Below are positions 1 through 64,000 of a stretch of 64,000 nt of DNA, piece after piece (position 1 is the stretch's first letter; every line of letters begins with the position of its first letter). The translations under genes were made by a program, and so were the position numbers. The DNA comes from Pseudomarimonas salicorniae (GTDB lineage: Bacteria > Pseudomonadota > Gammaproteobacteria > Xanthomonadales > Xanthomonadaceae). Location: contig NZ_JALNMH010000002.1 in assembly GCF_023156535.1 (NCBI RefSeq), forward strand, positions 186,001-250,000, written 5' to 3'. Below the pieces are notes generated by a model. The model saw only the letters and a program-made list of their open reading frames with translations, had not been told where the DNA came from and searched no databases.

Positions 1-93
1 ATCAGCATTGAGGACGGCAGCGCCAACCCGGAACCCGCGCCGGCCCAGCGCAGCATGGGCGCCAAGCCGGCCAGCGAGGGCGAGTCGGCCTAG
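1..93 (+). CDS. C-terminal end of an unidentified protein (partial)
   Basis: Reading from base 1 gives 30 codons and a TAG stop at 91-93. The visible tail is rich in Ala, Pro, Glu and Ser and looks like a disordered C-terminus. The start lies outside the window, so the family cannot be named. It runs in the same direction as the AAA ATPase operon and could be its first gene. From memory, related AAA/OmpA operons often sit next to PspA/IM30-like genes, but nothing visible here proves that. Confidence 0.5.
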   Translation: MSIEDGSANPEPAPAQRSMGAKPASEGESA

Positions 94-113
94 GCCCGCC
101 TTTCCCTGCTCAT

Positions 114-178
114 GTAGGAGCCAGCTTGCTGGCGATCGATGTCCCGCTGCGCCTGATCGCCAGCAAGCTGGCTCCTAC
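114..178. repeat. REP-type palindrome, type A, inverted pair
   Basis: The arm GTAGGAGCCAGCTTGCTGGC at 114 continues with GATC and returns as its reverse complement ending at 178. Each arm holds its own small palindrome (GCCAGC-TT-GCTGGC). The same unit recurs at 4528, 11084, 18609, 20803 and 23310. It lies between the partial first gene and the AAA ATPase gene and may fold in the transcript. Confidence 0.9.
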
Positions 179-230
179 GCGCTGACGCGCTGAACAGGCA
201 CTTTCGTCGAATTGCAGGCACGCTAACGCC

Positions 231-1883
231 ATGACGCTTCCCGACACCGCTCCCGCCTGGGCCCAGGAACTCGCCGTCGGCTACGTCAGCGGCGCGCACG
301 GGCAGTTCATCCTGCATGGCAACGTCTCCGACCGCTTTCCGCTGCAGGGCCGGCGGGTCAGCCTGACCCGGGCGCTGGACGCGCTGCTGCTGGGCGGCTT
401 CGAGCTGGTGTTCACCTACGATGCCGGCAATGGCCTGGCCGTGCTGCGCGGCGCCGAGCGCCTCGCTCAGTGGCCGGCGATGAAGGAGATGGGCCCGCTG
501 CCGCGCGACCCGCGCCAGGCCGTCGAGCTGGTAACCCGCTACCTGCGCTACCGGGCGAACCTGCGCGCGCTGGGCCGAGATGAGGTGGAACACGTGGCGG
601 TGATCGTGCGCGGGGTCGAGCAGATCCTGCCGGCCGGGCGGGCCGGCGACTTCGACGTCTCCAGCCTGGCCTCCCTGGTCCGCGACTGGGCCGGGGAGCC
701 GCCGTTCACCGACCTGCCCTTCGCCAGCTTCCTGATCGCCGACAACCTGGCCGACCTGCACCCGCTGGTGGCGAACCATCCGCGGGTCGACAAGGTACAG
801 ATCCCGCTGCCCGATGCCGCGGTGCTCCGCGAGGCGCTGGCCCAGCTGCGCCTGGATCATCCGCGAGCCTTCGACCCGGACAGCGGCGATGAGGAACTCG
901 CCGCGGCACTGACCGGGGTCAGCGTCGCAGCCCTGCAGAGCCTGGCCCGCCGTCGCGATCACGAGAACCGGCAGATCGGCCCGGCGGACTGGGTGTCGAT
1001 CAAGAAATCCCTGGTCGAGGACGAGGCCGGCGGCCTGATCGAGTTCATCGATTCGCACCGCTCGCTGGACGATTACCACGCCCAGGAGGCGCTGAAGACC
1101 TGGCTGCGCCAGGACATGGCCCTGTGGCGCGCCTCGGACCTGCGCGCCCTGCCGATGGGCTACCTGTTCTGCGGCCCGGTCGGCACCGGCAAGACGTATC
1201 TGGTCGAGTGCCTGGCCGGCGAGGCAGGGGTGCCGGTGATCAAGCTTAAGAATTTCCGCGACCGCTGGGTGGGCTCGTCCGAAGGCAACCTCGAGAAGAT
1301 CTTCCGCCTGATCCGCGCGCTCGGCCGCTGCATCGTGTTCATCGACGAGGCCGACCAGACGCTGGGCAAGCGCGACGGCGGCAGCAGTGACTCGGGCCTG
1401 TCCGGCCGCCTGTACTCGATGATCGCCCAGGAGATGTCCAACTCCTCCAACCGCGGCCGGGTGATGTGGATCCTCGCCTCCTCGCGCTGCGACCTGATCG
1501 AGGTCGACCTCAAGCGCCCGGGCCGGGTCGACGTCAAGGTGCCCCTGCTGCCGACCACCACGGTGGCCGAGAGCGCGGCCCTGCTGCGCGCCCTGCTCAA
1601 GCGCTTCGACCTCAAGCTCGAGGCGGCCGAGCTCGCCACCCTGCCCCTGCCGACCCTGCTCACTCCGGGTGCTGCGGAGGCGCTGGCGGTCAAGGTCTAC
1701 CGCCGCCATCGCACTGAACAGCTGGCTCCGCTGGAGGCGCTGGCGGCCTGCCTCGAGGGCTACCAGGCGCCGGTGCCGCGCGACGTGCTCGACTTCCAGA
1801 TGCGCATCGCCATCCGCGAGGCCACGGACATGGCCTTCGTGCCGCCGTCTCTGCGGCCGCTGGCCGAGGGCGGCGCGCCGTGA
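231..1883 (+). CDS. AAA family ATPase
   Basis: A 550-residue cytoplasmic ATPase with one clear AAA module in its C-terminal half. The Walker A motif GPVGTGKT is at about residues 315-322, Walker B CIVFIDEAD at 367-375, a sensor-1-like LASS near 415 and an RPGR arginine-finger-like motif near 430. Residues 1-260 have no obvious nucleotide motif; they could be a decayed AAA module or a substrate-recognition domain. The gene overlaps the next one by four bases (GTGA), so the two are probably translationally coupled. The neighbours are a membrane coiled-coil protein and a periplasmic SBP/OmpA fusion, which suggests an envelope remodelling or stress role; that is inference. The ATG at 231 has only a weak ribosome binding site. 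Confidence 0.85.
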   Translation: MTLPDTAPAWAQELAVGYVSGAHGQFILHGNVSDRFPLQGRRVSLTRALDALLLGGFELVFTYDAGNGLAVLRGAERLAQWPAMKEMGPLPRDPRQAVELVTRYLRYRANLRALGRDEVEHVAVIVRGVEQILPAGRAGDFDVSSLASLVRDWAGEPPFTDLPFASFLIADNLADLHPLVANHPRVDKVQIPLPDAAVLREALAQLRLDHPRAFDPDSGDEELAAALTGVSVAALQSLARRRDHENRQIGPADWVSIKKSLVEDEAGGLIEFIDSHRSLDDYHAQEALKTWLRQDMALWRASDLRALPMGYLFCGPVGTGKTYLVECLAGEAGVPVIKLKNFRDRWVGSSEGNLEKIFRLIRALGRCIVFIDEADQTLGKRDGGSSDSGLSGRLYSMIAQEMSNSSNRGRVMWILASSRCDLIEVDLKRPGRVDVKVPLLPTTTVAESAALLRALLKRFDLKLEAAELATLPLPTLLTPGAAEALAVKVYRRHRTEQLAPLEALAACLEGYQAPVPRDVLDFQMRIAIREATDMAFVPPSLRPLAEGGAP

Positions 1884-2740
1884 AGAAACCCTCCTATCTC
1901 TGGGCCGCCTTCACCGCCCGGCCCTTCGGCATGCCGATCCCGCCGAACCTGTTCGGCCTCGCCACCTTCGGACTGCTGGGCGCCTTCATCAACCCGGGCT
2001 TCTTCGCGCTGGGGCTGGGCCTGGAGATTGCCTATCTCTACGCGCTCAGCCAGAGCCAGCGGTTCCGCCGCGCGGTGGATGCCCAGGCGCGCAGCGAGGA
2101 TCCGGTCGACCAGCGCTACCAGCAGCAGATCGCCCAGCTCACCCCAGGCCAGCAGCAGAGCCAGCGGCAGATCGAGGCGCGGGCGCGCGAGATCTTCGCC
2201 ACCCTCGACCGCTCACCCATGCTGGCCACCCACAAGGACAGCCTGGAGCAGCTGGTCTGGCTGCACCTGCGCCTGCTCGTCGCCAAGCAGGCGATTCTTG
2301 GCGTGGTTGCCACCGCCGAGACCGAGCGCGAGCGCCTGCAGGCGCAGGAGGACCAGATCGACGCACGCCTTGCGACCGACGAGCTGAGCCCGGAGCTGCG
2401 CCGCTCGCTGGAGCAGCAGAAGGCGGTGATCGACCAGCGCCAGGAGGCGCATGTCAGCGCCGAGCGCCGCCTTGAGCACGTCGAGGCCGAGCTGGCCCGG
2501 ATCGACCAGCAGATCGCCCTGATCCGCGAGCAGGCCCTGCTCGCCTCGGACGACGAGCATATCGGCGCCTCGCTGGACGCGCTGGCGGCCTCCTTCAACG
2601 AGGCCAACCGATGGCTCGGCAGCCAGCGCGACCTGCTCGGCAGCCTCGATCTGTCCACCGACCACAAGCTGCCGCAGAGCGTGCTGCAGGGGCCGCCGCC
2701 GGCGCCAGCCCGGCGCGCCCGCCAGGCCCAGTCGCAATGA
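1880..2740 (+). CDS. Membrane-anchored coiled-coil protein
   Basis: A 286-residue protein of unknown family. The GTG start at 1880 overlaps the stop of the AAA gene. Residues about 15-55 form one or two hydrophobic segments (around FGLLGAFINPGFFALGLGLE). After them comes a long Gln/Glu/Arg-rich stretch, about 60-245, with the regular pattern of a coiled coil, then a Pro/Ala-rich basic tail. This layout would suit a membrane-tethered adaptor that recruits the AAA ATPase. No catalytic motif is visible. Its stop overlaps a possible ATG (2737) of the next gene, so the three genes form one operon. Confidence 0.75.
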   Translation: MKKPSYLWAAFTARPFGMPIPPNLFGLATFGLLGAFINPGFFALGLGLEIAYLYALSQSQRFRRAVDAQARSEDPVDQRYQQQIAQLTPGQQQSQRQIEARAREIFATLDRSPMLATHKDSLEQLVWLHLRLLVAKQAILGVVATAETERERLQAQEDQIDARLATDELSPELRRSLEQQKAVIDQRQEAHVSAERRLEHVEAELARIDQQIALIREQALLASDDEHIGASLDALAASFNEANRWLGSQRDLLGSLDLSTDHKLPQSVLQGPPPAPARRARQAQSQ

Positions 2741-2778
2741 ACCCATCGTTTCGCCGTCGCCGCTACAGGGAGACCGCC

Positions 2779-4479
2779 ATGACCGCCTTTTCTTCCGCCC
2801 ACCGCCAGCGCGGCAACGCCGCCGGCAAGTTCATCACCATGCTGCTGGTGCTTGGTCTGCTCGCCCTTGGCGGCTGGCTGGTCTGGCAGGACATGGGCGA
2901 CAAGCCCGCGCCGCGCGACAGCAGCAGCGAGGAGAGGCCGCAGCAAGCCTCGGTCGATGCCGAAGGCGACAAGCCGGAGCCGATCGAGCCGGTCAGCGGC
3001 CAGCCGCGGCTCGATGCCCCGGCGGCCTACCAGCCGCAGAACGGCGTGGTCGATGTCGATATCAGCGAGTACGCCGGTTATGCCGGCCTGATAGTCGCCA
3101 ACGGCGGGCTGGAGCCGAATCCGGAGTCGTTCTTCGCCAAGCGCTACGGCTTCCAGGTACGACTCAAGCTCAGCGAGGAGGAGGGCTGGAACAAGCTCAA
3201 CAACGGACGCATCGCCGCCACCGTGACCACGGCCGACACCCTGGCCGTCATCGGCCGGCAGTTCGAGGCCATCGTGCCGGCGCAGATCGGCTTCTCGCGC
3301 GGCGCCGACCAGGTCGTGGTCGACACCGGCATCGCCAACATCAACCAGCTCAAGGGCAAGGTGCTGGCCAGCTCGCAGTTCAACGAGGCCGAGTTCTTCA
3401 TCCGCTATCTCGCCTCCGAGGCCGGCGTGCCGGTCAAGGTCTTGCGTGATCTGGACGGCCGCCCGGGAGCGGGCGAGCTGGGTCTGGTGTTCTACGAGGA
3501 CGCCTTCGTCGCCTGCGAGGCCTATCGCCACGAACTGGCCGGCGGAAAGCCGAAGCTCAACGGCTGCGTTGGCTGGTCACCGGGCACCGAGGAAGTGGTC
3601 GCCGCCAGCAACGGCCGGGCCAAGATCCTGGTCTCCAACCGGAACCTGCTGATCGTCGCCGACATCCTGATGCTCAACAAAGGGTTTGCGGAAGCGAACC
3701 CGAAGCTGGCGCAGGGCCTGGTGCATGGCCTGCTCGAGGGCAACCGCCAGGTGCGCGACAACGCCGAGCCGCACCTGTCCACCATCGCCAAGGCGCTCGG
3801 CTGGAACGAGCAGGAGACCCGCGACGAGCTGGCCAAGGTTCACCTGTCCAACCTGCCCGAGAACCTCGCCTTTTTCGAGGGCACCATCGATGCCGCCGGG
3901 AGCTTCCAGGGAATCTTCCAGAGCTCGGTGCTGAGCTATGGCGACCTCATCAGGAACCCCGCCGACCCCGCGCGCTTCGTCGACCTGCAGTTCCTCAAGG
4001 CGCTGTCCGGCGAGGCCGCCTTCGCGCAGCAGAAGGTGGCCATCGCCCCGATCCGCACCGGCGGCAACGTCTCGCTGGAAGGCGATGCCCTGCTCAGCAA
4101 GGACATCCGCTTCTTCTTCCGGCCCAATTCCGCAGAGCTCGACACCGACGCCAAGGAGAACGAGGGCTACCTCGACACCATCAAGGGCTTCCTGCAGGTC
4201 AGCCCGGGCTCGATCGTGCTGCTGCGCGGCCATGTCGACAACGCCCGGGTCGCCGAATTCGAGCAGCAGGGCGGCAAGGAACTGGTGCGCACGATGGCAC
4301 TGAAGGCCATGGAGCTCTCCCGCCAGCGCGCGCAGTCGGTGCGCGATGCCCTGCTCCAGCGCCACCCCAACATCGACAAGGCGCGCCTGGAACTCGTCGG
4401 CCGCGGCTGGGAAGAACCCGCCAGCCCCGACAGCGAACTCAACCGCCGCGTCGAGGTGCAGTGGTTCACGCTGGAGTAG
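2779..4479 (+). CDS. Membrane-anchored solute-binding protein / OmpA-like fusion
   Basis: A 566-residue protein. A single membrane anchor (about residues 18-36, FITMLLVLGLLALGGWLVW) is followed by an acidic linker. Next is a type-2 periplasmic binding protein-like domain, about residues 90-400. The C-terminal OmpA-like domain, about 440-565, has features expected for peptidoglycan binding (RFFFRPNSAELD, LLRGHVDN, LVGRGWEEP, LNRRVEV). The protein should sit in the inner membrane, facing the periplasm and touching the cell wall. I chose ATG 2779 for its AGGGAGA ribosome binding site. An in-frame ATG at 2737 overlaps the previous stop (ATGA) and is a serious alternative. Third gene of the AAA operon; what it binds is unknown. 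Confidence 0.8.
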   Translation: MTAFSSAHRQRGNAAGKFITMLLVLGLLALGGWLVWQDMGDKPAPRDSSSEERPQQASVDAEGDKPEPIEPVSGQPRLDAPAAYQPQNGVVDVDISEYAGYAGLIVANGGLEPNPESFFAKRYGFQVRLKLSEEEGWNKLNNGRIAATVTTADTLAVIGRQFEAIVPAQIGFSRGADQVVVDTGIANINQLKGKVLASSQFNEAEFFIRYLASEAGVPVKVLRDLDGRPGAGELGLVFYEDAFVACEAYRHELAGGKPKLNGCVGWSPGTEEVVAASNGRAKILVSNRNLLIVADILMLNKGFAEANPKLAQGLVHGLLEGNRQVRDNAEPHLSTIAKALGWNEQETRDELAKVHLSNLPENLAFFEGTIDAAGSFQGIFQSSVLSYGDLIRNPADPARFVDLQFLKALSGEAAFAQQKVAIAPIRTGGNVSLEGDALLSKDIRFFFRPNSAELDTDAKENEGYLDTIKGFLQVSPGSIVLLRGHVDNARVAEFEQQGGKELVRTMALKAMELSRQRAQSVRDALLQRHPNIDKARLELVGRGWEEPASPDSELNRRVEVQWFTLE

Positions 4480-4527
4480 CCCTGGCGACGACCTTGGGGC
4501 GCGAAGTTCGCATTCGCCCCGGTCCCG

Positions 4528-4596
4528 CTGTAGGAGCCAGCTTGCTGGCGATAGGCGCCCCGGATGGGACGATCGCCAGCGAGCTGGCTCCTACAG
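4528..4596. repeat. REP-type palindrome, type A
   Basis: CTGTAGGAG...CTCCTACAG inverted pair between the OmpA-fusion gene and the convergent ridA-like gene. The right flank (about 4600-4630, GCGGAAGGTCTGCTTTGCGC) is the reverse complement of the flank found just left of the copies at 11084 and 23310. The repeated unit is therefore longer than the palindrome. Confidence 0.9.
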
Positions 4597-4642
4597 GCGG
4601 GTACTGCGGAAGGTCTGCTTTGCGCCCTGCCCTGCCCTTCGT

Positions 4643-5170
4643 CTAATCCTTCGGTGGCGGGCGTCGCTGAGGCTGGGGGATATTGGCGCGGGGCTGCTTG
4701 CCGGACCCGATCACGGCCACCGCACGCAGTTCCACCACGGCGCCCGGGGCCAGCAGGGCGGTGGTGCCGACGGCGCTCCAGGCCGGGTAGTGGTCTGGGA
4801 AGTGCCGGTGGTGGATGGGGGCGAAGCGCGCGAACTCCTCGCGGAAGGCAGCGTCGTCCTTGGGCAGGACGTGGAAACTGGTCAACTCGACCACGTCCGA
4901 CATCTCGGCGCCCGCGCTCGCCAGATGCGCCTTCAGCGCCACGAACATGTTCTCGATCTTTTCCTCGTAGTCGGCGCCGCGACCGGCAGGGATGCCGGAG
5001 ACGATCACCATGTCTCCGACCTTGAGCACCGGGGTGTAGTGCCAGTCGTGATAGGCGGCCTCCATGCCCGGCGGGGCGAGGTGCTCGCGGCTCGGAGTCT
5101 CATTGCCGGCGGCCGAAACGCTGGCGGCGCAGGCCAGCAGGACGAGGTAAGACACGGTGCGTTTGAGCAT
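4643..5170 (-). CDS. Secreted RidA/YjgF-family protein
   Basis: 175 residues from the ATG at 5170; an in-frame ATG at 5179 is equally possible. Residues 1-21 (MLKRTVSYLVLLACAASVSA) look like a signal peptide, so the protein is probably periplasmic, unlike cytosolic RidA. The rest fits the Rid fold: the VIVSGIPAGRGADYEEKIEN region and the closing PGAVVELRAVAVIG strand. The position matching the catalytic Arg of RidA (usually P-A-R-S) reads P-A-W-S. The 2-iminobutanoate deaminase activity of true RidA is therefore unlikely, and this is a divergent Rid-superfamily member of unknown role. It lies 54 bases downstream of the glycosyltransferase gene on the same strand. Confidence 0.8.
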   Translation of the reverse strand: MLKRTVSYLVLLACAASVSAAGNETPSREHLAPPGMEAAYHDWHYTPVLKVGDMVIVSGIPAGRGADYEEKIENMFVALKAHLASAGAEMSDVVELTSFHVLPKDDAAFREEFARFAPIHHRHFPDHYPAWSAVGTTALLAPGAVVELRAVAVIGSGKQPRANIPQPQRRPPPKD

Positions 5171-5224
5171 TGCTGGCATCCGAAAGGACTGGGCGAAGCG
5201 GGCTATCCTCGCAGCGCTCGGGAC

Positions 5225-6988
5225 TCAGCGCCCCTGCTTGAGGTCATGGCCGGCTCCCGACCGGCGCTCGTCCTGAAGCTGTTCCGAAGGCGTGCAGTCC
5301 GGGGTCAGCGCCGACCCCGGCAGCAGCCACCAGTCATCCCGATTGCTGCGACCAACGGACTGCGCCGGCGGCACGGCGAGACAGACAGGCATCGCTGCGC
5401 CTGCGACCAGCAGCCAGCGCTGGCCGGGCTCGGCCCTTAGCCATTCCTCGGCGCCCGCCCATTGGGCTGCGGGTGACCGGCTGAAGCCGAAGTCGGCAGC
5501 CGGCCGGATCGACTGCAGCAGCATCTGTTCACGCCAGGCCACCATTCCCAGCCGGGCATCCTGCGGCAGCCGTGCCTCGACCTCGGCCATCAGCTGCCGC
5601 GCCGAACCTGAGGCGCTGAGCGCGGGCGCGAGGAGCAGGCCATAGCAGGTCCAGAGCAGGGCGCTGAAGGCCACGATCAGGGCGCCGGCACGCTGCCGGA
5701 GCCCGGCGATCAGCAGCAGTCCCGAGATGCCCAGCGCCCCCAGACCCGCCAGCAGCAAGCCAAGGTCGGCGGACCGGATATCCCGTCGCTCGGCCAGTCG
5801 GGCGACGATGCCGGCATCGCGGACCAGTCCGTCGAACAGCAGGAGAAGGGCCACCAGCGAAAGCGTGCAGACGTAGCCGAGCAGCAGCCGGCGGGGTCCC
5901 GGCCGGCGAAGGATGCCGGCCAGCAGCGGGGCCGCGGCGAGACAGACCGCAGGGAGTGCGGGTAGCAGGTAGACCTCGCGCTTTCCCGGGCTCGCACTGA
6001 AGAACAGCAGGACCAGGACCACCCAGCCGAGCAGCGTGGCCTGCCGCGCGTCACCCCGGCGCAGCCGGCGCCACCACGCGGGCAGGAGCCAGGGCAGCAG
6101 CAACGCGCCGGGCAACCAGAGCGTTGCAATCACCTGCAGGTAGTACCAGGCCGGACGGATGTGGTGCCAGGCGCTGACGTAGCGCTCTCCGGTCTGGCGC
6201 AGAAAGATCTCCGCCGCGTAGGCCTTCATCGAGGGATCAGGGGATGTCCAGGCCGCGACCAGCACGGGCACGGCCCAGACCCCTGCGCCGGCCAGGAAGC
6301 CGACGAGCAGGACCCAGCCCCCCGCCCTTGCGGCCGGCCGCGCGCTGCGTCGCTGGGCCAGCCACCAGGGCAGCCAGGCGAGCAGGGGCAGGAAGCCGAC
6401 GCCCTTGGTCACGGTACCAAGCCCGGCGGCAAAGGCACCCAGCCCGAGCACTCTCCTGTTCGGCGATTCCAGCAGGTGGCGCAGCAGGCCCCACAGCGCG
6501 AGCGTGGTGAAGAAAACCAGCAGCATGTCGATCTGCGCGCGTTTGGCCTGCAGCCCGAACTGCAGGGTCGCGAACAGGGCCAGCCCGGCGACGCATCCGA
6601 TCCGCCGTCCCCACAGCCTGCGGCCAAGATCCCAGGTCAGAAACAGCGTGCCGAGCCCCGCGAGCAGCGACGGCAAAAGGAAAGCTATGCGCCAGTTTCC
6701 GACGGCCTCGTAGGCCAGCGCCTGCGCCCACATGAACGGCGCAGGCTTGTGTGCATAGAGCTCTCTGCCCCGGCGAGGCACCAGCCATTCGCCGCTGTCG
6801 ACCATGTGCTTGGCCGCCAGCACGAACCGGGGCTCGTCCGGCGGCGACGGGTCGCGAAGCCCCATGCCCGCCGCGAGGACGATGGCCGCGAGCCCGAGCC
6901 ACAGCCAGGGGCGGATTGGAAACCTGTAAATGGCGGCGCCTCCCGGCTGTCGCTCACCGGCGACGGGTCTCCAGATGACCCGCAGCAC
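5225..6988 (-). CDS. ArnT/PMT-like family 39 glycosyltransferase
   Basis: A 587-residue integral membrane protein with about a dozen hydrophobic helices. The first luminal loop holds PPDEPRF, the Asp-Glu signature of PMT/ArnT enzymes. ArnT moves aminoarabinose from undecaprenyl phosphate to lipid A; the sugar used here cannot be read from sequence. Just across lie an eptA remnant, a two-component system, an ArnC-like transferase and a LAB_N protein, all pointing to lipid A or envelope glycan modification. The GTG at 6988 opens the longest frame but has no good ribosome binding site. A strong GGGAGG lies just before an ATT codon at 6931, a possible rare start. An ordinary glycosyltransferase of another glycan is the main alternative. 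Confidence 0.8.
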   Translation of the reverse strand: MLRVIWRPVAGERQPGGAAIYRFPIRPWLWLGLAAIVLAAGMGLRDPSPPDEPRFVLAAKHMVDSGEWLVPRRGRELYAHKPAPFMWAQALAYEAVGNWRIAFLLPSLLAGLGTLFLTWDLGRRLWGRRIGCVAGLALFATLQFGLQAKRAQIDMLLVFFTTLALWGLLRHLLESPNRRVLGLGAFAAGLGTVTKGVGFLPLLAWLPWWLAQRRSARPAARAGGWVLLVGFLAGAGVWAVPVLVAAWTSPDPSMKAYAAEIFLRQTGERYVSAWHHIRPAWYYLQVIATLWLPGALLLPWLLPAWWRRLRRGDARQATLLGWVVLVLLFFSASPGKREVYLLPALPAVCLAAAPLLAGILRRPGPRRLLLGYVCTLSLVALLLLFDGLVRDAGIVARLAERRDIRSADLGLLLAGLGALGISGLLLIAGLRQRAGALIVAFSALLWTCYGLLLAPALSASGSARQLMAEVEARLPQDARLGMVAWREQMLLQSIRPAADFGFSRSPAAQWAGAEEWLRAEPGQRWLLVAGAAMPVCLAVPPAQSVGRSNRDDWWLLPGSALTPDCTPSEQLQDERRSGAGHDLKQGR

Positions 6989-7073
6989 GGTAGGAAAAAA
7001 GTCGGCGCAAGCTTAGCGTGGCAGCCAGCGGTCTCCGACAGGTCTCCGACCTTGGCACCCGCACCATGCCGGC

Positions 7074-7368
7074 ATGTCCAGCCCCTTCCTCTACAGCTTG
7101 CCGCGCCGCCTGCGCCGCGCGATCGGACAGCGCCCGCTGGTTTCCCAGGAAGCGCTGATCGCCGCGTTCTGCCTGGCTACGGTGCTTCTCCTGAACGGCC
7201 CGTTCTGGGCCCGGCTGCGCGATCGGCCACGACCATCTCTTCCATACCGTGCTGGGTCTGATGGATATCGGCAGCGGGCTCCATGAGCCAGGACTCGACC
7301 TGACAGCGGAGAGCCGCCGGGGGGCTGCAGGGCGCCCCACGCCTCAACCGCATCCCGCACATGTCTAG
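7074..7368 (+). pseudogene. Remnant of eptA-like phosphoethanolamine transferase (internal deletion)
   Basis: The first 45 or so codons from ATG 7074 read like the N-terminus of an EptA-family lipid A phosphoethanolamine transferase (RPLVSQEALIAAF, LLLNGPFW, start of the first helix). From about 7222, in another frame, the sequence reads IGHDHLFHTVLGLMDI and runs to a TAG at 7366-7368; this matches the extreme C-terminus of the same family. The catalytic core of roughly 450 codons is missing, and the join near 7215-7227 also shifts the frame. The family assignment is from remembered motifs. A product of this locus would have no active site. It sits just upstream of the response regulator gene, where an intact eptA would be expected. 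Confidence 0.75.
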
Positions 7369-7407
7369 AATCGGCACCGAGGTGCCCTGCGCAATGGCGA
7401 GGCAAGC

Positions 7408-8112
7408 ATGAACTCCGGATCCGCGCTCAGGCTGCTGATCGTCGAGGACAACCACAGTCTGGTCGCCAACCTCTTCGAATACTTCGAGGCCCGCGGCTAC
7501 ATCCTCGACGCCGCGCCGGACGGCCTGACCGGGCTGCATCTGGCGATCACCAACGACTACGACGCCATCGTCCTCGACTGGATGCTGCCGCGGATGGCGG
7601 GCCCCGAAGTGGCGTCCAAGCTGCGTCTCGAGGCGCGCAAACAGACTCCCATCATCATGCTGACCGCGCGTGACGAACTGGCGGACAAGCTGGGCGGCTT
7701 CCGCGCGGGCGCGGACGACTACCTCACCAAGCCGTTCGATCTTCCGGAACTTGAGGTCCGGATCGAGGCCCTTCGCAACCGGTGCGCCGGCGAGCGCAGC
7801 ATCTCGCGGGAACTGGTAGTAGAGGATCTCCGTCTGGATCTTGGCACGCTCGAGGTGGAACGGGCGGGCAAGCTGCTCAAGCTCTACCCGGCCTGCCGCC
7901 GGCTTCTGGAAACCCTGATGCGGGCCTCGCCCGCCGTGGTGCCGAGAGAGCGTCTCGAGGCGGCCCTGTGGGGCGACGACCCGCCAGATGCCGACCTGCT
8001 GCGCTCGCATATGTACGAGCTTCGCAGGGCGATCGACAGCCCGTTCGAGGCCAAGCTCCTGCACACGGTCCCCAAGGAAGGGTACCGGCTCGGCAAGGCC
8101 AACGCCGAGTGA
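7408..8112 (+). CDS. OmpR-family response regulator (PmrA/ColR-like)
   Basis: 234 residues. The receiver domain (about 7-120) has the acidic pair in VEDN, the phospho-acceptor Asp57 (VLDWMLPR) and Lys108 (TKPFD). A winged-helix DNA-binding domain follows (about 135-228, ending LLHTVPKEGYRLG). The ATG at 7408 has GAGG just upstream. The gene overlaps its kinase by four bases (GTGA). It stands next to the eptA remnant and lipid A genes, so I infer that it controls envelope modification in the manner of PmrA or ColR. Orthology to one of these cannot be settled by eye. Confidence 0.9.
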   Translation: MNSGSALRLLIVEDNHSLVANLFEYFEARGYILDAAPDGLTGLHLAITNDYDAIVLDWMLPRMAGPEVASKLRLEARKQTPIIMLTARDELADKLGGFRAGADDYLTKPFDLPELEVRIEALRNRCAGERSISRELVVEDLRLDLGTLEVERAGKLLKLYPACRRLLETLMRASPAVVPRERLEAALWGDDPPDADLLRSHMYELRRAIDSPFEAKLLHTVPKEGYRLGKANAE

Positions 8113-9443
8113 GCCGCCGTCCGCTCCGCAGACGCATCGCCCTCGGTCTGTTCCTCTACTCGCTGTGCCTGGGGGGCGCGGTGATGGGCCTTGGCTACCT
8201 GGTCAACGAACAGGTCGAACAGCTGGTATGGGAGTCCCTGCTGAACGAAGAGCTCGAGCACCTGCTTGACCGACCGCATCCGCGCGAGGCCGGCGTGCTG
8301 GTGGAGAGCGGAACGCTGTGGGCCTATCGGCAGGTCGACGGGCATCCTGCAATCGGCCTGCCCGCGCCGCTGCAGGCGCTGGGGCCGGGCCTGCACGACG
8401 AGATCCGCATCGCAGACCGGCAGTACGCAGTCCTCGTGCGCAGCTCACCGGGCGAGCGACTGGTGATGTCGATCGACATCACCGACCTCGAGGCCGCGGA
8501 GCTGTCACTCACCGGCGGCGTGCTGGCCGCGGCGGCCGCCATCGCCGCCGTTCTGGCGGTGCTGGCCTGGTGGCTGGCCGGCCGGCTGGCCGGCTCGATT
8601 ACCCGGCTGGCGGACCGGATCGATACGCTGCGCCCGGATCAGGACGGACACCGGGTCGAGCTCGAGGGGCCGCTGGACGATGAGACGGCGCGCATCGTCG
8701 GCGCGCTCAATGGCCTGCTGGCCCGCGTCGACGGCTATCTCGCCCGCGAGCGGATTTTCCTCAGTCTTGCCAGCCACGAGCTTCGAACGCCGGTCGCCGT
8801 GATTTCCGGTGCCACCTCGCTGGCGCTGCAGCAGGGCGGCCTGCCCGACGCGCAACGCAAGCTGATCCAGCGTGTCGCCCGCGCCTCGCGCGACATGGAG
8901 CAACTCATCCGCATGCTGCTGGTCCTGGCCAAGGCACCCGAGCGGGTGAAGGCCACGGGGTCGGAGCTCGATCTCGTGGCTCTGGTGCAGGACGTCATCG
9001 AGGACCACGGACATCTCACCGCCCAGAAGGCACTGCAGGTCGAAACCGCGGCGCTCCAGCCCTCCCAGCTGTTCGCGCCAGCCCAGCTGGTGCAGGTCGC
9101 CATCGCGAATCTCCTGCGCAACGCCATCGAACAGAGCGACGCCGGCACCGTGCGGGTGAGCATCGATCCGCCCGGCGTGGTGACGGTTGAAGACCCCGGC
9201 CACGGCCTCAGCCCGGAGGAGATCAGCCGGATCTATGCGAGCCGCGCCAGGGCGCCGGGCGAGCGCTATGCCCGCGGGATCGGTCTCGAGCTGATCCGCA
9301 GGATCTGCGAGCACCTGGGCTGGGCGCTGCACGTGCAGAGCACGGGCGGCCGGGGCACGACGATGGTCCTGGACCTGCGCTGCGCCCTGCTGGAGAAAGA
9401 CGGCGACAGGGAGCACGGCAATCAGGACCAGAGACCGGCTTGA
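8109..9443 (+). CDS. Sensor histidine kinase (partner of the 7408 regulator)
   Basis: 444 residues from a GTG at 8109 that overlaps the regulator stop. Two membrane helices (about 9-32 and 138-162) enclose a short periplasmic sensor of about 100 residues, as in PmrB/ColS/QseC-type kinases. A HAMP-like region follows. The H-box is FLSLASHELRTPVAV, the N-box NLLRNAIEQS and the G-boxes VEDPGHGLS and RGIGLELIRR. It should phosphorylate the adjacent regulator. I could not pick out an obvious ExxE metal-binding motif in the sensor, but its acidic stretch (LLNEELEHLLDRPHPRE) could bind cations. Confidence 0.88.
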   Translation: MSRRPLRRRIALGLFLYSLCLGGAVMGLGYLVNEQVEQLVWESLLNEELEHLLDRPHPREAGVLVESGTLWAYRQVDGHPAIGLPAPLQALGPGLHDEIRIADRQYAVLVRSSPGERLVMSIDITDLEAAELSLTGGVLAAAAAIAAVLAVLAWWLAGRLAGSITRLADRIDTLRPDQDGHRVELEGPLDDETARIVGALNGLLARVDGYLARERIFLSLASHELRTPVAVISGATSLALQQGGLPDAQRKLIQRVARASRDMEQLIRMLLVLAKAPERVKATGSELDLVALVQDVIEDHGHLTAQKALQVETAALQPSQLFAPAQLVQVAIANLLRNAIEQSDAGTVRVSIDPPGVVTVEDPGHGLSPEEISRIYASRARAPGERYARGIGLELIRRICEHLGWALHVQSTGGRGTTMVLDLRCALLEKDGDREHGNQDQRPA

Positions 9444-9776
9444 GGAGACTCTGAACAGGTCCAGCGCCCCGCGCCGGAGATTGTGCAGTCGGCCGGCAGG
9501 CCGCCCGTGGCTGGGTGTAGGGCGGCCATGTCATGCGGAATCCACCCTGGTGCGAACGCACGCCGTGGCAAGGCGTGGCACGGGACGTGTGCAGGGGCCG
9601 CTTAACGCCCCGGCTACCGCGCTCCGACCGCTTTACGACAAGGATGCAGCAAGACTGTGCACAGACTCCCGCGGAACACCCGCTCCCGGATCGGCGCCAG
9701 GCGACCATGCTGTCAGCCGCAAGACCGCATCCTCCCCAGCGCCCTCCGGCCCCTTTCCCACAGTCCGCGCACGCCA
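9444..9776. other. Intergenic stretch without a recognised gene
   Basis: 333 bases between the kinase stop and the ArnC-like gene. Short open frames cross it but have no recognisable protein features. No REP unit or clear terminator is seen. It presumably carries the promoter of the two glycan genes downstream; I could not identify convincing -35/-10 elements. Confidence 0.4.
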
Positions 9777-10529
9777 ATGACCATGCCCGCCTCGCCCTCC
9801 GCCACCGAATCGATCAGTGTCGTGATCCCCGTGCTCAACGAAGCCGGCAGCATCGGCAGCCTGCTCCGCGAGGTCTGCGAAGCGCTGCGCGGCAGCGCCC
9901 GGTTCGAGATCATCGTCGTCGACGACGGCTCGGACGACGGCAGCGCGACCATGGTCCAGGCGGCCATGACCCGGGCCCCGGAAGTGCGACTGCTCCGCCA
10001 CGAAAGACGCTGCGGACAGTCCGCGGCAATCCGCAGCGGTGTGGAGGCGGCGCGCAGCCCATGGGTCGCGACCCTCGACGGCGACGGCCAGAACGACCCG
10101 GCAGACATTCCCCGGCTGTTGGCGCGGCGCGCGCAGCTGCCTTCGACGGTCCGACTGCTGGCAGGTTGGCGGATCGAGCGGCGCGACACCTGGTCGAAAC
10201 GGTTCGCTTCGCTTCTGGCAAACCGCATCCGCGCCGGCCTGCTCCGCGACGAGACCCCGGACACCGGCTGCGGCATCAAGCTGTTCGACAGGGCCGTCTT
10301 CCTCGACCTGCCCTACTTCGACCATATGCACCGCTACCTGCCCGCGCTGTTCCGACGCGCCGGCTGGCGCTGCGAATCGATTCCGGTCAACCACCGCGAG
10401 CGGCGCCAGGGCACCTCGAAGTACGGCAACCTGCAGCGCGCCCTGGTCGGGCTGCGCGACCTGCTTGGAGTCGCCTGGCTCATCGCCCGGTCCCACCGGG
10501 CACCGGTGGTCGAGATCAGCCCGCCATGA
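9777..10529 (+). CDS. Family 2 glycosyltransferase (ArnC/dolichyl-phosphate mannosyltransferase-like)
   Basis: 250 residues from ATG 9777. The GT-A fold signature is clear: SVVIPVLNEAGSI at the start, IIVVDDGSDDGS, and LDGDGQNDPADI, the metal-binding acidic motif that follows the CGQSAAIRSGVE region. Enzymes of this type move a sugar from a nucleotide donor to a polyprenyl phosphate. That would supply a substrate for the ArnT-like enzyme at 5225-6988. Unlike ArnC there is no long pair of C-terminal helices. The membrane part may instead come from the next gene, which overlaps by four bases (ATGA). The sugar is unknown. Confidence 0.87.
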   Translation: MTMPASPSATESISVVIPVLNEAGSIGSLLREVCEALRGSARFEIIVVDDGSDDGSATMVQAAMTRAPEVRLLRHERRCGQSAAIRSGVEAARSPWVATLDGDGQNDPADIPRLLARRAQLPSTVRLLAGWRIERRDTWSKRFASLLANRIRAGLLRDETPDTGCGIKLFDRAVFLDLPYFDHMHRYLPALFRRAGWRCESIPVNHRERRQGTSKYGNLQRALVGLRDLLGVAWLIARSHRAPVVEISPP

Positions 10530-10861
10530 ACGACGAGCTTGTCTGGCTGGCCTGGACCGGCCTGCATGTCACGCCCTGGAAGCTGATCGGCTACTGCGGC
10601 GCGCTGATGTTCGGGGCTCGCTGGGCGGTCCAGGTGATCGCCACCCACCGGGCCGGTCGCCCGGTGATCCCCCGGCTGTTCTGGTACATGAGCCTCGCTG
10701 GCAGCTTCATGGCGATGTCCTACTTCCTGCTCTCATCCAAGCAGGACTCGGTTGGCGTCCTGCAGAACCTGTTCCCGCTTTTCACCGCGGGCTACAGCCT
10801 CTACCTGGACCTGCGTGGCCCCCAGCGCAGGATGATGCTGGAGCAGGGCACCGCCCGGTAG
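10526..10861 (+). CDS. LAB_N-domain small membrane protein (lipid A biosynthesis N-terminal domain)
   Basis: 111 residues with three hydrophobic segments (about 19-36, 54-71 and 77-97). The WKLIGYCGALMFGARWAVQ and PRLFWYMSLAGS motifs are typical of the LAB_N domain, first named from the N-terminus of some lipid-A-disaccharide synthases. Stand-alone versions often sit beside ArnC-like glycosyltransferases, as here. The start overlaps the upstream stop (ATGA), so the two are coupled. A role as membrane partner or lipid-linked sugar transporter is inference. Confidence 0.85.
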   Translation: MNDELVWLAWTGLHVTPWKLIGYCGALMFGARWAVQVIATHRAGRPVIPRLFWYMSLAGSFMAMSYFLLSSKQDSVGVLQNLFPLFTAGYSLYLDLRGPQRRMMLEQGTAR

Positions 10862-11083
10862 GCTGCGGAGGACGCGAGGACGTAGGCGCCCACCCCGGTC
10901 CGGGCTGCTCGGCCATTCCCGTCCGCACTGGCCCCCTTGATCCGCTTCCCGAGTTGCTTCGCTCAACGTCGGCGTTATGTCGGGCTGGAGGACGGCGGGG
11001 TCGGAATGGTCCGATTCCGGCCAGGCGAGCGCGTTCCCAGAGGCTAGATCTGGGCACAAAGAAGACCTTCCGCAAAACCCGGA
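10862..11083. other. Intergenic DNA, no gene recognised
   Basis: 222 bases between the LAB_N gene and the composite repeat. No convincing frame is seen. The last 30 bases (GAAGACCTTCCGCAAAACCC around 11061-11080) are shared with the left flank of the repeat at 23310, so they belong to the repeated unit. Confidence 0.4.
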
Positions 11084-11408
11084 TGTAGGAGCCAGCTTGC
11101 TGGCGATAGGCACCCCGGACGGGACGATCGCCAGCAAGCTGGCTCCTACACCCAACGGCGTTGCCAGGTCCGATTTGCGCCGCAAAGCAGGCCTTGCCGC
11201 AGTCAGATTGTGGGAGTGCCCTTGGGCGCGACCGCGGAGATCCGATCTGGCCGCGGTCTTCGGTGAATCCGTAGCGCTGCGGTCGCGCCCATGTGCGCTC
11301 CTACGGTCGGGCTTCGTTGGGCGTTGGCGAAGACGTATAGGGTGCGCCTTGGGGCGCACCGATGCGGGCGTTCGGACGCGACGCCCGGTGCGGCCAGCCG
11401 CACCCTAT
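11084..11408. repeat. Composite repeat copy 1: palindromes A, B and C in order
   Basis: Three different inverted repeats stand in a row. A is the REP TGTAGGAG...CTCCTACA, 11084-11150. B is GTGGGAGTGCCCTTGGGCGC... returning as GGTCGCGCCCATGTGCGCTC, 11210-11304 (95 bases). C is ATAGGGTGCG...CGCACCCTAT, 11337-11408. The linkers between them and the bases after C (GGATGTCCGCTTTGCGCC) also match the copy at 23310-23634. The whole 325-base block therefore behaves as one repeated unit. It lies between convergent genes (LAB_N and lacI-like). Confidence 0.9.
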
Positions 11409-11490
11409 GGATGTCCGCTTTGCGCCGCCCAAAGCCCACATCACCGCACGCACGTTCCGGATCGACTCCTGCCCGCCCCGCCTGGCTTGC

Positions 11491-12564
11491 TCAGGACGCG
11501 CGCCGGAGCTGCGCCATGCGTGTGGCGTCGGTGTCGCCGGGCTGGCCGCAGGAGCGGCGAACGATGACCCGGGCCGGCAGCATGGTGCTCTCGCTGGGCT
11601 CGCCGCGGATCAGCTGGAGCAGTCGCTGGACGAGCACCTCGCCGGCAGCACGGGTGTCCTGCTGCACCGTGGTCAGGGGCGGGCTGGCGAAGGCTGCGAC
11701 CGGGATGTCGTCGAAGCCAACCACGGCCACGTCCTCCGGCACCCGCAGGCCGGATTCCTCGAGGGCGCGCATGGCGCCGATCGCCAGCAGATCGGAGGCG
11801 GCGAAGACGGCATCGAACTTCTGGCCGCGCTCCTGCAGCATGCGCACCGCCGCGTGGCCGAGCTTCTCGCTGGAATCCATGGCCTCGACCTGCAGCGCCG
11901 GCACCACGGGCACGCCGGCAGCGCGCAGCGCCTCGCAGTGACCCCGGTAGCGGTCGAAGAACTCAGGGCAGTGCGGCGACGCGTCTCCGACGAAGGCGAT
12001 GCGCCGGCGCCCGAGCGAAAGAAGATGTTCAGTGACGGCGCGCCCTCCCTGGACATTGTCGCAGCCGACGGAGATGCCCGGCTGACCGGGCTCGACCGCC
12101 CCCCAGTAGACAAACTGGGTGCCCTGCTCGACCAGCTTCTCGAGCTTGTGGCGGGCCACCTCGAAATCGCCGTAGCCCAGCAGGATCAGGCCATCGGCCT
12201 TGTGGCTGTCCTGGAAGTCGGCATGCCAGTCGTCGGAGAGCTGCTGGAAGGAGATCAGCAGGTCGTAACCCTCCCGCGCACAGGCGCGGGTGATCGAGCC
12301 CAGCATGGAGAGGAAGAACGGATTGACCAAGGCCGCGTCCGAGGTCGCGTCCTCGAACAGCAGCAGCGCCAGGGTCACCGAGTGCTGGCGGCGCAGGTTG
12401 GAAGCGTTCTTGTCGACCTTGTAGTTGAGCTGCTTGGCGATCGCCTGAATGCGCTTGCGGGTCTCGGCGCTGACCAGCGGGCTGCCGCGCAGGGCGCGCG
12501 ACACGGTCGACTGCGAGACCCCGGCCTGGTAAGCGATGTCAAACGAGGTCGGCTTGCCTTTCAT
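11491..12564 (-). CDS. LacI/GalR-family transcriptional regulator
   Basis: 357 residues. The N-terminal helix-turn-helix and hinge (residues about 7-58, YQAGVSQSTVSRALRGSP) are followed by a periplasmic-binding-protein-like effector domain (about 62-335) with the usual GFDDIPVAAFASPPLTTV segment. Such proteins bind a palindromic operator as dimers and respond mostly to sugars or nucleosides. No sugar operon is next to it: upstream by 144 bases on the same strand is a hybrid kinase, and downstream is the composite repeat. Its target is therefore not evident from this window. Confidence 0.92.
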   Translation of the reverse strand: MKGKPTSFDIAYQAGVSQSTVSRALRGSPLVSAETRKRIQAIAKQLNYKVDKNASNLRRQHSVTLALLLFEDATSDAALVNPFFLSMLGSITRACAREGYDLLISFQQLSDDWHADFQDSHKADGLILLGYGDFEVARHKLEKLVEQGTQFVYWGAVEPGQPGISVGCDNVQGGRAVTEHLLSLGRRRIAFVGDASPHCPEFFDRYRGHCEALRAAGVPVVPALQVEAMDSSEKLGHAAVRMLQERGQKFDAVFAASDLLAIGAMRALEESGLRVPEDVAVVGFDDIPVAAFASPPLTTVQQDTRAAGEVLVQRLLQLIRGEPSESTMLPARVIVRRSCGQPGDTDATRMAQLRRAS

Positions 12565-12708
12565 CCTGGATCTTGGAGGGACGGTAGCCGCTGAGTTGTC
12601 GCACGATTGCGGGGCGTGGTCCAGTGCGAGGGCGTGAAAGCGCGATGTTGCGGCGCACCATCCGGGCGCAGGCCGCCTCCAGTCCGGGCAGGCCGGCGCG
12701 GCCGCCGC

Positions 12709-14931
12709 TCAGCCAGGGATCGGGCGCCCCTGCCCGCGATCACAGAGCCGTCGCAGGGTCTCCTCGATCTGCCCGGCTTCGGCCGGCTTGGTCAGGTGGG
12801 CGTCGAAGCCGGCGTCGCGCGAGCGCTGGCGGGCCTCTTCCTGGCCCCAGCCGGTTAGCGCGACCAGGCGCAGGTCATCGCCGCCGTCCATCGCCCGCAC
12901 CCGCCGGGCCACCTCGTAGCCGTCGCAACCGGGCATGCCCAGGTCGAGCAGGGCCACATCGAAGCGCTGTCCCGACAGCCGCGCGACGGCCGCCTCGCCA
13001 TCGTGCACCACCTCGACCTGATGCCCCTCCAGGCGAAGCAGCATGGCGAGGCTGGTGGCGGCATCCACGTTGTCGTCGGCGACCAGCAGCGAGAGGCCCG
13101 CCACGGCGCCTTCCCCGCCTGCAGCTGTCGGCTGCTCGGGCTCCGCGCAAGCGGCCGCCGTAATCGGCAGGCGAAGCGTGAACCGGCTGCCGTGGCCCCT
13201 GCCCTCGCTATGCGCGGTCAGACTGCCGCCGTGCATCTCGGCCAGATGGCGAGACAGCCAGAGTCCAATCCCGAGTCCGGACGAGACCTGCTCCCCACGC
13301 CCCTCGGCCTGGGCAAACATGCCGAAGATCGCTTCGATCTGTGTCGGATCGATACCGATCCCGGTGTCCTCCACCTCCAGGCGGGCCTCGTCGCCCTGAC
13401 GCGAGAGATCCACTTCGATGGAGCCCCCACGCTCGGTGAACTTGGCCGCGTTGCCGACCAGGTTGCTCAGGATCTGGGCCAGCCGGGTGGGGTCGCCCTC
13501 GACCGTGATCGCCTGCTCGTCGTACTGCCAGGCCAAGTGGATGCCGGCGCGCTCGATCGTCGGCTCGCAGGCCTCCAGGGCCGATCTGAAGACCTCCTGC
13601 AGGACGCAGGGTTCACGGCGCAGGACGATCTGCCCGTGGCTGATCCGTGACAGGTCGAGCAGATCGTCGACCAGACGGCTCATGTGCCGCGCCTGGCGCT
13701 CGATCATGCTGCGGGCGGCGAGCAGGCCGGGGTCGGACAGCGCATCGACCTGCATCGCCTGCGCCGCGTTGAGGATCGGCGCCAGCGGATTGCGCAGCTC
13801 GTGGGCCAGCGTGGCGAGGAACTCATCCTTGCGCCGCGCTTCCTCCTGCCGTTCGGCCTCGCGGCGGCGCCGCTCGGTGATGTCACGGGCAATCTTCGAG
13901 GCGCCGATCACCCGCCCCTGGGCATCGAACACCGGCGAGACAGTCAACGAAATCGGTACGAGGTGGCCGTCGCGACGCCGCCTTTCGGTTTCCATGCCGA
14001 TGACGTGCTCGCCGCGCGACAGGCGCGAGAGGATGTCCGCCTCCTCGTGCAGGCGCTCGTCGGGAATGATCCGGGTGATCGACTGCCCGACCATCTCTTC
14101 GGCGCTCCAGCCGAACAGCCGCTCGGCCCCGGCGTTCCACGACTGCACGATGCCCTGCAGCGACTTGGAGACGATCGCATCGCTGGTGGAGTCGACGATG
14201 GCGGCCAGGTGCGCGCGGGCGTGCTCGGTGCGCCGGCGCTCGGAGATGTCCTCGATGATGGCGAAGAATCCCTCCACGCGACCATCCACGTCATGCGGCG
14301 CATAGGTGATGGCCAGGTCGCGGGTGCCGCTGGAAAGCGGCAACTGGGCCTCATAACGCACCATTTCGCCGGCCAGGGCGCGCTGGATATGCGGCTCGAT
14401 CCGACGATAGGCCTCTTCACCGGCAAGCTCGCGCACGTGCCGGCCGGCGAGCGACTCCGGCGCGACTTCGAACCAGTCTCCGTAGGCGCGATTGTTGAAC
14501 TGATATCGATGCTCGCGATCGACATAGGCCACCAGCATCGGCAGCGCATCGATCATCTCCTGCAGCAGGCGCCGCTGGTCGGTGAGTTGGCCTGCGGCCT
14601 GCCGGGCTTCCCGACTGCGCCGCCGGGCCCGGCTGACCAGCCAGATGATCAGCCCGCAGGCCAGCAGGTAGGCCACCAGCGCTGCCAGCACGGCCACCGT
14701 GTTGCCGGGCGGCCAGAGCCAGAACGCGCAGGCACCGCCGAGCAGGGCGGTCAGCATGGCCGGGCGGGTGCCGGCAAACAGGGCCGACGCGGCCACCGCG
14801 GCGAACAGGGTGATGAAGGGCACCTGCCCGCCCACCCAGGGGTCGAGGGCCGCGCGCAGGGTGATGGCCGCGGCGGCGAAGCCGACGGCCATGGTCATCC
14901 TGGAGAGGGCGTTGTGGCCGATCGGGTCCAT
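12709..14931 (-). CDS. PAS hybrid sensor histidine kinase with C-terminal receiver
   Basis: 740 residues. Three to four N-terminal helices (about 14-100) resemble the DUF4118/KdpD-type membrane region. Two PAS domains follow (about 125-235 and 245-365, each closing with an ISERRR/ITERRR linker). Then come the H-box (FLATLAHELRNPLAPI), an ATPase domain with NLVGNAAKF and GLGIGLWLS, and a receiver domain (about 615-735) with the phospho-acceptor in LLDLGMPG and the lysine in HLTKP. It autophosphorylates and passes phosphate to its own receiver. No DNA-binding partner is adjacent, so the output is unknown. Confidence 0.9.
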   Translation of the reverse strand: MDPIGHNALSRMTMAVGFAAAAITLRAALDPWVGGQVPFITLFAAVAASALFAGTRPAMLTALLGGACAFWLWPPGNTVAVLAALVAYLLACGLIIWLVSRARRRSREARQAAGQLTDQRRLLQEMIDALPMLVAYVDREHRYQFNNRAYGDWFEVAPESLAGRHVRELAGEEAYRRIEPHIQRALAGEMVRYEAQLPLSSGTRDLAITYAPHDVDGRVEGFFAIIEDISERRRTEHARAHLAAIVDSTSDAIVSKSLQGIVQSWNAGAERLFGWSAEEMVGQSITRIIPDERLHEEADILSRLSRGEHVIGMETERRRRDGHLVPISLTVSPVFDAQGRVIGASKIARDITERRRREAERQEEARRKDEFLATLAHELRNPLAPILNAAQAMQVDALSDPGLLAARSMIERQARHMSRLVDDLLDLSRISHGQIVLRREPCVLQEVFRSALEACEPTIERAGIHLAWQYDEQAITVEGDPTRLAQILSNLVGNAAKFTERGGSIEVDLSRQGDEARLEVEDTGIGIDPTQIEAIFGMFAQAEGRGEQVSSGLGIGLWLSRHLAEMHGGSLTAHSEGRGHGSRFTLRLPITAAACAEPEQPTAAGGEGAVAGLSLLVADDNVDAATSLAMLLRLEGHQVEVVHDGEAAVARLSGQRFDVALLDLGMPGCDGYEVARRVRAMDGGDDLRLVALTGWGQEEARQRSRDAGFDAHLTKPAEAGQIEETLRRLCDRGQGRPIPG

Positions 14932-15026
14932 GCGTTGCGCCGCCGGGAGTCGCCGCGACTATAGGTGGGGGAATGGGCTGCAGCAACACGCCGGGAAGAC
15001 GAAGGATCGAAGGCCGTCCGGCGCGT

Positions 15027-16217
15027 TCAGCCAGCGCCCGCCGGGGGCGGCTCGGCGAGTTCGCCGAGCACACGACGCCTGGCCGTTTCCACCTGGCGCT
15101 GCTTGTAGGCGCCATGGCTCGCCGGACCGGCGCGAGTCGCCTCGTAGCTGGAGCGGTCGAGCAGCTGGATCTCGTAGTTGAAATAGAAGCTGGGGCCGGC
15201 GCGGCCTACTGATGCGGACGGCTGGGCCTCCATCCGCGCTGCGGGCTCCTCGCCATCCGGTGGCAGGTGGATCAGCTTGCGCACGGTGACCTGCAGGCTG
15301 CGGAAGCCAGCGCCGCTGTGCGGGTTGTGCGACCCGGGCGTGGCCGCCGCCAATGCGGCGTCCATCTCGCGCAGGGCCTCGCGCGGATAGCCCTCGGCCG
15401 CGGCGAGGCGGTCGCGCCAGACGGCGAACAGGTCGTGGGCCGCGTCCAGATCGATCAGCGTGTTGCGCACGCGATGGGACTCGATGTTGATCGCCGACAG
15501 CAGCTGGGCCCGCTGCAGCACGCGAAGCGCCAGCAGGCACTCGATCCGGGTGTCGAGGACCAGGCGCACGCCGAGATGGTCGTGGATGTCCTCGGCCACG
15601 TAAGCGGACTTCTGCAGCAGCTTCAGAAGGATGCTCTGGCGACCCTTGGCGCTCTTGCGGTCGACCGCCACCAGCGGCAGGACGATCTCGCCATCGCTCA
15701 GCACCTGGCCTTCGGCCGAGCGCAGGATGACGGTGTCGAGGGCGGCGAAGACCTGCCGCCGGATGGTCTCGAAGTGACGCAGCTTGAGGTTGCTGTCGAT
15801 GTAGAACAGCGCGTGCATCACCTTGAGCACCGCGCAGGACCAGTGCCGCCGCGTGCTGCGCGAGCGGGAGAAACGCGACGCATATACCAGCAGGTCCAGC
15901 ACATCGGCCGGCTCGCAGACCTCGGGGGGCATCTGCCGCCCCTCCTCATCGCTCAGCAGACACTCGCGCAGGAAGACCACGGCCTCGCGATGCACGCGGC
16001 GCATCCAGGCCGCATGCGCAGGGTTCTCCGGGTCAAGACCGTACTCGCGGGCGAAGCGCTGGGCGTCCTCGTGATGGCGCAGCGCCATGCCGCGCAGGTC
16101 GATCGCCGATTCGCCGCGCGCAATGGCCCGCAGGTACTGCCAGTTCAGCGTCAGCGGCGCCTCGCCAAGCGTGGGCGTGGGGGCCGCGGGCAGGCGCGGC
16201 TCAACGTCGCCTGACAT
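15027..16217 (-). CDS. Uncharacterised protein resembling the RelA/SpoT synthetase fold (TIGR04552-like)
   Basis: 396 residues from the ATG at 16217, preceded by GGAGG and overlapping the Rieske stop by 17 bases. The overall look is of the TIGR04552-type conserved hypotheticals. Several segments line up with (p)ppGpp synthetase motifs. GRQSILLKLLQK, then IHDHLGVRLVLD (Asp213), recalls the Y-D-L-I-A-x-R region. GFRSLQVTVRK (304-314) recalls G-Y-x-S-L-H. YEIQLLD (Glu349) and GPASHGAYK recall E-x-Q-I-R-T and A-A-H-W-x-Y-K. The acidic pair needed for catalysis seems kept, though no hydrolase, TGS or ACT domain is present. Whether it makes a nucleotide alarmone is inference. It is the last gene of the suf cluster. 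Confidence 0.6.
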   Translation of the reverse strand: MSGDVEPRLPAAPTPTLGEAPLTLNWQYLRAIARGESAIDLRGMALRHHEDAQRFAREYGLDPENPAHAAWMRRVHREAVVFLRECLLSDEEGRQMPPEVCEPADVLDLLVYASRFSRSRSTRRHWSCAVLKVMHALFYIDSNLKLRHFETIRRQVFAALDTVILRSAEGQVLSDGEIVLPLVAVDRKSAKGRQSILLKLLQKSAYVAEDIHDHLGVRLVLDTRIECLLALRVLQRAQLLSAINIESHRVRNTLIDLDAAHDLFAVWRDRLAAAEGYPREALREMDAALAAATPGSHNPHSGAGFRSLQVTVRKLIHLPPDGEEPAARMEAQPSASVGRAGPSFYFNYEIQLLDRSSYEATRAGPASHGAYKQRQVETARRRVLGELAEPPPAGAG

Positions 16218-16521
16218 GCACGCCTCCATCGGCGATGCGTGCCTCGAAATGCTCGACCGGTGTGTAGGCCGGTGCGCACAGGGCACGTCCGTCACGGACG
16301 TCGAACTTCGCACCGTGCAGGGCACATTCGATGCTGCCCTCATCAGGATCATAGAAGCCGGAAGACAGCTCGTAATCCTCGTGGCTGCACTGGTCGCGCA
16401 GCACGTGGATCTCCCCCTCGAGGTTGAACAGCACCAGCGGGACCTCGTCCATCCAGGCCGTATGCAACTCGCCGGGCAGGACCGCGGCGCTGTCGCAGAC
16501 CCTGACCCACTCGCCGCTCAC
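16201..16521 (-). CDS. Rieske [2Fe-2S] ferredoxin
   Basis: 106 residues, the length of a stand-alone Rieske-type ferredoxin. The two cluster-binding motifs are C45-S-H47 and C66-A-L-H69, with FDVRDGRALCAPAYTPVEHF following as usual for this family. There is no signal peptide, so it acts in the cytoplasm as an electron carrier. It overlaps the GNAT gene by four bases. Placement downstream of sufS suggests a redox partner or client of Fe-S assembly. Annotation pipelines often call such proteins non-heme iron oxygenase ferredoxin subunits, but no oxygenase gene is nearby. Confidence 0.92.
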   Translation of the reverse strand: MSGEWVRVCDSAAVLPGELHTAWMDEVPLVLFNLEGEIHVLRDQCSHEDYELSSGFYDPDEGSIECALHGAKFDVRDGRALCAPAYTPVEHFEARIADGGVHVRRR

Positions 16522-17057
16522 AGCGCCTTCTCCAGCACCTCGAAGCGCAGGTCGTCGCGGCGCGGCAGGCCAAAGCGCGGGTCGGTGGCGGGAAACGGCT
16601 TCTTGATTCCAGTGCGCCGATAGCCGCGCCGTTCATACCAGGCGATCAGTTCCTCGCGCAGATCGATCACGGTCATCCGCATCAGCGGCAGCTGCCAGTC
16701 CTCGCGGGCCACCCGCTCGGCCTCGGCCAGCACCCGGCGTCCCAGCCCTGCGTTCTGCAGGTCCGGGCGCACGGCGAACATGCCGAAGTAGCCGATCCCG
16801 CCTTCGTCGCAGACATGGGCGCAGGCCAGCATCTCACCATCGCGCTCGGCGATCAGGATGCGCGAGCGCGGCCGGCGGATGTCCGTTTCCAGCACCTCGG
16901 GCACGATGCGGTTGCCATCCAGGATATCGGCCTCGGTCGTCCAGCCCTGGCGACTGCTCTCGCCGCGGTAGGCGCTGGTGACCAGCGGGACCAGGGCCGG
17001 GATATCGGCCTCGGTGGCGGCGCGGAACACCAGTGCATCATCGGCCACCGCGCTCAC
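16518..17057 (-). CDS. GNAT-family N-acetyltransferase
   Basis: 179 residues from a GTG at 17057 that overlaps the previous stop (GTGA). A longer upstream frame exists but reads as junk. The acetyl-CoA fold is clear: FRAATEADIPALVPLV at the start, YFGMFAVRPDLQNAGLGRRV as the pyrophosphate-binding motif A, and ELIAWYERRGYRRTG as motif B. The substrate is unknown. The gene is coupled on both sides, to a small membrane protein upstream and the Rieske ferredoxin downstream. Confidence 0.9.
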   Translation of the reverse strand: MSAVADDALVFRAATEADIPALVPLVTSAYRGESSRQGWTTEADILDGNRIVPEVLETDIRRPRSRILIAERDGEMLACAHVCDEGGIGYFGMFAVRPDLQNAGLGRRVLAEAERVAREDWQLPLMRMTVIDLREELIAWYERRGYRRTGIKKPFPATDPRFGLPRRDDLRFEVLEKAL

Positions 17058-17311
17058 CCGAGAAGTCTCCACGCCAGCAGCCCGACCGCGGCCAGCAGGG
17101 CCGCGCCCACGCCGATGAGCAGACCACGGGCCATGCCAAGGGCGCCCTGCTGACGCTGCTGCAGGGCTTCGGCGCGCTCGTTGATGCGCTCGGCGCGCGC
17201 CCACTGCTGCCGATACAGCTCGAACTGCTCACGCTGAAGCGCCAGCGACGCCTGCTGGCCGTCGCGGATCTCGCGCAGCAGGGCGAGGATCTCGCCGCGT
17301 TCTTCGCTCAT
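17054..17311 (-). CDS. Small coiled-coil membrane protein
   Basis: 85 residues from ATG 17311 (an in-frame ATG at 17332 is the alternative). Residues 1-55 are charged and heptad-like (SEERGEILALLREIRDGQQ, Gln- and Glu-rich). Residues about 60-84 form one membrane helix (GLLIGVGAALLAAVGLLAWR) at the very C-terminus, so it is tail-anchored. I recognise no family. It follows sufS by 54 bases and overlaps the GNAT start, hence it belongs to the suf transcript. Confidence 0.7.
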   Translation of the reverse strand: MSEERGEILALLREIRDGQQASLALQREQFELYRQQWARAERINERAEALQQRQQGALGMARGLLIGVGAALLAAVGLLAWRLLG

Positions 17312-17365
17312 GGCCCCTCCCGGCCCAAACACGTCCGCATTCTATCCACGCGCGGCCGCCGTGGA

Positions 17366-18586
17366 TCAGGCCAGCATCCGCCGGACCTTGGCGATGCCGG
17401 CCACCAGCGCGTCGACCTCGGCCTCGGTGTTCCAGAACGCCAGCGAGGCCCGGCAGGTAGCCGGTACGCCGTAGAACTGCATCAGCGGATGGGCGCAGTG
17501 GTGGCCCGAGCGCATGGCGATGCCCTCGAGGTCGAGCAAGGTGGCGAGGTCATGGGCATGCGCGCCCTCGACGAGGAAGCTGAGGATGGCCGCCTTGTCC
17601 GGCGCGGTGCCGAACAGCTTCAGGCCGGGGACCTCGGACAGCTTGCCGGTGGCGTAGCGCAGCAGGGCCGCCTCGCGCTCGGCGATCGCCGGCATGCCGA
17701 TGCCGGAGAGGTAGTCCACCGCGGCGCCAAGCCCGATGAAGCCGGCGATGTTCGGCGTGCCGGCCTCGAACTTGTGCGGCGGGTCGTTGAACACGGTGCC
17801 GTCGAAGCGCACTTCCTTGATCATCTCGCCGCCGCCGAGGAAGGGCGGCATCGACTGCCAGTGCTCGCGCCGCGCCCAGAGACCGCCGGTGCCGGTCGGC
17901 CCGCACAGCTTGTGCCCGGTAAAGGCGTAGAAGTCGCAGCCGAGGCTGGCGACGTCGACCGGCTGGTGCGGCACCGCCTGCGAGCCGTCGATCACCGTGA
18001 ACACCCCGTTCCGCCGCGCCCGGGCGCAGATCTCGCGCACCGGATTGATCGTTCCGAGCACGTTGGAGACGTGGGTCAGGGCCAGAAGCTTCGCGCCCGC
18101 GGCCAGCTGGCGGTCGAGCGCCTCGATGTCGATCACGCCCTCGGGGCTGATCTCGACCGCCTCGATGCGCGCGCCGCAGCGCTGCGCGATCAGCTGCCAG
18201 GGCACGATATTGGCGTGGTGCTCCATGCGGCTGACCAGGATCACGTCGCCGCGCTGCAGCCTCGGCAGGGCGAAGCTGTAGGCGACCAGGTTGATCGCCA
18301 GCGTGGTCCCGGAGCACAGCACCAGATCGTCCGGCTGCACGTTGAGAAACCGCGCCAGCTTGCCGCGCGCGCCCTCGTACGCCTCGGTGGCCTCGGTGCC
18401 CAGGGCGTGGACCGCGCGGCTGACATTCGCGTTGTGCCGGCGGTAGAAGTCGTCCACCGCCTCGATCACCGCGGCCGGCTTCTGCGCGGTGTTGGCCGAG
18501 TCGAGGTAGACCAGCGGCTTGCCGTGGACCTGCCGCGAAAGCAGGGGAAAATCGGCGCGGATCGCGGTCCAGTCGGGCTTGCTCAT
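17366..18586 (-). CDS. sufS: Cysteine desulfurase SufS
   Basis: 406 residues, full length for a class II (SufS/CsdA) cysteine desulfurase. PLP attaches to Lys226 in FTGHKLCGPTG. The sulfur-carrying cysteine is Cys364 in RSGHHCAHP. The conserved ALGTEATEAYEGARGKLARF region is present. It takes sulfur from cysteine and hands it to the SufBCD scaffold; no sufE or sufU is seen here, so the sulfur acceptor must lie elsewhere. A REP palindrome separates it from sufD. Confidence 0.97.
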   Translation of the reverse strand: MSKPDWTAIRADFPLLSRQVHGKPLVYLDSANTAQKPAAVIEAVDDFYRRHNANVSRAVHALGTEATEAYEGARGKLARFLNVQPDDLVLCSGTTLAINLVAYSFALPRLQRGDVILVSRMEHHANIVPWQLIAQRCGARIEAVEISPEGVIDIEALDRQLAAGAKLLALTHVSNVLGTINPVREICARARRNGVFTVIDGSQAVPHQPVDVASLGCDFYAFTGHKLCGPTGTGGLWARREHWQSMPPFLGGGEMIKEVRFDGTVFNDPPHKFEAGTPNIAGFIGLGAAVDYLSGIGMPAIAEREAALLRYATGKLSEVPGLKLFGTAPDKAAILSFLVEGAHAHDLATLLDLEGIAMRSGHHCAHPLMQFYGVPATCRASLAFWNTEAEVDALVAGIAKVRRMLA

Positions 18587-18608
18587 CCCTGAATCCTCAT
18601 TGATTGCT

Positions 18609-18670
18609 GATCGCCAGCAAGCTGGCTCCTACATCGAAGCGGCCCCGTAGGAGCCAGCTTGCTGTCGATG
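18609..18670. repeat. REP-type palindrome, type A, inverted order, inside the suf operon
   Basis: GATCGCCAGCAAGCTGGCTC at 18609 comes first and GTAGGAGCCAGCTTGCTG at 18647 second, the opposite order of arms to the other copies. One arm has a base change (GCTGTCGATG). It fills the gap between the sufD stop and the sufS start and could form an mRNA hairpin there. Confidence 0.88.
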
Positions 18671-18685
18671 CTTGCTCCAACGCGC

Positions 18686-19966
18686 TCAATCGCCCAGCGC
18701 CTCCTGGAGCGCCGCCTCGGCGATGTCGCGCAGGCCATCGGACAGCTCGGACAGCAGCTCGAGGCAGAACGCCCGGGTCAACAGCGCCCGGGCCTGGGCC
18801 GCGGGCAGGCCGCGGGTGCGCAGGTAGAACAGCGCGGTGGGGTCGAGCCGGCCCACGGTGGCGCCGTGTGCAGCCTTGACCTCGTCGGCGTGGATCTCCA
18901 GCACCGGCTGGGTGTCGATCTCCGCCTCGTCGGACAGCAGCAGGTTCTTGTTCGACAGCATGGCCTCGGAATCGTCGGCCCCGGCGCGGATGCCGATGCC
19001 GCCGTGGAACGCCACCCGTGACTGATCGCGACCCAGCCCGCGCCAGGTCATCGCTGAGCGCGTGCCGCCGATCGCATGGTCGATGCCGAGCCGGGTGTCG
19101 ACATGCGAGGCGTCCTGCCCCAGCAGCACGCCGTCGGCCTGCAGCCGTGCCGCCGCGCCCTGCAGCGACACGTTCAGCTCGTGCCGCGACAGGCCGCCGC
19201 CCAGTTCCAGATCGAGCCGGCGATACTCGGCACCCGCCGCGACGGCGCCCTCGGTGCGCCGGAACAGGGCGCTGCCGGCCGACTCCTGCTGCAGGGCAAG
19301 CTGCTCCAGAAAGGCGCCCTGCGCGAGGTGAACGTGGAGCACGCTGCTGCCGAGATGGCGATGGCCACCGGCGCAGATCAGGTACTCGCACAGCGAAAGG
19401 CGCGCGCCCTCGCGCAGCTCCACCAGCGAGCGCAGGTGCCAGGACACATCGCTGTCCCTCGGCGTCGAGACGTGTACCCAGTGCACCGGAGCAGACACTT
19501 CGACGCCGGCCGCCAGCTGCAGCCAGAGGCCGTCTTCGGCGAGCGCGGCATTGGCCCGCGGAAACAGCGCGTCATCGCCCGCAAAGCGCTTGGCCAGCAC
19601 GGCCAGGTCGCGTGAGTCGCCCTCACCCAGCAGGGCCGAGAGCGGGCGCAGGCGGGCGCCCTCCGGCAGGCCGGTCAGGTCGGACAGGCCGGCATCGAAG
19701 CGGCCATCCACCAGCACCAGGCGCGGTGCCGGCAGCGAACGAATCCGCTCGACGGTGGCGGCCTCCAGCTGCGCACCACCTTCGGCGCGGAAGAAGGCGC
19801 GCTGGCCGAGCGCACGCAACGATGTGTACTTCCAGGGCTCCGAGCGCGGCCCGGGCAGGCCGTCACGCTGCAGGGCAGCCAGGGCCTCGCCGCGCGAGGC
19901 TGCGCTGCGCAGCGGCTCGGGGAGCGCCGCGTGCTGGGCGGCGAATGAATCGATCAGTCCCGGCAT
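18686..19966 (-). CDS. sufD: Fe-S cluster assembly protein SufD
   Basis: 426 residues with the SufB/SufD beta-helix core: PLHWVHV-like VHWVHVS, SSVLHVHLAQGAFLEQLALQ, and the C-terminal HGATVGRLDPTALFYLRTRG signature. The shorter length and weaker motifs separate it from SufB. It pairs with SufB and docks SufC to form the scaffold that builds clusters. It starts three bases after the sufC stop, in the usual B-C-D-S order. Confidence 0.95.
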   Translation of the reverse strand: MPGLIDSFAAQHAALPEPLRSAASRGEALAALQRDGLPGPRSEPWKYTSLRALGQRAFFRAEGGAQLEAATVERIRSLPAPRLVLVDGRFDAGLSDLTGLPEGARLRPLSALLGEGDSRDLAVLAKRFAGDDALFPRANAALAEDGLWLQLAAGVEVSAPVHWVHVSTPRDSDVSWHLRSLVELREGARLSLCEYLICAGGHRHLGSSVLHVHLAQGAFLEQLALQQESAGSALFRRTEGAVAAGAEYRRLDLELGGGLSRHELNVSLQGAAARLQADGVLLGQDASHVDTRLGIDHAIGGTRSAMTWRGLGRDQSRVAFHGGIGIRAGADDSEAMLSNKNLLLSDEAEIDTQPVLEIHADEVKAAHGATVGRLDPTALFYLRTRGLPAAQARALLTRAFCLELLSELSDGLRDIAEAALQEALGD

Positions 19967-19969
19967 GGC

Positions 19970-20731
<762 letters not shown>

Positions 20732-20802
20732 GGGGTTTGCCTTTCAGAACTTTCTGTTTTCACGGGCGGGATCTATCCCGCCGTTCGGATTCAACTCTCG
20801 AT

Positions 20803-20871
20803 CTGTAGGAGCCAGCTTGCTGGCGATCAGCGCTTTGAAGATTCCGATCGCCAGCGAGCTGGCTCCTACAG
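20803..20871. repeat. REP-type palindrome, type A, upstream of sufC
   Basis: CTGTAGGAG...CTCCTACAG inverted pair. It ends six bases before the stop of the 20877 gene and lies 71 bases upstream of the sufC start, so it is probably transcribed within the suf mRNA. Confidence 0.9.
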
Positions 20872-20876
20872 GGTGG

Positions 20877-21130
20877 CTACGCCGTGCCCGGCGCCCGGCG
20901 ACGTCGCGCCAGGTCGATAAGGCCGAAGATCGCCACGCCGGCCCAGACGGCTTCGAGCACTACGAAGGGGATGATCCCGCCCATCCAGGCGGCGATGCCG
21001 GCGATGCCGGCGCCGAGCAGGTTGAGCAGCAGATAGGCCAGCGACCGCTCGGAAAGCAGCCCGCGCTGGTTGGCGAAGAAGGCAATCAGCAGCAGCGTCA
21101 CGCCGACGCTGGCGACCCAGTCGGTCTCGC

Positions 21131-21134
<4 letters not shown>
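20877..21134 (-). CDS. CBU_0592-like small membrane protein
   Basis: 85 residues with three hydrophobic segments (about 7-24, 33-52 and 55-76) and a basic Arg-rich tail. The pattern [12 protein letters not shown], then [17 protein letters not shown] and [17 protein letters not shown], fits the CBU_0592-like domain of uncharacterised inner-membrane proteins. Its start overlaps the sufB stop by four bases, so it is translated with sufB. It interrupts the usual sufB-sufC order. No role in cluster assembly is known to me. Confidence 0.75.
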
Positions 21135-22570
<1,436 letters not shown>

Positions 22571-22583
22571 GAGCGTGTCCCGG

Positions 22584-23027
22584 TCAGTGGGCGGACAGTT
22601 GCGAAGGAATGAGTCGGCGCGTCGGCGCCGGATCGAGCATGTCGGCGAGCGTCACCGAGCGCAGCGCCGCCTCGACGGCGACGCTGATCCGCCTCCAGTT
22701 GGCGCGTACGCCACAGTGGGTCTCGTGGTCGCAGAGACCGTCGTGGAGCGAGCATTCGGTGACGCCGATGGGGCCTTCCATCGCGGTGACGATGTCGGCG
22801 ACGCTGATCTGCGCCGCCGGGCGGGCCAAACGGTAGCCCCCGCTGGCGCCCCGAAAGGACTCGACCAGCCCGGCCTGACCCAGCATCTTCAGCAGCTTGC
22901 TCACCGTCGGCGGCTCGAGCTTTGCGCGCGCCGCAAGGTCGCTGGCGCTGTGAATGCCGTCGGCCTGCTCGGCGAGCAGGGTCAGCACCACGGTGGCGTA
23001 ATCGGTGAGCTTGCTGATCCGGAACAT
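22584..23027 (-). CDS. Rrf2-family regulator of the SUF system
   Basis: 147 residues. An N-terminal winged helix ([40 protein letters not shown]) is followed by Cys92, Cys99 and Cys105 ([15 protein letters not shown]), the three-cysteine set that holds a [2Fe-2S] cluster in IscR-type proteins. This matches the gammaproteobacterial SUF regulator type that heads suf operons in xanthomonads. It should sense cluster status and control the operon from its own promoter. Confidence 0.93.
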
Positions 23028-23058
23028 GGCTGGCGGAAGTCCGCTGGCTAATGTGGAC

Positions 23059-23079
23059 CAATATTGTACGGTTTACCGT
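23059..23079 (-). promoter_or_regulatory. Possible promoter/operator of the suf operon
   Basis: Upstream of the regulator start lie two adjacent palindromes: CAATATTG (23059-23066) and ACGGT-TT-ACCGT (23068-23079). On the minus strand they include TACAAT, a plausible -10 box, with only a weak -35 match upstream. The AT-rich patch stands out from the GC-rich surroundings. It could be the site of autoregulation by the Rrf2 protein; the match is by symmetry only. Confidence 0.4.
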
Positions 23080-23309
23080 GAATACTAGGTAGTGCCGGCC
23101 TGAAGTGGGGATGAAGCTCGGCAGACCGCTCGGCCGATCGGCGCCGATCCCGGACGATTGCGGCTTCGGCGCGGGTCACCGCGCCAGAGGTCGCCCGCCC
23201 GCCCCGTCGCAAGAGGAAAGCCGGCGGGTCCCGCCCCTCAGCCCTGTGGAGATGAGGGACATTCCTGCGTCTGCCCAAGGCGCGAAGAAGATCTTCCGCA
23301 AAACCCGAT
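23080..23309. other. Intergenic DNA, no gene recognised
   Basis: 230 bases between the suf promoter region and the composite repeat. Short frames cross it on both strands but none has protein features. The right end (AAGATCTTCCGCAAAACCCG) is shared with the left flank of the 11084 repeat. Confidence 0.4.
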
Positions 23310-23634
23310 TGTAGGAGCCAGCTTGCTGGCGATAGGCGCCACGGACGGGACGATCGCCAGCAAGCTGGCTCCTACACGCAACGGCTTTGCCAGGTCCGGC
23401 TTGCGCCGCAAAGCAGACCTTGCCGCAGTCAAATTGTGGGAGCGCCCTTGGGCGCGACCTCGGAAATCCGCGTTGGCCGCGGTCTGTGGTGAATCCGTAG
23501 CGCTGCGGTCGCGCCCAAGGGCGCTCCCACAGTCGGGTTTCGTCGCGCGTCGGCGAAGCCCCATAGGGTGTGCCTTCGGCGCACCGACACGGGCCTTCGG
23601 ACGGTACGCCCGGTGCGGCCAGCCGCACCCTATG
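23310..23634. repeat. Composite repeat copy 2: palindromes A, B and C in order
   Basis: Same structure and length as the copy at 11084-11408. A is 23310-23376, B 23436-23530 (GTGGGAGCGCCCTTGGGCGC with a better-paired return arm) and C 23562-23634 (CATAGGG...CCCTATG). The linkers match base for base over long runs (for example GGTGAATCCGTAGCGCTGCG). It lies between the dioxygenase gene, whose stop faces it, and the suf promoter region. Confidence 0.9.
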
Positions 23635-23701
23635 AATGTCTTCTTCGCGCCCGAGTCGAGTCTTTCCTTCCAGCCGCCTGGATAGCCTCCCGCCGATCGA
23701 T

Positions 23702-24352
23702 TCACACCGTCCGCAGCACCATCACGAAGCTCCCGGTCGGCACACCACCCTGCCCCGCCGGCGCGAAATCCACGATCAGCGAGCCGCGCTGCGCCTCCGG
23801 CACCGCGCCCAGCACCCGATCGATGTCGTTGAGCGGATCGCCCGCGAAGTACATTTGGGTGGTCAGCTCGTGGAAGCCGCGCCGGGCGACCTTGTAGTGG
23901 ATGTGCGGCGGCCTGGACCAGCCCTCTCCCACCGGATACGCGCCCGGTTTGATGGTGCGAACCCGGAACCGCCCCTCCGCATCCGTGGTCAGCCGCGCCC
24001 AGCCCTGGAAGTGCGGATCCAGCGGTGCCGGATTCGGGTCGCGCTCATGGGCGTAGCGGCCCTTGGCATTGGCCTGCCAGACGTCCACCAGCGCCCCGGC
24101 GATGGGCGCGCCGTCGACATCCACCACCTGACCCTCGACCTCGACCACCTCGCCCTCGGCGCGCTCGCTGTGACCCTCGATTCGGGTCATGTCGAGATCC
24201 TTGTCGGCCTGGTCCTTGCTCGGAAAGAAGGGGCCCTCGGTTTGCTGCGGCGTGGGGGTCGCGGCAGGCAGCGCGGCGCTCGCGGCGAGGGCTGCTGCGC
24301 CCAGGCTGGCCTTCATCAGTGCACGTCGGCTGATCGGACGGCTGGCTTTCAT
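23702..24352 (-). CDS. Tat-exported intradiol dioxygenase-like protein
   Basis: 216 residues. The N-terminus (ISRRALMKASLGAAALAASA) is a twin-arginine signal. The mature part has the intradiol ring-cleavage core with the four expected iron ligands: Tyr100 (AKGRYAHERD), Tyr139 (KPGAYPV), His150 and His152 (RPPHIHYKV). Cytosolic relatives cleave catechol or protocatechuate; the substrate of exported forms is mostly unknown. It starts 53 bases after P-K on the same strand and could be the last gene of the array transcript, or have its own promoter. Confidence 0.88.
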   Translation of the reverse strand: MKASRPISRRALMKASLGAAALAASAALPAATPTPQQTEGPFFPSKDQADKDLDMTRIEGHSERAEGEVVEVEGQVVDVDGAPIAGALVDVWQANAKGRYAHERDPNPAPLDPHFQGWARLTTDAEGRFRVRTIKPGAYPVGEGWSRPPHIHYKVARRGFHELTTQMYFAGDPLNDIDRVLGAVPEAQRGSLIVDFAPAGQGGVPTGSFVMVLRTV

Positions 24353-24405
24353 GTTGCGTCTCCCTCTGTGGCGTGCCTGTCGACACCGGCACGGGCGGCC
24401 TGCTG

Positions 24406-26250
24406 TCAGTCGCAGGCGAAATCCTCGTCACCGACCGGCCGGCACTGCGGCGGAAAGCCCTGCTCGCGCCAGTACTGCAACAGCCCGTTCTCGGTGACAT
24501 GTCGCTTGAAGGCGTCGGAGCGGCGGTAGGGCGTATTGACCGGCATCCAGGCGGTCCAGTTGACGATGCGGTGACTATGGTCGCCGAGAGCCACCAGCAG
24601 CCCCTCGATCTGCTGGTTCTCGGTCCCCTGCGCCCGCACCAGGTTGCCTAGCCGGGCACGCAGCACACTGTGGTCTGCCTGCGGATCGCCCAGCGCGTCG
24701 TACAGCTCGTCGAAGGCGTGCCAGCCGCGCAGCCCCGACAGGCTGCTGCCGACCAGGTAGAACGCCTCCCTCATTCCCAGCGCGCGGAGGGTGAACAGTC
24801 CCGGGATATTCGGGCTCAAGGCGCCCACCGCCGCGGCGGCCAGCATTTCCTCGCGCGCCTGCTCGAGGTCGCCGAGAATCAGCCAAGCGCCGGCCAGATT
24901 GCCACGGCAGGGCGAATAAACCGGGTCAATCTCGCGGCAGCGCAGAAAATCCTCCAGCGCTTTCGCGACGTGGCCGGCGCGGAACAGCGCATAGCCGCGC
25001 CAGTTCACCAGGTCGACATTGTTCGGCTGCGCCGCTAGCGCACGGCTGTAGCCGTCCATGAGCTCGGCATAGCTGGCTCCGCTGCCGCGGACGCCGCTCG
25101 CCATATCGATATCATGGGACAGGCTGACTACGCCGAGGGCGAGGGGGTGCTCCGGCTCGAGCGCGAGCGCCTGCCTCGCCAGTTCACGCCCGAACGCCCG
25201 CGTGGCCGCCGAGGACTCGCGCAGGGACACGCCGTACTCCGGGGCGATCACGAACACCGCGCCGCGCATGGCGAGCGCATCGGTGAACTCCGGGTCGATG
25301 CGCACCGCCTGATCCAGCAGGTCCGCAACGTGGTTGAACTCCACCCGCGCGAAGTATCGCGTCCGCGCCTGCAGGTAGAGCGCATAGGCTTCGACGCTGT
25401 CGGTGGTCTTGGCCGCTGTGGCGGTCTCGCCGATCTGCGCGCCGAAGTTGGCATTGATCGCCGCCACAATTGCGCGGGCGATCTCGTCCTGGATCTCGAA
25501 CAGGTTTTCGGTGCTGAGCGTGCGGTCGAAGGTCTCCGACCACAGATGCGAATCGGCCTCGGCGTCGATCAGCTGCGCGGTGATGCGGATGCGCTCGCCC
25601 GCCTTGCGCACGCTGCCCTCCAGCACATGGCGTACCTTCAGGGTGCGCGCGATGTCGGGAATGCCGATTCCCTGCTGGGCGCGGAACTGGAAAGAGGACG
25701 TGCGCGAGGCCACGCTCAGACCCTTGGCCGACACCAGCACGTTGAGGATCTCCTCGCTGATGCCCTCGGCGAAATAGGCCTGGTCGCCCTCGGGCGACAG
25801 ATCGGCAAAGGGCAGCACGGCGATGGACGCCGCCGAGATCCCTGACGCAGGAGGCGCGTCAGCTTCGGTTGTACGGGTCCGCACGTCGGCGGAAGGCGCT
25901 GCCGGGCTACGCGTCCAGTCGATCAGCAGCAGGGTGATGGCCAGCAGCGCGATGGCAAGCGTTGCGATGTCCAGCTTGCGGGTGGTGGCGTGCCCCGCTG
26001 TGCGATCACCGCGCGGGATCTCGCTGTCGCGCTTCAGGCCCTCTGGCGTCAGCTCGTAGATCCAGCTGAACACCAATACCGGGATGAACCCCAACGCGAG
26101 ACCCACCACCAGCACCCGCAGCACCCAGTCCGGCGTGGCGAAGATCGGCAGCAGGGTCTCGGCGATCTGGATCAGCAGCCAGGCGGTGACGACGTAGAGA
26201 CCGGCGACGCGGATCACGTTGCGGCGACGAAGTTCGGCAAGAAAGCTCAC
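24406..26250 (-). CDS. P-K: TolB-N/FlgO-like TPR membrane protein (array member 11)
   Basis: 614 residues. The family head AELRRRNVIR is cytoplasmic. Helices lie at about 14-36, 42-64 and 94-111. A COG5616-type TolB-N/FlgO-like domain runs from about 141 (SIAVLPFADLS) through GISEEILN, SVASRTSSF, VLEGSVRKAGERIRITAQLI and HLWSETFDR. TPR-like helices fill about 270-560 and include LRCREIDPVYSPC, a cysteine pair also seen in P-J and P-F. It ends with YWREQGFPPQC and a second cysteine ten residues on. By the positive-inside rule the large part faces the periplasm. The start overlaps the D1 stop by four bases. It is the last P gene of the array; function unknown. Confidence 0.82.
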   Translation of the reverse strand: MSFLAELRRRNVIRVAGLYVVTAWLLIQIAETLLPIFATPDWVLRVLVVGLALGFIPVLVFSWIYELTPEGLKRDSEIPRGDRTAGHATTRKLDIATLAIALLAITLLLIDWTRSPAAPSADVRTRTTEADAPPASGISAASIAVLPFADLSPEGDQAYFAEGISEEILNVLVSAKGLSVASRTSSFQFRAQQGIGIPDIARTLKVRHVLEGSVRKAGERIRITAQLIDAEADSHLWSETFDRTLSTENLFEIQDEIARAIVAAINANFGAQIGETATAAKTTDSVEAYALYLQARTRYFARVEFNHVADLLDQAVRIDPEFTDALAMRGAVFVIAPEYGVSLRESSAATRAFGRELARQALALEPEHPLALGVVSLSHDIDMASGVRGSGASYAELMDGYSRALAAQPNNVDLVNWRGYALFRAGHVAKALEDFLRCREIDPVYSPCRGNLAGAWLILGDLEQAREEMLAAAAVGALSPNIPGLFTLRALGMREAFYLVGSSLSGLRGWHAFDELYDALGDPQADHSVLRARLGNLVRAQGTENQQIEGLLVALGDHSHRIVNWTAWMPVNTPYRRSDAFKRHVTENGLLQYWREQGFPPQCRPVGDEDFACD

Positions 26251-27032
26251 TGAGCACCCTCCTGCGCGAGCCTGCGAAGCCCATCAAGCGCGCCAAGATT
26301 GAACAGGGTCAGATCGCTGAGCCGGGTATCCATATCCGCGATCCGAAGGCGCAGCAGCGGCAGCAACGAGGGCTCGCTACGCAGCGCGGCCGCTGCGGAA
26401 GCGATCGACTCGATCGGCAAATCGACCTTGCAGGGGTAGTCGAGCGAATCCTTGACCCCTGCATAGTCACCCACCTCGATCAGGCGATCCCCGCAGTCTT
26501 TCGCCAGCTGGCGCTGTACCCGATAGGGCAGCAAGGTACGGAAGACGCCGCGATAGCGGGAGGCGACGCCTTCATCGCGCAGCGTGTCAAAGATGACGGC
26601 GGTGTAGGCGCCCGTCGCAGCTTCCCTCAGCTCAGGATCGCGAATCAGGGCGAAGGTGCCGGTCGAGATCAGCTCGTCATAGGTCGCACGCTGCGCCGGC
26701 ACGCCCAGGTACTGGGTGGCGCGATAGGCGCTGATGACCAGGTCTTCATCCGAGAGCAGGGCTGTACCGTCCAGCGCGTCGGCGGCGCGCTCGGCATGCG
26801 CCAGCACGTCGGTGTAGTACTCCAGCAGGTACTGATACTTCCACGCCTCGACCCGAAGGTCGGCCTTCAGTCTCGCAGTGAACTCGGTCGAGCGCTGGTC
26901 GTCCGCAAGGTCTTCATTCCAGTTGGCCACCTGGATACCGAGAAACACGCCGAGCACCAGCAGCACGAACTCCACCGACACCGAGGCCCAGTTCTGCTCG
27001 CGCAGCCCCTCCACGAACCGCCGCAGGATCAT
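26247..27032 (-). CDS. D1: DUF6090-like single-span membrane protein
   Basis: 261 residues. A basic amphipathic start (MILRRFVEGLREQNW) leads into one membrane helix (about 18-38, SVEFVLLVLGVFLGIQVANW) ending in NWNE, the hallmark of DUF6090-like proteins. The remainder is mostly helical and predicted periplasmic, with two cysteines (DCGDRL and YPCKVD). No enzyme motif is seen. It overlaps D2 upstream and P-K downstream by four bases each, so it is made together with them. Confidence 0.75.
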   Translation of the reverse strand: MILRRFVEGLREQNWASVSVEFVLLVLGVFLGIQVANWNEDLADDQRSTEFTARLKADLRVEAWKYQYLLEYYTDVLAHAERAADALDGTALLSDEDLVISAYRATQYLGVPAQRATYDELISTGTFALIRDPELREAATGAYTAVIFDTLRDEGVASRYRGVFRTLLPYRVQRQLAKDCGDRLIEVGDYAGVKDSLDYPCKVDLPIESIASAAAALRSEPSLLPLLRLRIADMDTRLSDLTLFNLGALDGLRRLAQEGAQ

Positions 27033-27772
27033 CGTGCGGTCTCCGCGTCGATCAGGTCGAGGATATCTTCGACCAGCGCCAGTTGCAGTTCGCGCTGACC
27101 CGAGGAGTTGATGGCGTAGCGCTGCAGCAGGTCGATCGCGACCGTGAAGTCGCGGTCTGCGCGCATGCCCTCGAGGTCATAGCCCAGCACTTCAATGCGG
27201 ATGGAGGAAAGCGCGGTCGGGTCGCGGACCGTGCGGCTGTTGAAGTAGCGACGGACCGTGGGGGACTGCTGGATCAGGTTGTCGGCGGTCACTCTGGACA
27301 CCTCCTGCAGGACGCCCAGCAGGCGGTCGTACTCGGCAAGGCTGTCGCGCAGCGCCGGGTTGGCGATGTAGCTGAGCTGCCCCTCCGAGCGCATTTCGAC
27401 ATAGGTCGCCGGCAGGGGCGGTGGGATCCTCAGCGAGGTCAGGGCATTGTAGGCGCGAGAAAGGCGTTCTTCGTCGACGGGTTGGTCTCGCGTGACATCG
27501 CTATCGGCGTCCGCCAGCTCAAGCAGGTAGTCCCCACCGTCCTCGGCATCGCGGTAGATCGCGAAGTGCTCGCGGATGCGGTCGCGGATGCCCTCGAAGT
27601 CGACGCGCAGGCGTTCCATGTACTGCGCCTGGCGAGCCACCTGCTGCCGATCCTCGTTCCAGTTGGCCACCTGGATGCCGAGGAACACGCCGACGATCAG
27701 CAGCACGAACTCGATCGCGATCGCGGCCCAGTTCTGTTCTCGGAGCTGTTGGGCAATGCGGCGAAGGATCAT
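27029..27772 (-). CDS. D2: DUF6090-like single-span membrane protein
   Basis: 247 residues from ATG 27772, one base after the P-J stop; a longer frame upstream is only the shadow of P-J. MILRRIAQQLREQNW, helix about 18-38 (FVLLIVGVFLGIQVANWNED), then a helical periplasmic domain with a YVEMRSEGQLSYIANPALRD segment. That segment corresponds to YDELISTGTFALIRDPELRE in D1 and YQELVSAGEIGLF in D3: a conserved Y-x-E-[LM]-x-[ST]-x-G motif. D1 and D2 are adjacent paralogs with overlapping ends. Confidence 0.75.
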   Translation of the reverse strand: MILRRIAQQLREQNWAAIAIEFVLLIVGVFLGIQVANWNEDRQQVARQAQYMERLRVDFEGIRDRIREHFAIYRDAEDGGDYLLELADADSDVTRDQPVDEERLSRAYNALTSLRIPPPLPATYVEMRSEGQLSYIANPALRDSLAEYDRLLGVLQEVSRVTADNLIQQSPTVRRYFNSRTVRDPTALSSIRIEVLGYDLEGMRADRDFTVAIDLLQRYAINSSGQRELQLALVEDILDLIDAETAR

Positions 27773-27773
27773 G

Positions 27774-29654
27774 TCAGGGCGCCTCCTCGCAGCTGAAGTC
27801 GTCCTCGCCCAGCGGACGGCACTGCGGCGGGAAACCGTGGGTGCGCCAGTAGTCCACAGCACCGAGGCGGCGCATCAAATGCTTGAAGGCCGGCGATCCA
27901 CGCAGCCCTTCGAGGCCCGGGTCCCAGTGTTCGATATCGGTGGAGGTCAGGCCATCTACTTCGCTGGCCAGGGCGTAGTCCCTGAGGATCAGTGCCCATT
28001 GGTAGCGGACACCGGGGTCCTGGCTCAGGCGTGTGACCAACTCACGCACGTTGTCCGGCGGCCGACCATCAAGCACTGTCGTCACGACGGCATGCTGGAT
28101 TTCCAGCGGCCAGCGCAGTTCGCGCATCAGCAGGCGCGCGGCGAAGGTGTTGCCCTGACGCAGCAGCGGTTCGACGAAGCCCTGGCCCTGGTTCGCATTA
28201 AAGCCCGCTGCGATGCCCTGCTCGTAGAGTTCGATCGCCGTCGGCGCGTCGCCGGAGAGCAGAAGGCCGACGGCCTTCCAGCGCAGGCAGTTCGCATAGG
28301 CCGGATCGATCGCCAGGCAGCGGTCGAAGTCGGCCAGCGCCCGGTCGAAGAAGCCAAGATCGATCCACAGGATGCCGCGCCAGAGGATCGCCGAGGCATT
28401 GCGCGGGTCGGCGGAGATGGCGAGATCGATCAGCCTGAGCGCCTCGGTCAGCTCAATCGGCAGCACGTTGGTCAGCAGAAGGGAGCGCGCCGCCCAGGGC
28501 ATGGACAGGCTGGGAGCGAGGGCCAGGGCGCGGGCGGCGGCCGCCTCGGATTTATCTGTCAGTGCCTGGTGATCAAGCCCGGGGTAGGTACTGCTCCAGT
28601 CGATGATGACTGCCGCCGAGGCGGCCAGCCCCTCCCAGGCGCGTGCAAACTCGGGATCCAGCTCCACCGAGCGCTCGAACAGCCGGATCGACTCGTCAAG
28701 CCGCTCTCGGGCCAGGAACAGCTCGCGTGCTTTCAGGTACGACTGGTAGGCGTCGAGGTTGTCGGTGTCGGCGCGCACCTGGACACGCTGTTCGCGTCCG
28801 CCCAGCGTGTCCCGCAGCGCGGTGACGATGGCATTGGCGATCTCATCCTGGATCGCGAAGATATCGTCGAGCTCGCGATCGAAGGTGTCCGACCACAGGT
28901 GCCGGTCGCTGCGGGTATCGATCAGCTGGGCGGTGATGCGTACGCGGTTACCCGCCTTGCGCACGCTGCCTTCCAGCACGTGGGCCACCTTCAGCTCCTC
29001 GCCGATTCTTGCCGCGCTCAACTCGCGGCCCTTGTAGGCGAAGGACGAGGTGCGCGAGGCCACGCTGAGGCCTTCGACCTTCACCAGCACATTGAGCAGT
29101 TCCTCCGAGATGCCGTCCGAGAAGTATTCGTTGTCGGCATCCGCGCTCATGTTGACGAAGGGCAGGACTGCGATCGAGCCGGACTCGATGCCATCGTCTG
29201 CCCCGGCATCCTGCTTCATTCCTGCGGCGCCCGCGGCGTCGGTCGCCGTCGGCGCTTCCGGAACTGTCTCGGCCTGGGGTTGCGCAGGGGCGACAAGGGC
29301 AGTCGTCTCCCTGGGCCAGTAGCGATCCGCCGCGATCACCACGAGCAGCACCACCACACCGACGAGGGTCAGCGTGTCCATCCGCTTGGCAGTCTGCGTG
29401 GCCACCGACCGGGTCGGGTCGACCTCGGCATCGCGCTTCAGGCCCTCGGGGGTCAGCTCGTAGACCCAGGCGAAGACCAGGGCCGGCAGGAAGCCCAGCG
29501 CCAGCAGGACCACCAGGGCCTGCAGCACCCAGTCCGGGGTGTGGAAGATCGGCAGCAGCGTTTCCGCGATCTGCACCACCAGCCAAGCGCCGACCAGGTA
29601 CAGGCCGGCCATGCGAATGACGTTGCGTCGGCGTAGCTCGGCGAGGAAGTTCAT
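27774..29654 (-). CDS. P-J: TolB-N/FlgO-like TPR membrane protein (array member 10)
   Basis: 626 residues. Head AELRRRNVIRMAG, helices about 14-36, 42-64 and 93-110, an Ala/Pro-rich linker, then the TolB-like domain from SIAVLPFVNMS (about 157) with GISEELLNVL, SVASRTSSFAYKG, VLEGSVRKAGNRVRITAQLI and FDRELDDIFAIQDEIA. TPR-like repeats include FDRCLAIDPAYANC. The C-terminus is YWRTHGFPPQC plus a second cysteine ten residues on. Of all members it looks closest to P-K and P-F. Its start overlaps the D3 stop by four bases. It is flanked by D genes on both sides, unlike the solid P block further upstream. Confidence 0.82.
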   Translation of the reverse strand: MNFLAELRRRNVIRMAGLYLVGAWLVVQIAETLLPIFHTPDWVLQALVVLLALGFLPALVFAWVYELTPEGLKRDAEVDPTRSVATQTAKRMDTLTLVGVVVLLVVIAADRYWPRETTALVAPAQPQAETVPEAPTATDAAGAAGMKQDAGADDGIESGSIAVLPFVNMSADADNEYFSDGISEELLNVLVKVEGLSVASRTSSFAYKGRELSAARIGEELKVAHVLEGSVRKAGNRVRITAQLIDTRSDRHLWSDTFDRELDDIFAIQDEIANAIVTALRDTLGGREQRVQVRADTDNLDAYQSYLKARELFLARERLDESIRLFERSVELDPEFARAWEGLAASAAVIIDWSSTYPGLDHQALTDKSEAAAARALALAPSLSMPWAARSLLLTNVLPIELTEALRLIDLAISADPRNASAILWRGILWIDLGFFDRALADFDRCLAIDPAYANCLRWKAVGLLLSGDAPTAIELYEQGIAAGFNANQGQGFVEPLLRQGNTFAARLLMRELRWPLEIQHAVVTTVLDGRPPDNVRELVTRLSQDPGVRYQWALILRDYALASEVDGLTSTDIEHWDPGLEGLRGSPAFKHLMRRLGAVDYWRTHGFPPQCRPLGEDDFSCEEAP

Positions 29655-30424
29655 GGGTTCAGCGCCTCGTTGATCTGCCCGGCAAGCCGCTCGGCAGAAC
29701 CCTGATGGTTGATGATCAGCCCCGTCATGACTTCAAGATTGGTGATCCAGAAGCGCAGTTCCCGCAGCATCTGCGGATCCTCGAGATAGACGTCGAGCAC
29801 GGCCTGCGCGTCCACCTCGGGGATGGGCGATTCGCACTCGAGCAGCTCCTGCTCATCGATCCCGGGCATGCGGTGGCAGGCACGCCAGACCCATGAGGCG
29901 GCCGGGGCCGGAGTCAGGCCGCGCACCAGGCGTCGATATTCGGGCTCGGTGCGGAAGAGGAAATTGGCCGCCGGTCCAGCGCCGCGAACGTAGTAGTCAG
30001 CCAGCGCCGTGCGCAGCTCGGCGCTGGAAAAAAGTCCGATCTCTCCGGCGCTGACCAGCTCCTGATAGGTGGTGTCCATCGGCACGTACGGAAACAGCTG
30101 GCTGGCCTGGTAGAAGGACAGCAGCGTCTTCCATGCCGAACCCTCACGCAGCTCGCCGGTTTCCGCGTAGCGGATCGCGGCGCGCCCGTGCTCGGCCACC
30201 TCACCCCAGAACACCACGCGGCGTTCCAGCGCCTCCCGGTCACTGCGCAGGTCGACGGCGATGCGTTCGAGGTTCTGTCGTGCCCGTTCGGCCTCATTGC
30301 GGGACTCATTCCAGTTCGCCACCTGGATGCCGAGGAATACGCCGGCGACCAGGAGCACGAACTCGATGCTGATCGCGGTCCAGTTCTGTTCGCGGAGATG
30401 CTGGGCAAGGCGCCTGAGGATCAC
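29651..30424 (-). CDS. D3: DUF6090-like single-span membrane protein
   Basis: 257 residues from a GTG at 30424 that overlaps the stop of the small fused ORF upstream. Helix about 18-38 (EFVLLVAGVFLGIQVANW) and NWNE motif as in the other D proteins; the conserved YQELVSAGEIG motif follows at mid-length. The first 130 bases of the gene are close to those of D5 at the nucleotide level, a sign of recent duplication. Cysteines occur in WRACHRM and LLECES. Role unknown; probably a periplasm-facing partner of P proteins. Confidence 0.75.
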   Translation of the reverse strand: MILRRLAQHLREQNWTAISIEFVLLVAGVFLGIQVANWNESRNEAERARQNLERIAVDLRSDREALERRVVFWGEVAEHGRAAIRYAETGELREGSAWKTLLSFYQASQLFPYVPMDTTYQELVSAGEIGLFSSAELRTALADYYVRGAGPAANFLFRTEPEYRRLVRGLTPAPAASWVWRACHRMPGIDEQELLECESPIPEVDAQAVLDVYLEDPQMLRELRFWITNLEVMTGLIINHQGSAERLAGQINEALNP

Positions 30425-30552
30425 GCGAGCCCTCCCTGCCGATCATGACTCATGGCGTGGTCTCCTGGCCGGGACATCGTGCCAGGTGCCGACCGGATAG
30501 AGGCGGACGAACGAGCGATATTGCGGCGGCGCAGTTCGGCGATCCGTGTCAT
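30421..30552 (-). pseudogene. Scar: start of a P gene fused to the end of the micro-ORF
   Basis: A 43-codon frame begins MTRIAELRRRNIAR, plainly the head of the P family, loses homology at once, and ends AMSHDRQGGLA with its stop inside the D3 start (GTGA). The same ending, AMSHDRQGERA, closes the micro-ORF before D5. The simplest reading is that a whole P gene and most of a micro-ORF were deleted between these two ends. It may still be translated and couple ribosomes to D3. Confidence 0.6.
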
Positions 30553-30600
30553 GGGGTCGGCCTGCTTCCCGAGTAGATGACGGGGATCCGTACGGCGGCC

Positions 30601-31779
30601 TCAGCGCAGCTCACGTGGATCGTGACCGCTGGCCTCGATCTTCACCAACGCATCGCCCAGTCCGCTCAGGTAGATCGGCCCGCCCTCGCCGGTCAGTATG
30701 AGGCCGGTGATCAGGCCGGGCAGGGGTGACCACATGTCCGGTCCGAACAATTCCAGACGCGGCTCGCCGGCGTCGCCGCGCCGCTGCCATTCGGCAATGA
30801 CGTGATCGTGCTCGGGCGTTTGCGGACGGAAGGCGGTCGACCATTCGCCGGTCTCGGGATCGACCACGATCAGCGCGTTGTAGATGGGCGAGGCCACCCA
30901 GAGCCGGCCGGCGGCATCCAGCTCGATGTTGTCCGGCGTCGGCACGCCTTCGATGACCCGGCGGTCGGACAGCTCGCCGGTGGCCTGCGACAGCCGATAG
31001 CTGAGGATGCGATCGGCCATGGTCTCGGCCACGTAGATCCGTCCCCGGGCCTCGTCGATCGCGATGCCATTGGCGAAATCGAGTCCGGACAGCTTGCGCT
31101 GCGCTTCCGGGGCAGGCGCTCCGGAAGCAGAGGGCGCGATGCGGAACAGCGCGCCGTCGGCAGGCCGGGTATCGACCGCGGCGAACATGCGCTTCTCGGA
31201 ATCCGGCCCGCTGTTCTCGGTCGACTGGGTGAACCAGAGCGCACCACTGCGGTCTCGACGCGCCGAGTTGGCGCCGAAGGCGTGCTGGTGGACACGCTCG
31301 ACGCGCTCGTCCTGGCTGTTGACCCGGTAGATCGCCCCGGTCAGCACGTCCGCCACCAGCACGTGGATGCCATCGGGCTCGAGCGCCACGCCATTCGGGC
31401 CTGCGCTGCGCTCGGGAGGGGCGTGCACGTACCCGGCCGCGGCGAAGTTGCCGAAGGGACGCTTGCTGCCGTCCGCCGCCAGCGCCACCAGACCGTGGAC
31501 CTGATCGGCGATCAGCAGGGTGCCATCGCCCAGCATCACTCCGTCCTCGGGCCGCACCAGTGAGCGGTCGGCGGGAAACAGACCCACCTGCTGGTAGGCC
31601 GGGGCCGTGCCCGATGCACTCTGCGAGTCATCCGTAGCCGCTGCGCCCTGCCCCGCAGGCGAAGAGGGCTCCGGGCTTGCCTGGCTGGAAGTGTTGTCCT
31701 CGCCTGGAGCGCAGGCGCACAGGAAAACCAGAAGCCCTGCGTGCAGCGACGCGGTTCGTAGGTTGATGTGCACGGTCAT
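30601..31779 (-). CDS. SMP-30/gluconolactonase-like lipoprotein
   Basis: 392 residues. The start (LHAGLLVFLCACAPGED) looks like a lipoprotein signal with a cysteine near residue 24, followed by a disordered Ser/Ala/Gln linker to about residue 60. The remainder is a six-bladed propeller of the SMP-30/strictosidine-synthase type (RPEDGVMLGDGTLLIADQVH, GPNGVALEPDG, FANGIAIDEARGRIYVAET, PDNIELDAAGRLWVASP). Relatives hydrolyse lactones or esters using Ca2+. ATG 31779 is preceded by CAGGAG. It lies between the SDR gene and the second half of the array. Confidence 0.83.
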   Translation of the reverse strand: MTVHINLRTASLHAGLLVFLCACAPGEDNTSSQASPEPSSPAGQGAAATDDSQSASGTAPAYQQVGLFPADRSLVRPEDGVMLGDGTLLIADQVHGLVALAADGSKRPFGNFAAAGYVHAPPERSAGPNGVALEPDGIHVLVADVLTGAIYRVNSQDERVERVHQHAFGANSARRDRSGALWFTQSTENSGPDSEKRMFAAVDTRPADGALFRIAPSASGAPAPEAQRKLSGLDFANGIAIDEARGRIYVAETMADRILSYRLSQATGELSDRRVIEGVPTPDNIELDAAGRLWVASPIYNALIVVDPETGEWSTAFRPQTPEHDHVIAEWQRRGDAGEPRLELFGPDMWSPLPGLITGLILTGEGGPIYLSGLGDALVKIEASGHDPRELR

Positions 31780-31846
31780 GCTCCTGGCAGTTGCTTTGGG
31801 GTTCCGGCCGCGGCTTGTCCACGGCCAGATTCGATACTGACGGCCG

Positions 31847-32617
31847 TCAAACGGTCAGGGTCAGGCCACCGTCCGGCGTCAGGGTGGTGCCGGTGATATA
31901 GCTGGCAGCGTCCGAGCACAGGAAAACGATGGCCTGGGCGATCTCCTCGGGCCTGCCGGCGCGGCGCAGATGCACGCTGGGCAGGACGCCCTGGTCATAG
32001 ATCTCGTCACCCAGCAGGTTGCGAGCGCGGTGGTGCATCGGCGTGTCGACGATGCCCGGGCAGACCAGGTTGACGCGGATGCCTTGTACCGCCAGTTCCG
32101 CCGACACGCTGGTGGTCAGCCCGATCAAGCCGTGCTTCGAGGTGCAATAGGCCGAGCCGGTCGGAAAGCCGAGGAAGGAGTTCACCGAGCCGACATTCAC
32201 GATGGCGCCGCCCTGGCCAGCGGCCAGCATGGCCCGCGCCTGGTGCTTCATGCACAGGAACACGCCGCGCAGGTTGATCCCCAGCACGCGGTCCCATTCC
32301 TCGTCCGGCAGCTCGGTGATCGCCGAGAACACGCCCTCGATGCCGGCGTTGTTCACCGCGTAGTCGATCCGGCCAAAAGTGCCGACCGCGTGCTGGACCA
32401 TGGCCTGCACGTCTTCGCTCTTGGATACGTCGGTCTGGACTGCGCTGGCCTGGCCACCCGCCGCTTCGATCGCGGCGACCAGCGCGTCCAGTTCGTCCCC
32501 GCGCCGCGCTGCGACCACGACCTTGGCGCCGTTCGTGGCGAACAGTTCGGCGGTGGCGCGGCCGATGCCGCTGCTGGCGCCGGTGACCAGGGCAACCTTG
32601 TCTTGCATGTTCGACAT
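31847..32617 (-). CDS. Short-chain dehydrogenase/reductase (SDR)
   Basis: 256 residues from ATG 32617, which has GGAGA upstream. Classical SDR: cofactor loop TGASSGIG (12-19), NNAG near 89-92, Ser144 (NVGSVNSF), Tyr157 and Lys161 (YCTSK). Arg-rich residues after the second strand (AARRG) hint at NADP, though this is weak. It is cytoplasmic. It starts 106 bases after D4 and ends 67 bases before the lipoprotein gene; the two form a metabolic-looking insert in the membrane-protein array. Confidence 0.92.
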   Translation of the reverse strand: MSNMQDKVALVTGASSGIGRATAELFATNGAKVVVAARRGDELDALVAAIEAAGGQASAVQTDVSKSEDVQAMVQHAVGTFGRIDYAVNNAGIEGVFSAITELPDEEWDRVLGINLRGVFLCMKHQARAMLAAGQGGAIVNVGSVNSFLGFPTGSAYCTSKHGLIGLTTSVSAELAVQGIRVNLVCPGIVDTPMHHRARNLLGDEIYDQGVLPSVHLRRAGRPEEIAQAIVFLCSDAASYITGTTLTPDGGLTLTV

Positions 32618-32723
32618 CGGGACTCTCCGTGTAGGTGCGGGTCCCGGCAATTCAGGGCGCCGGGACCCGGTGGGTTCTGGTTTCCGGCGCTGCGCCGGGT
32701 CGGGGTGATGGGTTTGCCGACGT

Positions 32724-33452
32724 CTACGGGATCTCCTCGCCGAGCGCCTTGCCCAGCGCATCGCGCAGCGCTTCGAGACGGGCCAAGTGCTGGCCCATGT
32801 TGCGTCGCGCAAGGCTGGCGAAGAACTCGATCTGGGCCAGCGTGTTGTAGAACTCCCGATCGGTGGCCAGCTGGTTGAAATCGTAGGCCAGGGTCACCGG
32901 ACCGTTGAGCTTGTGGTCGTAGTCGATCGGCGCAAAGCGACGATCCACCGACTCGCGATAGCGGCGGATGCGCTCGGTCAGCGTCAGCGTCTGCGCGGCG
33001 CGGTAGTGGAAGCTGGCCTCGGCCTGGGCCAGCAGGTCGCGCAGCGCGACATCGCTGATCACCCCCATCTTGCCGGTCGAGCGCAACTCCTCGACCGTGG
33101 CCCAACGCATGGTGAGGGTGTTGTGGTAGCCGAAGTAGATCAGTCCGGCATCGAAGTCGGCACGCGCTGCGTCGGTGAGTTCGCCGCGGGCCAGGGCGTC
33201 CAGCACCACACGTTGCGTTCTGGCGCGCTCATCGTCCCAGGCCCTGCCGGCCAGGTTGTCCTCGATGGACAGCACGGCATCCTGGTAGAGCCGCTCGAGG
33301 TACTGCCGCTCCAGGCGCCGGTCGCTCTGTGCCTCGTTCCAGTTGTTCGCCTGCAGGCCAAGGAATACGCCCAGCACCACGATCACGATCTCGAGGAAGA
33401 CCGTCGACCAGTCCTGCCGGCGCAGCGCATCGGCAATGCGGCGCAGGATCAT
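32724..33452 (-). CDS. D4: DUF6090-like single-span membrane protein (divergent)
   Basis: 242 residues from ATG 33452, sharing one base with the D5 stop (TGATG). MILRRIADALRRQDW, then helix about 18-37 (LEIVIVVLGVFLGLQANNWN) and the NWNE motif. Here the helix ending, GLQANNWNE, is nearer to the Bacteroidetes-type DUF6090 pattern than in D1-D3 and D5. The periplasmic part keeps VEELRSTGKMGVISDVALRD, the counterpart of the conserved motif in the other D proteins. It has no cysteine. Last gene of the first array block. Confidence 0.75.
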   Translation of the reverse strand: MILRRIADALRRQDWSTVFLEIVIVVLGVFLGLQANNWNEAQSDRRLERQYLERLYQDAVLSIEDNLAGRAWDDERARTQRVVLDALARGELTDAARADFDAGLIYFGYHNTLTMRWATVEELRSTGKMGVISDVALRDLLAQAEASFHYRAAQTLTLTERIRRYRESVDRRFAPIDYDHKLNGPVTLAYDFNQLATDREFYNTLAQIEFFASLARRNMGQHLARLEALRDALGKALGEEIP

Positions 33453-34216
33453 CAGGGCCGCTCCAGGTCTGCGTCGATGGCCGAGAACGCGGCTTCGGCG
33501 TGCTGCAGCGCCTCCGGCATGGCGCTGAGCGAAAACAGGTTCTGTCCGAGCCAGAAGTTCAGGCCCTTCACCAGCTCGGGATCGGCATGCATCGCGGCCA
33601 GCATCGCCTGCACGTCCAGGGATTGGATTTTCTTCTCGCAGTCGCGAACCAAAATCTCGAAACCAGCGCCCGTGGAGCGCCAGCACTCGCGCCACAGCGC
33701 ATCGGAGGCGTCCGGAGTCAGGTGCCCGCGCACACGCTCGCGATACGCGGGCGGCGAGGCGGTGACGACGTCCCAACCGTCGATAAAGGCGTAGAAAGCG
33801 TCGATGGCCGCGCGGGTGGCGGGATCGGTCGGGAAGCCCAGTCGCTGATTCTCCTCATAGCGTACCCGTACGAAGGGGGTTCCCCAGATCTGCGACGCAT
33901 GGAAGACGTCGATGATCAGCCCCGCGCAACCTTCGCTGCAGCGGCCATCGGAGGCCAGGAACGCCAGCACGCGACGGCCGCTGTCGACGACTTGCTGCTG
34001 GTAGTCCAGCTGATGCCGGATCGACCTTGCGTTCTCGGCAATCTCGCCACGCAGCTGGCCGAGAAAGGCCTTCTCCCGATCGCGATCAACCCGCGCCTCA
34101 TTCCAGTTGGCGACCTGGATGCCCAGGAACACGCCCACCACCAGCAGCACGAACTCGATGGTGATGGCCGTCCAGTTCTGCTCGCGAAGATTCTGGGCAA
34201 GGCGCCTGAGGATCAT
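33452..34216 (-). CDS. D5: DUF6090-like single-span membrane protein
   Basis: 254 residues from ATG 34216, overlapping the micro-ORF stop (ATGA). MILRRLAQNLREQNW and helix about 18-38 (IEFVLLVVGVFLGIQVANW) followed by NWNEARVDRDREKAFL. Four cysteines (GRCSEGCAGL, WRECWRS, VRDCEKK). The first 130 bases are near-identical in sense to D3. It is the first D gene after nine P genes in a row and is coupled on both sides. Confidence 0.75.
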   Translation of the reverse strand: MILRRLAQNLREQNWTAITIEFVLLVVGVFLGIQVANWNEARVDRDREKAFLGQLRGEIAENARSIRHQLDYQQQVVDSGRRVLAFLASDGRCSEGCAGLIIDVFHASQIWGTPFVRVRYEENQRLGFPTDPATRAAIDAFYAFIDGWDVVTASPPAYRERVRGHLTPDASDALWRECWRSTGAGFEILVRDCEKKIQSLDVQAMLAAMHADPELVKGLNFWLGQNLFSLSAMPEALQHAEAAFSAIDADLERP

Positions 34217-34380
34217 GCGCGTTCTCCCTGCCGGTCATGGCTCATGGCGAAGCCGCCTTGACCGACGCCGAGACAACCTCGCTGACGAAGGCCTGCCAGC
34301 CCATCGTCGGGGTGAAGCGCGCCCAGCGCGACGTCCGCGCGGGACGTGGCGTCGTGATCTTTCGGGTAAACCTCACTCAT
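34213..34380 (-). CDS. Coupled micro-ORF between P-I and D5
   Basis: 55 codons from ATG 34380, which overlaps the P-I stop (ATGA); its own stop overlaps the D5 start (ATGA). Double coupling makes real translation likely. The product is soluble and acidic at first (MSEVYPKDHDATSRADVAL), then Gly/Leu-rich, ending GGFAMSHDRQGERA. No family is recognised. The ending recurs in the scar upstream of D3, so the micro-ORF was part of the duplicated unit. It could be a small partner protein or merely a coupling device. Confidence 0.5.
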   Translation of the reverse strand: MSEVYPKDHDATSRADVALGALHPDDGLAGLRQRGCLGVGQGGFAMSHDRQGERA

Positions 34381-36218
34381 GGCCCAAGCCCGCACTCGAA
34401 CGATTCACCTTTCGCCCTGCAGTCAGGCGGCGGACCCAGCTGCCGCCACAGCTCGGTGCGCCCGCGCTGGGCCATGATCTCGATGAAGCGCGGGTCGGCG
34501 CGCATGGCGCGATAGCGCGGATTCCACACCATAGCGTGGCCGTCGCCACGCCAGCGCACGCGTGCGCCGGATTCCACCAGCGCATCGAGGTAGACATCGG
34601 TCTGGTCCAGTGCCAGCAGCGCTAGACTCATCCAGGGCGTGCGCTCGGTGCCCAGCTCCCAGCGCTGCAGGAGCGTGCTGCGAAGTGCCGGGTCCGCTCT
34701 CGCAGCGAGCGCATCGTCGAGGAAGGCGGCATTGCGCTGGGAATGGTCAACGTCCTTCTCGACCAGACGCTTCGCTGCATCGATTTCACCCGCGAACAGG
34801 TGGTAGATGCCGACCTGCAGGTAGCCATAGGTATTGCCGCGGCGGACCTGCTCCTGGGCATCGGCGACGGCGCGATCGACATTGTCCATGGCGATCCAGA
34901 TGGTCGAACGCCAGCCGAAGGTGTTCGCGTTCTCCGGCTCCAGCCGGATCGCGGTGTCGATCGCCTCCATGCCCTGATCCAGGTACCCGGCCTTGCTGAG
35001 CTCGATGCCCAGCCAGTGGTGCGGACGCGGCTCATCGGGCTCGAGCGCCATGGCGCGCCGATAATGCGCATGGGCCGCCGCGGCGTCACCCTTCATCCAC
35101 ACCGCGACCTGGCCAAGGATCATCTCCGCGGACGCAAGACGCGGATTGAGCGTCAGGGCGCGCAGGGCCAGCGCCTCGGCGCGCTGGTAGCGCGGCTCGA
35201 CCTCGTCCGGGTCATAGGTGTCCGTCGGCCGTCCGAGCATCAGGTTCTCGGCCAGCAGGGCGAGTCCACGGGCGAACTGCGGCTCGGCCTTGACCACCTC
35301 TTCCAGCAGGGCTTCGGCCCGCTGCAGCGAGGCTTCCGAGCGTCGACGCATCAGGATGCGTGCCTCGAGAAAGTCCTCGTAGATCTCCGGCTGGATGGCC
35401 TCTGCCGTGACGGCCTCGCCCCCCGCGCCCAGCAGCTTCACCTGCAACGCGTTGCCGATGGCCGCGGCGATCTCGTCCTGCACGGCGAAGATGTCGTCCA
35501 GCCTGCGGTCGAAGGTCTCCGACCACAGGTGGCGATCGGAATGGGCGTCGATCAGCTGGGCGGTGATCCGCACCTGCTGCCCGGCCTTTCGCACGCTGCC
35601 TTCGAGCACGTAGCGCACGTTGAGGCTCGCGGCGATCTCCGGCACCGAGGCGTCCTTGCCCTTGAAGGCGAACGCCGAGGTGCGCGACGCGACCTCAAGA
35701 TCCTGCACGCCGGCGAGCAGGTTGAGGATTTCCTCGGCAATGCCATCGGCAAAGAACTCGTTCTCGGCATCGGTGCTCATGTTGCCGAACGGCAGCACCG
35801 CGATCGCGACCGGCCCGCCCTGGGACGGCTCCCCCGGATCCGTCCGCGCCTGCGTGACCGCTTCGACACCGTGCCCGAAGAGAAAGCGCTCGCCCAGAAA
35901 CAGCCCCATCGCCAGCAGCAGCAGGACGATCACCACTACATCCAGCTTGCGCGCGGTCGCGGCGCTGCTCTCGATGGCCGGATTGACCTCGCTGTCGCGC
36001 TTCAGGCCCTCCGGGGTGAGTTCGAACACCCAGCTGACGATCAGTGCCGGAATAAAGCCCAGCGCCAGCAGTACCACCAGGGCCCGCAGCACCCAGTCCG
36101 GCGTGCCGAAGATCGGCAGCAGGGTTTCGGCGATCTGGATCAGCAGCCAGGCGGTGACCACATACAGACCGGCAACGCGGATGACGTTGCGGCGGCGGAG
36201 TTCGGCGAGGAAGCTCAT
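34377..36218 (-). CDS. P-I: TolB-N/FlgO-like TPR membrane protein (array member 9)
   Basis: 613 residues from ATG 36218, one base after the P-H stop. MSFLAELRRRNVIRVAG head, helices about 14-36, 42-64 and a third near 95-113 that ends in GERFLFG. TolB-like domain: IAVLPFGNMS, GIAEEILNLL, EVASRTSAFAFKG, VLEGSVRKAGQQVRITAQLI, HSDRHLWSETFDRRLDDIF. TPR repeats are the clearest of the array (ALTLNPRLASAEMILGQVA, HYRRAMALEPDEPRPHHWLG). The tail is shortened: LWRQLGPPPDC and a cysteine nine residues on. Last of the nine-gene P block; followed by the micro-ORF and two D genes. Confidence 0.82.
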   Translation of the reverse strand: MSFLAELRRRNVIRVAGLYVVTAWLLIQIAETLLPIFGTPDWVLRALVVLLALGFIPALIVSWVFELTPEGLKRDSEVNPAIESSAATARKLDVVVIVLLLLAMGLFLGERFLFGHGVEAVTQARTDPGEPSQGGPVAIAVLPFGNMSTDAENEFFADGIAEEILNLLAGVQDLEVASRTSAFAFKGKDASVPEIAASLNVRYVLEGSVRKAGQQVRITAQLIDAHSDRHLWSETFDRRLDDIFAVQDEIAAAIGNALQVKLLGAGGEAVTAEAIQPEIYEDFLEARILMRRRSEASLQRAEALLEEVVKAEPQFARGLALLAENLMLGRPTDTYDPDEVEPRYQRAEALALRALTLNPRLASAEMILGQVAVWMKGDAAAAHAHYRRAMALEPDEPRPHHWLGIELSKAGYLDQGMEAIDTAIRLEPENANTFGWRSTIWIAMDNVDRAVADAQEQVRRGNTYGYLQVGIYHLFAGEIDAAKRLVEKDVDHSQRNAAFLDDALAARADPALRSTLLQRWELGTERTPWMSLALLALDQTDVYLDALVESGARVRWRGDGHAMVWNPRYRAMRADPRFIEIMAQRGRTELWRQLGPPPDCRAKGESFECGLGP

Positions 36219-36219
36219 G

Positions 36220-38133
36220 TCAGCGCGCCTCCCCTGAGTCCCTGCCGCACTCGAAGTCTTCGCGCCCCAGCGGCCGGCAGGCCTCGGGCCAGCCCTTCTC
36301 GCGCCAATAGTCGACAAAGCCGTAGCGCACGAGGTTGGCCTTGACCTGCGGCGTGCGCAGCAGGGCATGACCTTGACGCACGTTGTCGTTTAGGTAGGCG
36401 AAATAGTAGCCCTGCATCGTCGCGCCGCTGCGGTCGATTTCGGCGTCGTAGAGATCAGCGTTCCCGCGCGCTACGACGAAGTAGATGGCATGTCCGGTTC
36501 TGGTCGGCGTCAGGGCCGCCTGATAGGTGGCTTCGTCCAGCGACTGTCCCTCCAGAGCCCAGGGAAGCAGGGTCTCGGCGAAGCTGAATACCTCGGGCCA
36601 ACGCCTGAGACCCTCGGCCAGTTCGAGGCGCGCCTCGTCGGTGCGCCCCCAGGTGACGGCGTAGTCCAAACGTCCAACTTTCCCCGCGGTCCCGTCCGGC
36701 GACAGTTCGCGCAGTCGCTCTACGGCTTCCTCGACCTCTTCGCGCGCATCGGCATGGATGGCGTTGTCGAGGACCCTGACCCAACCGATTCCGAAGTAGG
36801 GATCCAGCTGCACCAGCTGCCGCGCGGCCAGCCGGGACTCACGCGTGCGCCCCACGCCGAAGAGCAGCTCGGAGTAGTCCTCGCGGACGTCGGGATAGCT
36901 GGGATCGATACGCATGGCCTGCAGGTAGTGCCGCTCGGCATCCACGTAGTGAAACCGCTTCCTTGCCACGTTACCCAGGGCGTGCTGGACCGTGGCCGAA
37001 CCCGGGTCGATCGCTGCGGCCTGCTCGGCGGCCTGGCCCTGCTTCTCGATCAGCGCCTCCAGCTGCTCCCCGCTCAACCCTTCGACGTACCAGTAGGCGA
37101 CGTCATAGCCGAGCGAGAGCGCCGCCCAGGCGGCGCCAAAGGCCGGCTCCAGCGACACGGCCCGCTCGAAGTGGGCGATGGCCGTCGGAATGTCCGTGCG
37201 ATTGCGCAGCAGCGAACGCCCCTTGAGGTAGGCGTCATAGGCCTCAGGCTTGATCGAGACCCGCGGCGCGCTCGACGCATTCAGGCCGAAGGAAGCCTGC
37301 AGGGCCTCCCCGACCCGCTGCGCCAGGTCATCCTGCAGGGCGAAGATGCCTTCGAGCTTGCGGTCGTAGCTCTCGGACCAGACATGGAAGCCGTCGGCGA
37401 CCCGGATCAGCTGCGCGGTGACCCGGATCTGGTCACCGTCACGCCGCACGCTGCCCTCGATGACATGGCTCACGCCCAGCTTTCCACCGATCTCGCGCAC
37501 GTCCCCGCCGCGGTTCTTGAACTCGAACACCGAGGTGCGTGCGGCCACCTTGAGGCCGCGCACCTTGGCGAGCACATTGAGGATCTCCTCCGTCATGCCG
37601 TCGGAGAAGTACTCCTGCTCGGGGTCGCTGCTGAGATTGACGAAGGGCAGCACCGCCACCGAGGGTGACGCAGACCCGTTGCTCACCGGCTCGCTTTCCG
37701 CCGCACCGGCGTCGCGCGATCGGTTCACTTCAACGCTGGAGTCCACGGTCCGGTCTGCGATCGAATCATGCGCCGGCGGCGAGGCCGGATCCGGCCATAG
37801 TCGATCGGCGCCGATCGCGCCCAGCACCAGCAGGACGCCCGCCAGGGTCAGCTGGTCCATGCGCCGGGCCGACCGCGGCGCGATCGGGTGCGCCGGATCC
37901 ACCGCCCCGTCGCGCTTCAGCCCATCGGGCGTCAGCTCGAAGACCCAGGAAAACAGCAGGGCAGGCACGAAGCCCAGTGCCAACAGGATGATGATCGCGC
38001 GCATGAACCAGTCGGGCACGTCGAAAGCCGGCAGGAGCGTTTCAGCCACCTGGATGATCAGCCAGGCACCGACCAGGTAGAGACCGGCCATGCGGAACAC
38101 GTTGCGCCGGCGCAGTTCGGCGAGGAAGCTCAT
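36220..38133 (-). CDS. P-H: TolB-N/FlgO-like TPR membrane protein (array member 8)
   Basis: 637 residues. ATG 38133 lies three bases after the P-G stop. Head AELRRRNVFRMAG; the second helix begins after FDVPDWFMRAIIILLALGF, a loop variant shared with P-F (FDVPGWVLRAVIILLAIGF). TolB-like domain: SVAVLPFVNLS, GMTEEILNVL, KVAARTSVFEFKN, VIEGSVRRDGDQIRVTAQLI, GFHVWSESYDRKLEGIFALQD. TPRs include HYLQAMRIDPSYPDVREDYS. Tail YWREKGWPEAC with a second cysteine ten residues later, then an extra RDSGEAR. Confidence 0.82.
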   Translation of the reverse strand: MSFLAELRRRNVFRMAGLYLVGAWLIIQVAETLLPAFDVPDWFMRAIIILLALGFVPALLFSWVFELTPDGLKRDGAVDPAHPIAPRSARRMDQLTLAGVLLVLGAIGADRLWPDPASPPAHDSIADRTVDSSVEVNRSRDAGAAESEPVSNGSASPSVAVLPFVNLSSDPEQEYFSDGMTEEILNVLAKVRGLKVAARTSVFEFKNRGGDVREIGGKLGVSHVIEGSVRRDGDQIRVTAQLIRVADGFHVWSESYDRKLEGIFALQDDLAQRVGEALQASFGLNASSAPRVSIKPEAYDAYLKGRSLLRNRTDIPTAIAHFERAVSLEPAFGAAWAALSLGYDVAYWYVEGLSGEQLEALIEKQGQAAEQAAAIDPGSATVQHALGNVARKRFHYVDAERHYLQAMRIDPSYPDVREDYSELLFGVGRTRESRLAARQLVQLDPYFGIGWVRVLDNAIHADAREEVEEAVERLRELSPDGTAGKVGRLDYAVTWGRTDEARLELAEGLRRWPEVFSFAETLLPWALEGQSLDEATYQAALTPTRTGHAIYFVVARGNADLYDAEIDRSGATMQGYYFAYLNDNVRQGHALLRTPQVKANLVRYGFVDYWREKGWPEACRPLGREDFECGRDSGEAR

Positions 38134-38136
38134 GGG

Positions 38137-40032
38137 CTACTCACAGACATAGTCTCCGCTGGCCTCCTTGCGGCACAGGTCCGGCGCGCCGAATCGGTCC
38201 CAGGTGGCAGCCCAGCCAACATCGCGGGCAAAGCGGGAGAAGGCGGGCAGCTGGCGCGCGCCGGCGCCAACCGGGCTCCATAGGAGGAAATTCAGCATTG
38301 CATCCGAGTCGGTGGGCACGGTTGCGGCCAACGCCAGCGCGCGGCCGGGCTCACCGAGCCAGATCAGGGCATAGGGCGCAGCGCCGGCGACCACATCGGG
38401 ATCGCCTGCCAGATAGGCTTCGACCATCTCTACGGCGGCGGCGCGCTGCGCTGCGTTTCCGAAGGCACCCTCCGCCACGATGCGGGGCGCCTCGGGAGCA
38501 AAGGCGCTCATGAACACCTTCAGGCCGCGCGCGAGCTGGTGGAAGGCTTCGGATTGATTGCCTTGCCGTTCGGCGAGGTGTGCGAGCCCCAGGCCGACAT
38601 TGCTGATGCCAGACGCATCGGCACGTCGCAGCAGCCGTTCTCCCTCGACCAGATTGCCCTCGAAGACATATCGCGAGCCCCGCCACATCAGGGCGTTGGG
38701 CAGGAGTGGGTCGATCTCCAGCACGCGGTCAAGATACCTGTCGCCCTGCTCCAGATAGCCGGCGTTGATCAGGTAGGTGGCCATCCAGAAGTTCGCCAGC
38801 ACGTCGTCCGGGTCGATCGACAACGCACGCTCGTAGGACTCCCGCGCGGCAACGTGGTCGCGCACGCTCGACAGGCCCTGTGCAAGCACCGCGTAGGCTT
38901 CTGCCAGGTCGGGGTTGAGCGCAATCGCGGATTCGGCGTGACTCAGCGCCGCGGTGATCGAAGCGTGCAGTTCGGCGCCCGCATACTGCGGCGCCAATCC
39001 GTGCACGGCACCCAGCCGGGCGTGGGCGCGCGCGAAGCCGGCATCGAGACGCAGCGCCTCCTCAAGCAGCGCGATGGCATCGGCAAATCTTGCCCCCTCG
39101 CGGCGGTGGAAGATGGCGCTCGCCTGGAGGTACATCCCATAGGCCTCGGCATTCCTGGTCGCCACCGGCACCAGGCGACGCTCCTGGTCGCCCCGCAGGA
39201 TGACCTGCAGCTTGTCGGTGATGGCGCGCGCAATGCGCTCCTGCAGCTCGAAGATGTCGCTGAGCTCGCCGTCGTAGGTCTCGGACCAGAGGTGGAAACC
39301 ATCCGCCACCTGGATCAGCTGGGCGGTGATCCGCACGCGGTCGCCCTGCTTGCGTACCGAGCCCTCGAGGATGTTTTCCACGCCGAGGGTCTTGCCGATC
39401 TCGCGCAGGTCCTCGTTGCGGCCCTTGAAGGCGAAGGACGAGGTGCGTCCGGCGACTTTCAGGTCACGCACCTTGGCCAGCGCATTGAGGATTTCCTCGG
39501 CGATGCCGTCGGAGAAATATTCCTGGTCACGCTCCGAACTGAGGTCGGAGAAGGGCAGCACGGCGATCGACTTTTCGCCCTGTCTGACAGGCGATCTACC
39601 TGCCTGCGCCGAATCCGCCCCGTCTGCGAAGCCTTCCGCCGTCGGGCCTGTCCCGGATTCATGGGTCGCCGGCTGGTCCAGCCAGCGACCCACGGTGATC
39701 GCGCCGACCAGGCACAGCAGCAGGATCACGGCGATGTCCAGCTTGCGCGCGGTGCCGTCCACGGGCGTGGGAGACGCGGCTGTCGCGGTCTCGCGACGGA
39801 TTCCTTCCGGCGTCAGCTCGAAAACCCAGGACAGTGCGAGCGCAGGAATGAAACCGACGGCCAGCAGCACGACCAGCGCCTTCAGTACCCACTCTGGCGT
39901 GGCGAAGATCGGCAGCAGGGTCTCGGCGACCTGCACGATCAGCCAGGCACTGACCACGTACAGGCCCGCCATGCGGATCACGTTGCGACGGCGCAGCTCG
40001 GCGATAAATCCGTTGGCGCGACCTGGCGTCAT
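38137..40032 (-). CDS. P-G: TolB-N/FlgO-like TPR membrane protein (array member 7)
   Basis: 631 residues from ATG 40032 (ATGA overlap with P-F). The head is extended by about six residues (MTPGRANGFIAELRRRN). TolB-like domain: SIAVLPFSDLS, YFSDGIAEEILNAL, KVAGRTSSFAFKGRNEDL, ILEGSVRKQGDRVRITAQLI, GFHLWSETYDGELSDIFELQ. This is closest to P-C, which shares VAGRTSSF and VRKQGDR. TPR region with SYERALSIDPDDVLANFWM and LDRVLEIDPLLPNALMWRG. Tail FGAPDLC plus a cysteine ten residues on. Confidence 0.82.
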   Translation of the reverse strand: MTPGRANGFIAELRRRNVIRMAGLYVVSAWLIVQVAETLLPIFATPEWVLKALVVLLAVGFIPALALSWVFELTPEGIRRETATAASPTPVDGTARKLDIAVILLLCLVGAITVGRWLDQPATHESGTGPTAEGFADGADSAQAGRSPVRQGEKSIAVLPFSDLSSERDQEYFSDGIAEEILNALAKVRDLKVAGRTSSFAFKGRNEDLREIGKTLGVENILEGSVRKQGDRVRITAQLIQVADGFHLWSETYDGELSDIFELQERIARAITDKLQVILRGDQERRLVPVATRNAEAYGMYLQASAIFHRREGARFADAIALLEEALRLDAGFARAHARLGAVHGLAPQYAGAELHASITAALSHAESAIALNPDLAEAYAVLAQGLSSVRDHVAARESYERALSIDPDDVLANFWMATYLINAGYLEQGDRYLDRVLEIDPLLPNALMWRGSRYVFEGNLVEGERLLRRADASGISNVGLGLAHLAERQGNQSEAFHQLARGLKVFMSAFAPEAPRIVAEGAFGNAAQRAAAVEMVEAYLAGDPDVVAGAAPYALIWLGEPGRALALAATVPTDSDAMLNFLLWSPVGAGARQLPAFSRFARDVGWAATWDRFGAPDLCRKEASGDYVCE

Positions 40033-41891
40033 TCGCCGCACTCGAAGCCGTCGGGGGACGCGGCGCGGCACTGCGGTGGGAATCGGTGGGCCCGCCAGTA
40101 GTCGAGCATGCCGCTTTGCGCAGCCAGCGCGTGGAATTGCGGCGACCGCCGGTAGTCTGCGTAGACCTCGCCCCACAACAGCCACGACGGCGGCGGCGCC
40201 GCGTAGTCACCCAGGGGGACCAGCAAAGTCGGCATGTAGTAGGTCTGCTCCCGATCGCCCAGGAAACGGATCAGGTCCTCGCGCAGCGCAGCGTGATCGC
40301 GCTGCGGATGCCGGAAGGCCTCATACATCTCATTCCCCCGATTCCAGCCTGGCAGCCAGAGCGGATGGTTCATCAGCAGCAGGAACGCCGCGCGCTGTTC
40401 GAACTCGGCCAACAGATGCAGGTTGGCATAGCCCTCGACGTTCACGCCCCGGCTCAGGCTTTCAAGCATCGCGGCGTAGGCCTCCTCATTTCGCCCCAAT
40501 ACCCACATGCTGTCGAACCGGTTTTCCGCACAGGGCGCGAACCGAGGGTCAACTGCGTGGCAGCGGTCGAACATCGACAGCGCGCGCTCCCGTTCTCCCA
40601 ACAGCGCCCAGGTCAGGGCCAGCCAGTTCATCGCATTGATGTTGTGCGGATCAATTTCGATGGCCGCCTCAAGGTCGCTGAGCACGGAAGCGAAGTCGAC
40701 GCGGCCGCGTAGCGACCGCCCCACCTGCCCGCGGACGCGCGCCATGGCGGCGAGGGCCAGGCTGGATTGGGGCTCCAGGTCCAGCGCCCTGCCCGCGTAC
40801 TCAACCACCTGCTTGTCGAGCATCTCGGGATCAAGCTCGGAGAACCCGTATTCCGTCAGCAAGGACGTGATCGCGGCGCGCAGCTCCCATGCCTTGGCGA
40901 AGGCCGGGTCCAGCTCCAGCGACTTCGCCAGCAGCTGCTCGGCCCGGTCAAGCGCGCGTCGACCCAGCATCAGCGATCGGGCCTGAAGATACAGGTCGTA
41001 GGCGCTGAGGTTGTCGGTCGGCTGGGTCAGCGCCAGCTGGCCTACGTCGCCCAGCGCGAGCGATGCCTTCAATGCGGCCACGATGGCCGTGGAGATCTCC
41101 TCCTGGATCGCGAACACGTTCTCGGCGGTCAGCGGCCGGTCGAAGGTCTCCGACCAGAGGTGCCGGTCTGTCTGCGCATCGATCAGCTGGGCGGTGATGC
41201 GCAGGGTGTTGCCGGCGCGACGCACGCTGCCCTCGAGGACGTGGCGCACGCCCAGTCGCTCGGCGATGGTGGGGACGCCCAGCGCTTCCTGGCCCTTGAA
41301 GCCGAACGCCGAGGTGCGTGAGGCCACCTGCAGGCCGCGCACCTTGACCAGGGCGTTGAGGATTTCCTCGCTGATGCCGTCGGAGAAGTACTCCTGCTCC
41401 GGGTCCGGGCTCATGTTGACGAAGGGCAGGACGGCAATCGAGGCCGCCTGGGCGGTCGGCGACGCCGGCGATGCCGTGGCGGCGTCGGGACCCGTATCCG
41501 ATGCGCTGCCTTCTGCGGTCTGCGGCGGCGAATCACTCGCGGGCGCAGGGCCCCGCTGGTGGCTCCACAGGGTCAGCCCGCCAACCGCAAGCAGGAGCAG
41601 GATCACCGCTACATCGAGCTTGCGCGCCGTCACGTGGTCGTGGCGCCGCGCCGGATCCAGCGCCGACTCGCGCTTCAATCCATCGGGCGTCAGCTCGAAC
41701 ACCCAGCTGAGCACGAGGGCGGGCAGGAAGCCGATGGCCAGCAGGATGATCACCGCGCGAAGGACCCAGCCCGGCACGTCGAACGCGGGTAGCACCGTCT
41801 CGGCGACCTGCACGACCAGCCAGGCGCCGACCACGTACAGGCCCGCCATGCGGATGACGTTGCGACGGCGCAGCTCGGACAGCAGGCTCAT
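40029..41891 (-). CDS. P-F: TolB-N/FlgO-like TPR membrane protein (array member 6)
   Basis: 620 residues from ATG 41891 (ATGA overlap with P-E). MSLLSELRRRNVIRMAG head, three helices, then SIAVLPFVNMSPDPEQEYFS, GISEEILNALVKV, QVASRTSAFGFKG, VLEGSVRRAGNTLRITAQLI and HLWSETFDRPLTAENVFAIQ. TPRs include FDRCHAVDPRFAPC, the same cysteine-bearing repeat as in P-J and P-K. Tail YWRAHRFPPQC plus a cysteine ten residues on. Features of the F/J/K group are thus present in both array blocks. Confidence 0.82.
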   Translation of the reverse strand: MSLLSELRRRNVIRMAGLYVVGAWLVVQVAETVLPAFDVPGWVLRAVIILLAIGFLPALVLSWVFELTPDGLKRESALDPARRHDHVTARKLDVAVILLLLAVGGLTLWSHQRGPAPASDSPPQTAEGSASDTGPDAATASPASPTAQAASIAVLPFVNMSPDPEQEYFSDGISEEILNALVKVRGLQVASRTSAFGFKGQEALGVPTIAERLGVRHVLEGSVRRAGNTLRITAQLIDAQTDRHLWSETFDRPLTAENVFAIQEEISTAIVAALKASLALGDVGQLALTQPTDNLSAYDLYLQARSLMLGRRALDRAEQLLAKSLELDPAFAKAWELRAAITSLLTEYGFSELDPEMLDKQVVEYAGRALDLEPQSSLALAAMARVRGQVGRSLRGRVDFASVLSDLEAAIEIDPHNINAMNWLALTWALLGERERALSMFDRCHAVDPRFAPCAENRFDSMWVLGRNEEAYAAMLESLSRGVNVEGYANLHLLAEFEQRAAFLLLMNHPLWLPGWNRGNEMYEAFRHPQRDHAALREDLIRFLGDREQTYYMPTLLVPLGDYAAPPPSWLLWGEVYADYRRSPQFHALAAQSGMLDYWRAHRFPPQCRAASPDGFECGE

Positions 41892-44020
41892 TCCCTTCGC
41901 TCCGCGGCCCACTGCTGGTAGGCGGCCTGGTAGGCAAGAAAGCGCGGGTGTTCGCGGAGGCTATCGAAGCCCGGCTCGGGCGCGAACCAGGCATAGGTGT
42001 GGGGTCCGTAGCGCTCGATCAGGCGGTCCAGGTAGTGCAACGCCCGCTCCGGGTCTCCGGCTCGTGAAAAGGCCATCGCCAGCGAGAGATGGACTCCACG
42101 CGAGCCCCACTCGTCGCGGCGGGCGTTGGCGAGGTAGTCCGCCTCGGCCGCGCGCACGCCCTCGAGATCGCCCAGCATTCCGGGCAGGTCGCAGGGGTGG
42201 TAATAGGCATTGCCCAGCCAGCGCGAGGGGTAGGGATCGCTGCGCTGCTCAAGCCGCGCCTTGATGGCCTGCAGAAGCTGGCGGGCCTGTTCCTGCTGGC
42301 CAAGGGCCAGCGCTGCGACGGCCTCCACCATGGCGTAAAGCTCGGGGAAATCGCCGACGCTGCGCTGGTCGTGCGGCCACAGCTCGGGCGAGAGCGCCTG
42401 GGCGATGCGCGCCGGATCGCGGCTCTTGATCGCAATCCGGGCAGGCACAGGGAAGAAATTCTGCACCGGCCCGTCGACCTCGGCCCAGGCGGCGTCGAGG
42501 TCGCCGCGCGCTTCCTGGATCCAGATCGCCCGCACCCGATTGTCGGCGCCCAGACGCGCCGCACGCTGCAGCATCGCCTCCGCGGCGTCGAAATCACCGC
42601 GGATGATGAAGAGCAGTTCGACCAGGGAGTGGATGACGTCGACCTCCTGCGGATTGATCGCCAGCGCGCGTTCGAAGTAGTCGAAGGCGTCATCGAAGCG
42701 ACCGTCGCGCCGCGCTACGTAGGCGCTGGTTTCCAGCGCAGCCGCGTGGTCGGGCAGGCGGGCCAGGATCTGGTCCAGCGTCTGCTGCGCGCGGGCGTAG
42801 TCCTGCTGGCCCCAGTAGTACTCGTAGGCCTGGGCCAGCAGGGTCTCGATGTTGTCGGGGGCCAGCCGGCGGGCCTCGGCGAGGCTGTCACGACCGGCCT
42901 CGCGCAGGGCGCGCGGCCCCAGCGCCAGCCAGAAGCTGAGCAACTGCACGTGGGCCTTGCGCGCATGGGCCTCGGCGAAGTCCGGGTCGAGTGCGATCGC
43001 GCGGTCGAAGGCGGCGATGGCCTGGCGCGAGGTCTCCGGCGACAGGGTTGAACTATCGGACAGCAGGGTGCCCTGCAGGAAGGCCTCATAGGCGTCGAGG
43101 TTCTGCGTCATGCCGGTTCGCAGCGAGCTGCTTTCGTCCGCACTGAGCGCCACTTCCATCGCCTTGGCCACCGCCTGGGCGATATCGGCCTGGATGGCGA
43201 AGATGCTGTCGGTGGTCAGCGCGCGGTCGTAGCTCTCCGCCCAGACGTGCACGTCGCTGGCGCCGTCGATCAGCTGGACGGTGATACGGACCTGGTCGCC
43301 GGCGCGCTGCACGGCACCTTCCAGCACTACCGCCGCGCCCAGCTCGGCGGCGATCTCCGGCACCGACTTCGTCGTGTCGGTGTAGCGCATCATCGAGGTG
43401 CGCGAGATCACCCTGAACGCCGCCACCTTGGACAGCTGGGTCAGCAGATCGTCATGCACGCCCTCAGCGAAGAACGCATCCTCGGGCCGCACGCTGCGGT
43501 TGCGGAAGGGCAGCACCGCGATCAGGCCCGGCGTGTGGCCGGCTGGGGCGGCGCCTGTCGTGGCTTGTGCTGGAACGGTTGGCTTAATAGCCAGGGCGGC
43601 CGCGGTCGACACCGGCGGCGGGCGAACCGGCGCGCCGGCGCTGGGCCAGAAGCGATCGGCAGCGATCACCGCCAGCAGCACTGCGACCGCGGCCAGTGTG
43701 AGCATATCCAGCCGTTTCGCCGTGCGTGAGGCGATGGCGCTGTCGACCGGCACCTCGCTATCGCGCTTCAGGCCGTCCGGTGTCAGCTCGTACAGCCAGG
43801 AGAACACCAGCGCCGGCAGGAAGCCGAGCGCGATCAGCACGATCAAAGTCTGCAGCACCCAGTCCGGGGTGTGGAAGATCGGCAGCACCGTCTCCGCCAC
43901 CTGCACGATCAGCCAGGCGCCGACCAGGTACAGGCCGGCCATGCGGATCACGTTGCGGCGGCGCAGTTCGGCCCAGAGTCCGGACTTTGGCGCCTGCACA
44001 GGTCGCTGCGCCGTGTTCAT
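41888..44020 (-). CDS. P-E: long TolB-N/FlgO-like TPR membrane protein, subfamily II (array member 5)
   Basis: 710 residues from ATG 44020 (ATGA overlap with P-D). The cytoplasmic head is longer (MNTAQRPVQAPKSGLWAELR). The TolB-like domain differs from most members: LIAVLPFRNRSVRPEDAFFA, GVHDDLLTQLSKV, VISRTSMMRYTDTTKSVPEI, VLEGAVQRAGDQVRITVQLI, DVHVWAESYDR. The same variant occurs in P-B only. A long TPR region follows (AFDRAIALDPDFAEAHARKA, YFERALAINPQEVDVIHSL). No cysteine tail: the end is FLAYQAAYQQWAAERRE. Confidence 0.82.
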   Translation of the reverse strand: MNTAQRPVQAPKSGLWAELRRRNVIRMAGLYLVGAWLIVQVAETVLPIFHTPDWVLQTLIVLIALGFLPALVFSWLYELTPDGLKRDSEVPVDSAIASRTAKRLDMLTLAAVAVLLAVIAADRFWPSAGAPVRPPPVSTAAALAIKPTVPAQATTGAAPAGHTPGLIAVLPFRNRSVRPEDAFFAEGVHDDLLTQLSKVAAFRVISRTSMMRYTDTTKSVPEIAAELGAAVVLEGAVQRAGDQVRITVQLIDGASDVHVWAESYDRALTTDSIFAIQADIAQAVAKAMEVALSADESSSLRTGMTQNLDAYEAFLQGTLLSDSSTLSPETSRQAIAAFDRAIALDPDFAEAHARKAHVQLLSFWLALGPRALREAGRDSLAEARRLAPDNIETLLAQAYEYYWGQQDYARAQQTLDQILARLPDHAAALETSAYVARRDGRFDDAFDYFERALAINPQEVDVIHSLVELLFIIRGDFDAAEAMLQRAARLGADNRVRAIWIQEARGDLDAAWAEVDGPVQNFFPVPARIAIKSRDPARIAQALSPELWPHDQRSVGDFPELYAMVEAVAALALGQQEQARQLLQAIKARLEQRSDPYPSRWLGNAYYHPCDLPGMLGDLEGVRAAEADYLANARRDEWGSRGVHLSLAMAFSRAGDPERALHYLDRLIERYGPHTYAWFAPEPGFDSLREHPRFLAYQAAYQQWAAERRE

Positions 44021-45870
44021 ATGCCGCCGCCCTGCGCCGGGCAGGCGAATGGCACGCCCACGGCTGCGGGTCGCTGCACGCCTTCCCGCTCGAGCACGCG
44101 CATCAGTGAGGGGAACGGCGTCGGATCGAACTGGCGGTAGCTGAGGAAGCCGGACAGCGCCTGCACGTTGCCACTCTCCTCATAGGGCATCAGCAATTCG
44201 GTCGCCTCGCGGCTGCGCTGCAGCAGCATCAGCAGATGCCAGCGTTCGGAGATCTGCTTCGGCGAGAGCTCGCCCAGCAGCCGCTCGACCTCCTCGCAGC
44301 GGCCCTCGGCGCTGGCCTGCCGCGCGGGCGGGATGAGCGACCATTGCCCGCGCAGCGTGACCTGCTGCCAGCGTTCGAGAACCTTACGGGCGGCGTCGAT
44401 ACGTCCGTACCAAAGCAGTCCGCGATGCGCCTGGTAGAGGACAAACTCGTCATCCCGCCAGCGTTCGGCCAGCGGGAGCGCGCGCTCCGCCGCCAGTGCG
44501 ACGTCGGGGCCCCGGTGGCCGTAGTTCAGATACAGGTTGGCCCATTCGGCCCGCTCGCTGGCGCGCGCGTACACCTGATCCAGCGGCTCACGCATCGCGT
44601 CGACCTCGCTTGTGCGGGTCAGCATGTCGAGGATGACATTCAGCGAGATGCGGTCCGATGGGCGCGCGGCCAGCAACTCGCGGCGCAAGGCAATGACCTC
44701 GTTGAAGCGCTGCTCCGCCTGTGCCTTGAGCGAACGTGAAGTCAGCCGGTCAACGTCGCGGGAGGCGTGGCGAATCGCCAGATCGATGCGCTCCTGGAAT
44801 CGCGCCAGCATCTCGCTGCCAGACAGGTCACGCTGCGAGCTCGTCGTCAGGGTCGGATCCATCTCGTTCAGCCAATAGTCCGCGGCACGCGCATGCGCCG
44901 CGGCAAAGCCGAGATCAAGAGTCCGCGCGCTCTCGAAGTGCTCATAGGCCCGGCGGAAGTCTTCTTGCGTCGTAGGAAGGGATTCCGCCACGCCGCGCAG
45001 GTAGGCCTGGTAGGCCTCCACCGAATGGGTGCCCACTTCGGCCATGTCGGCCAGCGCTTTGGGATCCATGCTGGTCTGCATGGCCGTGGCGATCTGCCTT
45101 GCAAGGTCCTCCTGGATGCCGATCATGTCGGCCGCATCGCGGTCGTAGGTCTGTGACCACAGATGGAAGCCGTCGGCGGCGCGGATCAGCTGGGCGGTGA
45201 CGCGGATCCGGCCGGCGCCGCTGCGCACCGAGCCCTCGAGCACGTGGGCCACGCCCAGTTCCGCCGCGATCTGCGGGATCGCCAGGTCGCTGCCCTTGTA
45301 CTTGAACGAGGAAGTGCGCGCGCTGACCAGCAGGTCCGGCGTGCGCGCCAACGCGTTGAGGATCTCCTCGGTCAGACCGTCGGCGAACCAGCCCTGGTCG
45401 CCGCCCTGGCTGAAGTCGGCGAAGGGGAGCACGGCGATGCTCTTGTCAGTGATCTCGGCCCCTTCCCCGGGGGCATCCTGGGTGGCCGAATCCGCTGCCG
45501 GCGCCGGCGACCGGGCCACAAGGTCGGGCTCACCGCCCGGCCGCCAGAAAACCAGGCCGGCGACCAGCACAAGCAGCACGATCACTGCAACATCCAGTTT
45601 GCGCGCAGTCAGGTCGACCGTGCTTTCCGAGCGGTCGACGTCCCGCTCCCGCTTGATTCCCTCGGGCGTCAGCTCGAACGCCCAGCTGAATACCACCGCC
45701 GGTACGGAGCCGAGGGCGAGCAGCCCGACCAGCACCTTCATCACCCAACCCGGCGCCTCGAACACCGGCAGCATGGTGTCGGCCACCTGCACCACCAGCC
45801 ACGCCGCGACGACGTACAGGCCGGCGACCCGGATCACGTTGCGTCGGCTCAGCTCGGCGAAGAAGCTCAT
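44017..45870 (-). CDS. P-D: TolB-N/FlgO-like membrane protein with weak TPRs (array member 4)
   Basis: 617 residues from ATG 45870 (ATGA overlap with P-C). MSFFAELSRRNVIRVAG: one Arg of the family head is Ser. TolB-like domain: SIAVLPFADFSQGGDQGWFA, GLTEEILNALART, LVSARTSSFKYKG, VLEGSVRSGAGRIRVTAQLI, GFHLWSQTYDRDAADMIGIQ. The C-terminal part is helical with only faint TPR periodicity. The usual tail is absent, and the end is VGVPFACPAQGGGI with one cysteine. The most divergent of the subfamily I members with a normal N-terminus. Confidence 0.8.
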   Translation of the reverse strand: MSFFAELSRRNVIRVAGLYVVAAWLVVQVADTMLPVFEAPGWVMKVLVGLLALGSVPAVVFSWAFELTPEGIKRERDVDRSESTVDLTARKLDVAVIVLLVLVAGLVFWRPGGEPDLVARSPAPAADSATQDAPGEGAEITDKSIAVLPFADFSQGGDQGWFADGLTEEILNALARTPDLLVSARTSSFKYKGSDLAIPQIAAELGVAHVLEGSVRSGAGRIRVTAQLIRAADGFHLWSQTYDRDAADMIGIQEDLARQIATAMQTSMDPKALADMAEVGTHSVEAYQAYLRGVAESLPTTQEDFRRAYEHFESARTLDLGFAAAHARAADYWLNEMDPTLTTSSQRDLSGSEMLARFQERIDLAIRHASRDVDRLTSRSLKAQAEQRFNEVIALRRELLAARPSDRISLNVILDMLTRTSEVDAMREPLDQVYARASERAEWANLYLNYGHRGPDVALAAERALPLAERWRDDEFVLYQAHRGLLWYGRIDAARKVLERWQQVTLRGQWSLIPPARQASAEGRCEEVERLLGELSPKQISERWHLLMLLQRSREATELLMPYEESGNVQALSGFLSYRQFDPTPFPSLMRVLEREGVQRPAAVGVPFACPAQGGGI

Positions 45871-47756
45871 GCGCTCGCACCCTCCTTGGCTTGCAGATTC
45901 TGTCGGCGCATTTCGAACAGCCGTCGCAGCGATGGCCGGTCCAGCAGGCTGCGAAGACCGGCGTGCTCGGGCAGCCGTTCGGGCATGGGCAGGTACAGGG
46001 GATCCATCAGCAGCCGGTCCTTGCCGCTCAAGGCGCGCTCAAGCCAGACCGCTGCCTCGTCCAGTCGGCCAAGGCGCAGCAGGCCGTCGACCACGTAGTA
46101 GCCCAGCACCGACGGCGCATCCTCCTTGATCAGGGTGTCGAGGAGGGCGGAGGCCGCCTGCTGATCTCCCTGCCCGACCAGCAGGCGCGCCTGCATGAAG
46201 ATCGCCATGCCCTCACTGAGCCCGCCCGAACGCCGAGCGGAATCGATCAGGGCCTGCGCCTCATCGAAGCGACCGACCCCGATCAGGCCAGGCAGCACGG
46301 TGTCGGTCAGCAGCGCCGGCGAGCGCCGGTAGAAGCCCAGCGCCTGGGCTGTCTGCGCCGCGTCCAGTGCCTCCGCGTAGCGCTCCTCGAAGATCAGCAG
46401 CCGGGCCAGGTCATGGTGGTTGGCGGCCTGCAGTGGATCCAGTTCGACGGCCAGCCGCTCGGTAGCTTCGGAGCGTGGATCCAGCACCCAGAAAAAATAA
46501 TCACCGGCGAAGTTGACGATCTCGGGGTCGCGCGGACTCAGCGCCAAGGAGCGCGTGGTGGCCTCCTCGGCGAGGTCGAGGTCACCGGAATACAGCCAGG
46601 CGACGTAGCCCAGCACCGACCACGCTTCGGCGTTCTCGGGATCCAACTCCAGCGCGCGGCGCGCGGAGAGCCCGGCCACGCGCTGCACCTCCAGGTCGCT
46701 GGGGACGGCCTCCGTGGTCAGGTCCGTCGAGGCGTAGGTGGCGAGCAGGGTCAGGCTGCGCGCCAGGCCCGCATGCGCCGGGGCGTAGTCGGGGGCCAAC
46801 GCGACCACCTCGCCAAACAGCCGGCGCGACACCTGCAGCGCCTCCACCCCACGCAGGGCCATCTGCTGACGCGCCTTCAGGTAGCGCTCGTAGGCGGCGA
46901 GGTCGATACGCTCGGCGCGTGGGGCCACTTCGCCACCGAGTTTCACCTTCAGGGCGCCAACGATCGCGGCGGTGATCTCGTCCTGCAGGGCAAAGATGTC
47001 GCCGGCCTCGCGGTCGTAGGTTTCCGACCACAGGTGGAAGCCGTCCTCGGCGGTGACCAGCTGGGCGGTGATGCGAATCCGATCCCCCTGCTTGCGTACG
47101 CTGCCCTCGAGGATGTGGTTCACGTTGAGCGCGCGGCCGATCTCCCGCAGATCGCCAGTCTGGTCGCGAAAAGCGAACGAGGACGTGCGGCCGGCGACCT
47201 TCAGGTCAGGCAGTTTCACCAGCGCGTTGAGCAGTTCCTCGGCGATGCCGTCAGAGAAGTACACCTGCTCGGGATCCGAGGACATGTTGACGAAGGGGAG
47301 GACGGCGATCGAGGTGCTGGGCTCTCGCAGAGGGACAGGCACTTCCGGGCTCGGCAGCGGTTCGTCGGCAGCCGCGCCGGTCTCGGCCGTGGCGACCCCC
47401 TCGGGTGTCTCCGCGCGCTGCCCGGGCTTCCACAGCACCAGGGCCGCCACGCCGACCAGCAGCACGATCACCGCCACATCCAGCTTGCGCGCGGTGTGGT
47501 CGACGATGCTCTCGTCCCGACGGATGTCCCGCTCGCGCTTGATGCCCTCCGGGGTCAGCTCGAACACCCAACTGAAGATCAGCGCCGGGACGAAGCCGAT
47601 CGCCAGCATCACCACCAGCGTGCGCAGCACCCACTCCGGGGTGGCAAAGATGGGCAGCACGGTCTCGGCCACCTGCACCACCAGCCAGGCAGCCACCACG
47701 TACAGCCCGGCGACGCGTATGACATTGCGACGGCGGAGTTCGGCGAGGAAGCTCAT
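45867..47756 (-). CDS. P-C: TolB-N/FlgO-like TPR membrane protein (array member 3)
   Basis: 629 residues from ATG 47756 (ATGA overlap with P-B). Head MSFLAELRRRNVIRVAG and helices about 14-36, 42-64 and 93-110. TolB-like domain: SIAVLPFVNMSSDPEQVYFS, GIAEELLNAL, KVAGRTSSFAFRD, ILEGSVRKQGDRIRITAQLV, GFHLWSETYDREAGDIFALQ. TPRs include ARRALELDPENAEAWSVLG. The cysteine tail is missing; the protein ends LFEMRRQNLQAKEGASA. The linker GIKRERDIRRDES resembles that of P-D, suggesting a C/D duplication. Confidence 0.82.
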   Translation of the reverse strand: MSFLAELRRRNVIRVAGLYVVAAWLVVQVAETVLPIFATPEWVLRTLVVMLAIGFVPALIFSWVFELTPEGIKRERDIRRDESIVDHTARKLDVAVIVLLVGVAALVLWKPGQRAETPEGVATAETGAAADEPLPSPEVPVPLREPSTSIAVLPFVNMSSDPEQVYFSDGIAEELLNALVKLPDLKVAGRTSSFAFRDQTGDLREIGRALNVNHILEGSVRKQGDRIRITAQLVTAEDGFHLWSETYDREAGDIFALQDEITAAIVGALKVKLGGEVAPRAERIDLAAYERYLKARQQMALRGVEALQVSRRLFGEVVALAPDYAPAHAGLARSLTLLATYASTDLTTEAVPSDLEVQRVAGLSARRALELDPENAEAWSVLGYVAWLYSGDLDLAEEATTRSLALSPRDPEIVNFAGDYFFWVLDPRSEATERLAVELDPLQAANHHDLARLLIFEERYAEALDAAQTAQALGFYRRSPALLTDTVLPGLIGVGRFDEAQALIDSARRSGGLSEGMAIFMQARLLVGQGDQQAASALLDTLIKEDAPSVLGYYVVDGLLRLGRLDEAAVWLERALSGKDRLLMDPLYLPMPERLPEHAGLRSLLDRPSLRRLFEMRRQNLQAKEGASA

Positions 47757-49924
47757 TCGCGCCCTCCGTCATCAACCTGCCCATTGGCAAGCGCGCGGAT
47801 GGCTGGGTGTTCACGATGGCGACCTAGCTCGGGCAGCACCAGCAGGCCATCGAGGCTCCAGTAGTGCATCGGCAGGGCAAGGTAGGCGCGAAGCGCTTCG
47901 GCCAACTCTTCGCTGTCGACCACGGGCGCCAGGGCCAACGCGGCTTCGGCCATCACTTCCGAACGGATCAACGCGTCGCGTGCAAGCGTCGGATTCGCGA
48001 GAGCCCGATCGACCGCCGCGCGACTCGCCTCGAGCCTCCCGAGCAGCGCCTGCGCCCGGGCCATCTCGATCCACAGGCGGTAATCGTCCGGGTCGCCGGC
48101 AAGCAGACCCTCGACCTGCTTCCGCGCCGCCTCCGCCAGCTGTCGACTGCCGTCCCGGTCACCCTGGGCGTACAGCATCCTCGCCCTCCATGCGTTGGGC
48201 ATCAGCACCCGGAACTGGTTCTCCACCACCTCACCGGACTGCGAATCGAGGTAGCGCGACAGGCGCGTCCAGTCCCCTGCGCCGTAGGCGATGGCCAGAC
48301 TGATTTCCGGCAGCGCTCGCTCACTTTCGGGCAGGTCGAGTCCGCCGAGGCGATCCATCTCGGCGATTGCCCGCGCGTAGTTTCCGGTCCTGCGCGCCCT
48401 GGCCTGCTCGTAGTAGGCGCGCCGGAACACTTCGGGCACGTTGGGCAGGGTCCAGATGACCGAAGCCCAGTAGTTGGCTTCCTCCATCCTGCCGATCAGC
48501 AGATAGGTCTCGAACAGGGTCTGCGCGGGAGTCCACGAGCGCGGATCAAGCCGGGCCGCGCGCAGCAGGGCGGCGATCGCGGCCTGCGGCTTGCCCACTC
48601 GGCGCAGCACGTAGCCACGTATCGCGACCAGCTCGGCGCTACCGGGCAGTCCCTCCTCGGCACGGCCCAGCTCGGCCAGCGCAGCCTCCCAGTCCAGTTC
48701 GGCGCGGTAGTAGTGCTCGGCGAGCGCCAGGCGGACCACGGGATCGTCCGGGCGCAGCGCCAGGGCGCGGTCGATCCACTCCCGGCTGGTGCGGCGGTCC
48801 TCGTCGCGGCGCGTCTGGTACCAGAACCGGTTGGCATATTCGCGACCGAGCTCGGCCATGGCCACGGCGAAATCCGGATCAGCCTCCACCGCCTGCCGGT
48901 AGAGGGCGATGCGTGCATCAATGGCACCGCGGGCCCAGCTCTCGCGTCCCTGGCGGGCGCGCAGGTAAGCCTCATAGGCGACCGGACTGCGCGTCGGCGG
49001 ATCGACGCCGCCGGGCTCGGCGGCCACCCCCAACTTGCTGTTCAGTGCGCTGGCAATGGCCCGCGCGATCTCGCTCTGGATCTCGAACACGCTCTCCGGC
49101 TTCAGCTCGCGGTCGAAAGTCTCGGCCCAGAGGTGCGCATCGGTGCGCGCATCGATCAGCTGGGCGTTGATCCGCACGCGCTGCCCGGCGCGCTGTACGG
49201 CGCCCTCCATGACGTGGGCGACACCCAGCTCATCGCCGATCTGTCGCAGGTTCTTGGTGGTGTCGCGGTACTCCAGCACCGAGGTGCGCGAGATCACCGT
49301 CAGCGCCGGATTGCGCGCCAGCTCGGTGAGCAGGTCATCGTGCACGCCATCGACGAAGTAGGCGGTGTCGGGCTCGGCACTGCGGTTGGTGAACGGGAGC
49401 ACCGCGATCGAGCCGGACGGCGGCACCAGCTCATCGTCGAACGGGACCCGGCCGGGCGTATCGGCCTGCGCCGTGGGCGCAGGCGCAGCGTCGACGGCCG
49501 CTGCAGGTGCCTCGGCAGGTGAATCCGACTGGCTTCGGAATCCGGGCCCCAGATGCTGCCAGGCCATCAGCACGACGACGAAGAACACCGCGCCCAGCGT
49601 CAGCATGTCCAGCCGGCTGGCGTGCGTCGCGGGATCGGCGTGTTCAGTGGCGGGCGCCTCACCGTCATCGACGTGGATGCCGCGGCTGTCGACCTCGAAG
49701 ACCCAGGCCAGGCCCAGCGCCGGGACGAAGCCCAGCAGCAGCAGCGCGATCAGCGTCTTGCCGACCCACTCCGGTGCGCCGGTGAAGCCGAGCACCACGT
49801 CGGCCACCTGCAGGGTCAGCCAGCCCAGCACGATGTAGGCGGCAGCGACGCGGAACACGTTGCGCCGCTTGAGCTCGGCATAGAGACCGTCTGACTTCGT
49901 CCCGTCCGTGTTCGGCGCGCTCAT
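47753..49924 (-). CDS. P-B: longest TolB-N/FlgO-like TPR membrane protein, subfamily II (array member 2)
   Basis: 723 residues from ATG 49924, whose ATGA overlaps the P-A stop; a longer frame upstream is a P-A shadow. Head LYAELKRRNVFRVAAAYIVL. The loop after helix 2 reads FEVDSRGIHVDDGE instead of the usual ELTPEGLKRD. TolB-like domain of the P-E type: SIAVLPFTNRS, YFVDGVHDDLLTELA, VISRTSVLEYRDTTKNL, VMEGAVQRAGQRVRINAQLI, HLWAETFDRELKPESVFEI. Long TPR region. No cysteine tail (ends ANGQVDDGGRE). Confidence 0.82.
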   Translation of the reverse strand: MSAPNTDGTKSDGLYAELKRRNVFRVAAAYIVLGWLTLQVADVVLGFTGAPEWVGKTLIALLLLGFVPALGLAWVFEVDSRGIHVDDGEAPATEHADPATHASRLDMLTLGAVFFVVVLMAWQHLGPGFRSQSDSPAEAPAAAVDAAPAPTAQADTPGRVPFDDELVPPSGSIAVLPFTNRSAEPDTAYFVDGVHDDLLTELARNPALTVISRTSVLEYRDTTKNLRQIGDELGVAHVMEGAVQRAGQRVRINAQLIDARTDAHLWAETFDRELKPESVFEIQSEIARAIASALNSKLGVAAEPGGVDPPTRSPVAYEAYLRARQGRESWARGAIDARIALYRQAVEADPDFAVAMAELGREYANRFWYQTRRDEDRRTSREWIDRALALRPDDPVVRLALAEHYYRAELDWEAALAELGRAEEGLPGSAELVAIRGYVLRRVGKPQAAIAALLRAARLDPRSWTPAQTLFETYLLIGRMEEANYWASVIWTLPNVPEVFRRAYYEQARARRTGNYARAIAEMDRLGGLDLPESERALPEISLAIAYGAGDWTRLSRYLDSQSGEVVENQFRVLMPNAWRARMLYAQGDRDGSRQLAEAARKQVEGLLAGDPDDYRLWIEMARAQALLGRLEASRAAVDRALANPTLARDALIRSEVMAEAALALAPVVDSEELAEALRAYLALPMHYWSLDGLLVLPELGRHREHPAIRALANGQVDDGGRE

Positions 49925-51798
49925 TGGCCACACTCCAGCCTGGGGTCCGGCGACCCGTGCCACTGGCAGCCGTCGGGCGCGCCATGCTCGGCCCAGTAGG
50001 CAGGCAGGCCATGGCGCTGCGCGATCTCGGCAAAGCGCGGATGGGCGCGGAAGTCCGCATCGACCGGCGACCAGATCATCATCAGCAGGATCTGGCCCGA
50101 GGCGGGCTTGGGCCGTAGCGCTTCCTCGATCGCGGCATCGGTGAGCCCGGCGAACAGCATCAGGGTGGTCCAGTCGTAGCCGGGCTGCTGCTCCACGGCC
50201 TGCCGGAGCGTCGCGAGCGCGGCTGGCCGCTGGGCCGGGTCGGTGATGGCCGGTGCCACCGCGTGGTGCACGGCGCGCACCGCCTCCGGTATCCGGCCAT
50301 CATCACGCAGCCAGTCCTGGAAACGCCGCGCGGTCTCTTCGGCATCGCTGCCGTGCAGCGCCAGCTTGAGCAGCCAGGCGCTGGCGGGGCCGCGCCAGCC
50401 GAGCGCGTGGCCACGCTCGAGGTGCTCGCGGGCGCCGGCCAGCTCGCCGTGGATCAGCTCGGTCGCGCCCAGCCAGCCGACATGGATACCGCTGAGCGGA
50501 TCCAGGCGATGGCTCTCGGCGAAGGCCTCGGCGGCGGCATCGACGTGTCCGGCCTCGAGGTGGGTCAGCCCCAGCCACATGCGGCTGTTGGCGTTGTTGG
50601 GCTCCAGCGTCAGCGCGCGCTCCAGCAGCGCGCGTGCCTCGTCGCGGCGACCCGCGTCGGCGGCGATGCGCGAGCGAACGGCCAGGGCCTCGGCCAGGTC
50701 CGGCAGCAGGTCGAGGGCCCGCGCGGAGGCGTCGTCGGCCTGCTCGAAGGACGTTTGGGCAGCGTCCGGGTAGTAAGAGGGCATGACGTACAGCGTCGCG
50801 GCGAGGGCAGCCCAGGCCTCGGCGAACTGCGGATCGCGCTGGACGGACTGTTCCAGCAGGCTGCGCGCTGGCTCGAGGCTGGCCCCGCGCTGGGTGAACA
50901 GCTGGCGACCACGCAGGTACAGGCTGTAGGCCTCCAGGTCGTCGGTGGCGCGCCGCACGCGGACGGTCTGCACGCCGAGCGGCTCGGCCAGGGCATCGGC
51001 CACGGCCTGGGCGATCTCCTCCTGCAGGGCGAAGATGTCGGTGAGCTCGCGATCGAAGCTGTCGCTCCACAGCGGCTGGTCGGTGGCCGCGTCGATCAGC
51101 TGCACGCTGACCCGTACGCGATCGTCCTGGCGGCGCAGCGAGCCATCGAGCACGTGCGCCACGCCCAGCTGGCGGCCGATCTCCCGCGCGCTGTGCGACT
51201 GCGCGCGCAGGGCGAAGGACGAGGTGCGCGAAGCCACGCGCAGCCCGTCGATGCGTGCCAGCACGTTGAGGATCTCCTCGGCGATGCCCTCGGCGAGATA
51301 GGCATTCGACGGATCGGGACTGAGGTTGGCGAAGGCCAGCACCGCCAGCGAGCGCGGATCGGCGGGCACCGCCGGCGGGCGCTCGGAGTCCACGGCGGCC
51401 TCCCCGACGGGTAAGGCACGCCCGGTCGCGGCCTCGCCGCGCGGCTCGGCACGGTCGAGGACGAAGTGGCGCAGGCCGGACAGCGCCAGGGCCATCAGCA
51501 CCAAGGCTACGGTCAGCTGGTCGAGGCGCCGCGCGGTGCGCCGGCTTACCGGATTGGCAGCACCGGCGCCGGCATCGCGCCGTAGTCCCTGCGCGGTCAA
51601 TTCGTAGCGCCAGGACAGCCAGAGCACCAGCGGCCACAGCGCGAGCAGCGCCAGCGCGAGGTTGCGCACCGCACGTTCCGGCAGGCCGAGCAGGGGAAAC
51701 AGGAGATTGGCGACGATGATCAGCAGCCAGCCGAGCGCCAGCCACGCCAGCCCGGCGCGGAACACGTTGCGGCGACGAAGCTCCGCAAGCAGCCGCAC
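49921..51798 (-). CDS. P-A: TolB-N/FlgO-like TPR membrane protein, first of the array
   Basis: 625 residues from a GTG at 51798, with GGGGGGAGA about ten bases upstream. The head MRLLAELRRRNVFRAGLAWL is recognisable but the membrane region has diverged (WRYELTAQGLRRDAG instead of WVFELTPEGLKRD). TolB-like domain: SLAVLAFANLS, YLAEGIAEEILNVLA, RVASRTSSFALRA, VLDGSLRRQDDRVRVSVQLI, PLWSDSFDRELTDIFALQEE. TPRs include LLERALTLEPNNANSRMWLG. Tail YWAEHGAPDGC with a second cysteine twelve residues on. As the promoter-proximal gene it would set the rate for the coupled P genes behind it. Confidence 0.82.
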   Translation of the reverse strand: MRLLAELRRRNVFRAGLAWLALGWLLIIVANLLFPLLGLPERAVRNLALALLALWPLVLWLSWRYELTAQGLRRDAGAGAANPVSRRTARRLDQLTVALVLMALALSGLRHFVLDRAEPRGEAATGRALPVGEAAVDSERPPAVPADPRSLAVLAFANLSPDPSNAYLAEGIAEEILNVLARIDGLRVASRTSSFALRAQSHSAREIGRQLGVAHVLDGSLRRQDDRVRVSVQLIDAATDQPLWSDSFDRELTDIFALQEEIAQAVADALAEPLGVQTVRVRRATDDLEAYSLYLRGRQLFTQRGASLEPARSLLEQSVQRDPQFAEAWAALAATLYVMPSYYPDAAQTSFEQADDASARALDLLPDLAEALAVRSRIAADAGRRDEARALLERALTLEPNNANSRMWLGLTHLEAGHVDAAAEAFAESHRLDPLSGIHVGWLGATELIHGELAGAREHLERGHALGWRGPASAWLLKLALHGSDAEETARRFQDWLRDDGRIPEAVRAVHHAVAPAITDPAQRPAALATLRQAVEQQPGYDWTTLMLFAGLTDAAIEEALRPKPASGQILLMMIWSPVDADFRAHPRFAEIAQRHGLPAYWAEHGAPDGCQWHGSPDPRLECGQ

Positions 51799-52038
51799 TC
51801 AGAGGGTCTCCCCCCGCCAGCTCGCGGAGTTGCCAGGAAGTGGCGCCCACGCGAAAGATTGCGCGCAGGCCGCACTGGCGAACGGGGTAACGCGGCCGCG
51901 CGCTGGTTCAGCGCAGGGACGGACTCGCTTCTGCATGGCAGTGGGTTCCCCGGCCGGAACATCCGACCCACCGATGCCTCCTTCGAGAATGCCAGCATGC
52001 CCGGCCTGACGCCAGCATCGACAAGACCCGCTGCGTCT
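51799..52038. other. Leader region of the paralog array
   Basis: 240 bases between the upstream sensor kinase stop and the first array gene. It is the only sizeable gap before nine coupled P genes and the likeliest place for the array promoter. I see the ribosome binding site near 51807-51816 but no convincing -35/-10 pair and no strong terminator after the kinase gene. Confidence 0.35.
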
Positions 52039-54114
52039 TCACGCGCGCGGCAGCAGCACCCTGAAGCAGGCCCCGCCGTCCGCCGTCGACTGGTAATCGA
52101 TGCTGCCGCCCATGTGCTCGACCAGTTCCCTGGAGATGGCAAGGCCGAGCCCGCTCCCGCCCTGCGTTCGGGTGCTTGAAGCGTCCGCCTGGGAGAACCG
52201 CTCGAACATGCGGTCACGGAACTCGACCGGCACACCGGGACCATGGTCGCGCACAGCGATCACCACACGCGCGTCGACCTCTTCCGCCGAGAGCTCGACC
52301 ACGGCACCCTGTGGCGAGAACTTGATCGCGTTGGAGACCAGATTGCCCAGCACCTGGATAAGGCGCTGCCCGTCCACCCTGACTTCGACATCGGGCAAGG
52401 GGTCGAGCAGCTCGAGCCGAACCGAGCGATCAGCCCCGTAGGTCTGATTGCTGGACAGGACATTGAGCAGAAGGGGCTTCAAGCGGCGGACTTCCATGGT
52501 GAACCGCAGCCGCCCCGCAACCATCCGATCCAGATCGAGGAGGTCGTCGATCAACTGGCGCAGCCGCTGGCCGTTGTCCAGCGCCACGTGGAGAAGCTTG
52601 CGCGACTGTGGATCAAGACCGTCTCCGGCGGTGCCAGCGAGCAATCCCACAGCCCCCATCAGCGCGGTCAGGGGTGTCCTCAACTCGTGGCTTACGACCG
52701 CCACCAGCTCTCCCTTCGCACGCTCGATGCGGCGCTGCTCGGAGACATCCTCCACGAGAGTCCAGACCAGACGTTTGCCCTGCGGATCGCTGGCCACCAG
52801 CGCGGAGAGGCGGACCGACTGCAGCGCTCCGTCGGCACGCCGCCAGTCCAGTTCGACCGGGTCGCAGCGACCGCTGGTCTGCAGGCGCTCCATCACCCGG
52901 TCGTGTGCGCTGCGCTCGGCAAACAGGTCGACAAGGCACAGCCCCGCCAGCTGCTCCGGGCCCAGTCCGCATTGCGAGAGCAGGGCGGGATTGGCCTCGC
53001 AGACCCGGCCACTGTCCAGGTCGGTGAGCAGGATGCCGATCGGCGACAGCGCGACCAGATGCTGCAGCAGATCGTTGCGATCGCGGAGTTCGCGCTCGGC
53101 CCGCTCGAGCTCGGTGACATCACGCGAGACCAGAACATAGCCACGCGGCCCCTCACCCGAAACGCTCGCGTGGGTGGCAGCGGTCAGCTCGAAGAATCGT
53201 CGTCCCCCCGCGCCATCCACCGGCAGCCGGATGCGTGGGCTCGTGCCGTCCTCGCGGGCATGGTCGAGCAGCGCGGTTACCGGAGCACGCGAGCCCTCGG
53301 GCAGGAGATCCGACAAGGGAAGGCCGGCTGGCGCCTCGCCGGACAGCGGCAGCTGCTCACGATGCTGGGCGCGCACCTGGCGCAGGCGGCGCTCTGCATC
53401 GAGTTCCACCAGCGCATCGGGCATGGCATCCAGTGTGCTTTCCAGCCGCCAGCGGCCCTGGCGCAGCTCATCGATGACCCGACCCAGCACCAGCAGCATC
53501 AGCAGCGGGGTGGAGAGCAGCGCCGAGCTGAGCATGGTGATCCAGGTCAGCACGCTGGCGGCCTCGGCATCGGCGCCGATCTGGGGCAGCACCCCGGACC
53601 AGGCGGACAGGGCCCGGTTGGACATGGTCACCGCCTCGACCACCATGACCACGGCAAACACCCGGGCCACGCGCGAATCCACCCCCTCGGCGCCGCGCCA
53701 GAGCAGCCAGGCGCTCACCAGGCGCAGGGCCGCCAGCGAGGCGGCCACCACGGTGACCCGCAGCGGCCGCTGCGGCTCGACGAAGGTCCACCACAGCACG
53801 GGAAGGGTCAGCAACAGCAACGCCCACCAGACCTGTGGTACCCGGTCGCGGCGTCCGCACAGGTGCAGGATGCCGACCAGCCACAGTGCGTAGCTGAGCA
53901 TCGGCAGCTGGTTCAGCCCCGCAGCCCACCAGGGCGAGGAAGCATCGTTCACCAGCACGGGCGTCGCCGTGGCCAGCGCCAGCGCCAGAGAGCCCGCAGC
54001 GAACCAGGGTGTGGTGTCCTTGGGAGCCCCCACGGCAATGGCCCAGCACAGCACGCCGCCGTTGATCGCGCTGACCAGTCCGATCAGGAACACCAGGCTG
54101 ATGTCCGGGGTCAC
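52039..54114 (-). CDS. Membrane PAS sensor histidine kinase
   Basis: 691 residues from a GTG at 54114. Seven or so N-terminal helices (about 5-215) form a membrane sensor. Two PAS-like domains follow (about 225-345 and 350-470; ATLDAMPDALVELDAERR-like start, and VALSPIGILLTDLD). The H-box is LVAVVSHELRTPLTALM and the ATPase domain has NLVSNAIKFS, RDHGPGVP and GGSGLGLAISREL. There is no receiver domain and no response regulator gene next to it. It lies immediately upstream of the array on the same strand, so it might be co-transcribed or sense the same envelope signal; both are guesses. Confidence 0.9.
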   Translation of the reverse strand: MTPDISLVFLIGLVSAINGGVLCWAIAVGAPKDTTPWFAAGSLALALATATPVLVNDASSPWWAAGLNQLPMLSYALWLVGILHLCGRRDRVPQVWWALLLLTLPVLWWTFVEPQRPLRVTVVAASLAALRLVSAWLLWRGAEGVDSRVARVFAVVMVVEAVTMSNRALSAWSGVLPQIGADAEAASVLTWITMLSSALLSTPLLMLLVLGRVIDELRQGRWRLESTLDAMPDALVELDAERRLRQVRAQHREQLPLSGEAPAGLPLSDLLPEGSRAPVTALLDHAREDGTSPRIRLPVDGAGGRRFFELTAATHASVSGEGPRGYVLVSRDVTELERAERELRDRNDLLQHLVALSPIGILLTDLDSGRVCEANPALLSQCGLGPEQLAGLCLVDLFAERSAHDRVMERLQTSGRCDPVELDWRRADGALQSVRLSALVASDPQGKRLVWTLVEDVSEQRRIERAKGELVAVVSHELRTPLTALMGAVGLLAGTAGDGLDPQSRKLLHVALDNGQRLRQLIDDLLDLDRMVAGRLRFTMEVRRLKPLLLNVLSSNQTYGADRSVRLELLDPLPDVEVRVDGQRLIQVLGNLVSNAIKFSPQGAVVELSAEEVDARVVIAVRDHGPGVPVEFRDRMFERFSQADASSTRTQGGSGLGLAISRELVEHMGGSIDYQSTADGGACFRVLLPRA

Positions 54115-54207
54115 CCGTTGCGATCTCCGCGGAAGCAGGCTCGGCCAGCAGTGTAGCCGGCGCCGTACGGGTACGCGGCGGCGTCGGGGGATATCCCCTA
54201 AGCCGGC

Positions 54208-55470
54208 TCAGCCGCCCTCGTCCGGATCGGACTCGGCCTCTGGCAGATCTCGGGCCAGCACGGCACCCGCGGCGCCCAGCAGGGTCAGGGCGAGCAGCAC
54301 GCCGGACAGCGAGTACTCGGCCAGCGCCGCGGCCAGGCCGCCAACGATCAGCAGCATCACGCCCATCGCAGAGTTGCTGACCGCGACGTAGTCGCGCCGC
54401 CGCTGGCCCTCGGCGATGTTGACGATCCAGGTCTTGCGCCCGATGCGTACGCCCTGGTGCGCGATCGACAGCACAAAGAAGGCGCCGGGAAGCAGCCACC
54501 ACTGGGCCAGGGCCGGGCTTGCCCAGCGTTCGACGCTAAACACGCCAAGACCGAGCAGGGAGGCCAGTGCCACGCCCCACAGCATGGTCTGCCGACTGGA
54601 CCGGTCCGCCAGCCTGCCCCACAGCGGCCCACCCACCAGGCTGGCGAGTCCGGCGAGCAGGACAAAGCCCAGCCAGCCGCTTTCCACGTCCTTGAGATGA
54701 CGTTGGGCAAGCATCACGTAGTACGGCGCCGAGAGTGCCGAACAGAGCAACAGGGTGCGGGTGATGACGAAGCGCCGCAGTCGCGGGTCCTCACGAAGCA
54801 GGGACAGCCGCCCGAGCCCTGCCGAGCCGCCACCGCCCCCTTCGTCCGCAGGCTCGCGCATCGCCGAGAACAGACCGGCCGCCAGCCACCAGGCCACAGC
54901 GGCACACAGCAGCACCCAAGCCATCGAGCGCAGCCCGTCGCCGCCCCAGATCAATCCGCCGGCGGCGACCACCAGGGTGGCGATCCCACCCGCGCTGGAA
55001 GCCCAGCCGCCCGCGCGGCCGCGGCGATCCTCCGAAACGGTGCGCCCGAGCACGTCCTTGGAGCTCAATGAGCACACGCTGCGCGCCGTGGCAAACAGCG
55101 CCAGCAGCCCGACCAGGGCAAGCCCTGCGGACAGCCCCTCCAACCGCAGCGCGACCAGGGCCATGCCCCCCACGCAGCCCCCCTGCACCACCGAGCCCGC
55201 CACCCATGCCCACTTGCGCCGCCGCATCCGGTCGATCAGTCCGGCCACGGCGACCTGCAGCAGCAGGCTGCCGGCCTCGCGGATCGGCACGAGCATGGCG
55301 ACCAGGAAGGTCGGCGCGCCCAGGGCCGAGCCCAGCCAGCTCAGCGTGGTCTTGGGGTTCATCAGCGCATCGCCGAGCTTGGTCAGCCCATGACTGGCGG
55401 CGTAGACGAAGAAGTTCCGCTTCGTCCCGCTGCCGCCGCCGGGTTCCCGCTTTTCGGTCGATGCCCCCAT
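54208..55470 (-). CDS. MFS transporter
   Basis: 420 residues from ATG 55470; the open frame continues upstream only into repeat DNA. About ten to twelve hydrophobic helices are visible. The DALMNPKTTLSWLGSALGAP start and the loops GLIDRMRRRKW and GRLADRSSRQTM (an MFS motif-A-like basic loop) support a major facilitator. A Gly-rich central loop (EPADEGGGGGSAG) joins the two halves. Substrate unknown. It ends 93 bases before the sensor kinase start. Confidence 0.8.
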   Translation of the reverse strand: MGASTEKREPGGGSGTKRNFFVYAASHGLTKLGDALMNPKTTLSWLGSALGAPTFLVAMLVPIREAGSLLLQVAVAGLIDRMRRRKWAWVAGSVVQGGCVGGMALVALRLEGLSAGLALVGLLALFATARSVCSLSSKDVLGRTVSEDRRGRAGGWASSAGGIATLVVAAGGLIWGGDGLRSMAWVLLCAAVAWWLAAGLFSAMREPADEGGGGGSAGLGRLSLLREDPRLRRFVITRTLLLCSALSAPYYVMLAQRHLKDVESGWLGFVLLAGLASLVGGPLWGRLADRSSRQTMLWGVALASLLGLGVFSVERWASPALAQWWLLPGAFFVLSIAHQGVRIGRKTWIVNIAEGQRRRDYVAVSNSAMGVMLLIVGGLAAALAEYSLSGVLLALTLLGAAGAVLARDLPEAESDPDEGG

Positions 55471-55554
55471 GGCGCCATCATGGTCCGCGTGCGGCGATGC
55501 GGACAAGCAGCCATCCGAATTGTGAAAGTCCGGAACGGGCGCGAACCGGACATT

Positions 55555-55753
55555 CATAGGGTGCGGCTGGCCGCACCGGGCGTACCGTCCGAGCGCCCGT
55601 ATCGGTGCGCCCAAGGCGCACCCTATGAGGCTTCGCTGACGCCCAACGAAGCCCGACTGCAGGAGCGCACATGGGCGCGACCGCGACGCCGCGTATTCAC
55701 TACAGACCGAGGCCAGGGCGAATCTCTGCGGTCGCGGCCATGTCCGCTCCTAC
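55555..55753. repeat. Composite repeat copy 3: palindromes C and B, inverted, without A
   Basis: On this strand C comes first (CATAGGG...CCCTATG, 55555-55627) and B second (55659-55753, again exactly 95 bases; GCAGGAGCGCACATGGGCGC... returning as GTCGCGGCCATGTCCGCTCC). This is the order B-C read on the minus strand, as in copies 1 and 2, but the type A palindrome is missing. The bases left of C (GGGCGCGAACCGGACATTCA) match the right flank of the other copies in reverse. The rest of the gap, to 55889, holds nothing recognisable. Confidence 0.87.
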
Positions 55754-55889
55754 GAAGAGCCCGCCCGACCGGGTTCGGTGGCGAATGTCCGATTCGCGCC
55801 CGTTCCCTCTCTTCGCTGCTTCGAATCCGGCTTTCAGGCACTAAGTCCCGTGCGGCGAGCCCTACCGACCGACGCTCCCCCCACCCGAA

Positions 55890-57872
55890 TCAACCCATCA
55901 CCTCAAGGAAGCGCAGGTGGCGCTGGTACTGGTCGAGGACGTCATTGATCAGATCCTCGCGGCGCCAGCCCATGACGTCGTAATCCTGCCCGCCTTCGCG
56001 CAGATGAACCTCAGCCCGGAAGTACTGCAGGGCGCCGGCTCGGTCGGGCTTGACGTCGCGCAGGGTGAAGGCGACCGGCTGGTAGGGGCGCGGACGCACC
56101 GAGTAGAAGAACCGGTGGTTGCCGGGCGGGCCGACCTCGATCCAGACCCGGCCATCCTCGCCGCGCCCCAGTTCGGCCGGATGCCCTTGGGCCGCCAGTT
56201 CATCTCCGACCATCGAGAGCGCCGGCTGCACGGTACCCTCAAGGAACTCGATCACCTGCTGACGGCTCGGATGGGACACCATGCCGACCAGCCGCTGCTG
56301 CCAGCCGAGTGCCGCATGCGGGCCGCGTGGCTCGACCCGCGCACGCCCGAGGCTGACCCGCTTCATCGCCTCGATGCGCAGGGCGCGGACCAGGCCCCAG
56401 CACATCAGAACCATGACCACGGTGAACGGAAGCGCGCTGGCGATGGTAGCCGTCTGGAGGGCGGACAGACCGCCGGCCAGCAGGAGTACCGCGGCGATCA
56501 GACCCTCCAGTACGGCCCAGAAGATGCGCTGCCAGAGCGGCGAATCCTCGGCACCGCCCGAGGTCAGCATGTCGACCACCAGCGAGCCGGAGTCGGACGA
56601 GGTGACGAAGAACGTGATCACCAGCACCGTGGCGACCAGGGAGACGATGCCTGACAGCGGCAGGTACTCGAGGAACTTGAACAGCGCCACCGAGCTGTCC
56701 GCGGCGACCGCGTCGGCGAGGTCGGTCAGGCCGCGCTCCATCAGCATGTGCAGGGCGGTGTCGCCGAAGAAGGTCATCCAGGCGAAGGTGAAGCCCATCG
56801 GCACCAGCAACACGCCGATGACGAACTCCCGGATGGTCCGCCCGCGCGAGACCCGGGCGATGAACATGCCGACGAAGGGCGACCAGGCAATCCACCAGCC
56901 CCAGTAGAACAGCGTCCAACCGCCGATCCAGCCGCTCGGCTGGTAGGCGTAGAGGTTGAAGGTCAGTTCGACCAGGCTGGACAGGTACATGCCGGTGTTC
57001 TGGACCAGGGTCTGCAGCAGGAAGATGGTCGGCCCGGCGACCAGCACAAACACCAGCAGCGCCACGGCCAGGATCATGTTCAGCTCGGAGATCCGGCGGA
57101 TGCCGCCGTCGAGGCCGAGTCCCACCGACAGCGTGGCGATGGCAGTGATGCCGGCGATCAGCGCGACCTGCACGCCGATACCCACCGGCACCCCGAACAG
57201 ATAGTTCAGGCCGGCATTGACCTGGATCACCCCGAACCCCAGGGACGTGGCGACGCCGAACAGAGTGCCCAGCACGGCGAAGACGTCGACAGCGTGGCCG
57301 ATCGGTCCATGGATGCGCTCACCGATCAGCGGGTAGAACGCCGAGCGGATGGTCAGCGGCAGATCATGACGGAAGGCAAAGTAGGCCAGCGACAGCGCGA
57401 CCACGGCGTAGATCGCCCAGGCGTGGATGCCCCAGTGGAAGAAGGTGATGCGCATGGCCTGCCGGGCCGCCTCGACGCTGCCCGCCTCGCCCACCGGCGG
57501 GCTGGTGAAATGCATCACCGGCTCGGCCACGCCGAAGAACATCAGGCCGATGCCCATGCCGGCGGAGAACAGCATGGCGAACCACGAGCCGTAGCTGTAG
57601 TCGGGCTCGCTGTGGTCGCGACCGAGCTTGATCCGACCGTAGCCGGAGAAGGCAAGCACCACCACGAAGACCAGGAAGCCGGCGACCGCCAGCACGTAGA
57701 ACCAGCCTGCCGACTCGACGACCCAGGCCTGCACCGCCTTGAACAGGGCTTCCGAGGCTTCGGGCGCGGCGACGGTGTAGCCGAGGAAGGCCACCATCAG
57801 GATGACCGATGCGATGAACACCGGCGGATTGATCTTGTACCAGCTGGCCTTGGCGTCGCTGGGCTGGCTCAT
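55890..57872 (-). CDS. betT: BCCT-family choline/betaine transporter (BetT-like)
   Basis: 660 residues. Twelve helices with the BCCT hallmarks GMGIGLMFFGVAEPVMHF and the substrate-site segment FYWGWWIAWSPFVGMFIARV. A long C-terminal cytoplasmic domain (about 500-660), typical of proton-coupled BetT choline carriers and used for osmosensing, is present. It would import choline or a related betaine at high osmolarity. The ATG at 57872 has AAGGGGAG upstream. No bet dehydrogenase genes are in view, so glycine betaine synthesis from this locus is not shown. Confidence 0.9.
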   Translation of the reverse strand: MSQPSDAKASWYKINPPVFIASVILMVAFLGYTVAAPEASEALFKAVQAWVVESAGWFYVLAVAGFLVFVVVLAFSGYGRIKLGRDHSEPDYSYGSWFAMLFSAGMGIGLMFFGVAEPVMHFTSPPVGEAGSVEAARQAMRITFFHWGIHAWAIYAVVALSLAYFAFRHDLPLTIRSAFYPLIGERIHGPIGHAVDVFAVLGTLFGVATSLGFGVIQVNAGLNYLFGVPVGIGVQVALIAGITAIATLSVGLGLDGGIRRISELNMILAVALLVFVLVAGPTIFLLQTLVQNTGMYLSSLVELTFNLYAYQPSGWIGGWTLFYWGWWIAWSPFVGMFIARVSRGRTIREFVIGVLLVPMGFTFAWMTFFGDTALHMLMERGLTDLADAVAADSSVALFKFLEYLPLSGIVSLVATVLVITFFVTSSDSGSLVVDMLTSGGAEDSPLWQRIFWAVLEGLIAAVLLLAGGLSALQTATIASALPFTVVMVLMCWGLVRALRIEAMKRVSLGRARVEPRGPHAALGWQQRLVGMVSHPSRQQVIEFLEGTVQPALSMVGDELAAQGHPAELGRGEDGRVWIEVGPPGNHRFFYSVRPRPYQPVAFTLRDVKPDRAGALQYFRAEVHLREGGQDYDVMGWRREDLINDVLDQYQRHLRFLEVMG

Positions 57873-57920
57873 GGCAGCTCCCCTTGGAAGCGCGCCCCCG
57901 CAGCAGGGGGACGTCGCGGG

Positions 57921-59000
57921 TCAGAAGTAGAAACCGAAGTTGATGTTCAGCCGCGAGCGCCAGCGGGCGCCGCCGGGGTCGTCGATTCCGATCCCCGGCC
58001 CGCCGATGAACCACATGTTGTAGCCGGCGATCCAGTCGACGTAGGTGAACATCGGGCCGCGGCCGATGCTGCAGCCGGTCACGTTCTGCCAGGAGTCGCG
58101 GCGGCCGGCGCCGGAGACCTGGGTCGTGCTGAGGTTGTTGTAGCAGGTGAGGCTGTCGAGCCAGGCCGGCGTCGGCAGGCTGCGGACGACATTGGCGCTC
58201 AGCACCTGGGCCTCGCTCGCCGCCTCGAACGGAAAGGCGAAGGCCGACAGGGCGATACGCTGGCCGGGCACGTCGTAGCGGTAGGCCGCCCACTGGCCCT
58301 CGAAGGTCCAGGCATCGCGTTTCCATCGGGCGTGCAGGGCGAGCCCCAGGTGGTCATGCTCGCGGCCGTCGACGTCGTTCTCGACCCGTCCGGCGAAGGC
58401 CGAAACGCCCCACTCCCGGCTTTCGTCGCCGTCCTCGTGCAGGCTCGCCCGACGCAGCACCACCCGCTCACGCTCGCGGTAGGGCAAGGCGCTGGTCTCG
58501 GCGACATCGAAGGAATAGCGGTCGAAGCGACTGCCGTCGCCATACTCGTCGGCGAAGAACAGCCCGGCATGCCAGCGCACCGCCTCGTCCCCGCGCTCCC
58601 AGACCAGGCCCAGGTCGTAATCGTCCTCGATGCCGAGGTAATAGCCCGAGCCGAACCAGAAGCTCTGCGAGGCATAGGGCAACAGGCCGAAGGGCACCTG
58701 CTGCACACCGGCGCGCAGCTGGCCGACGTCGTCGAAGCGGTAGCCAACCCAGGCGTGATGGATCGCCTCGAAATCGTTGTAGAAGCGGTACTGCGCCGAG
58801 TAGCTCAGCGCGCCGCGCTGGCCTCGGCTGTCGAGCCGGAACAGCTCGAGGTTGGTGCTGCCCTCGCCCTTGGTCGGGCCGTAGTCGCGCCAGGCGTGGT
58901 TGATGCGGATCGCGCCGCCGAAATGGAAACTGTCCTCGGCGCCGACGGGAACGGCGGGGACCAGGCCGAGCAGGATGGCTATGGCGATCCGGCACTGCAT
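57921..59000 (-). CDS. Porin-like outer membrane protein
   Basis: 359 residues from ATG 59000; an in-frame ATG at 59054 is less likely, since the signal peptide begins at MQCRIAIAILLGLVPAVPVG. The mature protein is made of alternating polar and aromatic strands (FHFGGAIRINHAWRDYG, YSAQYRFYNDFEAIHHAWVG, TFEGQWAAYRYDVPG) and ends in NINFGFYF, a C-terminal Phe as expected for BAM-assembled barrels. It resembles phosphate-selective-type porins. Its stop is 48 bases before betT on the same strand, which suggests passage of osmolytes; that is inference. Confidence 0.78.
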   Translation of the reverse strand: MQCRIAIAILLGLVPAVPVGAEDSFHFGGAIRINHAWRDYGPTKGEGSTNLELFRLDSRGQRGALSYSAQYRFYNDFEAIHHAWVGYRFDDVGQLRAGVQQVPFGLLPYASQSFWFGSGYYLGIEDDYDLGLVWERGDEAVRWHAGLFFADEYGDGSRFDRYSFDVAETSALPYRERERVVLRRASLHEDGDESREWGVSAFAGRVENDVDGREHDHLGLALHARWKRDAWTFEGQWAAYRYDVPGQRIALSAFAFPFEAASEAQVLSANVVRSLPTPAWLDSLTCYNNLSTTQVSGAGRRDSWQNVTGCSIGRGPMFTYVDWIAGYNMWFIGGPGIGIDDPGGARWRSRLNINFGFYF

Positions 59001-59083
59001 GCGGCCGATGCTAGCACCCTGCCTGCGCGCAAGCATGAATCGTGCTAGTTTCAAGGAGAACGCCGCGCCCTCGGTGAACCCTT

Positions 59084-60334
59084 ATGTTGGGACTCCTGCT
59101 GCCGGTCGCCGCCCTGATGCTCGGCCTTGCCCTGCTGGTCACCGGCAGCGGCCTGCTGGGCAGCCTGCTGGCATTGCGCGGCGCGCTGGAAGGCTTCGAT
59201 GCGGCGACCCTCGGCTGGATCATGTCGGCCTACTTCCTCGGCTTCGTCGCCGGCACCTGGCTGGCGCCGCCGCTGGCGGCCCGGCTCGGCCATATCCGCA
59301 GCTTCTCGTTCTGCGCGGCCGCGGCCAGCGCCGCCGTGCTGCTGCACCCGATCCTGGTCGACCCGTTTGCATGGGCCGTGCTGCGCTTCGTCACCGGTGC
59401 CGCCCTGGTCTGCCTGTATGCGGTGATCGAGAGTTGGCTAGGCGCCCAGGGCAGCCCGGAGCAGCGCGGCCAGCTGTTCGCCGGCTACATGATGGTCAAC
59501 CTGCTCTCCCTGGCCCTCGGGCAGGCCCTGCTGCCGCTGGGTCCGATCGAGGGCTTCGCGCTGTTCTCGCTCGTCGCCCTGCTGACCTGCGTCGCGCTGA
59601 TGCCGGTGACCTGGACGCGCCTGCCGCAGCCGCCGCTCAGCGCGCCGCAGCCGCTGCCGCTGGGCCAGCTCTGGCAGCAGGCCCCCTCGGCCGCGGCCAC
59701 GGCCCTGCTCTCCGGCGTGGTGATGGGCGCCTTCTGGGGCCTGATGCCGGTGTTCGCCAACGCCACCGGTCTCGACGCCGGCGGCGTGGCCGAGGTCATG
59801 GCCATCACCATCCTCGGCGGCGCCCTGCTGCAGTGGCCGCTCGGCCGGGTCTCCGACCGGATTGACCGACGCCAGATGCTCGCCGTGCTGGCCCTTTTCG
59901 GCGGCGTGATCGCGGTGCTGCTCGCCCTGCTTCACGACCACCCGCTGCTTCGCGGCGGACTCCTGTTCGCCTATGGCGGCCTCGCCTTCACCCTCTATCC
60001 GGTGGCGGTCGCCCACCTGATGGACCGCCTCGAACCCGGTCAGCTGCTGGCCGGCAGCGGCCGGGTCCTGCTGCTGTACGGGGTGGGCGCCACCCTCGGC
60101 CCGCTGCTGGCCGGCAGTCTGATGAGCCGCTTCGGCGCGGCCAGCCTGTTCGCGCTGTCGGCCACGGTGCTGGTCGCGCTCGGACTGTTCGTCGCTTGGC
60201 GCCTGCGCCAGCGCGCCCGCGCCACGGATCATCCCGGGCACTTCCTGCCCATGGTCCGGACCTCGGGCACGGCCCTCGAGATGATCCCGGAGCCCGAGCC
60301 CGGGGCCGAGGGCGCGCCTCCCGCAAGGATGTGA
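59084..60334 (+). CDS. MFS transporter (YcaD-like)
   Basis: 416 residues, twelve helices. The first half has GWIMSAYFLGFVAGTWLAPP and LVCLYAVIESWLGAQGSPEQRGQLFAGYMMV, the second GRVSDRIDRRQML, a motif-A loop. The family resembles YcaD-type major facilitators, whose substrates are mostly undefined. It is divergent from the outer-membrane protein gene, sharing an 83-base promoter region, and ends 53 bases before the glycine riboswitch. Confidence 0.85.
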   Translation: MLGLLLPVAALMLGLALLVTGSGLLGSLLALRGALEGFDAATLGWIMSAYFLGFVAGTWLAPPLAARLGHIRSFSFCAAAASAAVLLHPILVDPFAWAVLRFVTGAALVCLYAVIESWLGAQGSPEQRGQLFAGYMMVNLLSLALGQALLPLGPIEGFALFSLVALLTCVALMPVTWTRLPQPPLSAPQPLPLGQLWQQAPSAAATALLSGVVMGAFWGLMPVFANATGLDAGGVAEVMAITILGGALLQWPLGRVSDRIDRRQMLAVLALFGGVIAVLLALLHDHPLLRGGLLFAYGGLAFTLYPVAVAHLMDRLEPGQLLAGSGRVLLLYGVGATLGPLLAGSLMSRFGAASLFALSATVLVALGLFVAWRLRQRARATDHPGHFLPMVRTSGTALEMIPEPEPGAEGAPPARM

Positions 60335-60387
60335 CGACGGCTTCAACCGTCGCCACCTGCCTCGGATATAATCGCGCTGCTCAATGT

Positions 60388-60555
60388 TCGTGGCGGGAGA
60401 AGTGGCGTCAGCCACTGCCGAAGGCGCAATCCCCGAAATCGCTCAGGCCCCCGTACCGCCGCGCGCGAGCAACTCTGGAGAGACCGGTTCATTCCGGCGC
60501 CGAAGGGGCACGCGGTCGCAAGACCCAAACTCTCAGGCAAAAGGACAGAGGGGGC
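60388..60555 (+). promoter_or_regulatory. Tandem glycine riboswitch upstream of gcvP
   Basis: Two aptamer-like modules stand in a row. The first has GGCGGGAGA, then GCCGAAGGCGCAAT, then CGCTCAGGC. The second, from about 60472, has CTCTGGAGAGACC, GCGCCGAAGGGGCA and AAACTCTCAGGCAAAAGGAC. These match the conserved core of the glycine riboswitch. Such elements usually switch gcv genes on when glycine is plentiful, and gcvP follows. The end points are approximate. Confidence 0.92.
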
Positions 60556-60583
60556 GAGCAGGGCTTTCGAGCAGCACAGCTGC

Positions 60584-60690
60584 GAGCCTGCGAGCGACCA
60601 TCGGCATGCAGGCCGATGGGCCGGGCGCATGGTTCGAACTGCCGCGACTCGAGCCTGCGGGCGCCAACCGGCATGCAGGCCGGTTGGCCG
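60584..60690 (+). repeat. Two tandem covarying hairpins in the gcvP leader
   Basis: A unit starting GAGCCTGCG repeats after 67 bases (60584 and 60651). Each copy folds into a hairpin with the same loop, CATGCAGG. The stems are CCATCGG/CCGATGG (60598-60604 with 60613-60619) and GCCAACCGG/CCGGTTGGC (60663-60671 with 60680-60688). The bases that differ between copies change in pairs and keep the stems. They lie between the riboswitch and gcvP, without a U-tract. Confidence 0.75.
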
Positions 60691-60835
60691 GGTGGTACGC
60701 CGCGCGCAGACATCAGTCGAAGCCGGCCGTCGAGCGTTTGCGATACGACGCTTGATACACCTTCGGCCAGCCGCGCGTCCCAGTTGCGCCCGCGCTGCCG
60801 CCGCGATGCCCCCCCTCCTCCCAGAGCCCGCCTCC

Positions 60836-63694
<2,859 letters not shown>

Positions 63695-63723
63695 GGATAG
63701 CCCGCCCCAACAGGGATGTGCCC

Positions 63724-63754
63724 GACGCCCCGGTTCGCCGGGGCGTCGTCTTTT
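63724..63754 (+). terminator. Intrinsic terminator of gcvP
   Basis: A perfect ten-base-pair stem GACGCCCCGG / CCGGGGCGTC with a TTCG tetraloop (63734-63737), followed by GTCTTTT. It begins 30 bases after the gcvP stop. Confidence 0.93.
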
Positions 63755-64000
63755 GTGGACCCCGTAAGGCGCCGAGTTGGGGGGGAAACTTCGGGCGCAT
63801 TTTTGCCCTTCGCCCTGGCCGGCGAATGGGGCCTTTGTTCTGTATCCAGAGCCGGATCAAGATCAACATCAAGGGCGTTTCGAACCGTCCTTCGGCCGGC
63901 CCGAGTCACTTCTCTTTGCGTGCCCAAAGAGAAGTAACCAAGAGAAAGGGCACCCCGGTCAGGCGCCTTCCGGGCTTCCTGCCCTCCAGGTACGCGTGCG
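63755..64000. other. Intergenic DNA with a probable dispersed repeat at the window edge
   Basis: No gene is recognised. From about 63905 the sequence contains an inverted pair, CTTCTCTTTG...CAAAGAGAAG (about 63908-63935), followed by AACCAAGAGAAAGGGCACCC. From memory, similar blocks recur many times in Lysobacterales and some Pseudomonas genomes and often produce spurious short reading frames. Only one copy is seen in this window. Confidence 0.45.

Follow-up and report, generated by a model that had tools for sequence, protein, structure and literature searches.

The window, that is, the whole stretch of 64,000 nucleotides analysed, carries on its minus strand, from position 24406 to 51798, eleven genes of one family (P) and five of another (D). 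All eleven P and all five D genes were open and co-directional, in agreement with the first-pass annotation. Read 5' to 3' along the minus strand, the array comprises:

P11, 49921..51798, minus strand, 625 aa, opens the array; a PAS histidine kinase gene lies 240 bases upstream
P10, 47753..49924, minus strand, 723 aa, ATGA overlap with P11
P9, 45867..47756, minus strand, 629 aa, ATGA overlap
P8, 44017..45870, minus strand, 617 aa, 70% identical orthologue in the same-genus genome G003
P7, 41888..44020, minus strand, 710 aa, 73% identical orthologue in G003
P6, 40029..41891, minus strand, 620 aa
P5, 38137..40032, minus strand, 631 aa
P4, 36220..38133, minus strand, 637 aa, orthologues in G003 (66%) and G044 (56%)
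P3, 34377..36218, minus strand, 613 aa
D5, 33452..34216, minus strand, 254 aa, DUF6090-like (16.9 bits, below the 23.5 cut-off)
D4, 32724..33452, minus strand, about 242 aa, one-base overlap with D5
SDR-family oxidoreductase, 31847..32617, minus strand, inside the array
SMP-30/gluconolactonase-like protein, 30601..31779, minus strand, inside the array
D3, 29651..30424, minus strand, 257 aa, DUF6090 (24.0 bits), joined to P2 by an ATGA overlap, modelled structure
P2, 27774..29654, minus strand, 626 aa, orthologue in G003 (62%)
D2, 27029..27772, minus strand, 247 aa, orthologue in G003 (70%)
D1, 26247..27032, minus strand, 261 aa, DUF6090 (25.0 bits), GTGA overlap into P1
P1, 24406..26250, minus strand, 614 aa, modelled structure

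Thirteen of the 14 direct P/D junctions fell within −4 to +3 bases. Eight were ATGA overlaps, one a GTGA overlap and one a one-base TGATG overlap, D3-P2 and D1-P1 overlapping by four bases each; the gaps were +1, +1, +3 and 160 bases, the last from P3 to D5. The array is interrupted by two unrelated genes and three gaps of more than 100 bases, the spacings along D4, SDR, SMP-30-like and D3 being 106, 67 and 176 bases in turn. The near-gapless packing described previously therefore held for the direct junctions apart from P3-D5, and had overlooked the SDR and SMP-30-like genes. P3, P5, P6, P10, D2 and D4 start later than their longest open reading frames, D4 at the ATG at 33452; the simple caller used for genes in the collected loci missed D4 of the window. 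Internal promoters and terminators were rejected, since no sigma-70-like promoter was found in 23500-52300 and terminator-like sites did not exceed those in shuffles (1 vs. 5.4 and 4 vs. 4.1, shuffles second), both being weak evidence in a GC-rich genome.

Analysis of the P proteins showed an AELRRRN-type head, an IAVLPF...EGSVR...DR-type domain and TPRs, the composition first proposed for them. The three helices attributed to each P were recovered as three stretches above the hydropathy limit in ten of the eleven; the third stretch of P4 fell short. The other P paralogs were 30–44% identical to P1. Identity among the eleven was 62% over residues 1-76 (with P10 and P11 having the most divergent heads), 52% over TolB-N and 23% over the TPRs, and the third helix was weakly conserved (33%). 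Because no more than 23 residues stand ahead of the first hydrophobic window in any of the eleven P, a helix-turn-helix (HTH) domain could be ruled out in each of them. Trans_reg_C gave no match in the five P scanned, and no output domain was detected in these five or in three scanned D, the other P having too few N-terminal residues for one. The membrane head was matched by no model searched; its sole solved-structure match (E 0.86) was taken as chance.

The designation 'FlgO-like' could not be maintained: among the five P scanned, four scored 11.9–15.5 bits against FlgO (PF17680; cut-off 22.6) and the fifth gave no match. TolB (TIGR02800) likewise stayed below its cut-off of 343.15, with 16.3–21.3 bits in three of the five, and P carries TPRs where TolB has a beta propeller. 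Weak matches to TPR assembly proteins were obtained, namely to PilW and, in P7, to LapB. Cysteine pairs close to the C-terminus were present in no more than 36 of the 91 P examined, so the putative periplasmic placement of P rests on helix count and charge. A profile search of the source genome returned the eleven P, four weaker relatives elsewhere (260–362 bits) and TPR-only matches below 45 bits. Two of the four relatives have a P-type head (L157, L159), and the other two join an HTH domain to a P-type sensor module.

The five D proteins have MILRR...NWNE in common, which bears out the shared helix ending in NWNE reported earlier, and all align with invariant residues. D paralogs were 28–32% identical to D1, and identity among the five was 66% over residues 1-45 and 22% over the remainder. 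The D3 model (pLDDT 95.3) has one helix spanning 15-89 and a hairpin flanked by C183 and C197; the predicted D architecture is a membrane helix continuing into a helical bundle. Scores against DUF6090 (PF19578) were mixed: of the three D scanned, D1 and D3 passed the curated gathering cut-off of 23.5 bits and D5 remained below it, while the genome search at E ≤ 0.001 listed neither D2 nor D4. The name DUF6090 was not found in the literature searched, most subscription journals lying outside that search. A D profile retrieved from the source genome these five genes only; relatives of D5 with 51–56% identity were found on contigs labelled as alpha- and gammaproteobacterial. The D3 model had no Foldseek match at E ≤ 0.001, and a known fold for D was rejected, as the structural matches were all to helical bundles of a generic kind. 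PilJ, NarQ, MCP2201, McpZ and Tar, receptor input domains among these matches, had Z scores of 7.6–8.2, at chance level for bundles, and no kinship with D is proposed on that basis.

Among natural proteins, Foldseek ranked the periplasmic domain of CadC first for the P1 model (3ly8; E 3.1e-6, TM 0.62 on the target), and of the two-domain structures solved it is the nearest. In VIA-align, the P1 model and 3ly9 aligned over 296 residues (model 134-499) with Z 15.0 and an rmsd of 5.7; many TPR proteins equalled or exceeded CadC (up to Z 16.8; CadC in row 39), a few of which also spanned the TolB-N part. Because TPR proteins scored as high, the CadC call rests on Foldseek rank, two-domain cover and a weak sequence match, the NCBIfam CadC model giving 37.5 bits (1.2e-9; cut-off 400) with P3 and less with P2, P7 and P1. 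Like CadC (3LY7/3LY8/3LY9), P has an alpha/beta domain followed by a TPR-like helical domain, and the model points to a CadC/ToxR-like fold that would lie in the periplasm. Unlike CadC, which has an HTH domain and one helix, P has no HTH, a three-helix head and an arrangement in arrays. Since the N-terminal cytoplasmic HTH (Trans_reg_C) is absent, P is not classed as a CadC-like regulator.

We take the TolB-N/TPR module to be of the COG5616 type. It is common to P and to COG5616-type proteins with a cyclase, HTH or TIR domain, whereas in P the membrane head replaces the output domain. Rhizobial plasmid proteins annotated as nucleotide cyclases carry the same module. Searching a plasmid collection with P4 gave 572 records, all below 60% identity and none covering more than 80% of P4; the 15 matches listed started at residue 116 or later and thus lacked the head. 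D3 had no match in this collection, and a plasmid-borne array was rejected. For the co-component systems VtrA/VtrC and ToxR/ToxS, which have HTH output in one chain and a lipocalin-like partner, a case has been made that the VtrA domain is structurally linked to CadC (PMC9214523). D3-P2 and D1-P1 resemble the VtrA/VtrC kind in being overlapping pairs of membrane-tethered proteins, presumably with outer placement. They differ in that none of the P or D scanned is a DNA-binding output chain, D is a helical bundle and the array has 16 genes.

A relative of the SDR gene (73% identical) follows the D array of locus L090, and is itself followed by an SMP-30-like relative (72% identical) fused to a SnoaL domain. 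An apparent recurrence of the SMP-30-like gene in a cluster of 12 loci was dropped, as direct comparison left one other locus, L090; the cluster was probably chained via proteins with a SnoaL-type domain. The upstream PAS histidine kinase was rejected as a conserved partner: among the collected loci it had relatives only in L070 (immediately behind the D array; partial, 38% across 232 residues) and L069 (weak, on the other strand), which were taken as general kinase likeness. TIR proteins near some D arrays bear the same TolB-N-TPR module. Counting against the reading proposed below, one head-less TolB-N protein in L123 and five in L139 lie near D on the opposite strand; a single protein was scanned per locus, and both are TIR proteins. 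By eye, a ParD-like antitoxin gene was seen in two D loci, L079 and L122.

The linkage of P and D was followed in 74 D loci. L077 and L114 were dropped (same contigs as L147 and L148), and some of the 76 loci behind the junction counts share one genome (e.g., L106 and L108), so that counts are not independent. Coverage was 90 of 141 eligible rows in A5 and 38 of 46 in A6. P occurred in the flanks of 19 of the 74 loci, a lower bound since many end at contig ends, and no P was in view in the other 55. All 46 P genes in these loci were on the D strand and none opposite. Locus L069, from the isolate Arenimonas daejeonensis KACC 14631, has both P and D genes. The proposal that the two families are linked thus withstood the comparison with other genomes, and the P/D layout recurs beyond the source genome. 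Across the collected loci, with the window and L142-L159 counted in, nine of the 16 D-to-P neighbour pairs showed a four-base overlap, which, together with the junctions in the window, supports the co-translation proposed initially. In all nine the D belongs to subtype d1 or d3, subtypes being Louvain clusters that include a large mixed group, d0 (165 of 351); the association of subtype with overlap, based on 13 D from the window and ten further loci, had p 0.005, ignoring relatedness.

Within the order sample, the P head was present in 46 of 50 D-bearing genomes vs. 32 of 199 without D, as counted from genome lists with descent ignored. A subset of 40 D and 10 P rows, chosen by eye as possibly sharing contigs, yielded, as a lower bound, nine same-strand pairs in eight genomes and one opposite-strand pair; in G129, D and P lie 187 bases apart on opposite strands, which also counts against the reading proposed below. 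P-only arrays occur (G041, G051), among them arrays of 10 and 9 P, P-less loci hold up to 14 D, and mixed arrays of other make-up exist. Because P-only and D-only arrays exist, the linkage is facultative, and D needs no P nearby. P and D arrays are often found together in Lysobacterales; the D arrays of Hyphomonadaceae and Parvularculaceae mostly lack P and are frequently accompanied by a different membrane family. The same-genus genomes G001 and G002 had no D at E ≤ 0.001. In the literature searched by titles and abstracts, with most subscription journals outside the search, such arrays were described nowhere.

On a tree restricted to P with 560 residues or more and under five X (90 of 102), the eleven P of the array required 11 changes, at least 10 of them forced by starred branches. 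The eleven P are therefore eleven old lineages and not recent duplicates. Recent tandem duplication was rejected for D as well, as all five are closer to a relative elsewhere than to one another within the array. Size, content and location differ from array to array, and decayed members are present in some, such as the P heads in L104 and L117. In the five orthologue pairs tested, dN/dS was 0.23–0.34, and TolB-N was 82–93% identical in four P pairs.

On the best reading, P/D arrays are a repertoire of envelope sensors and co-sensors that is subject to turnover and built on a common membrane module. For the array of the window we tentatively propose, at slightly less than an even chance, an operon-like repertoire made up of sensors and co-sensors of the inner membrane. 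Each P would be a CadC-type sensor module on a conserved membrane head that replaces the cytoplasmic DNA-binding domain of CadC, and each D a single-helix protein whose membrane helix leads directly into a bundle of helices, resembling a receptor input domain that lacks an output domain. Both chains would face the periplasm, and D of the overlapping d1/d3 type may pair with the next P to be translated. The first two P helices, TolB-N and the D helix are constant (52–66%) and the outer parts variable (22–23%); the TPR and helical-bundle parts could differ in the ligands or envelope states they recognise, while the constant heads may plug members into one shared partner or mixed clusters. The signal would then cross the membrane via helix contacts to an output encoded elsewhere. 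Against this sensor repertoire, no constant output partner was found in the two genes either side of D-bearing arrays, the D fold resembles generic helical bundles only, and the occurrence of the TolB-N-TPR module in TIR proteins means that it is not always a membrane sensor. A more specific form, a co-translated birth-and-death array of output-less CadC-type sensors that form mixed assemblies via one constant transmembrane head, with D as exchangeable co-sensors, is rather unlikely.

TPR superhelices mostly bind proteins, and P and D might instead be periplasmic scaffolds or assembly factors whose TPR and bundle parts hold or deliver envelope proteins without signalling. The weak PilW and LapB matches and a membrane head without a recognised output domain would suit such a role, which we nevertheless consider rather unlikely: a known sensor shares the two-domain arrangement, and other proteins combine this module with output domains (HTH proteins of the source genome, annotated nucleotide cyclases on rhizobial plasmids). 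Of the two ideas offered originally, interchangeable sensors fitted better than a hetero-oligomer. A fixed envelope complex, with each P and D an obligate subunit translated in stoichiometric order, would explain the tight translational coupling and the old, distinct lineages with orthologues elsewhere (five tested under purifying selection), and the shared membrane parts could pack together. Yet array composition and place vary strongly, P heads have decayed and two genomes of the same genus have no detected D, which makes this complex less likely than the sensor repertoire and, in itself, quite improbable.

An immunity or defence array of membrane proteins acting against toxins or phages and diversified by competition would be in keeping with tandem, diversified and partly decayed paralogs in variable places, with the TIR proteins and with the ParD-like genes. 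It is very unlikely, as the eight of 16 proteins run against PADLOC had no convincing match, the best reaching E 0.0018 in a TPR region, and no toxin or secretion family appeared among the recurrent neighbours scanned, a minority of all neighbours. Least probable of all is that duplicated membrane genes have built up neutrally and serve no common task; gain, decay, relocation and unrelated genes inside arrays agree with it, but the low dN/dS, the conserved TolB-N, strict strand agreement and coupling do not.

Two protein groups without assigned function, headed TolB-N/TPR proteins and DUF6090, thus form long co-directional arrays. If P and D are sensors that lack their own output, a shared partner is implied, and the overlapping D3-P2 and D1-P1 pairs would be a tractable case for how variable outer domains are read through a constant membrane part. 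Should the mixed-assembly form hold true, such a receptor repertoire would widen sensing and would be neither a one-, a two- nor a co-component system.

The array was located on contig 12 of the 4.54 Mb genome (G000). It comprised 11 P genes (P1–P11), encoding a membrane head followed by a TolB-N-like domain and TPR repeats, and five D genes (D1–D5), encoding DUF6090-like proteins with a single membrane helix running into a helical bundle. None had internal stops, and the 5'→3' order was P11, P10, P9, P8, P7, P6, P5, P4, P3, D5, D4, SDR, SMP-30-like, D3, P2, D2, D1, P1. The relevant features were:

23702-24352, Dioxygenase_C gene, 53 bases after P1
24406-51798, minus strand, array of 11 P and five D genes
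30601-32617, SDR and SMP-30-like genes, inside the array
52039-54114, same strand as the array, PAS histidine kinase gene, ending 240 bases before P11

The first-pass annotation had described a tight one-strand array. The minus strand was indeed used throughout and 13 of the 14 direct P/D junctions lay within −4 to +3 bases (eight ATGA, one GTGA, one 1-base TGATG, and gaps of 1, 1, and 3 bases), but the remaining one measured 160 bases. Likewise, its count of 11 P and five D genes was correct, but the SDR and SMP-30-like genes and the gaps flanking them had been omitted. The start codon of D4 was the ATG at 33452.

TPR matches were found in all five P proteins scanned (of 11) and an FlgO match below the cut-off in four of them; none of the five contained an output domain. 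Their head (approximately residues 1–96) had no match in Pfam or NCBIfam, only an insignificant match of P2 in PADLOC (CARF_TM, E 0.034), and, among solved structures, no match below E 0.86. The PADLOC scan of eight of the 16 array proteins gave no convincing match. The P1 model (mean pLDDT 87.3) showed helices at 12–37, 41–65, and 87–114, a TolB-N-like domain (142–269), TPR-type helices (286–597), and a terminal hairpin. Its top natural match in Foldseek was the periplasmic domain of CadC (E 3.1e-6). In VIA-align, CadC aligned over 296 residues (model 134–499; Z 15.0) and ranked at row 39 below many TPR proteins (Z up to 16.8), a few of which likewise covered the TolB-N part. The presence of four or five K/R within the first 16 residues in 8/11 P proteins, together with the three helices (the third being weak in P4), suggests that the C-terminal part resides in the periplasm.

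Among the three D proteins scanned, D1 and D3 passed the DUF6090 cut-off and D5 fell below it. The D3 model (mean pLDDT 95.3) consisted of a helix (15–89) holding the membrane span and continuing beyond it, a helical domain, a short hairpin bracketed by C183 and C197, and a long final helix to residue 255; fold comparison retrieved generic helical bundles and nothing more specific. In 90 D proteins of the sequence subtypes d1, d2, and d3, one cysteine of this pair was invariant and the other was conserved to at least 90%. Across all subtypes (335 full-length D), exactly two cysteines past residue 45 were present in 187 and none in 87.

The anatomy is that of receptors: the membrane part is fairly constant, the middle domain is conserved, and the outer parts differ from member to member. 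Mean pairwise identity among the 11 P proteins was highest in residues 1–76, which cover the first two helices (62%), and in TolB-N (52%); it was lower in the third helix (33%), the last 50 residues (26%), the TPR part (23%), and the linker (18%). For the five D proteins the mean was 66% over residues 1–45 and 22% thereafter. dN/dS was 0.23–0.34 in five orthologue pairs shared with G003, a genome of the same genus, and TolB-N was the best conserved part (82–93%) in the four P pairs. Since the neighbouring SufB was 92% identical between the same two genomes, the P and D proteins of these pairs evolve faster than SufB. For all five D and 8/11 P, a relative from another genome was clearly closer than any within their own array; for P1, P3, and P9 the two were closer to a tie. 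A tree of 90 of the 102 P proteins required 11 label changes for the 11 window P, at least 10 of them forced by starred branches.

Scanning genome contigs with a D profile yielded 336 relatives, the best 80 of which defined 76 loci, by title from Lysobacterales, relatives of Hyphomonas and Parvularculaceae, Kangiella, Glaciecola/Paraglaciecola, and one Rhodothermales bin. Two or more D genes occurred in 58/76 loci, with a maximum of 14 in one locus, other genes lying between some. P genes (head plus TolB-N) were present in 19 of the 74 D loci counted, three of them labelled alphaproteobacterial (L102, L118, L122), and all 46 P genes lay on the D strand. Junctions of exactly −4 made up 172/268 D-D, 24/58 P-P, 9/16 D-P, and 0/18 P-D; the nine D overlapping a P by four bases all belonged to subtypes d1 or d3. 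Among 249 genomes sampled evenly across the order, 50 had D and 78 had the P head; the head occurred in 46/50 D genomes vs. 32/199 others (Fisher p 2.5e-24, a value that ignores descent). A similarly even sample of the class had D in 6/370 genomes, the present one included.

Array content differed widely. Arrays made of P alone, with 10 and 9 genes, occurred in G041 and G051, genomes of another family; no D was found in the G041 genome, and G051 carried D elsewhere. G077 had nine P, several of them orthologues of window P; G092 eight P, then three other genes and two D; G068 two P, a hydrolase gene, and ten D; and G135 two P and nine D. An MmeI-like restriction-modification gene lay within the G077 array (L169:3606-7379). 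The window array is sited at the suf operon, and P and D were absent within 16–19 kb of it in three same-genus genomes, the G003 arrays being on contigs other than that of the operon. Decayed P heads with no full frame, beside D or P (L104:5338-6552, L117:4788-8075), point to the loss of array genes; in G028, a P stretch with two stops adjoined D.

Relatives of the Dioxygenase_C gene adjoined arrays in L117 (68% identical), L124 (63%), and G092 (L172, 73%), and this gene may therefore travel with them. The PAS histidine kinase had no full-length relative at the other collected arrays. The D4-SDR-SMP-30 order recurred in L090 (D, 46 bases, SDR 73% identical, then an SMP-30 protein, 72%), where both genes stood side by side directly after the D array (14503-16945); the SMP-30-like gene was not a frequent array neighbour, since direct comparison of the collected loci placed a relative at L090 only. 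A second single-helix family, with EVRQN/IRQN after the helix, comprised 30 genes in 20 of 95 loci searched, all on the plus strand like the D arrays there, mostly alphaproteobacterial by title (e.g., L086:10660-11772, L093:15633-16268). TIR proteins with a TolB-N/TPR module were encoded near D arrays in L123:4433-6859, L129:14725-16758, and L139:1113-2810.

The components themselves come from known families or types of sensor. The P-type sensor module was preceded by an HTH domain in two proteins encoded in the same genome, and it also occurred in rhizobial-plasmid proteins annotated as adenylate/guanylate cyclases, and in TIR proteins of other genomes; these carry an output domain, whereas P has a membrane head in its place. 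A literature search, with most subscription journals outside its scope, found no description of such arrays, and the headed, output-less P form and mixed P/D arrays appear to be undescribed so far.

A fixed complex of P and D is less likely, because arrays vary in content and gene number and some of their members decay. The strongest rival reading is scaffolding without signalling. Precedents for sensing are co-component systems such as VtrA/VtrC, in which two overlapping genes can build one outer sensor (PMC9214523), and CadC, which is tuned by a periplasmic disulfide (PMC3096576). Given these, the receptor anatomy, and the outputs joined to the module elsewhere, the array is best read as sensors (P) and co-sensors (D) of presumed ligands: each d1 or d3 D would pair, through a putative contact, with the P that follows, and the members would share a common output encoded elsewhere.
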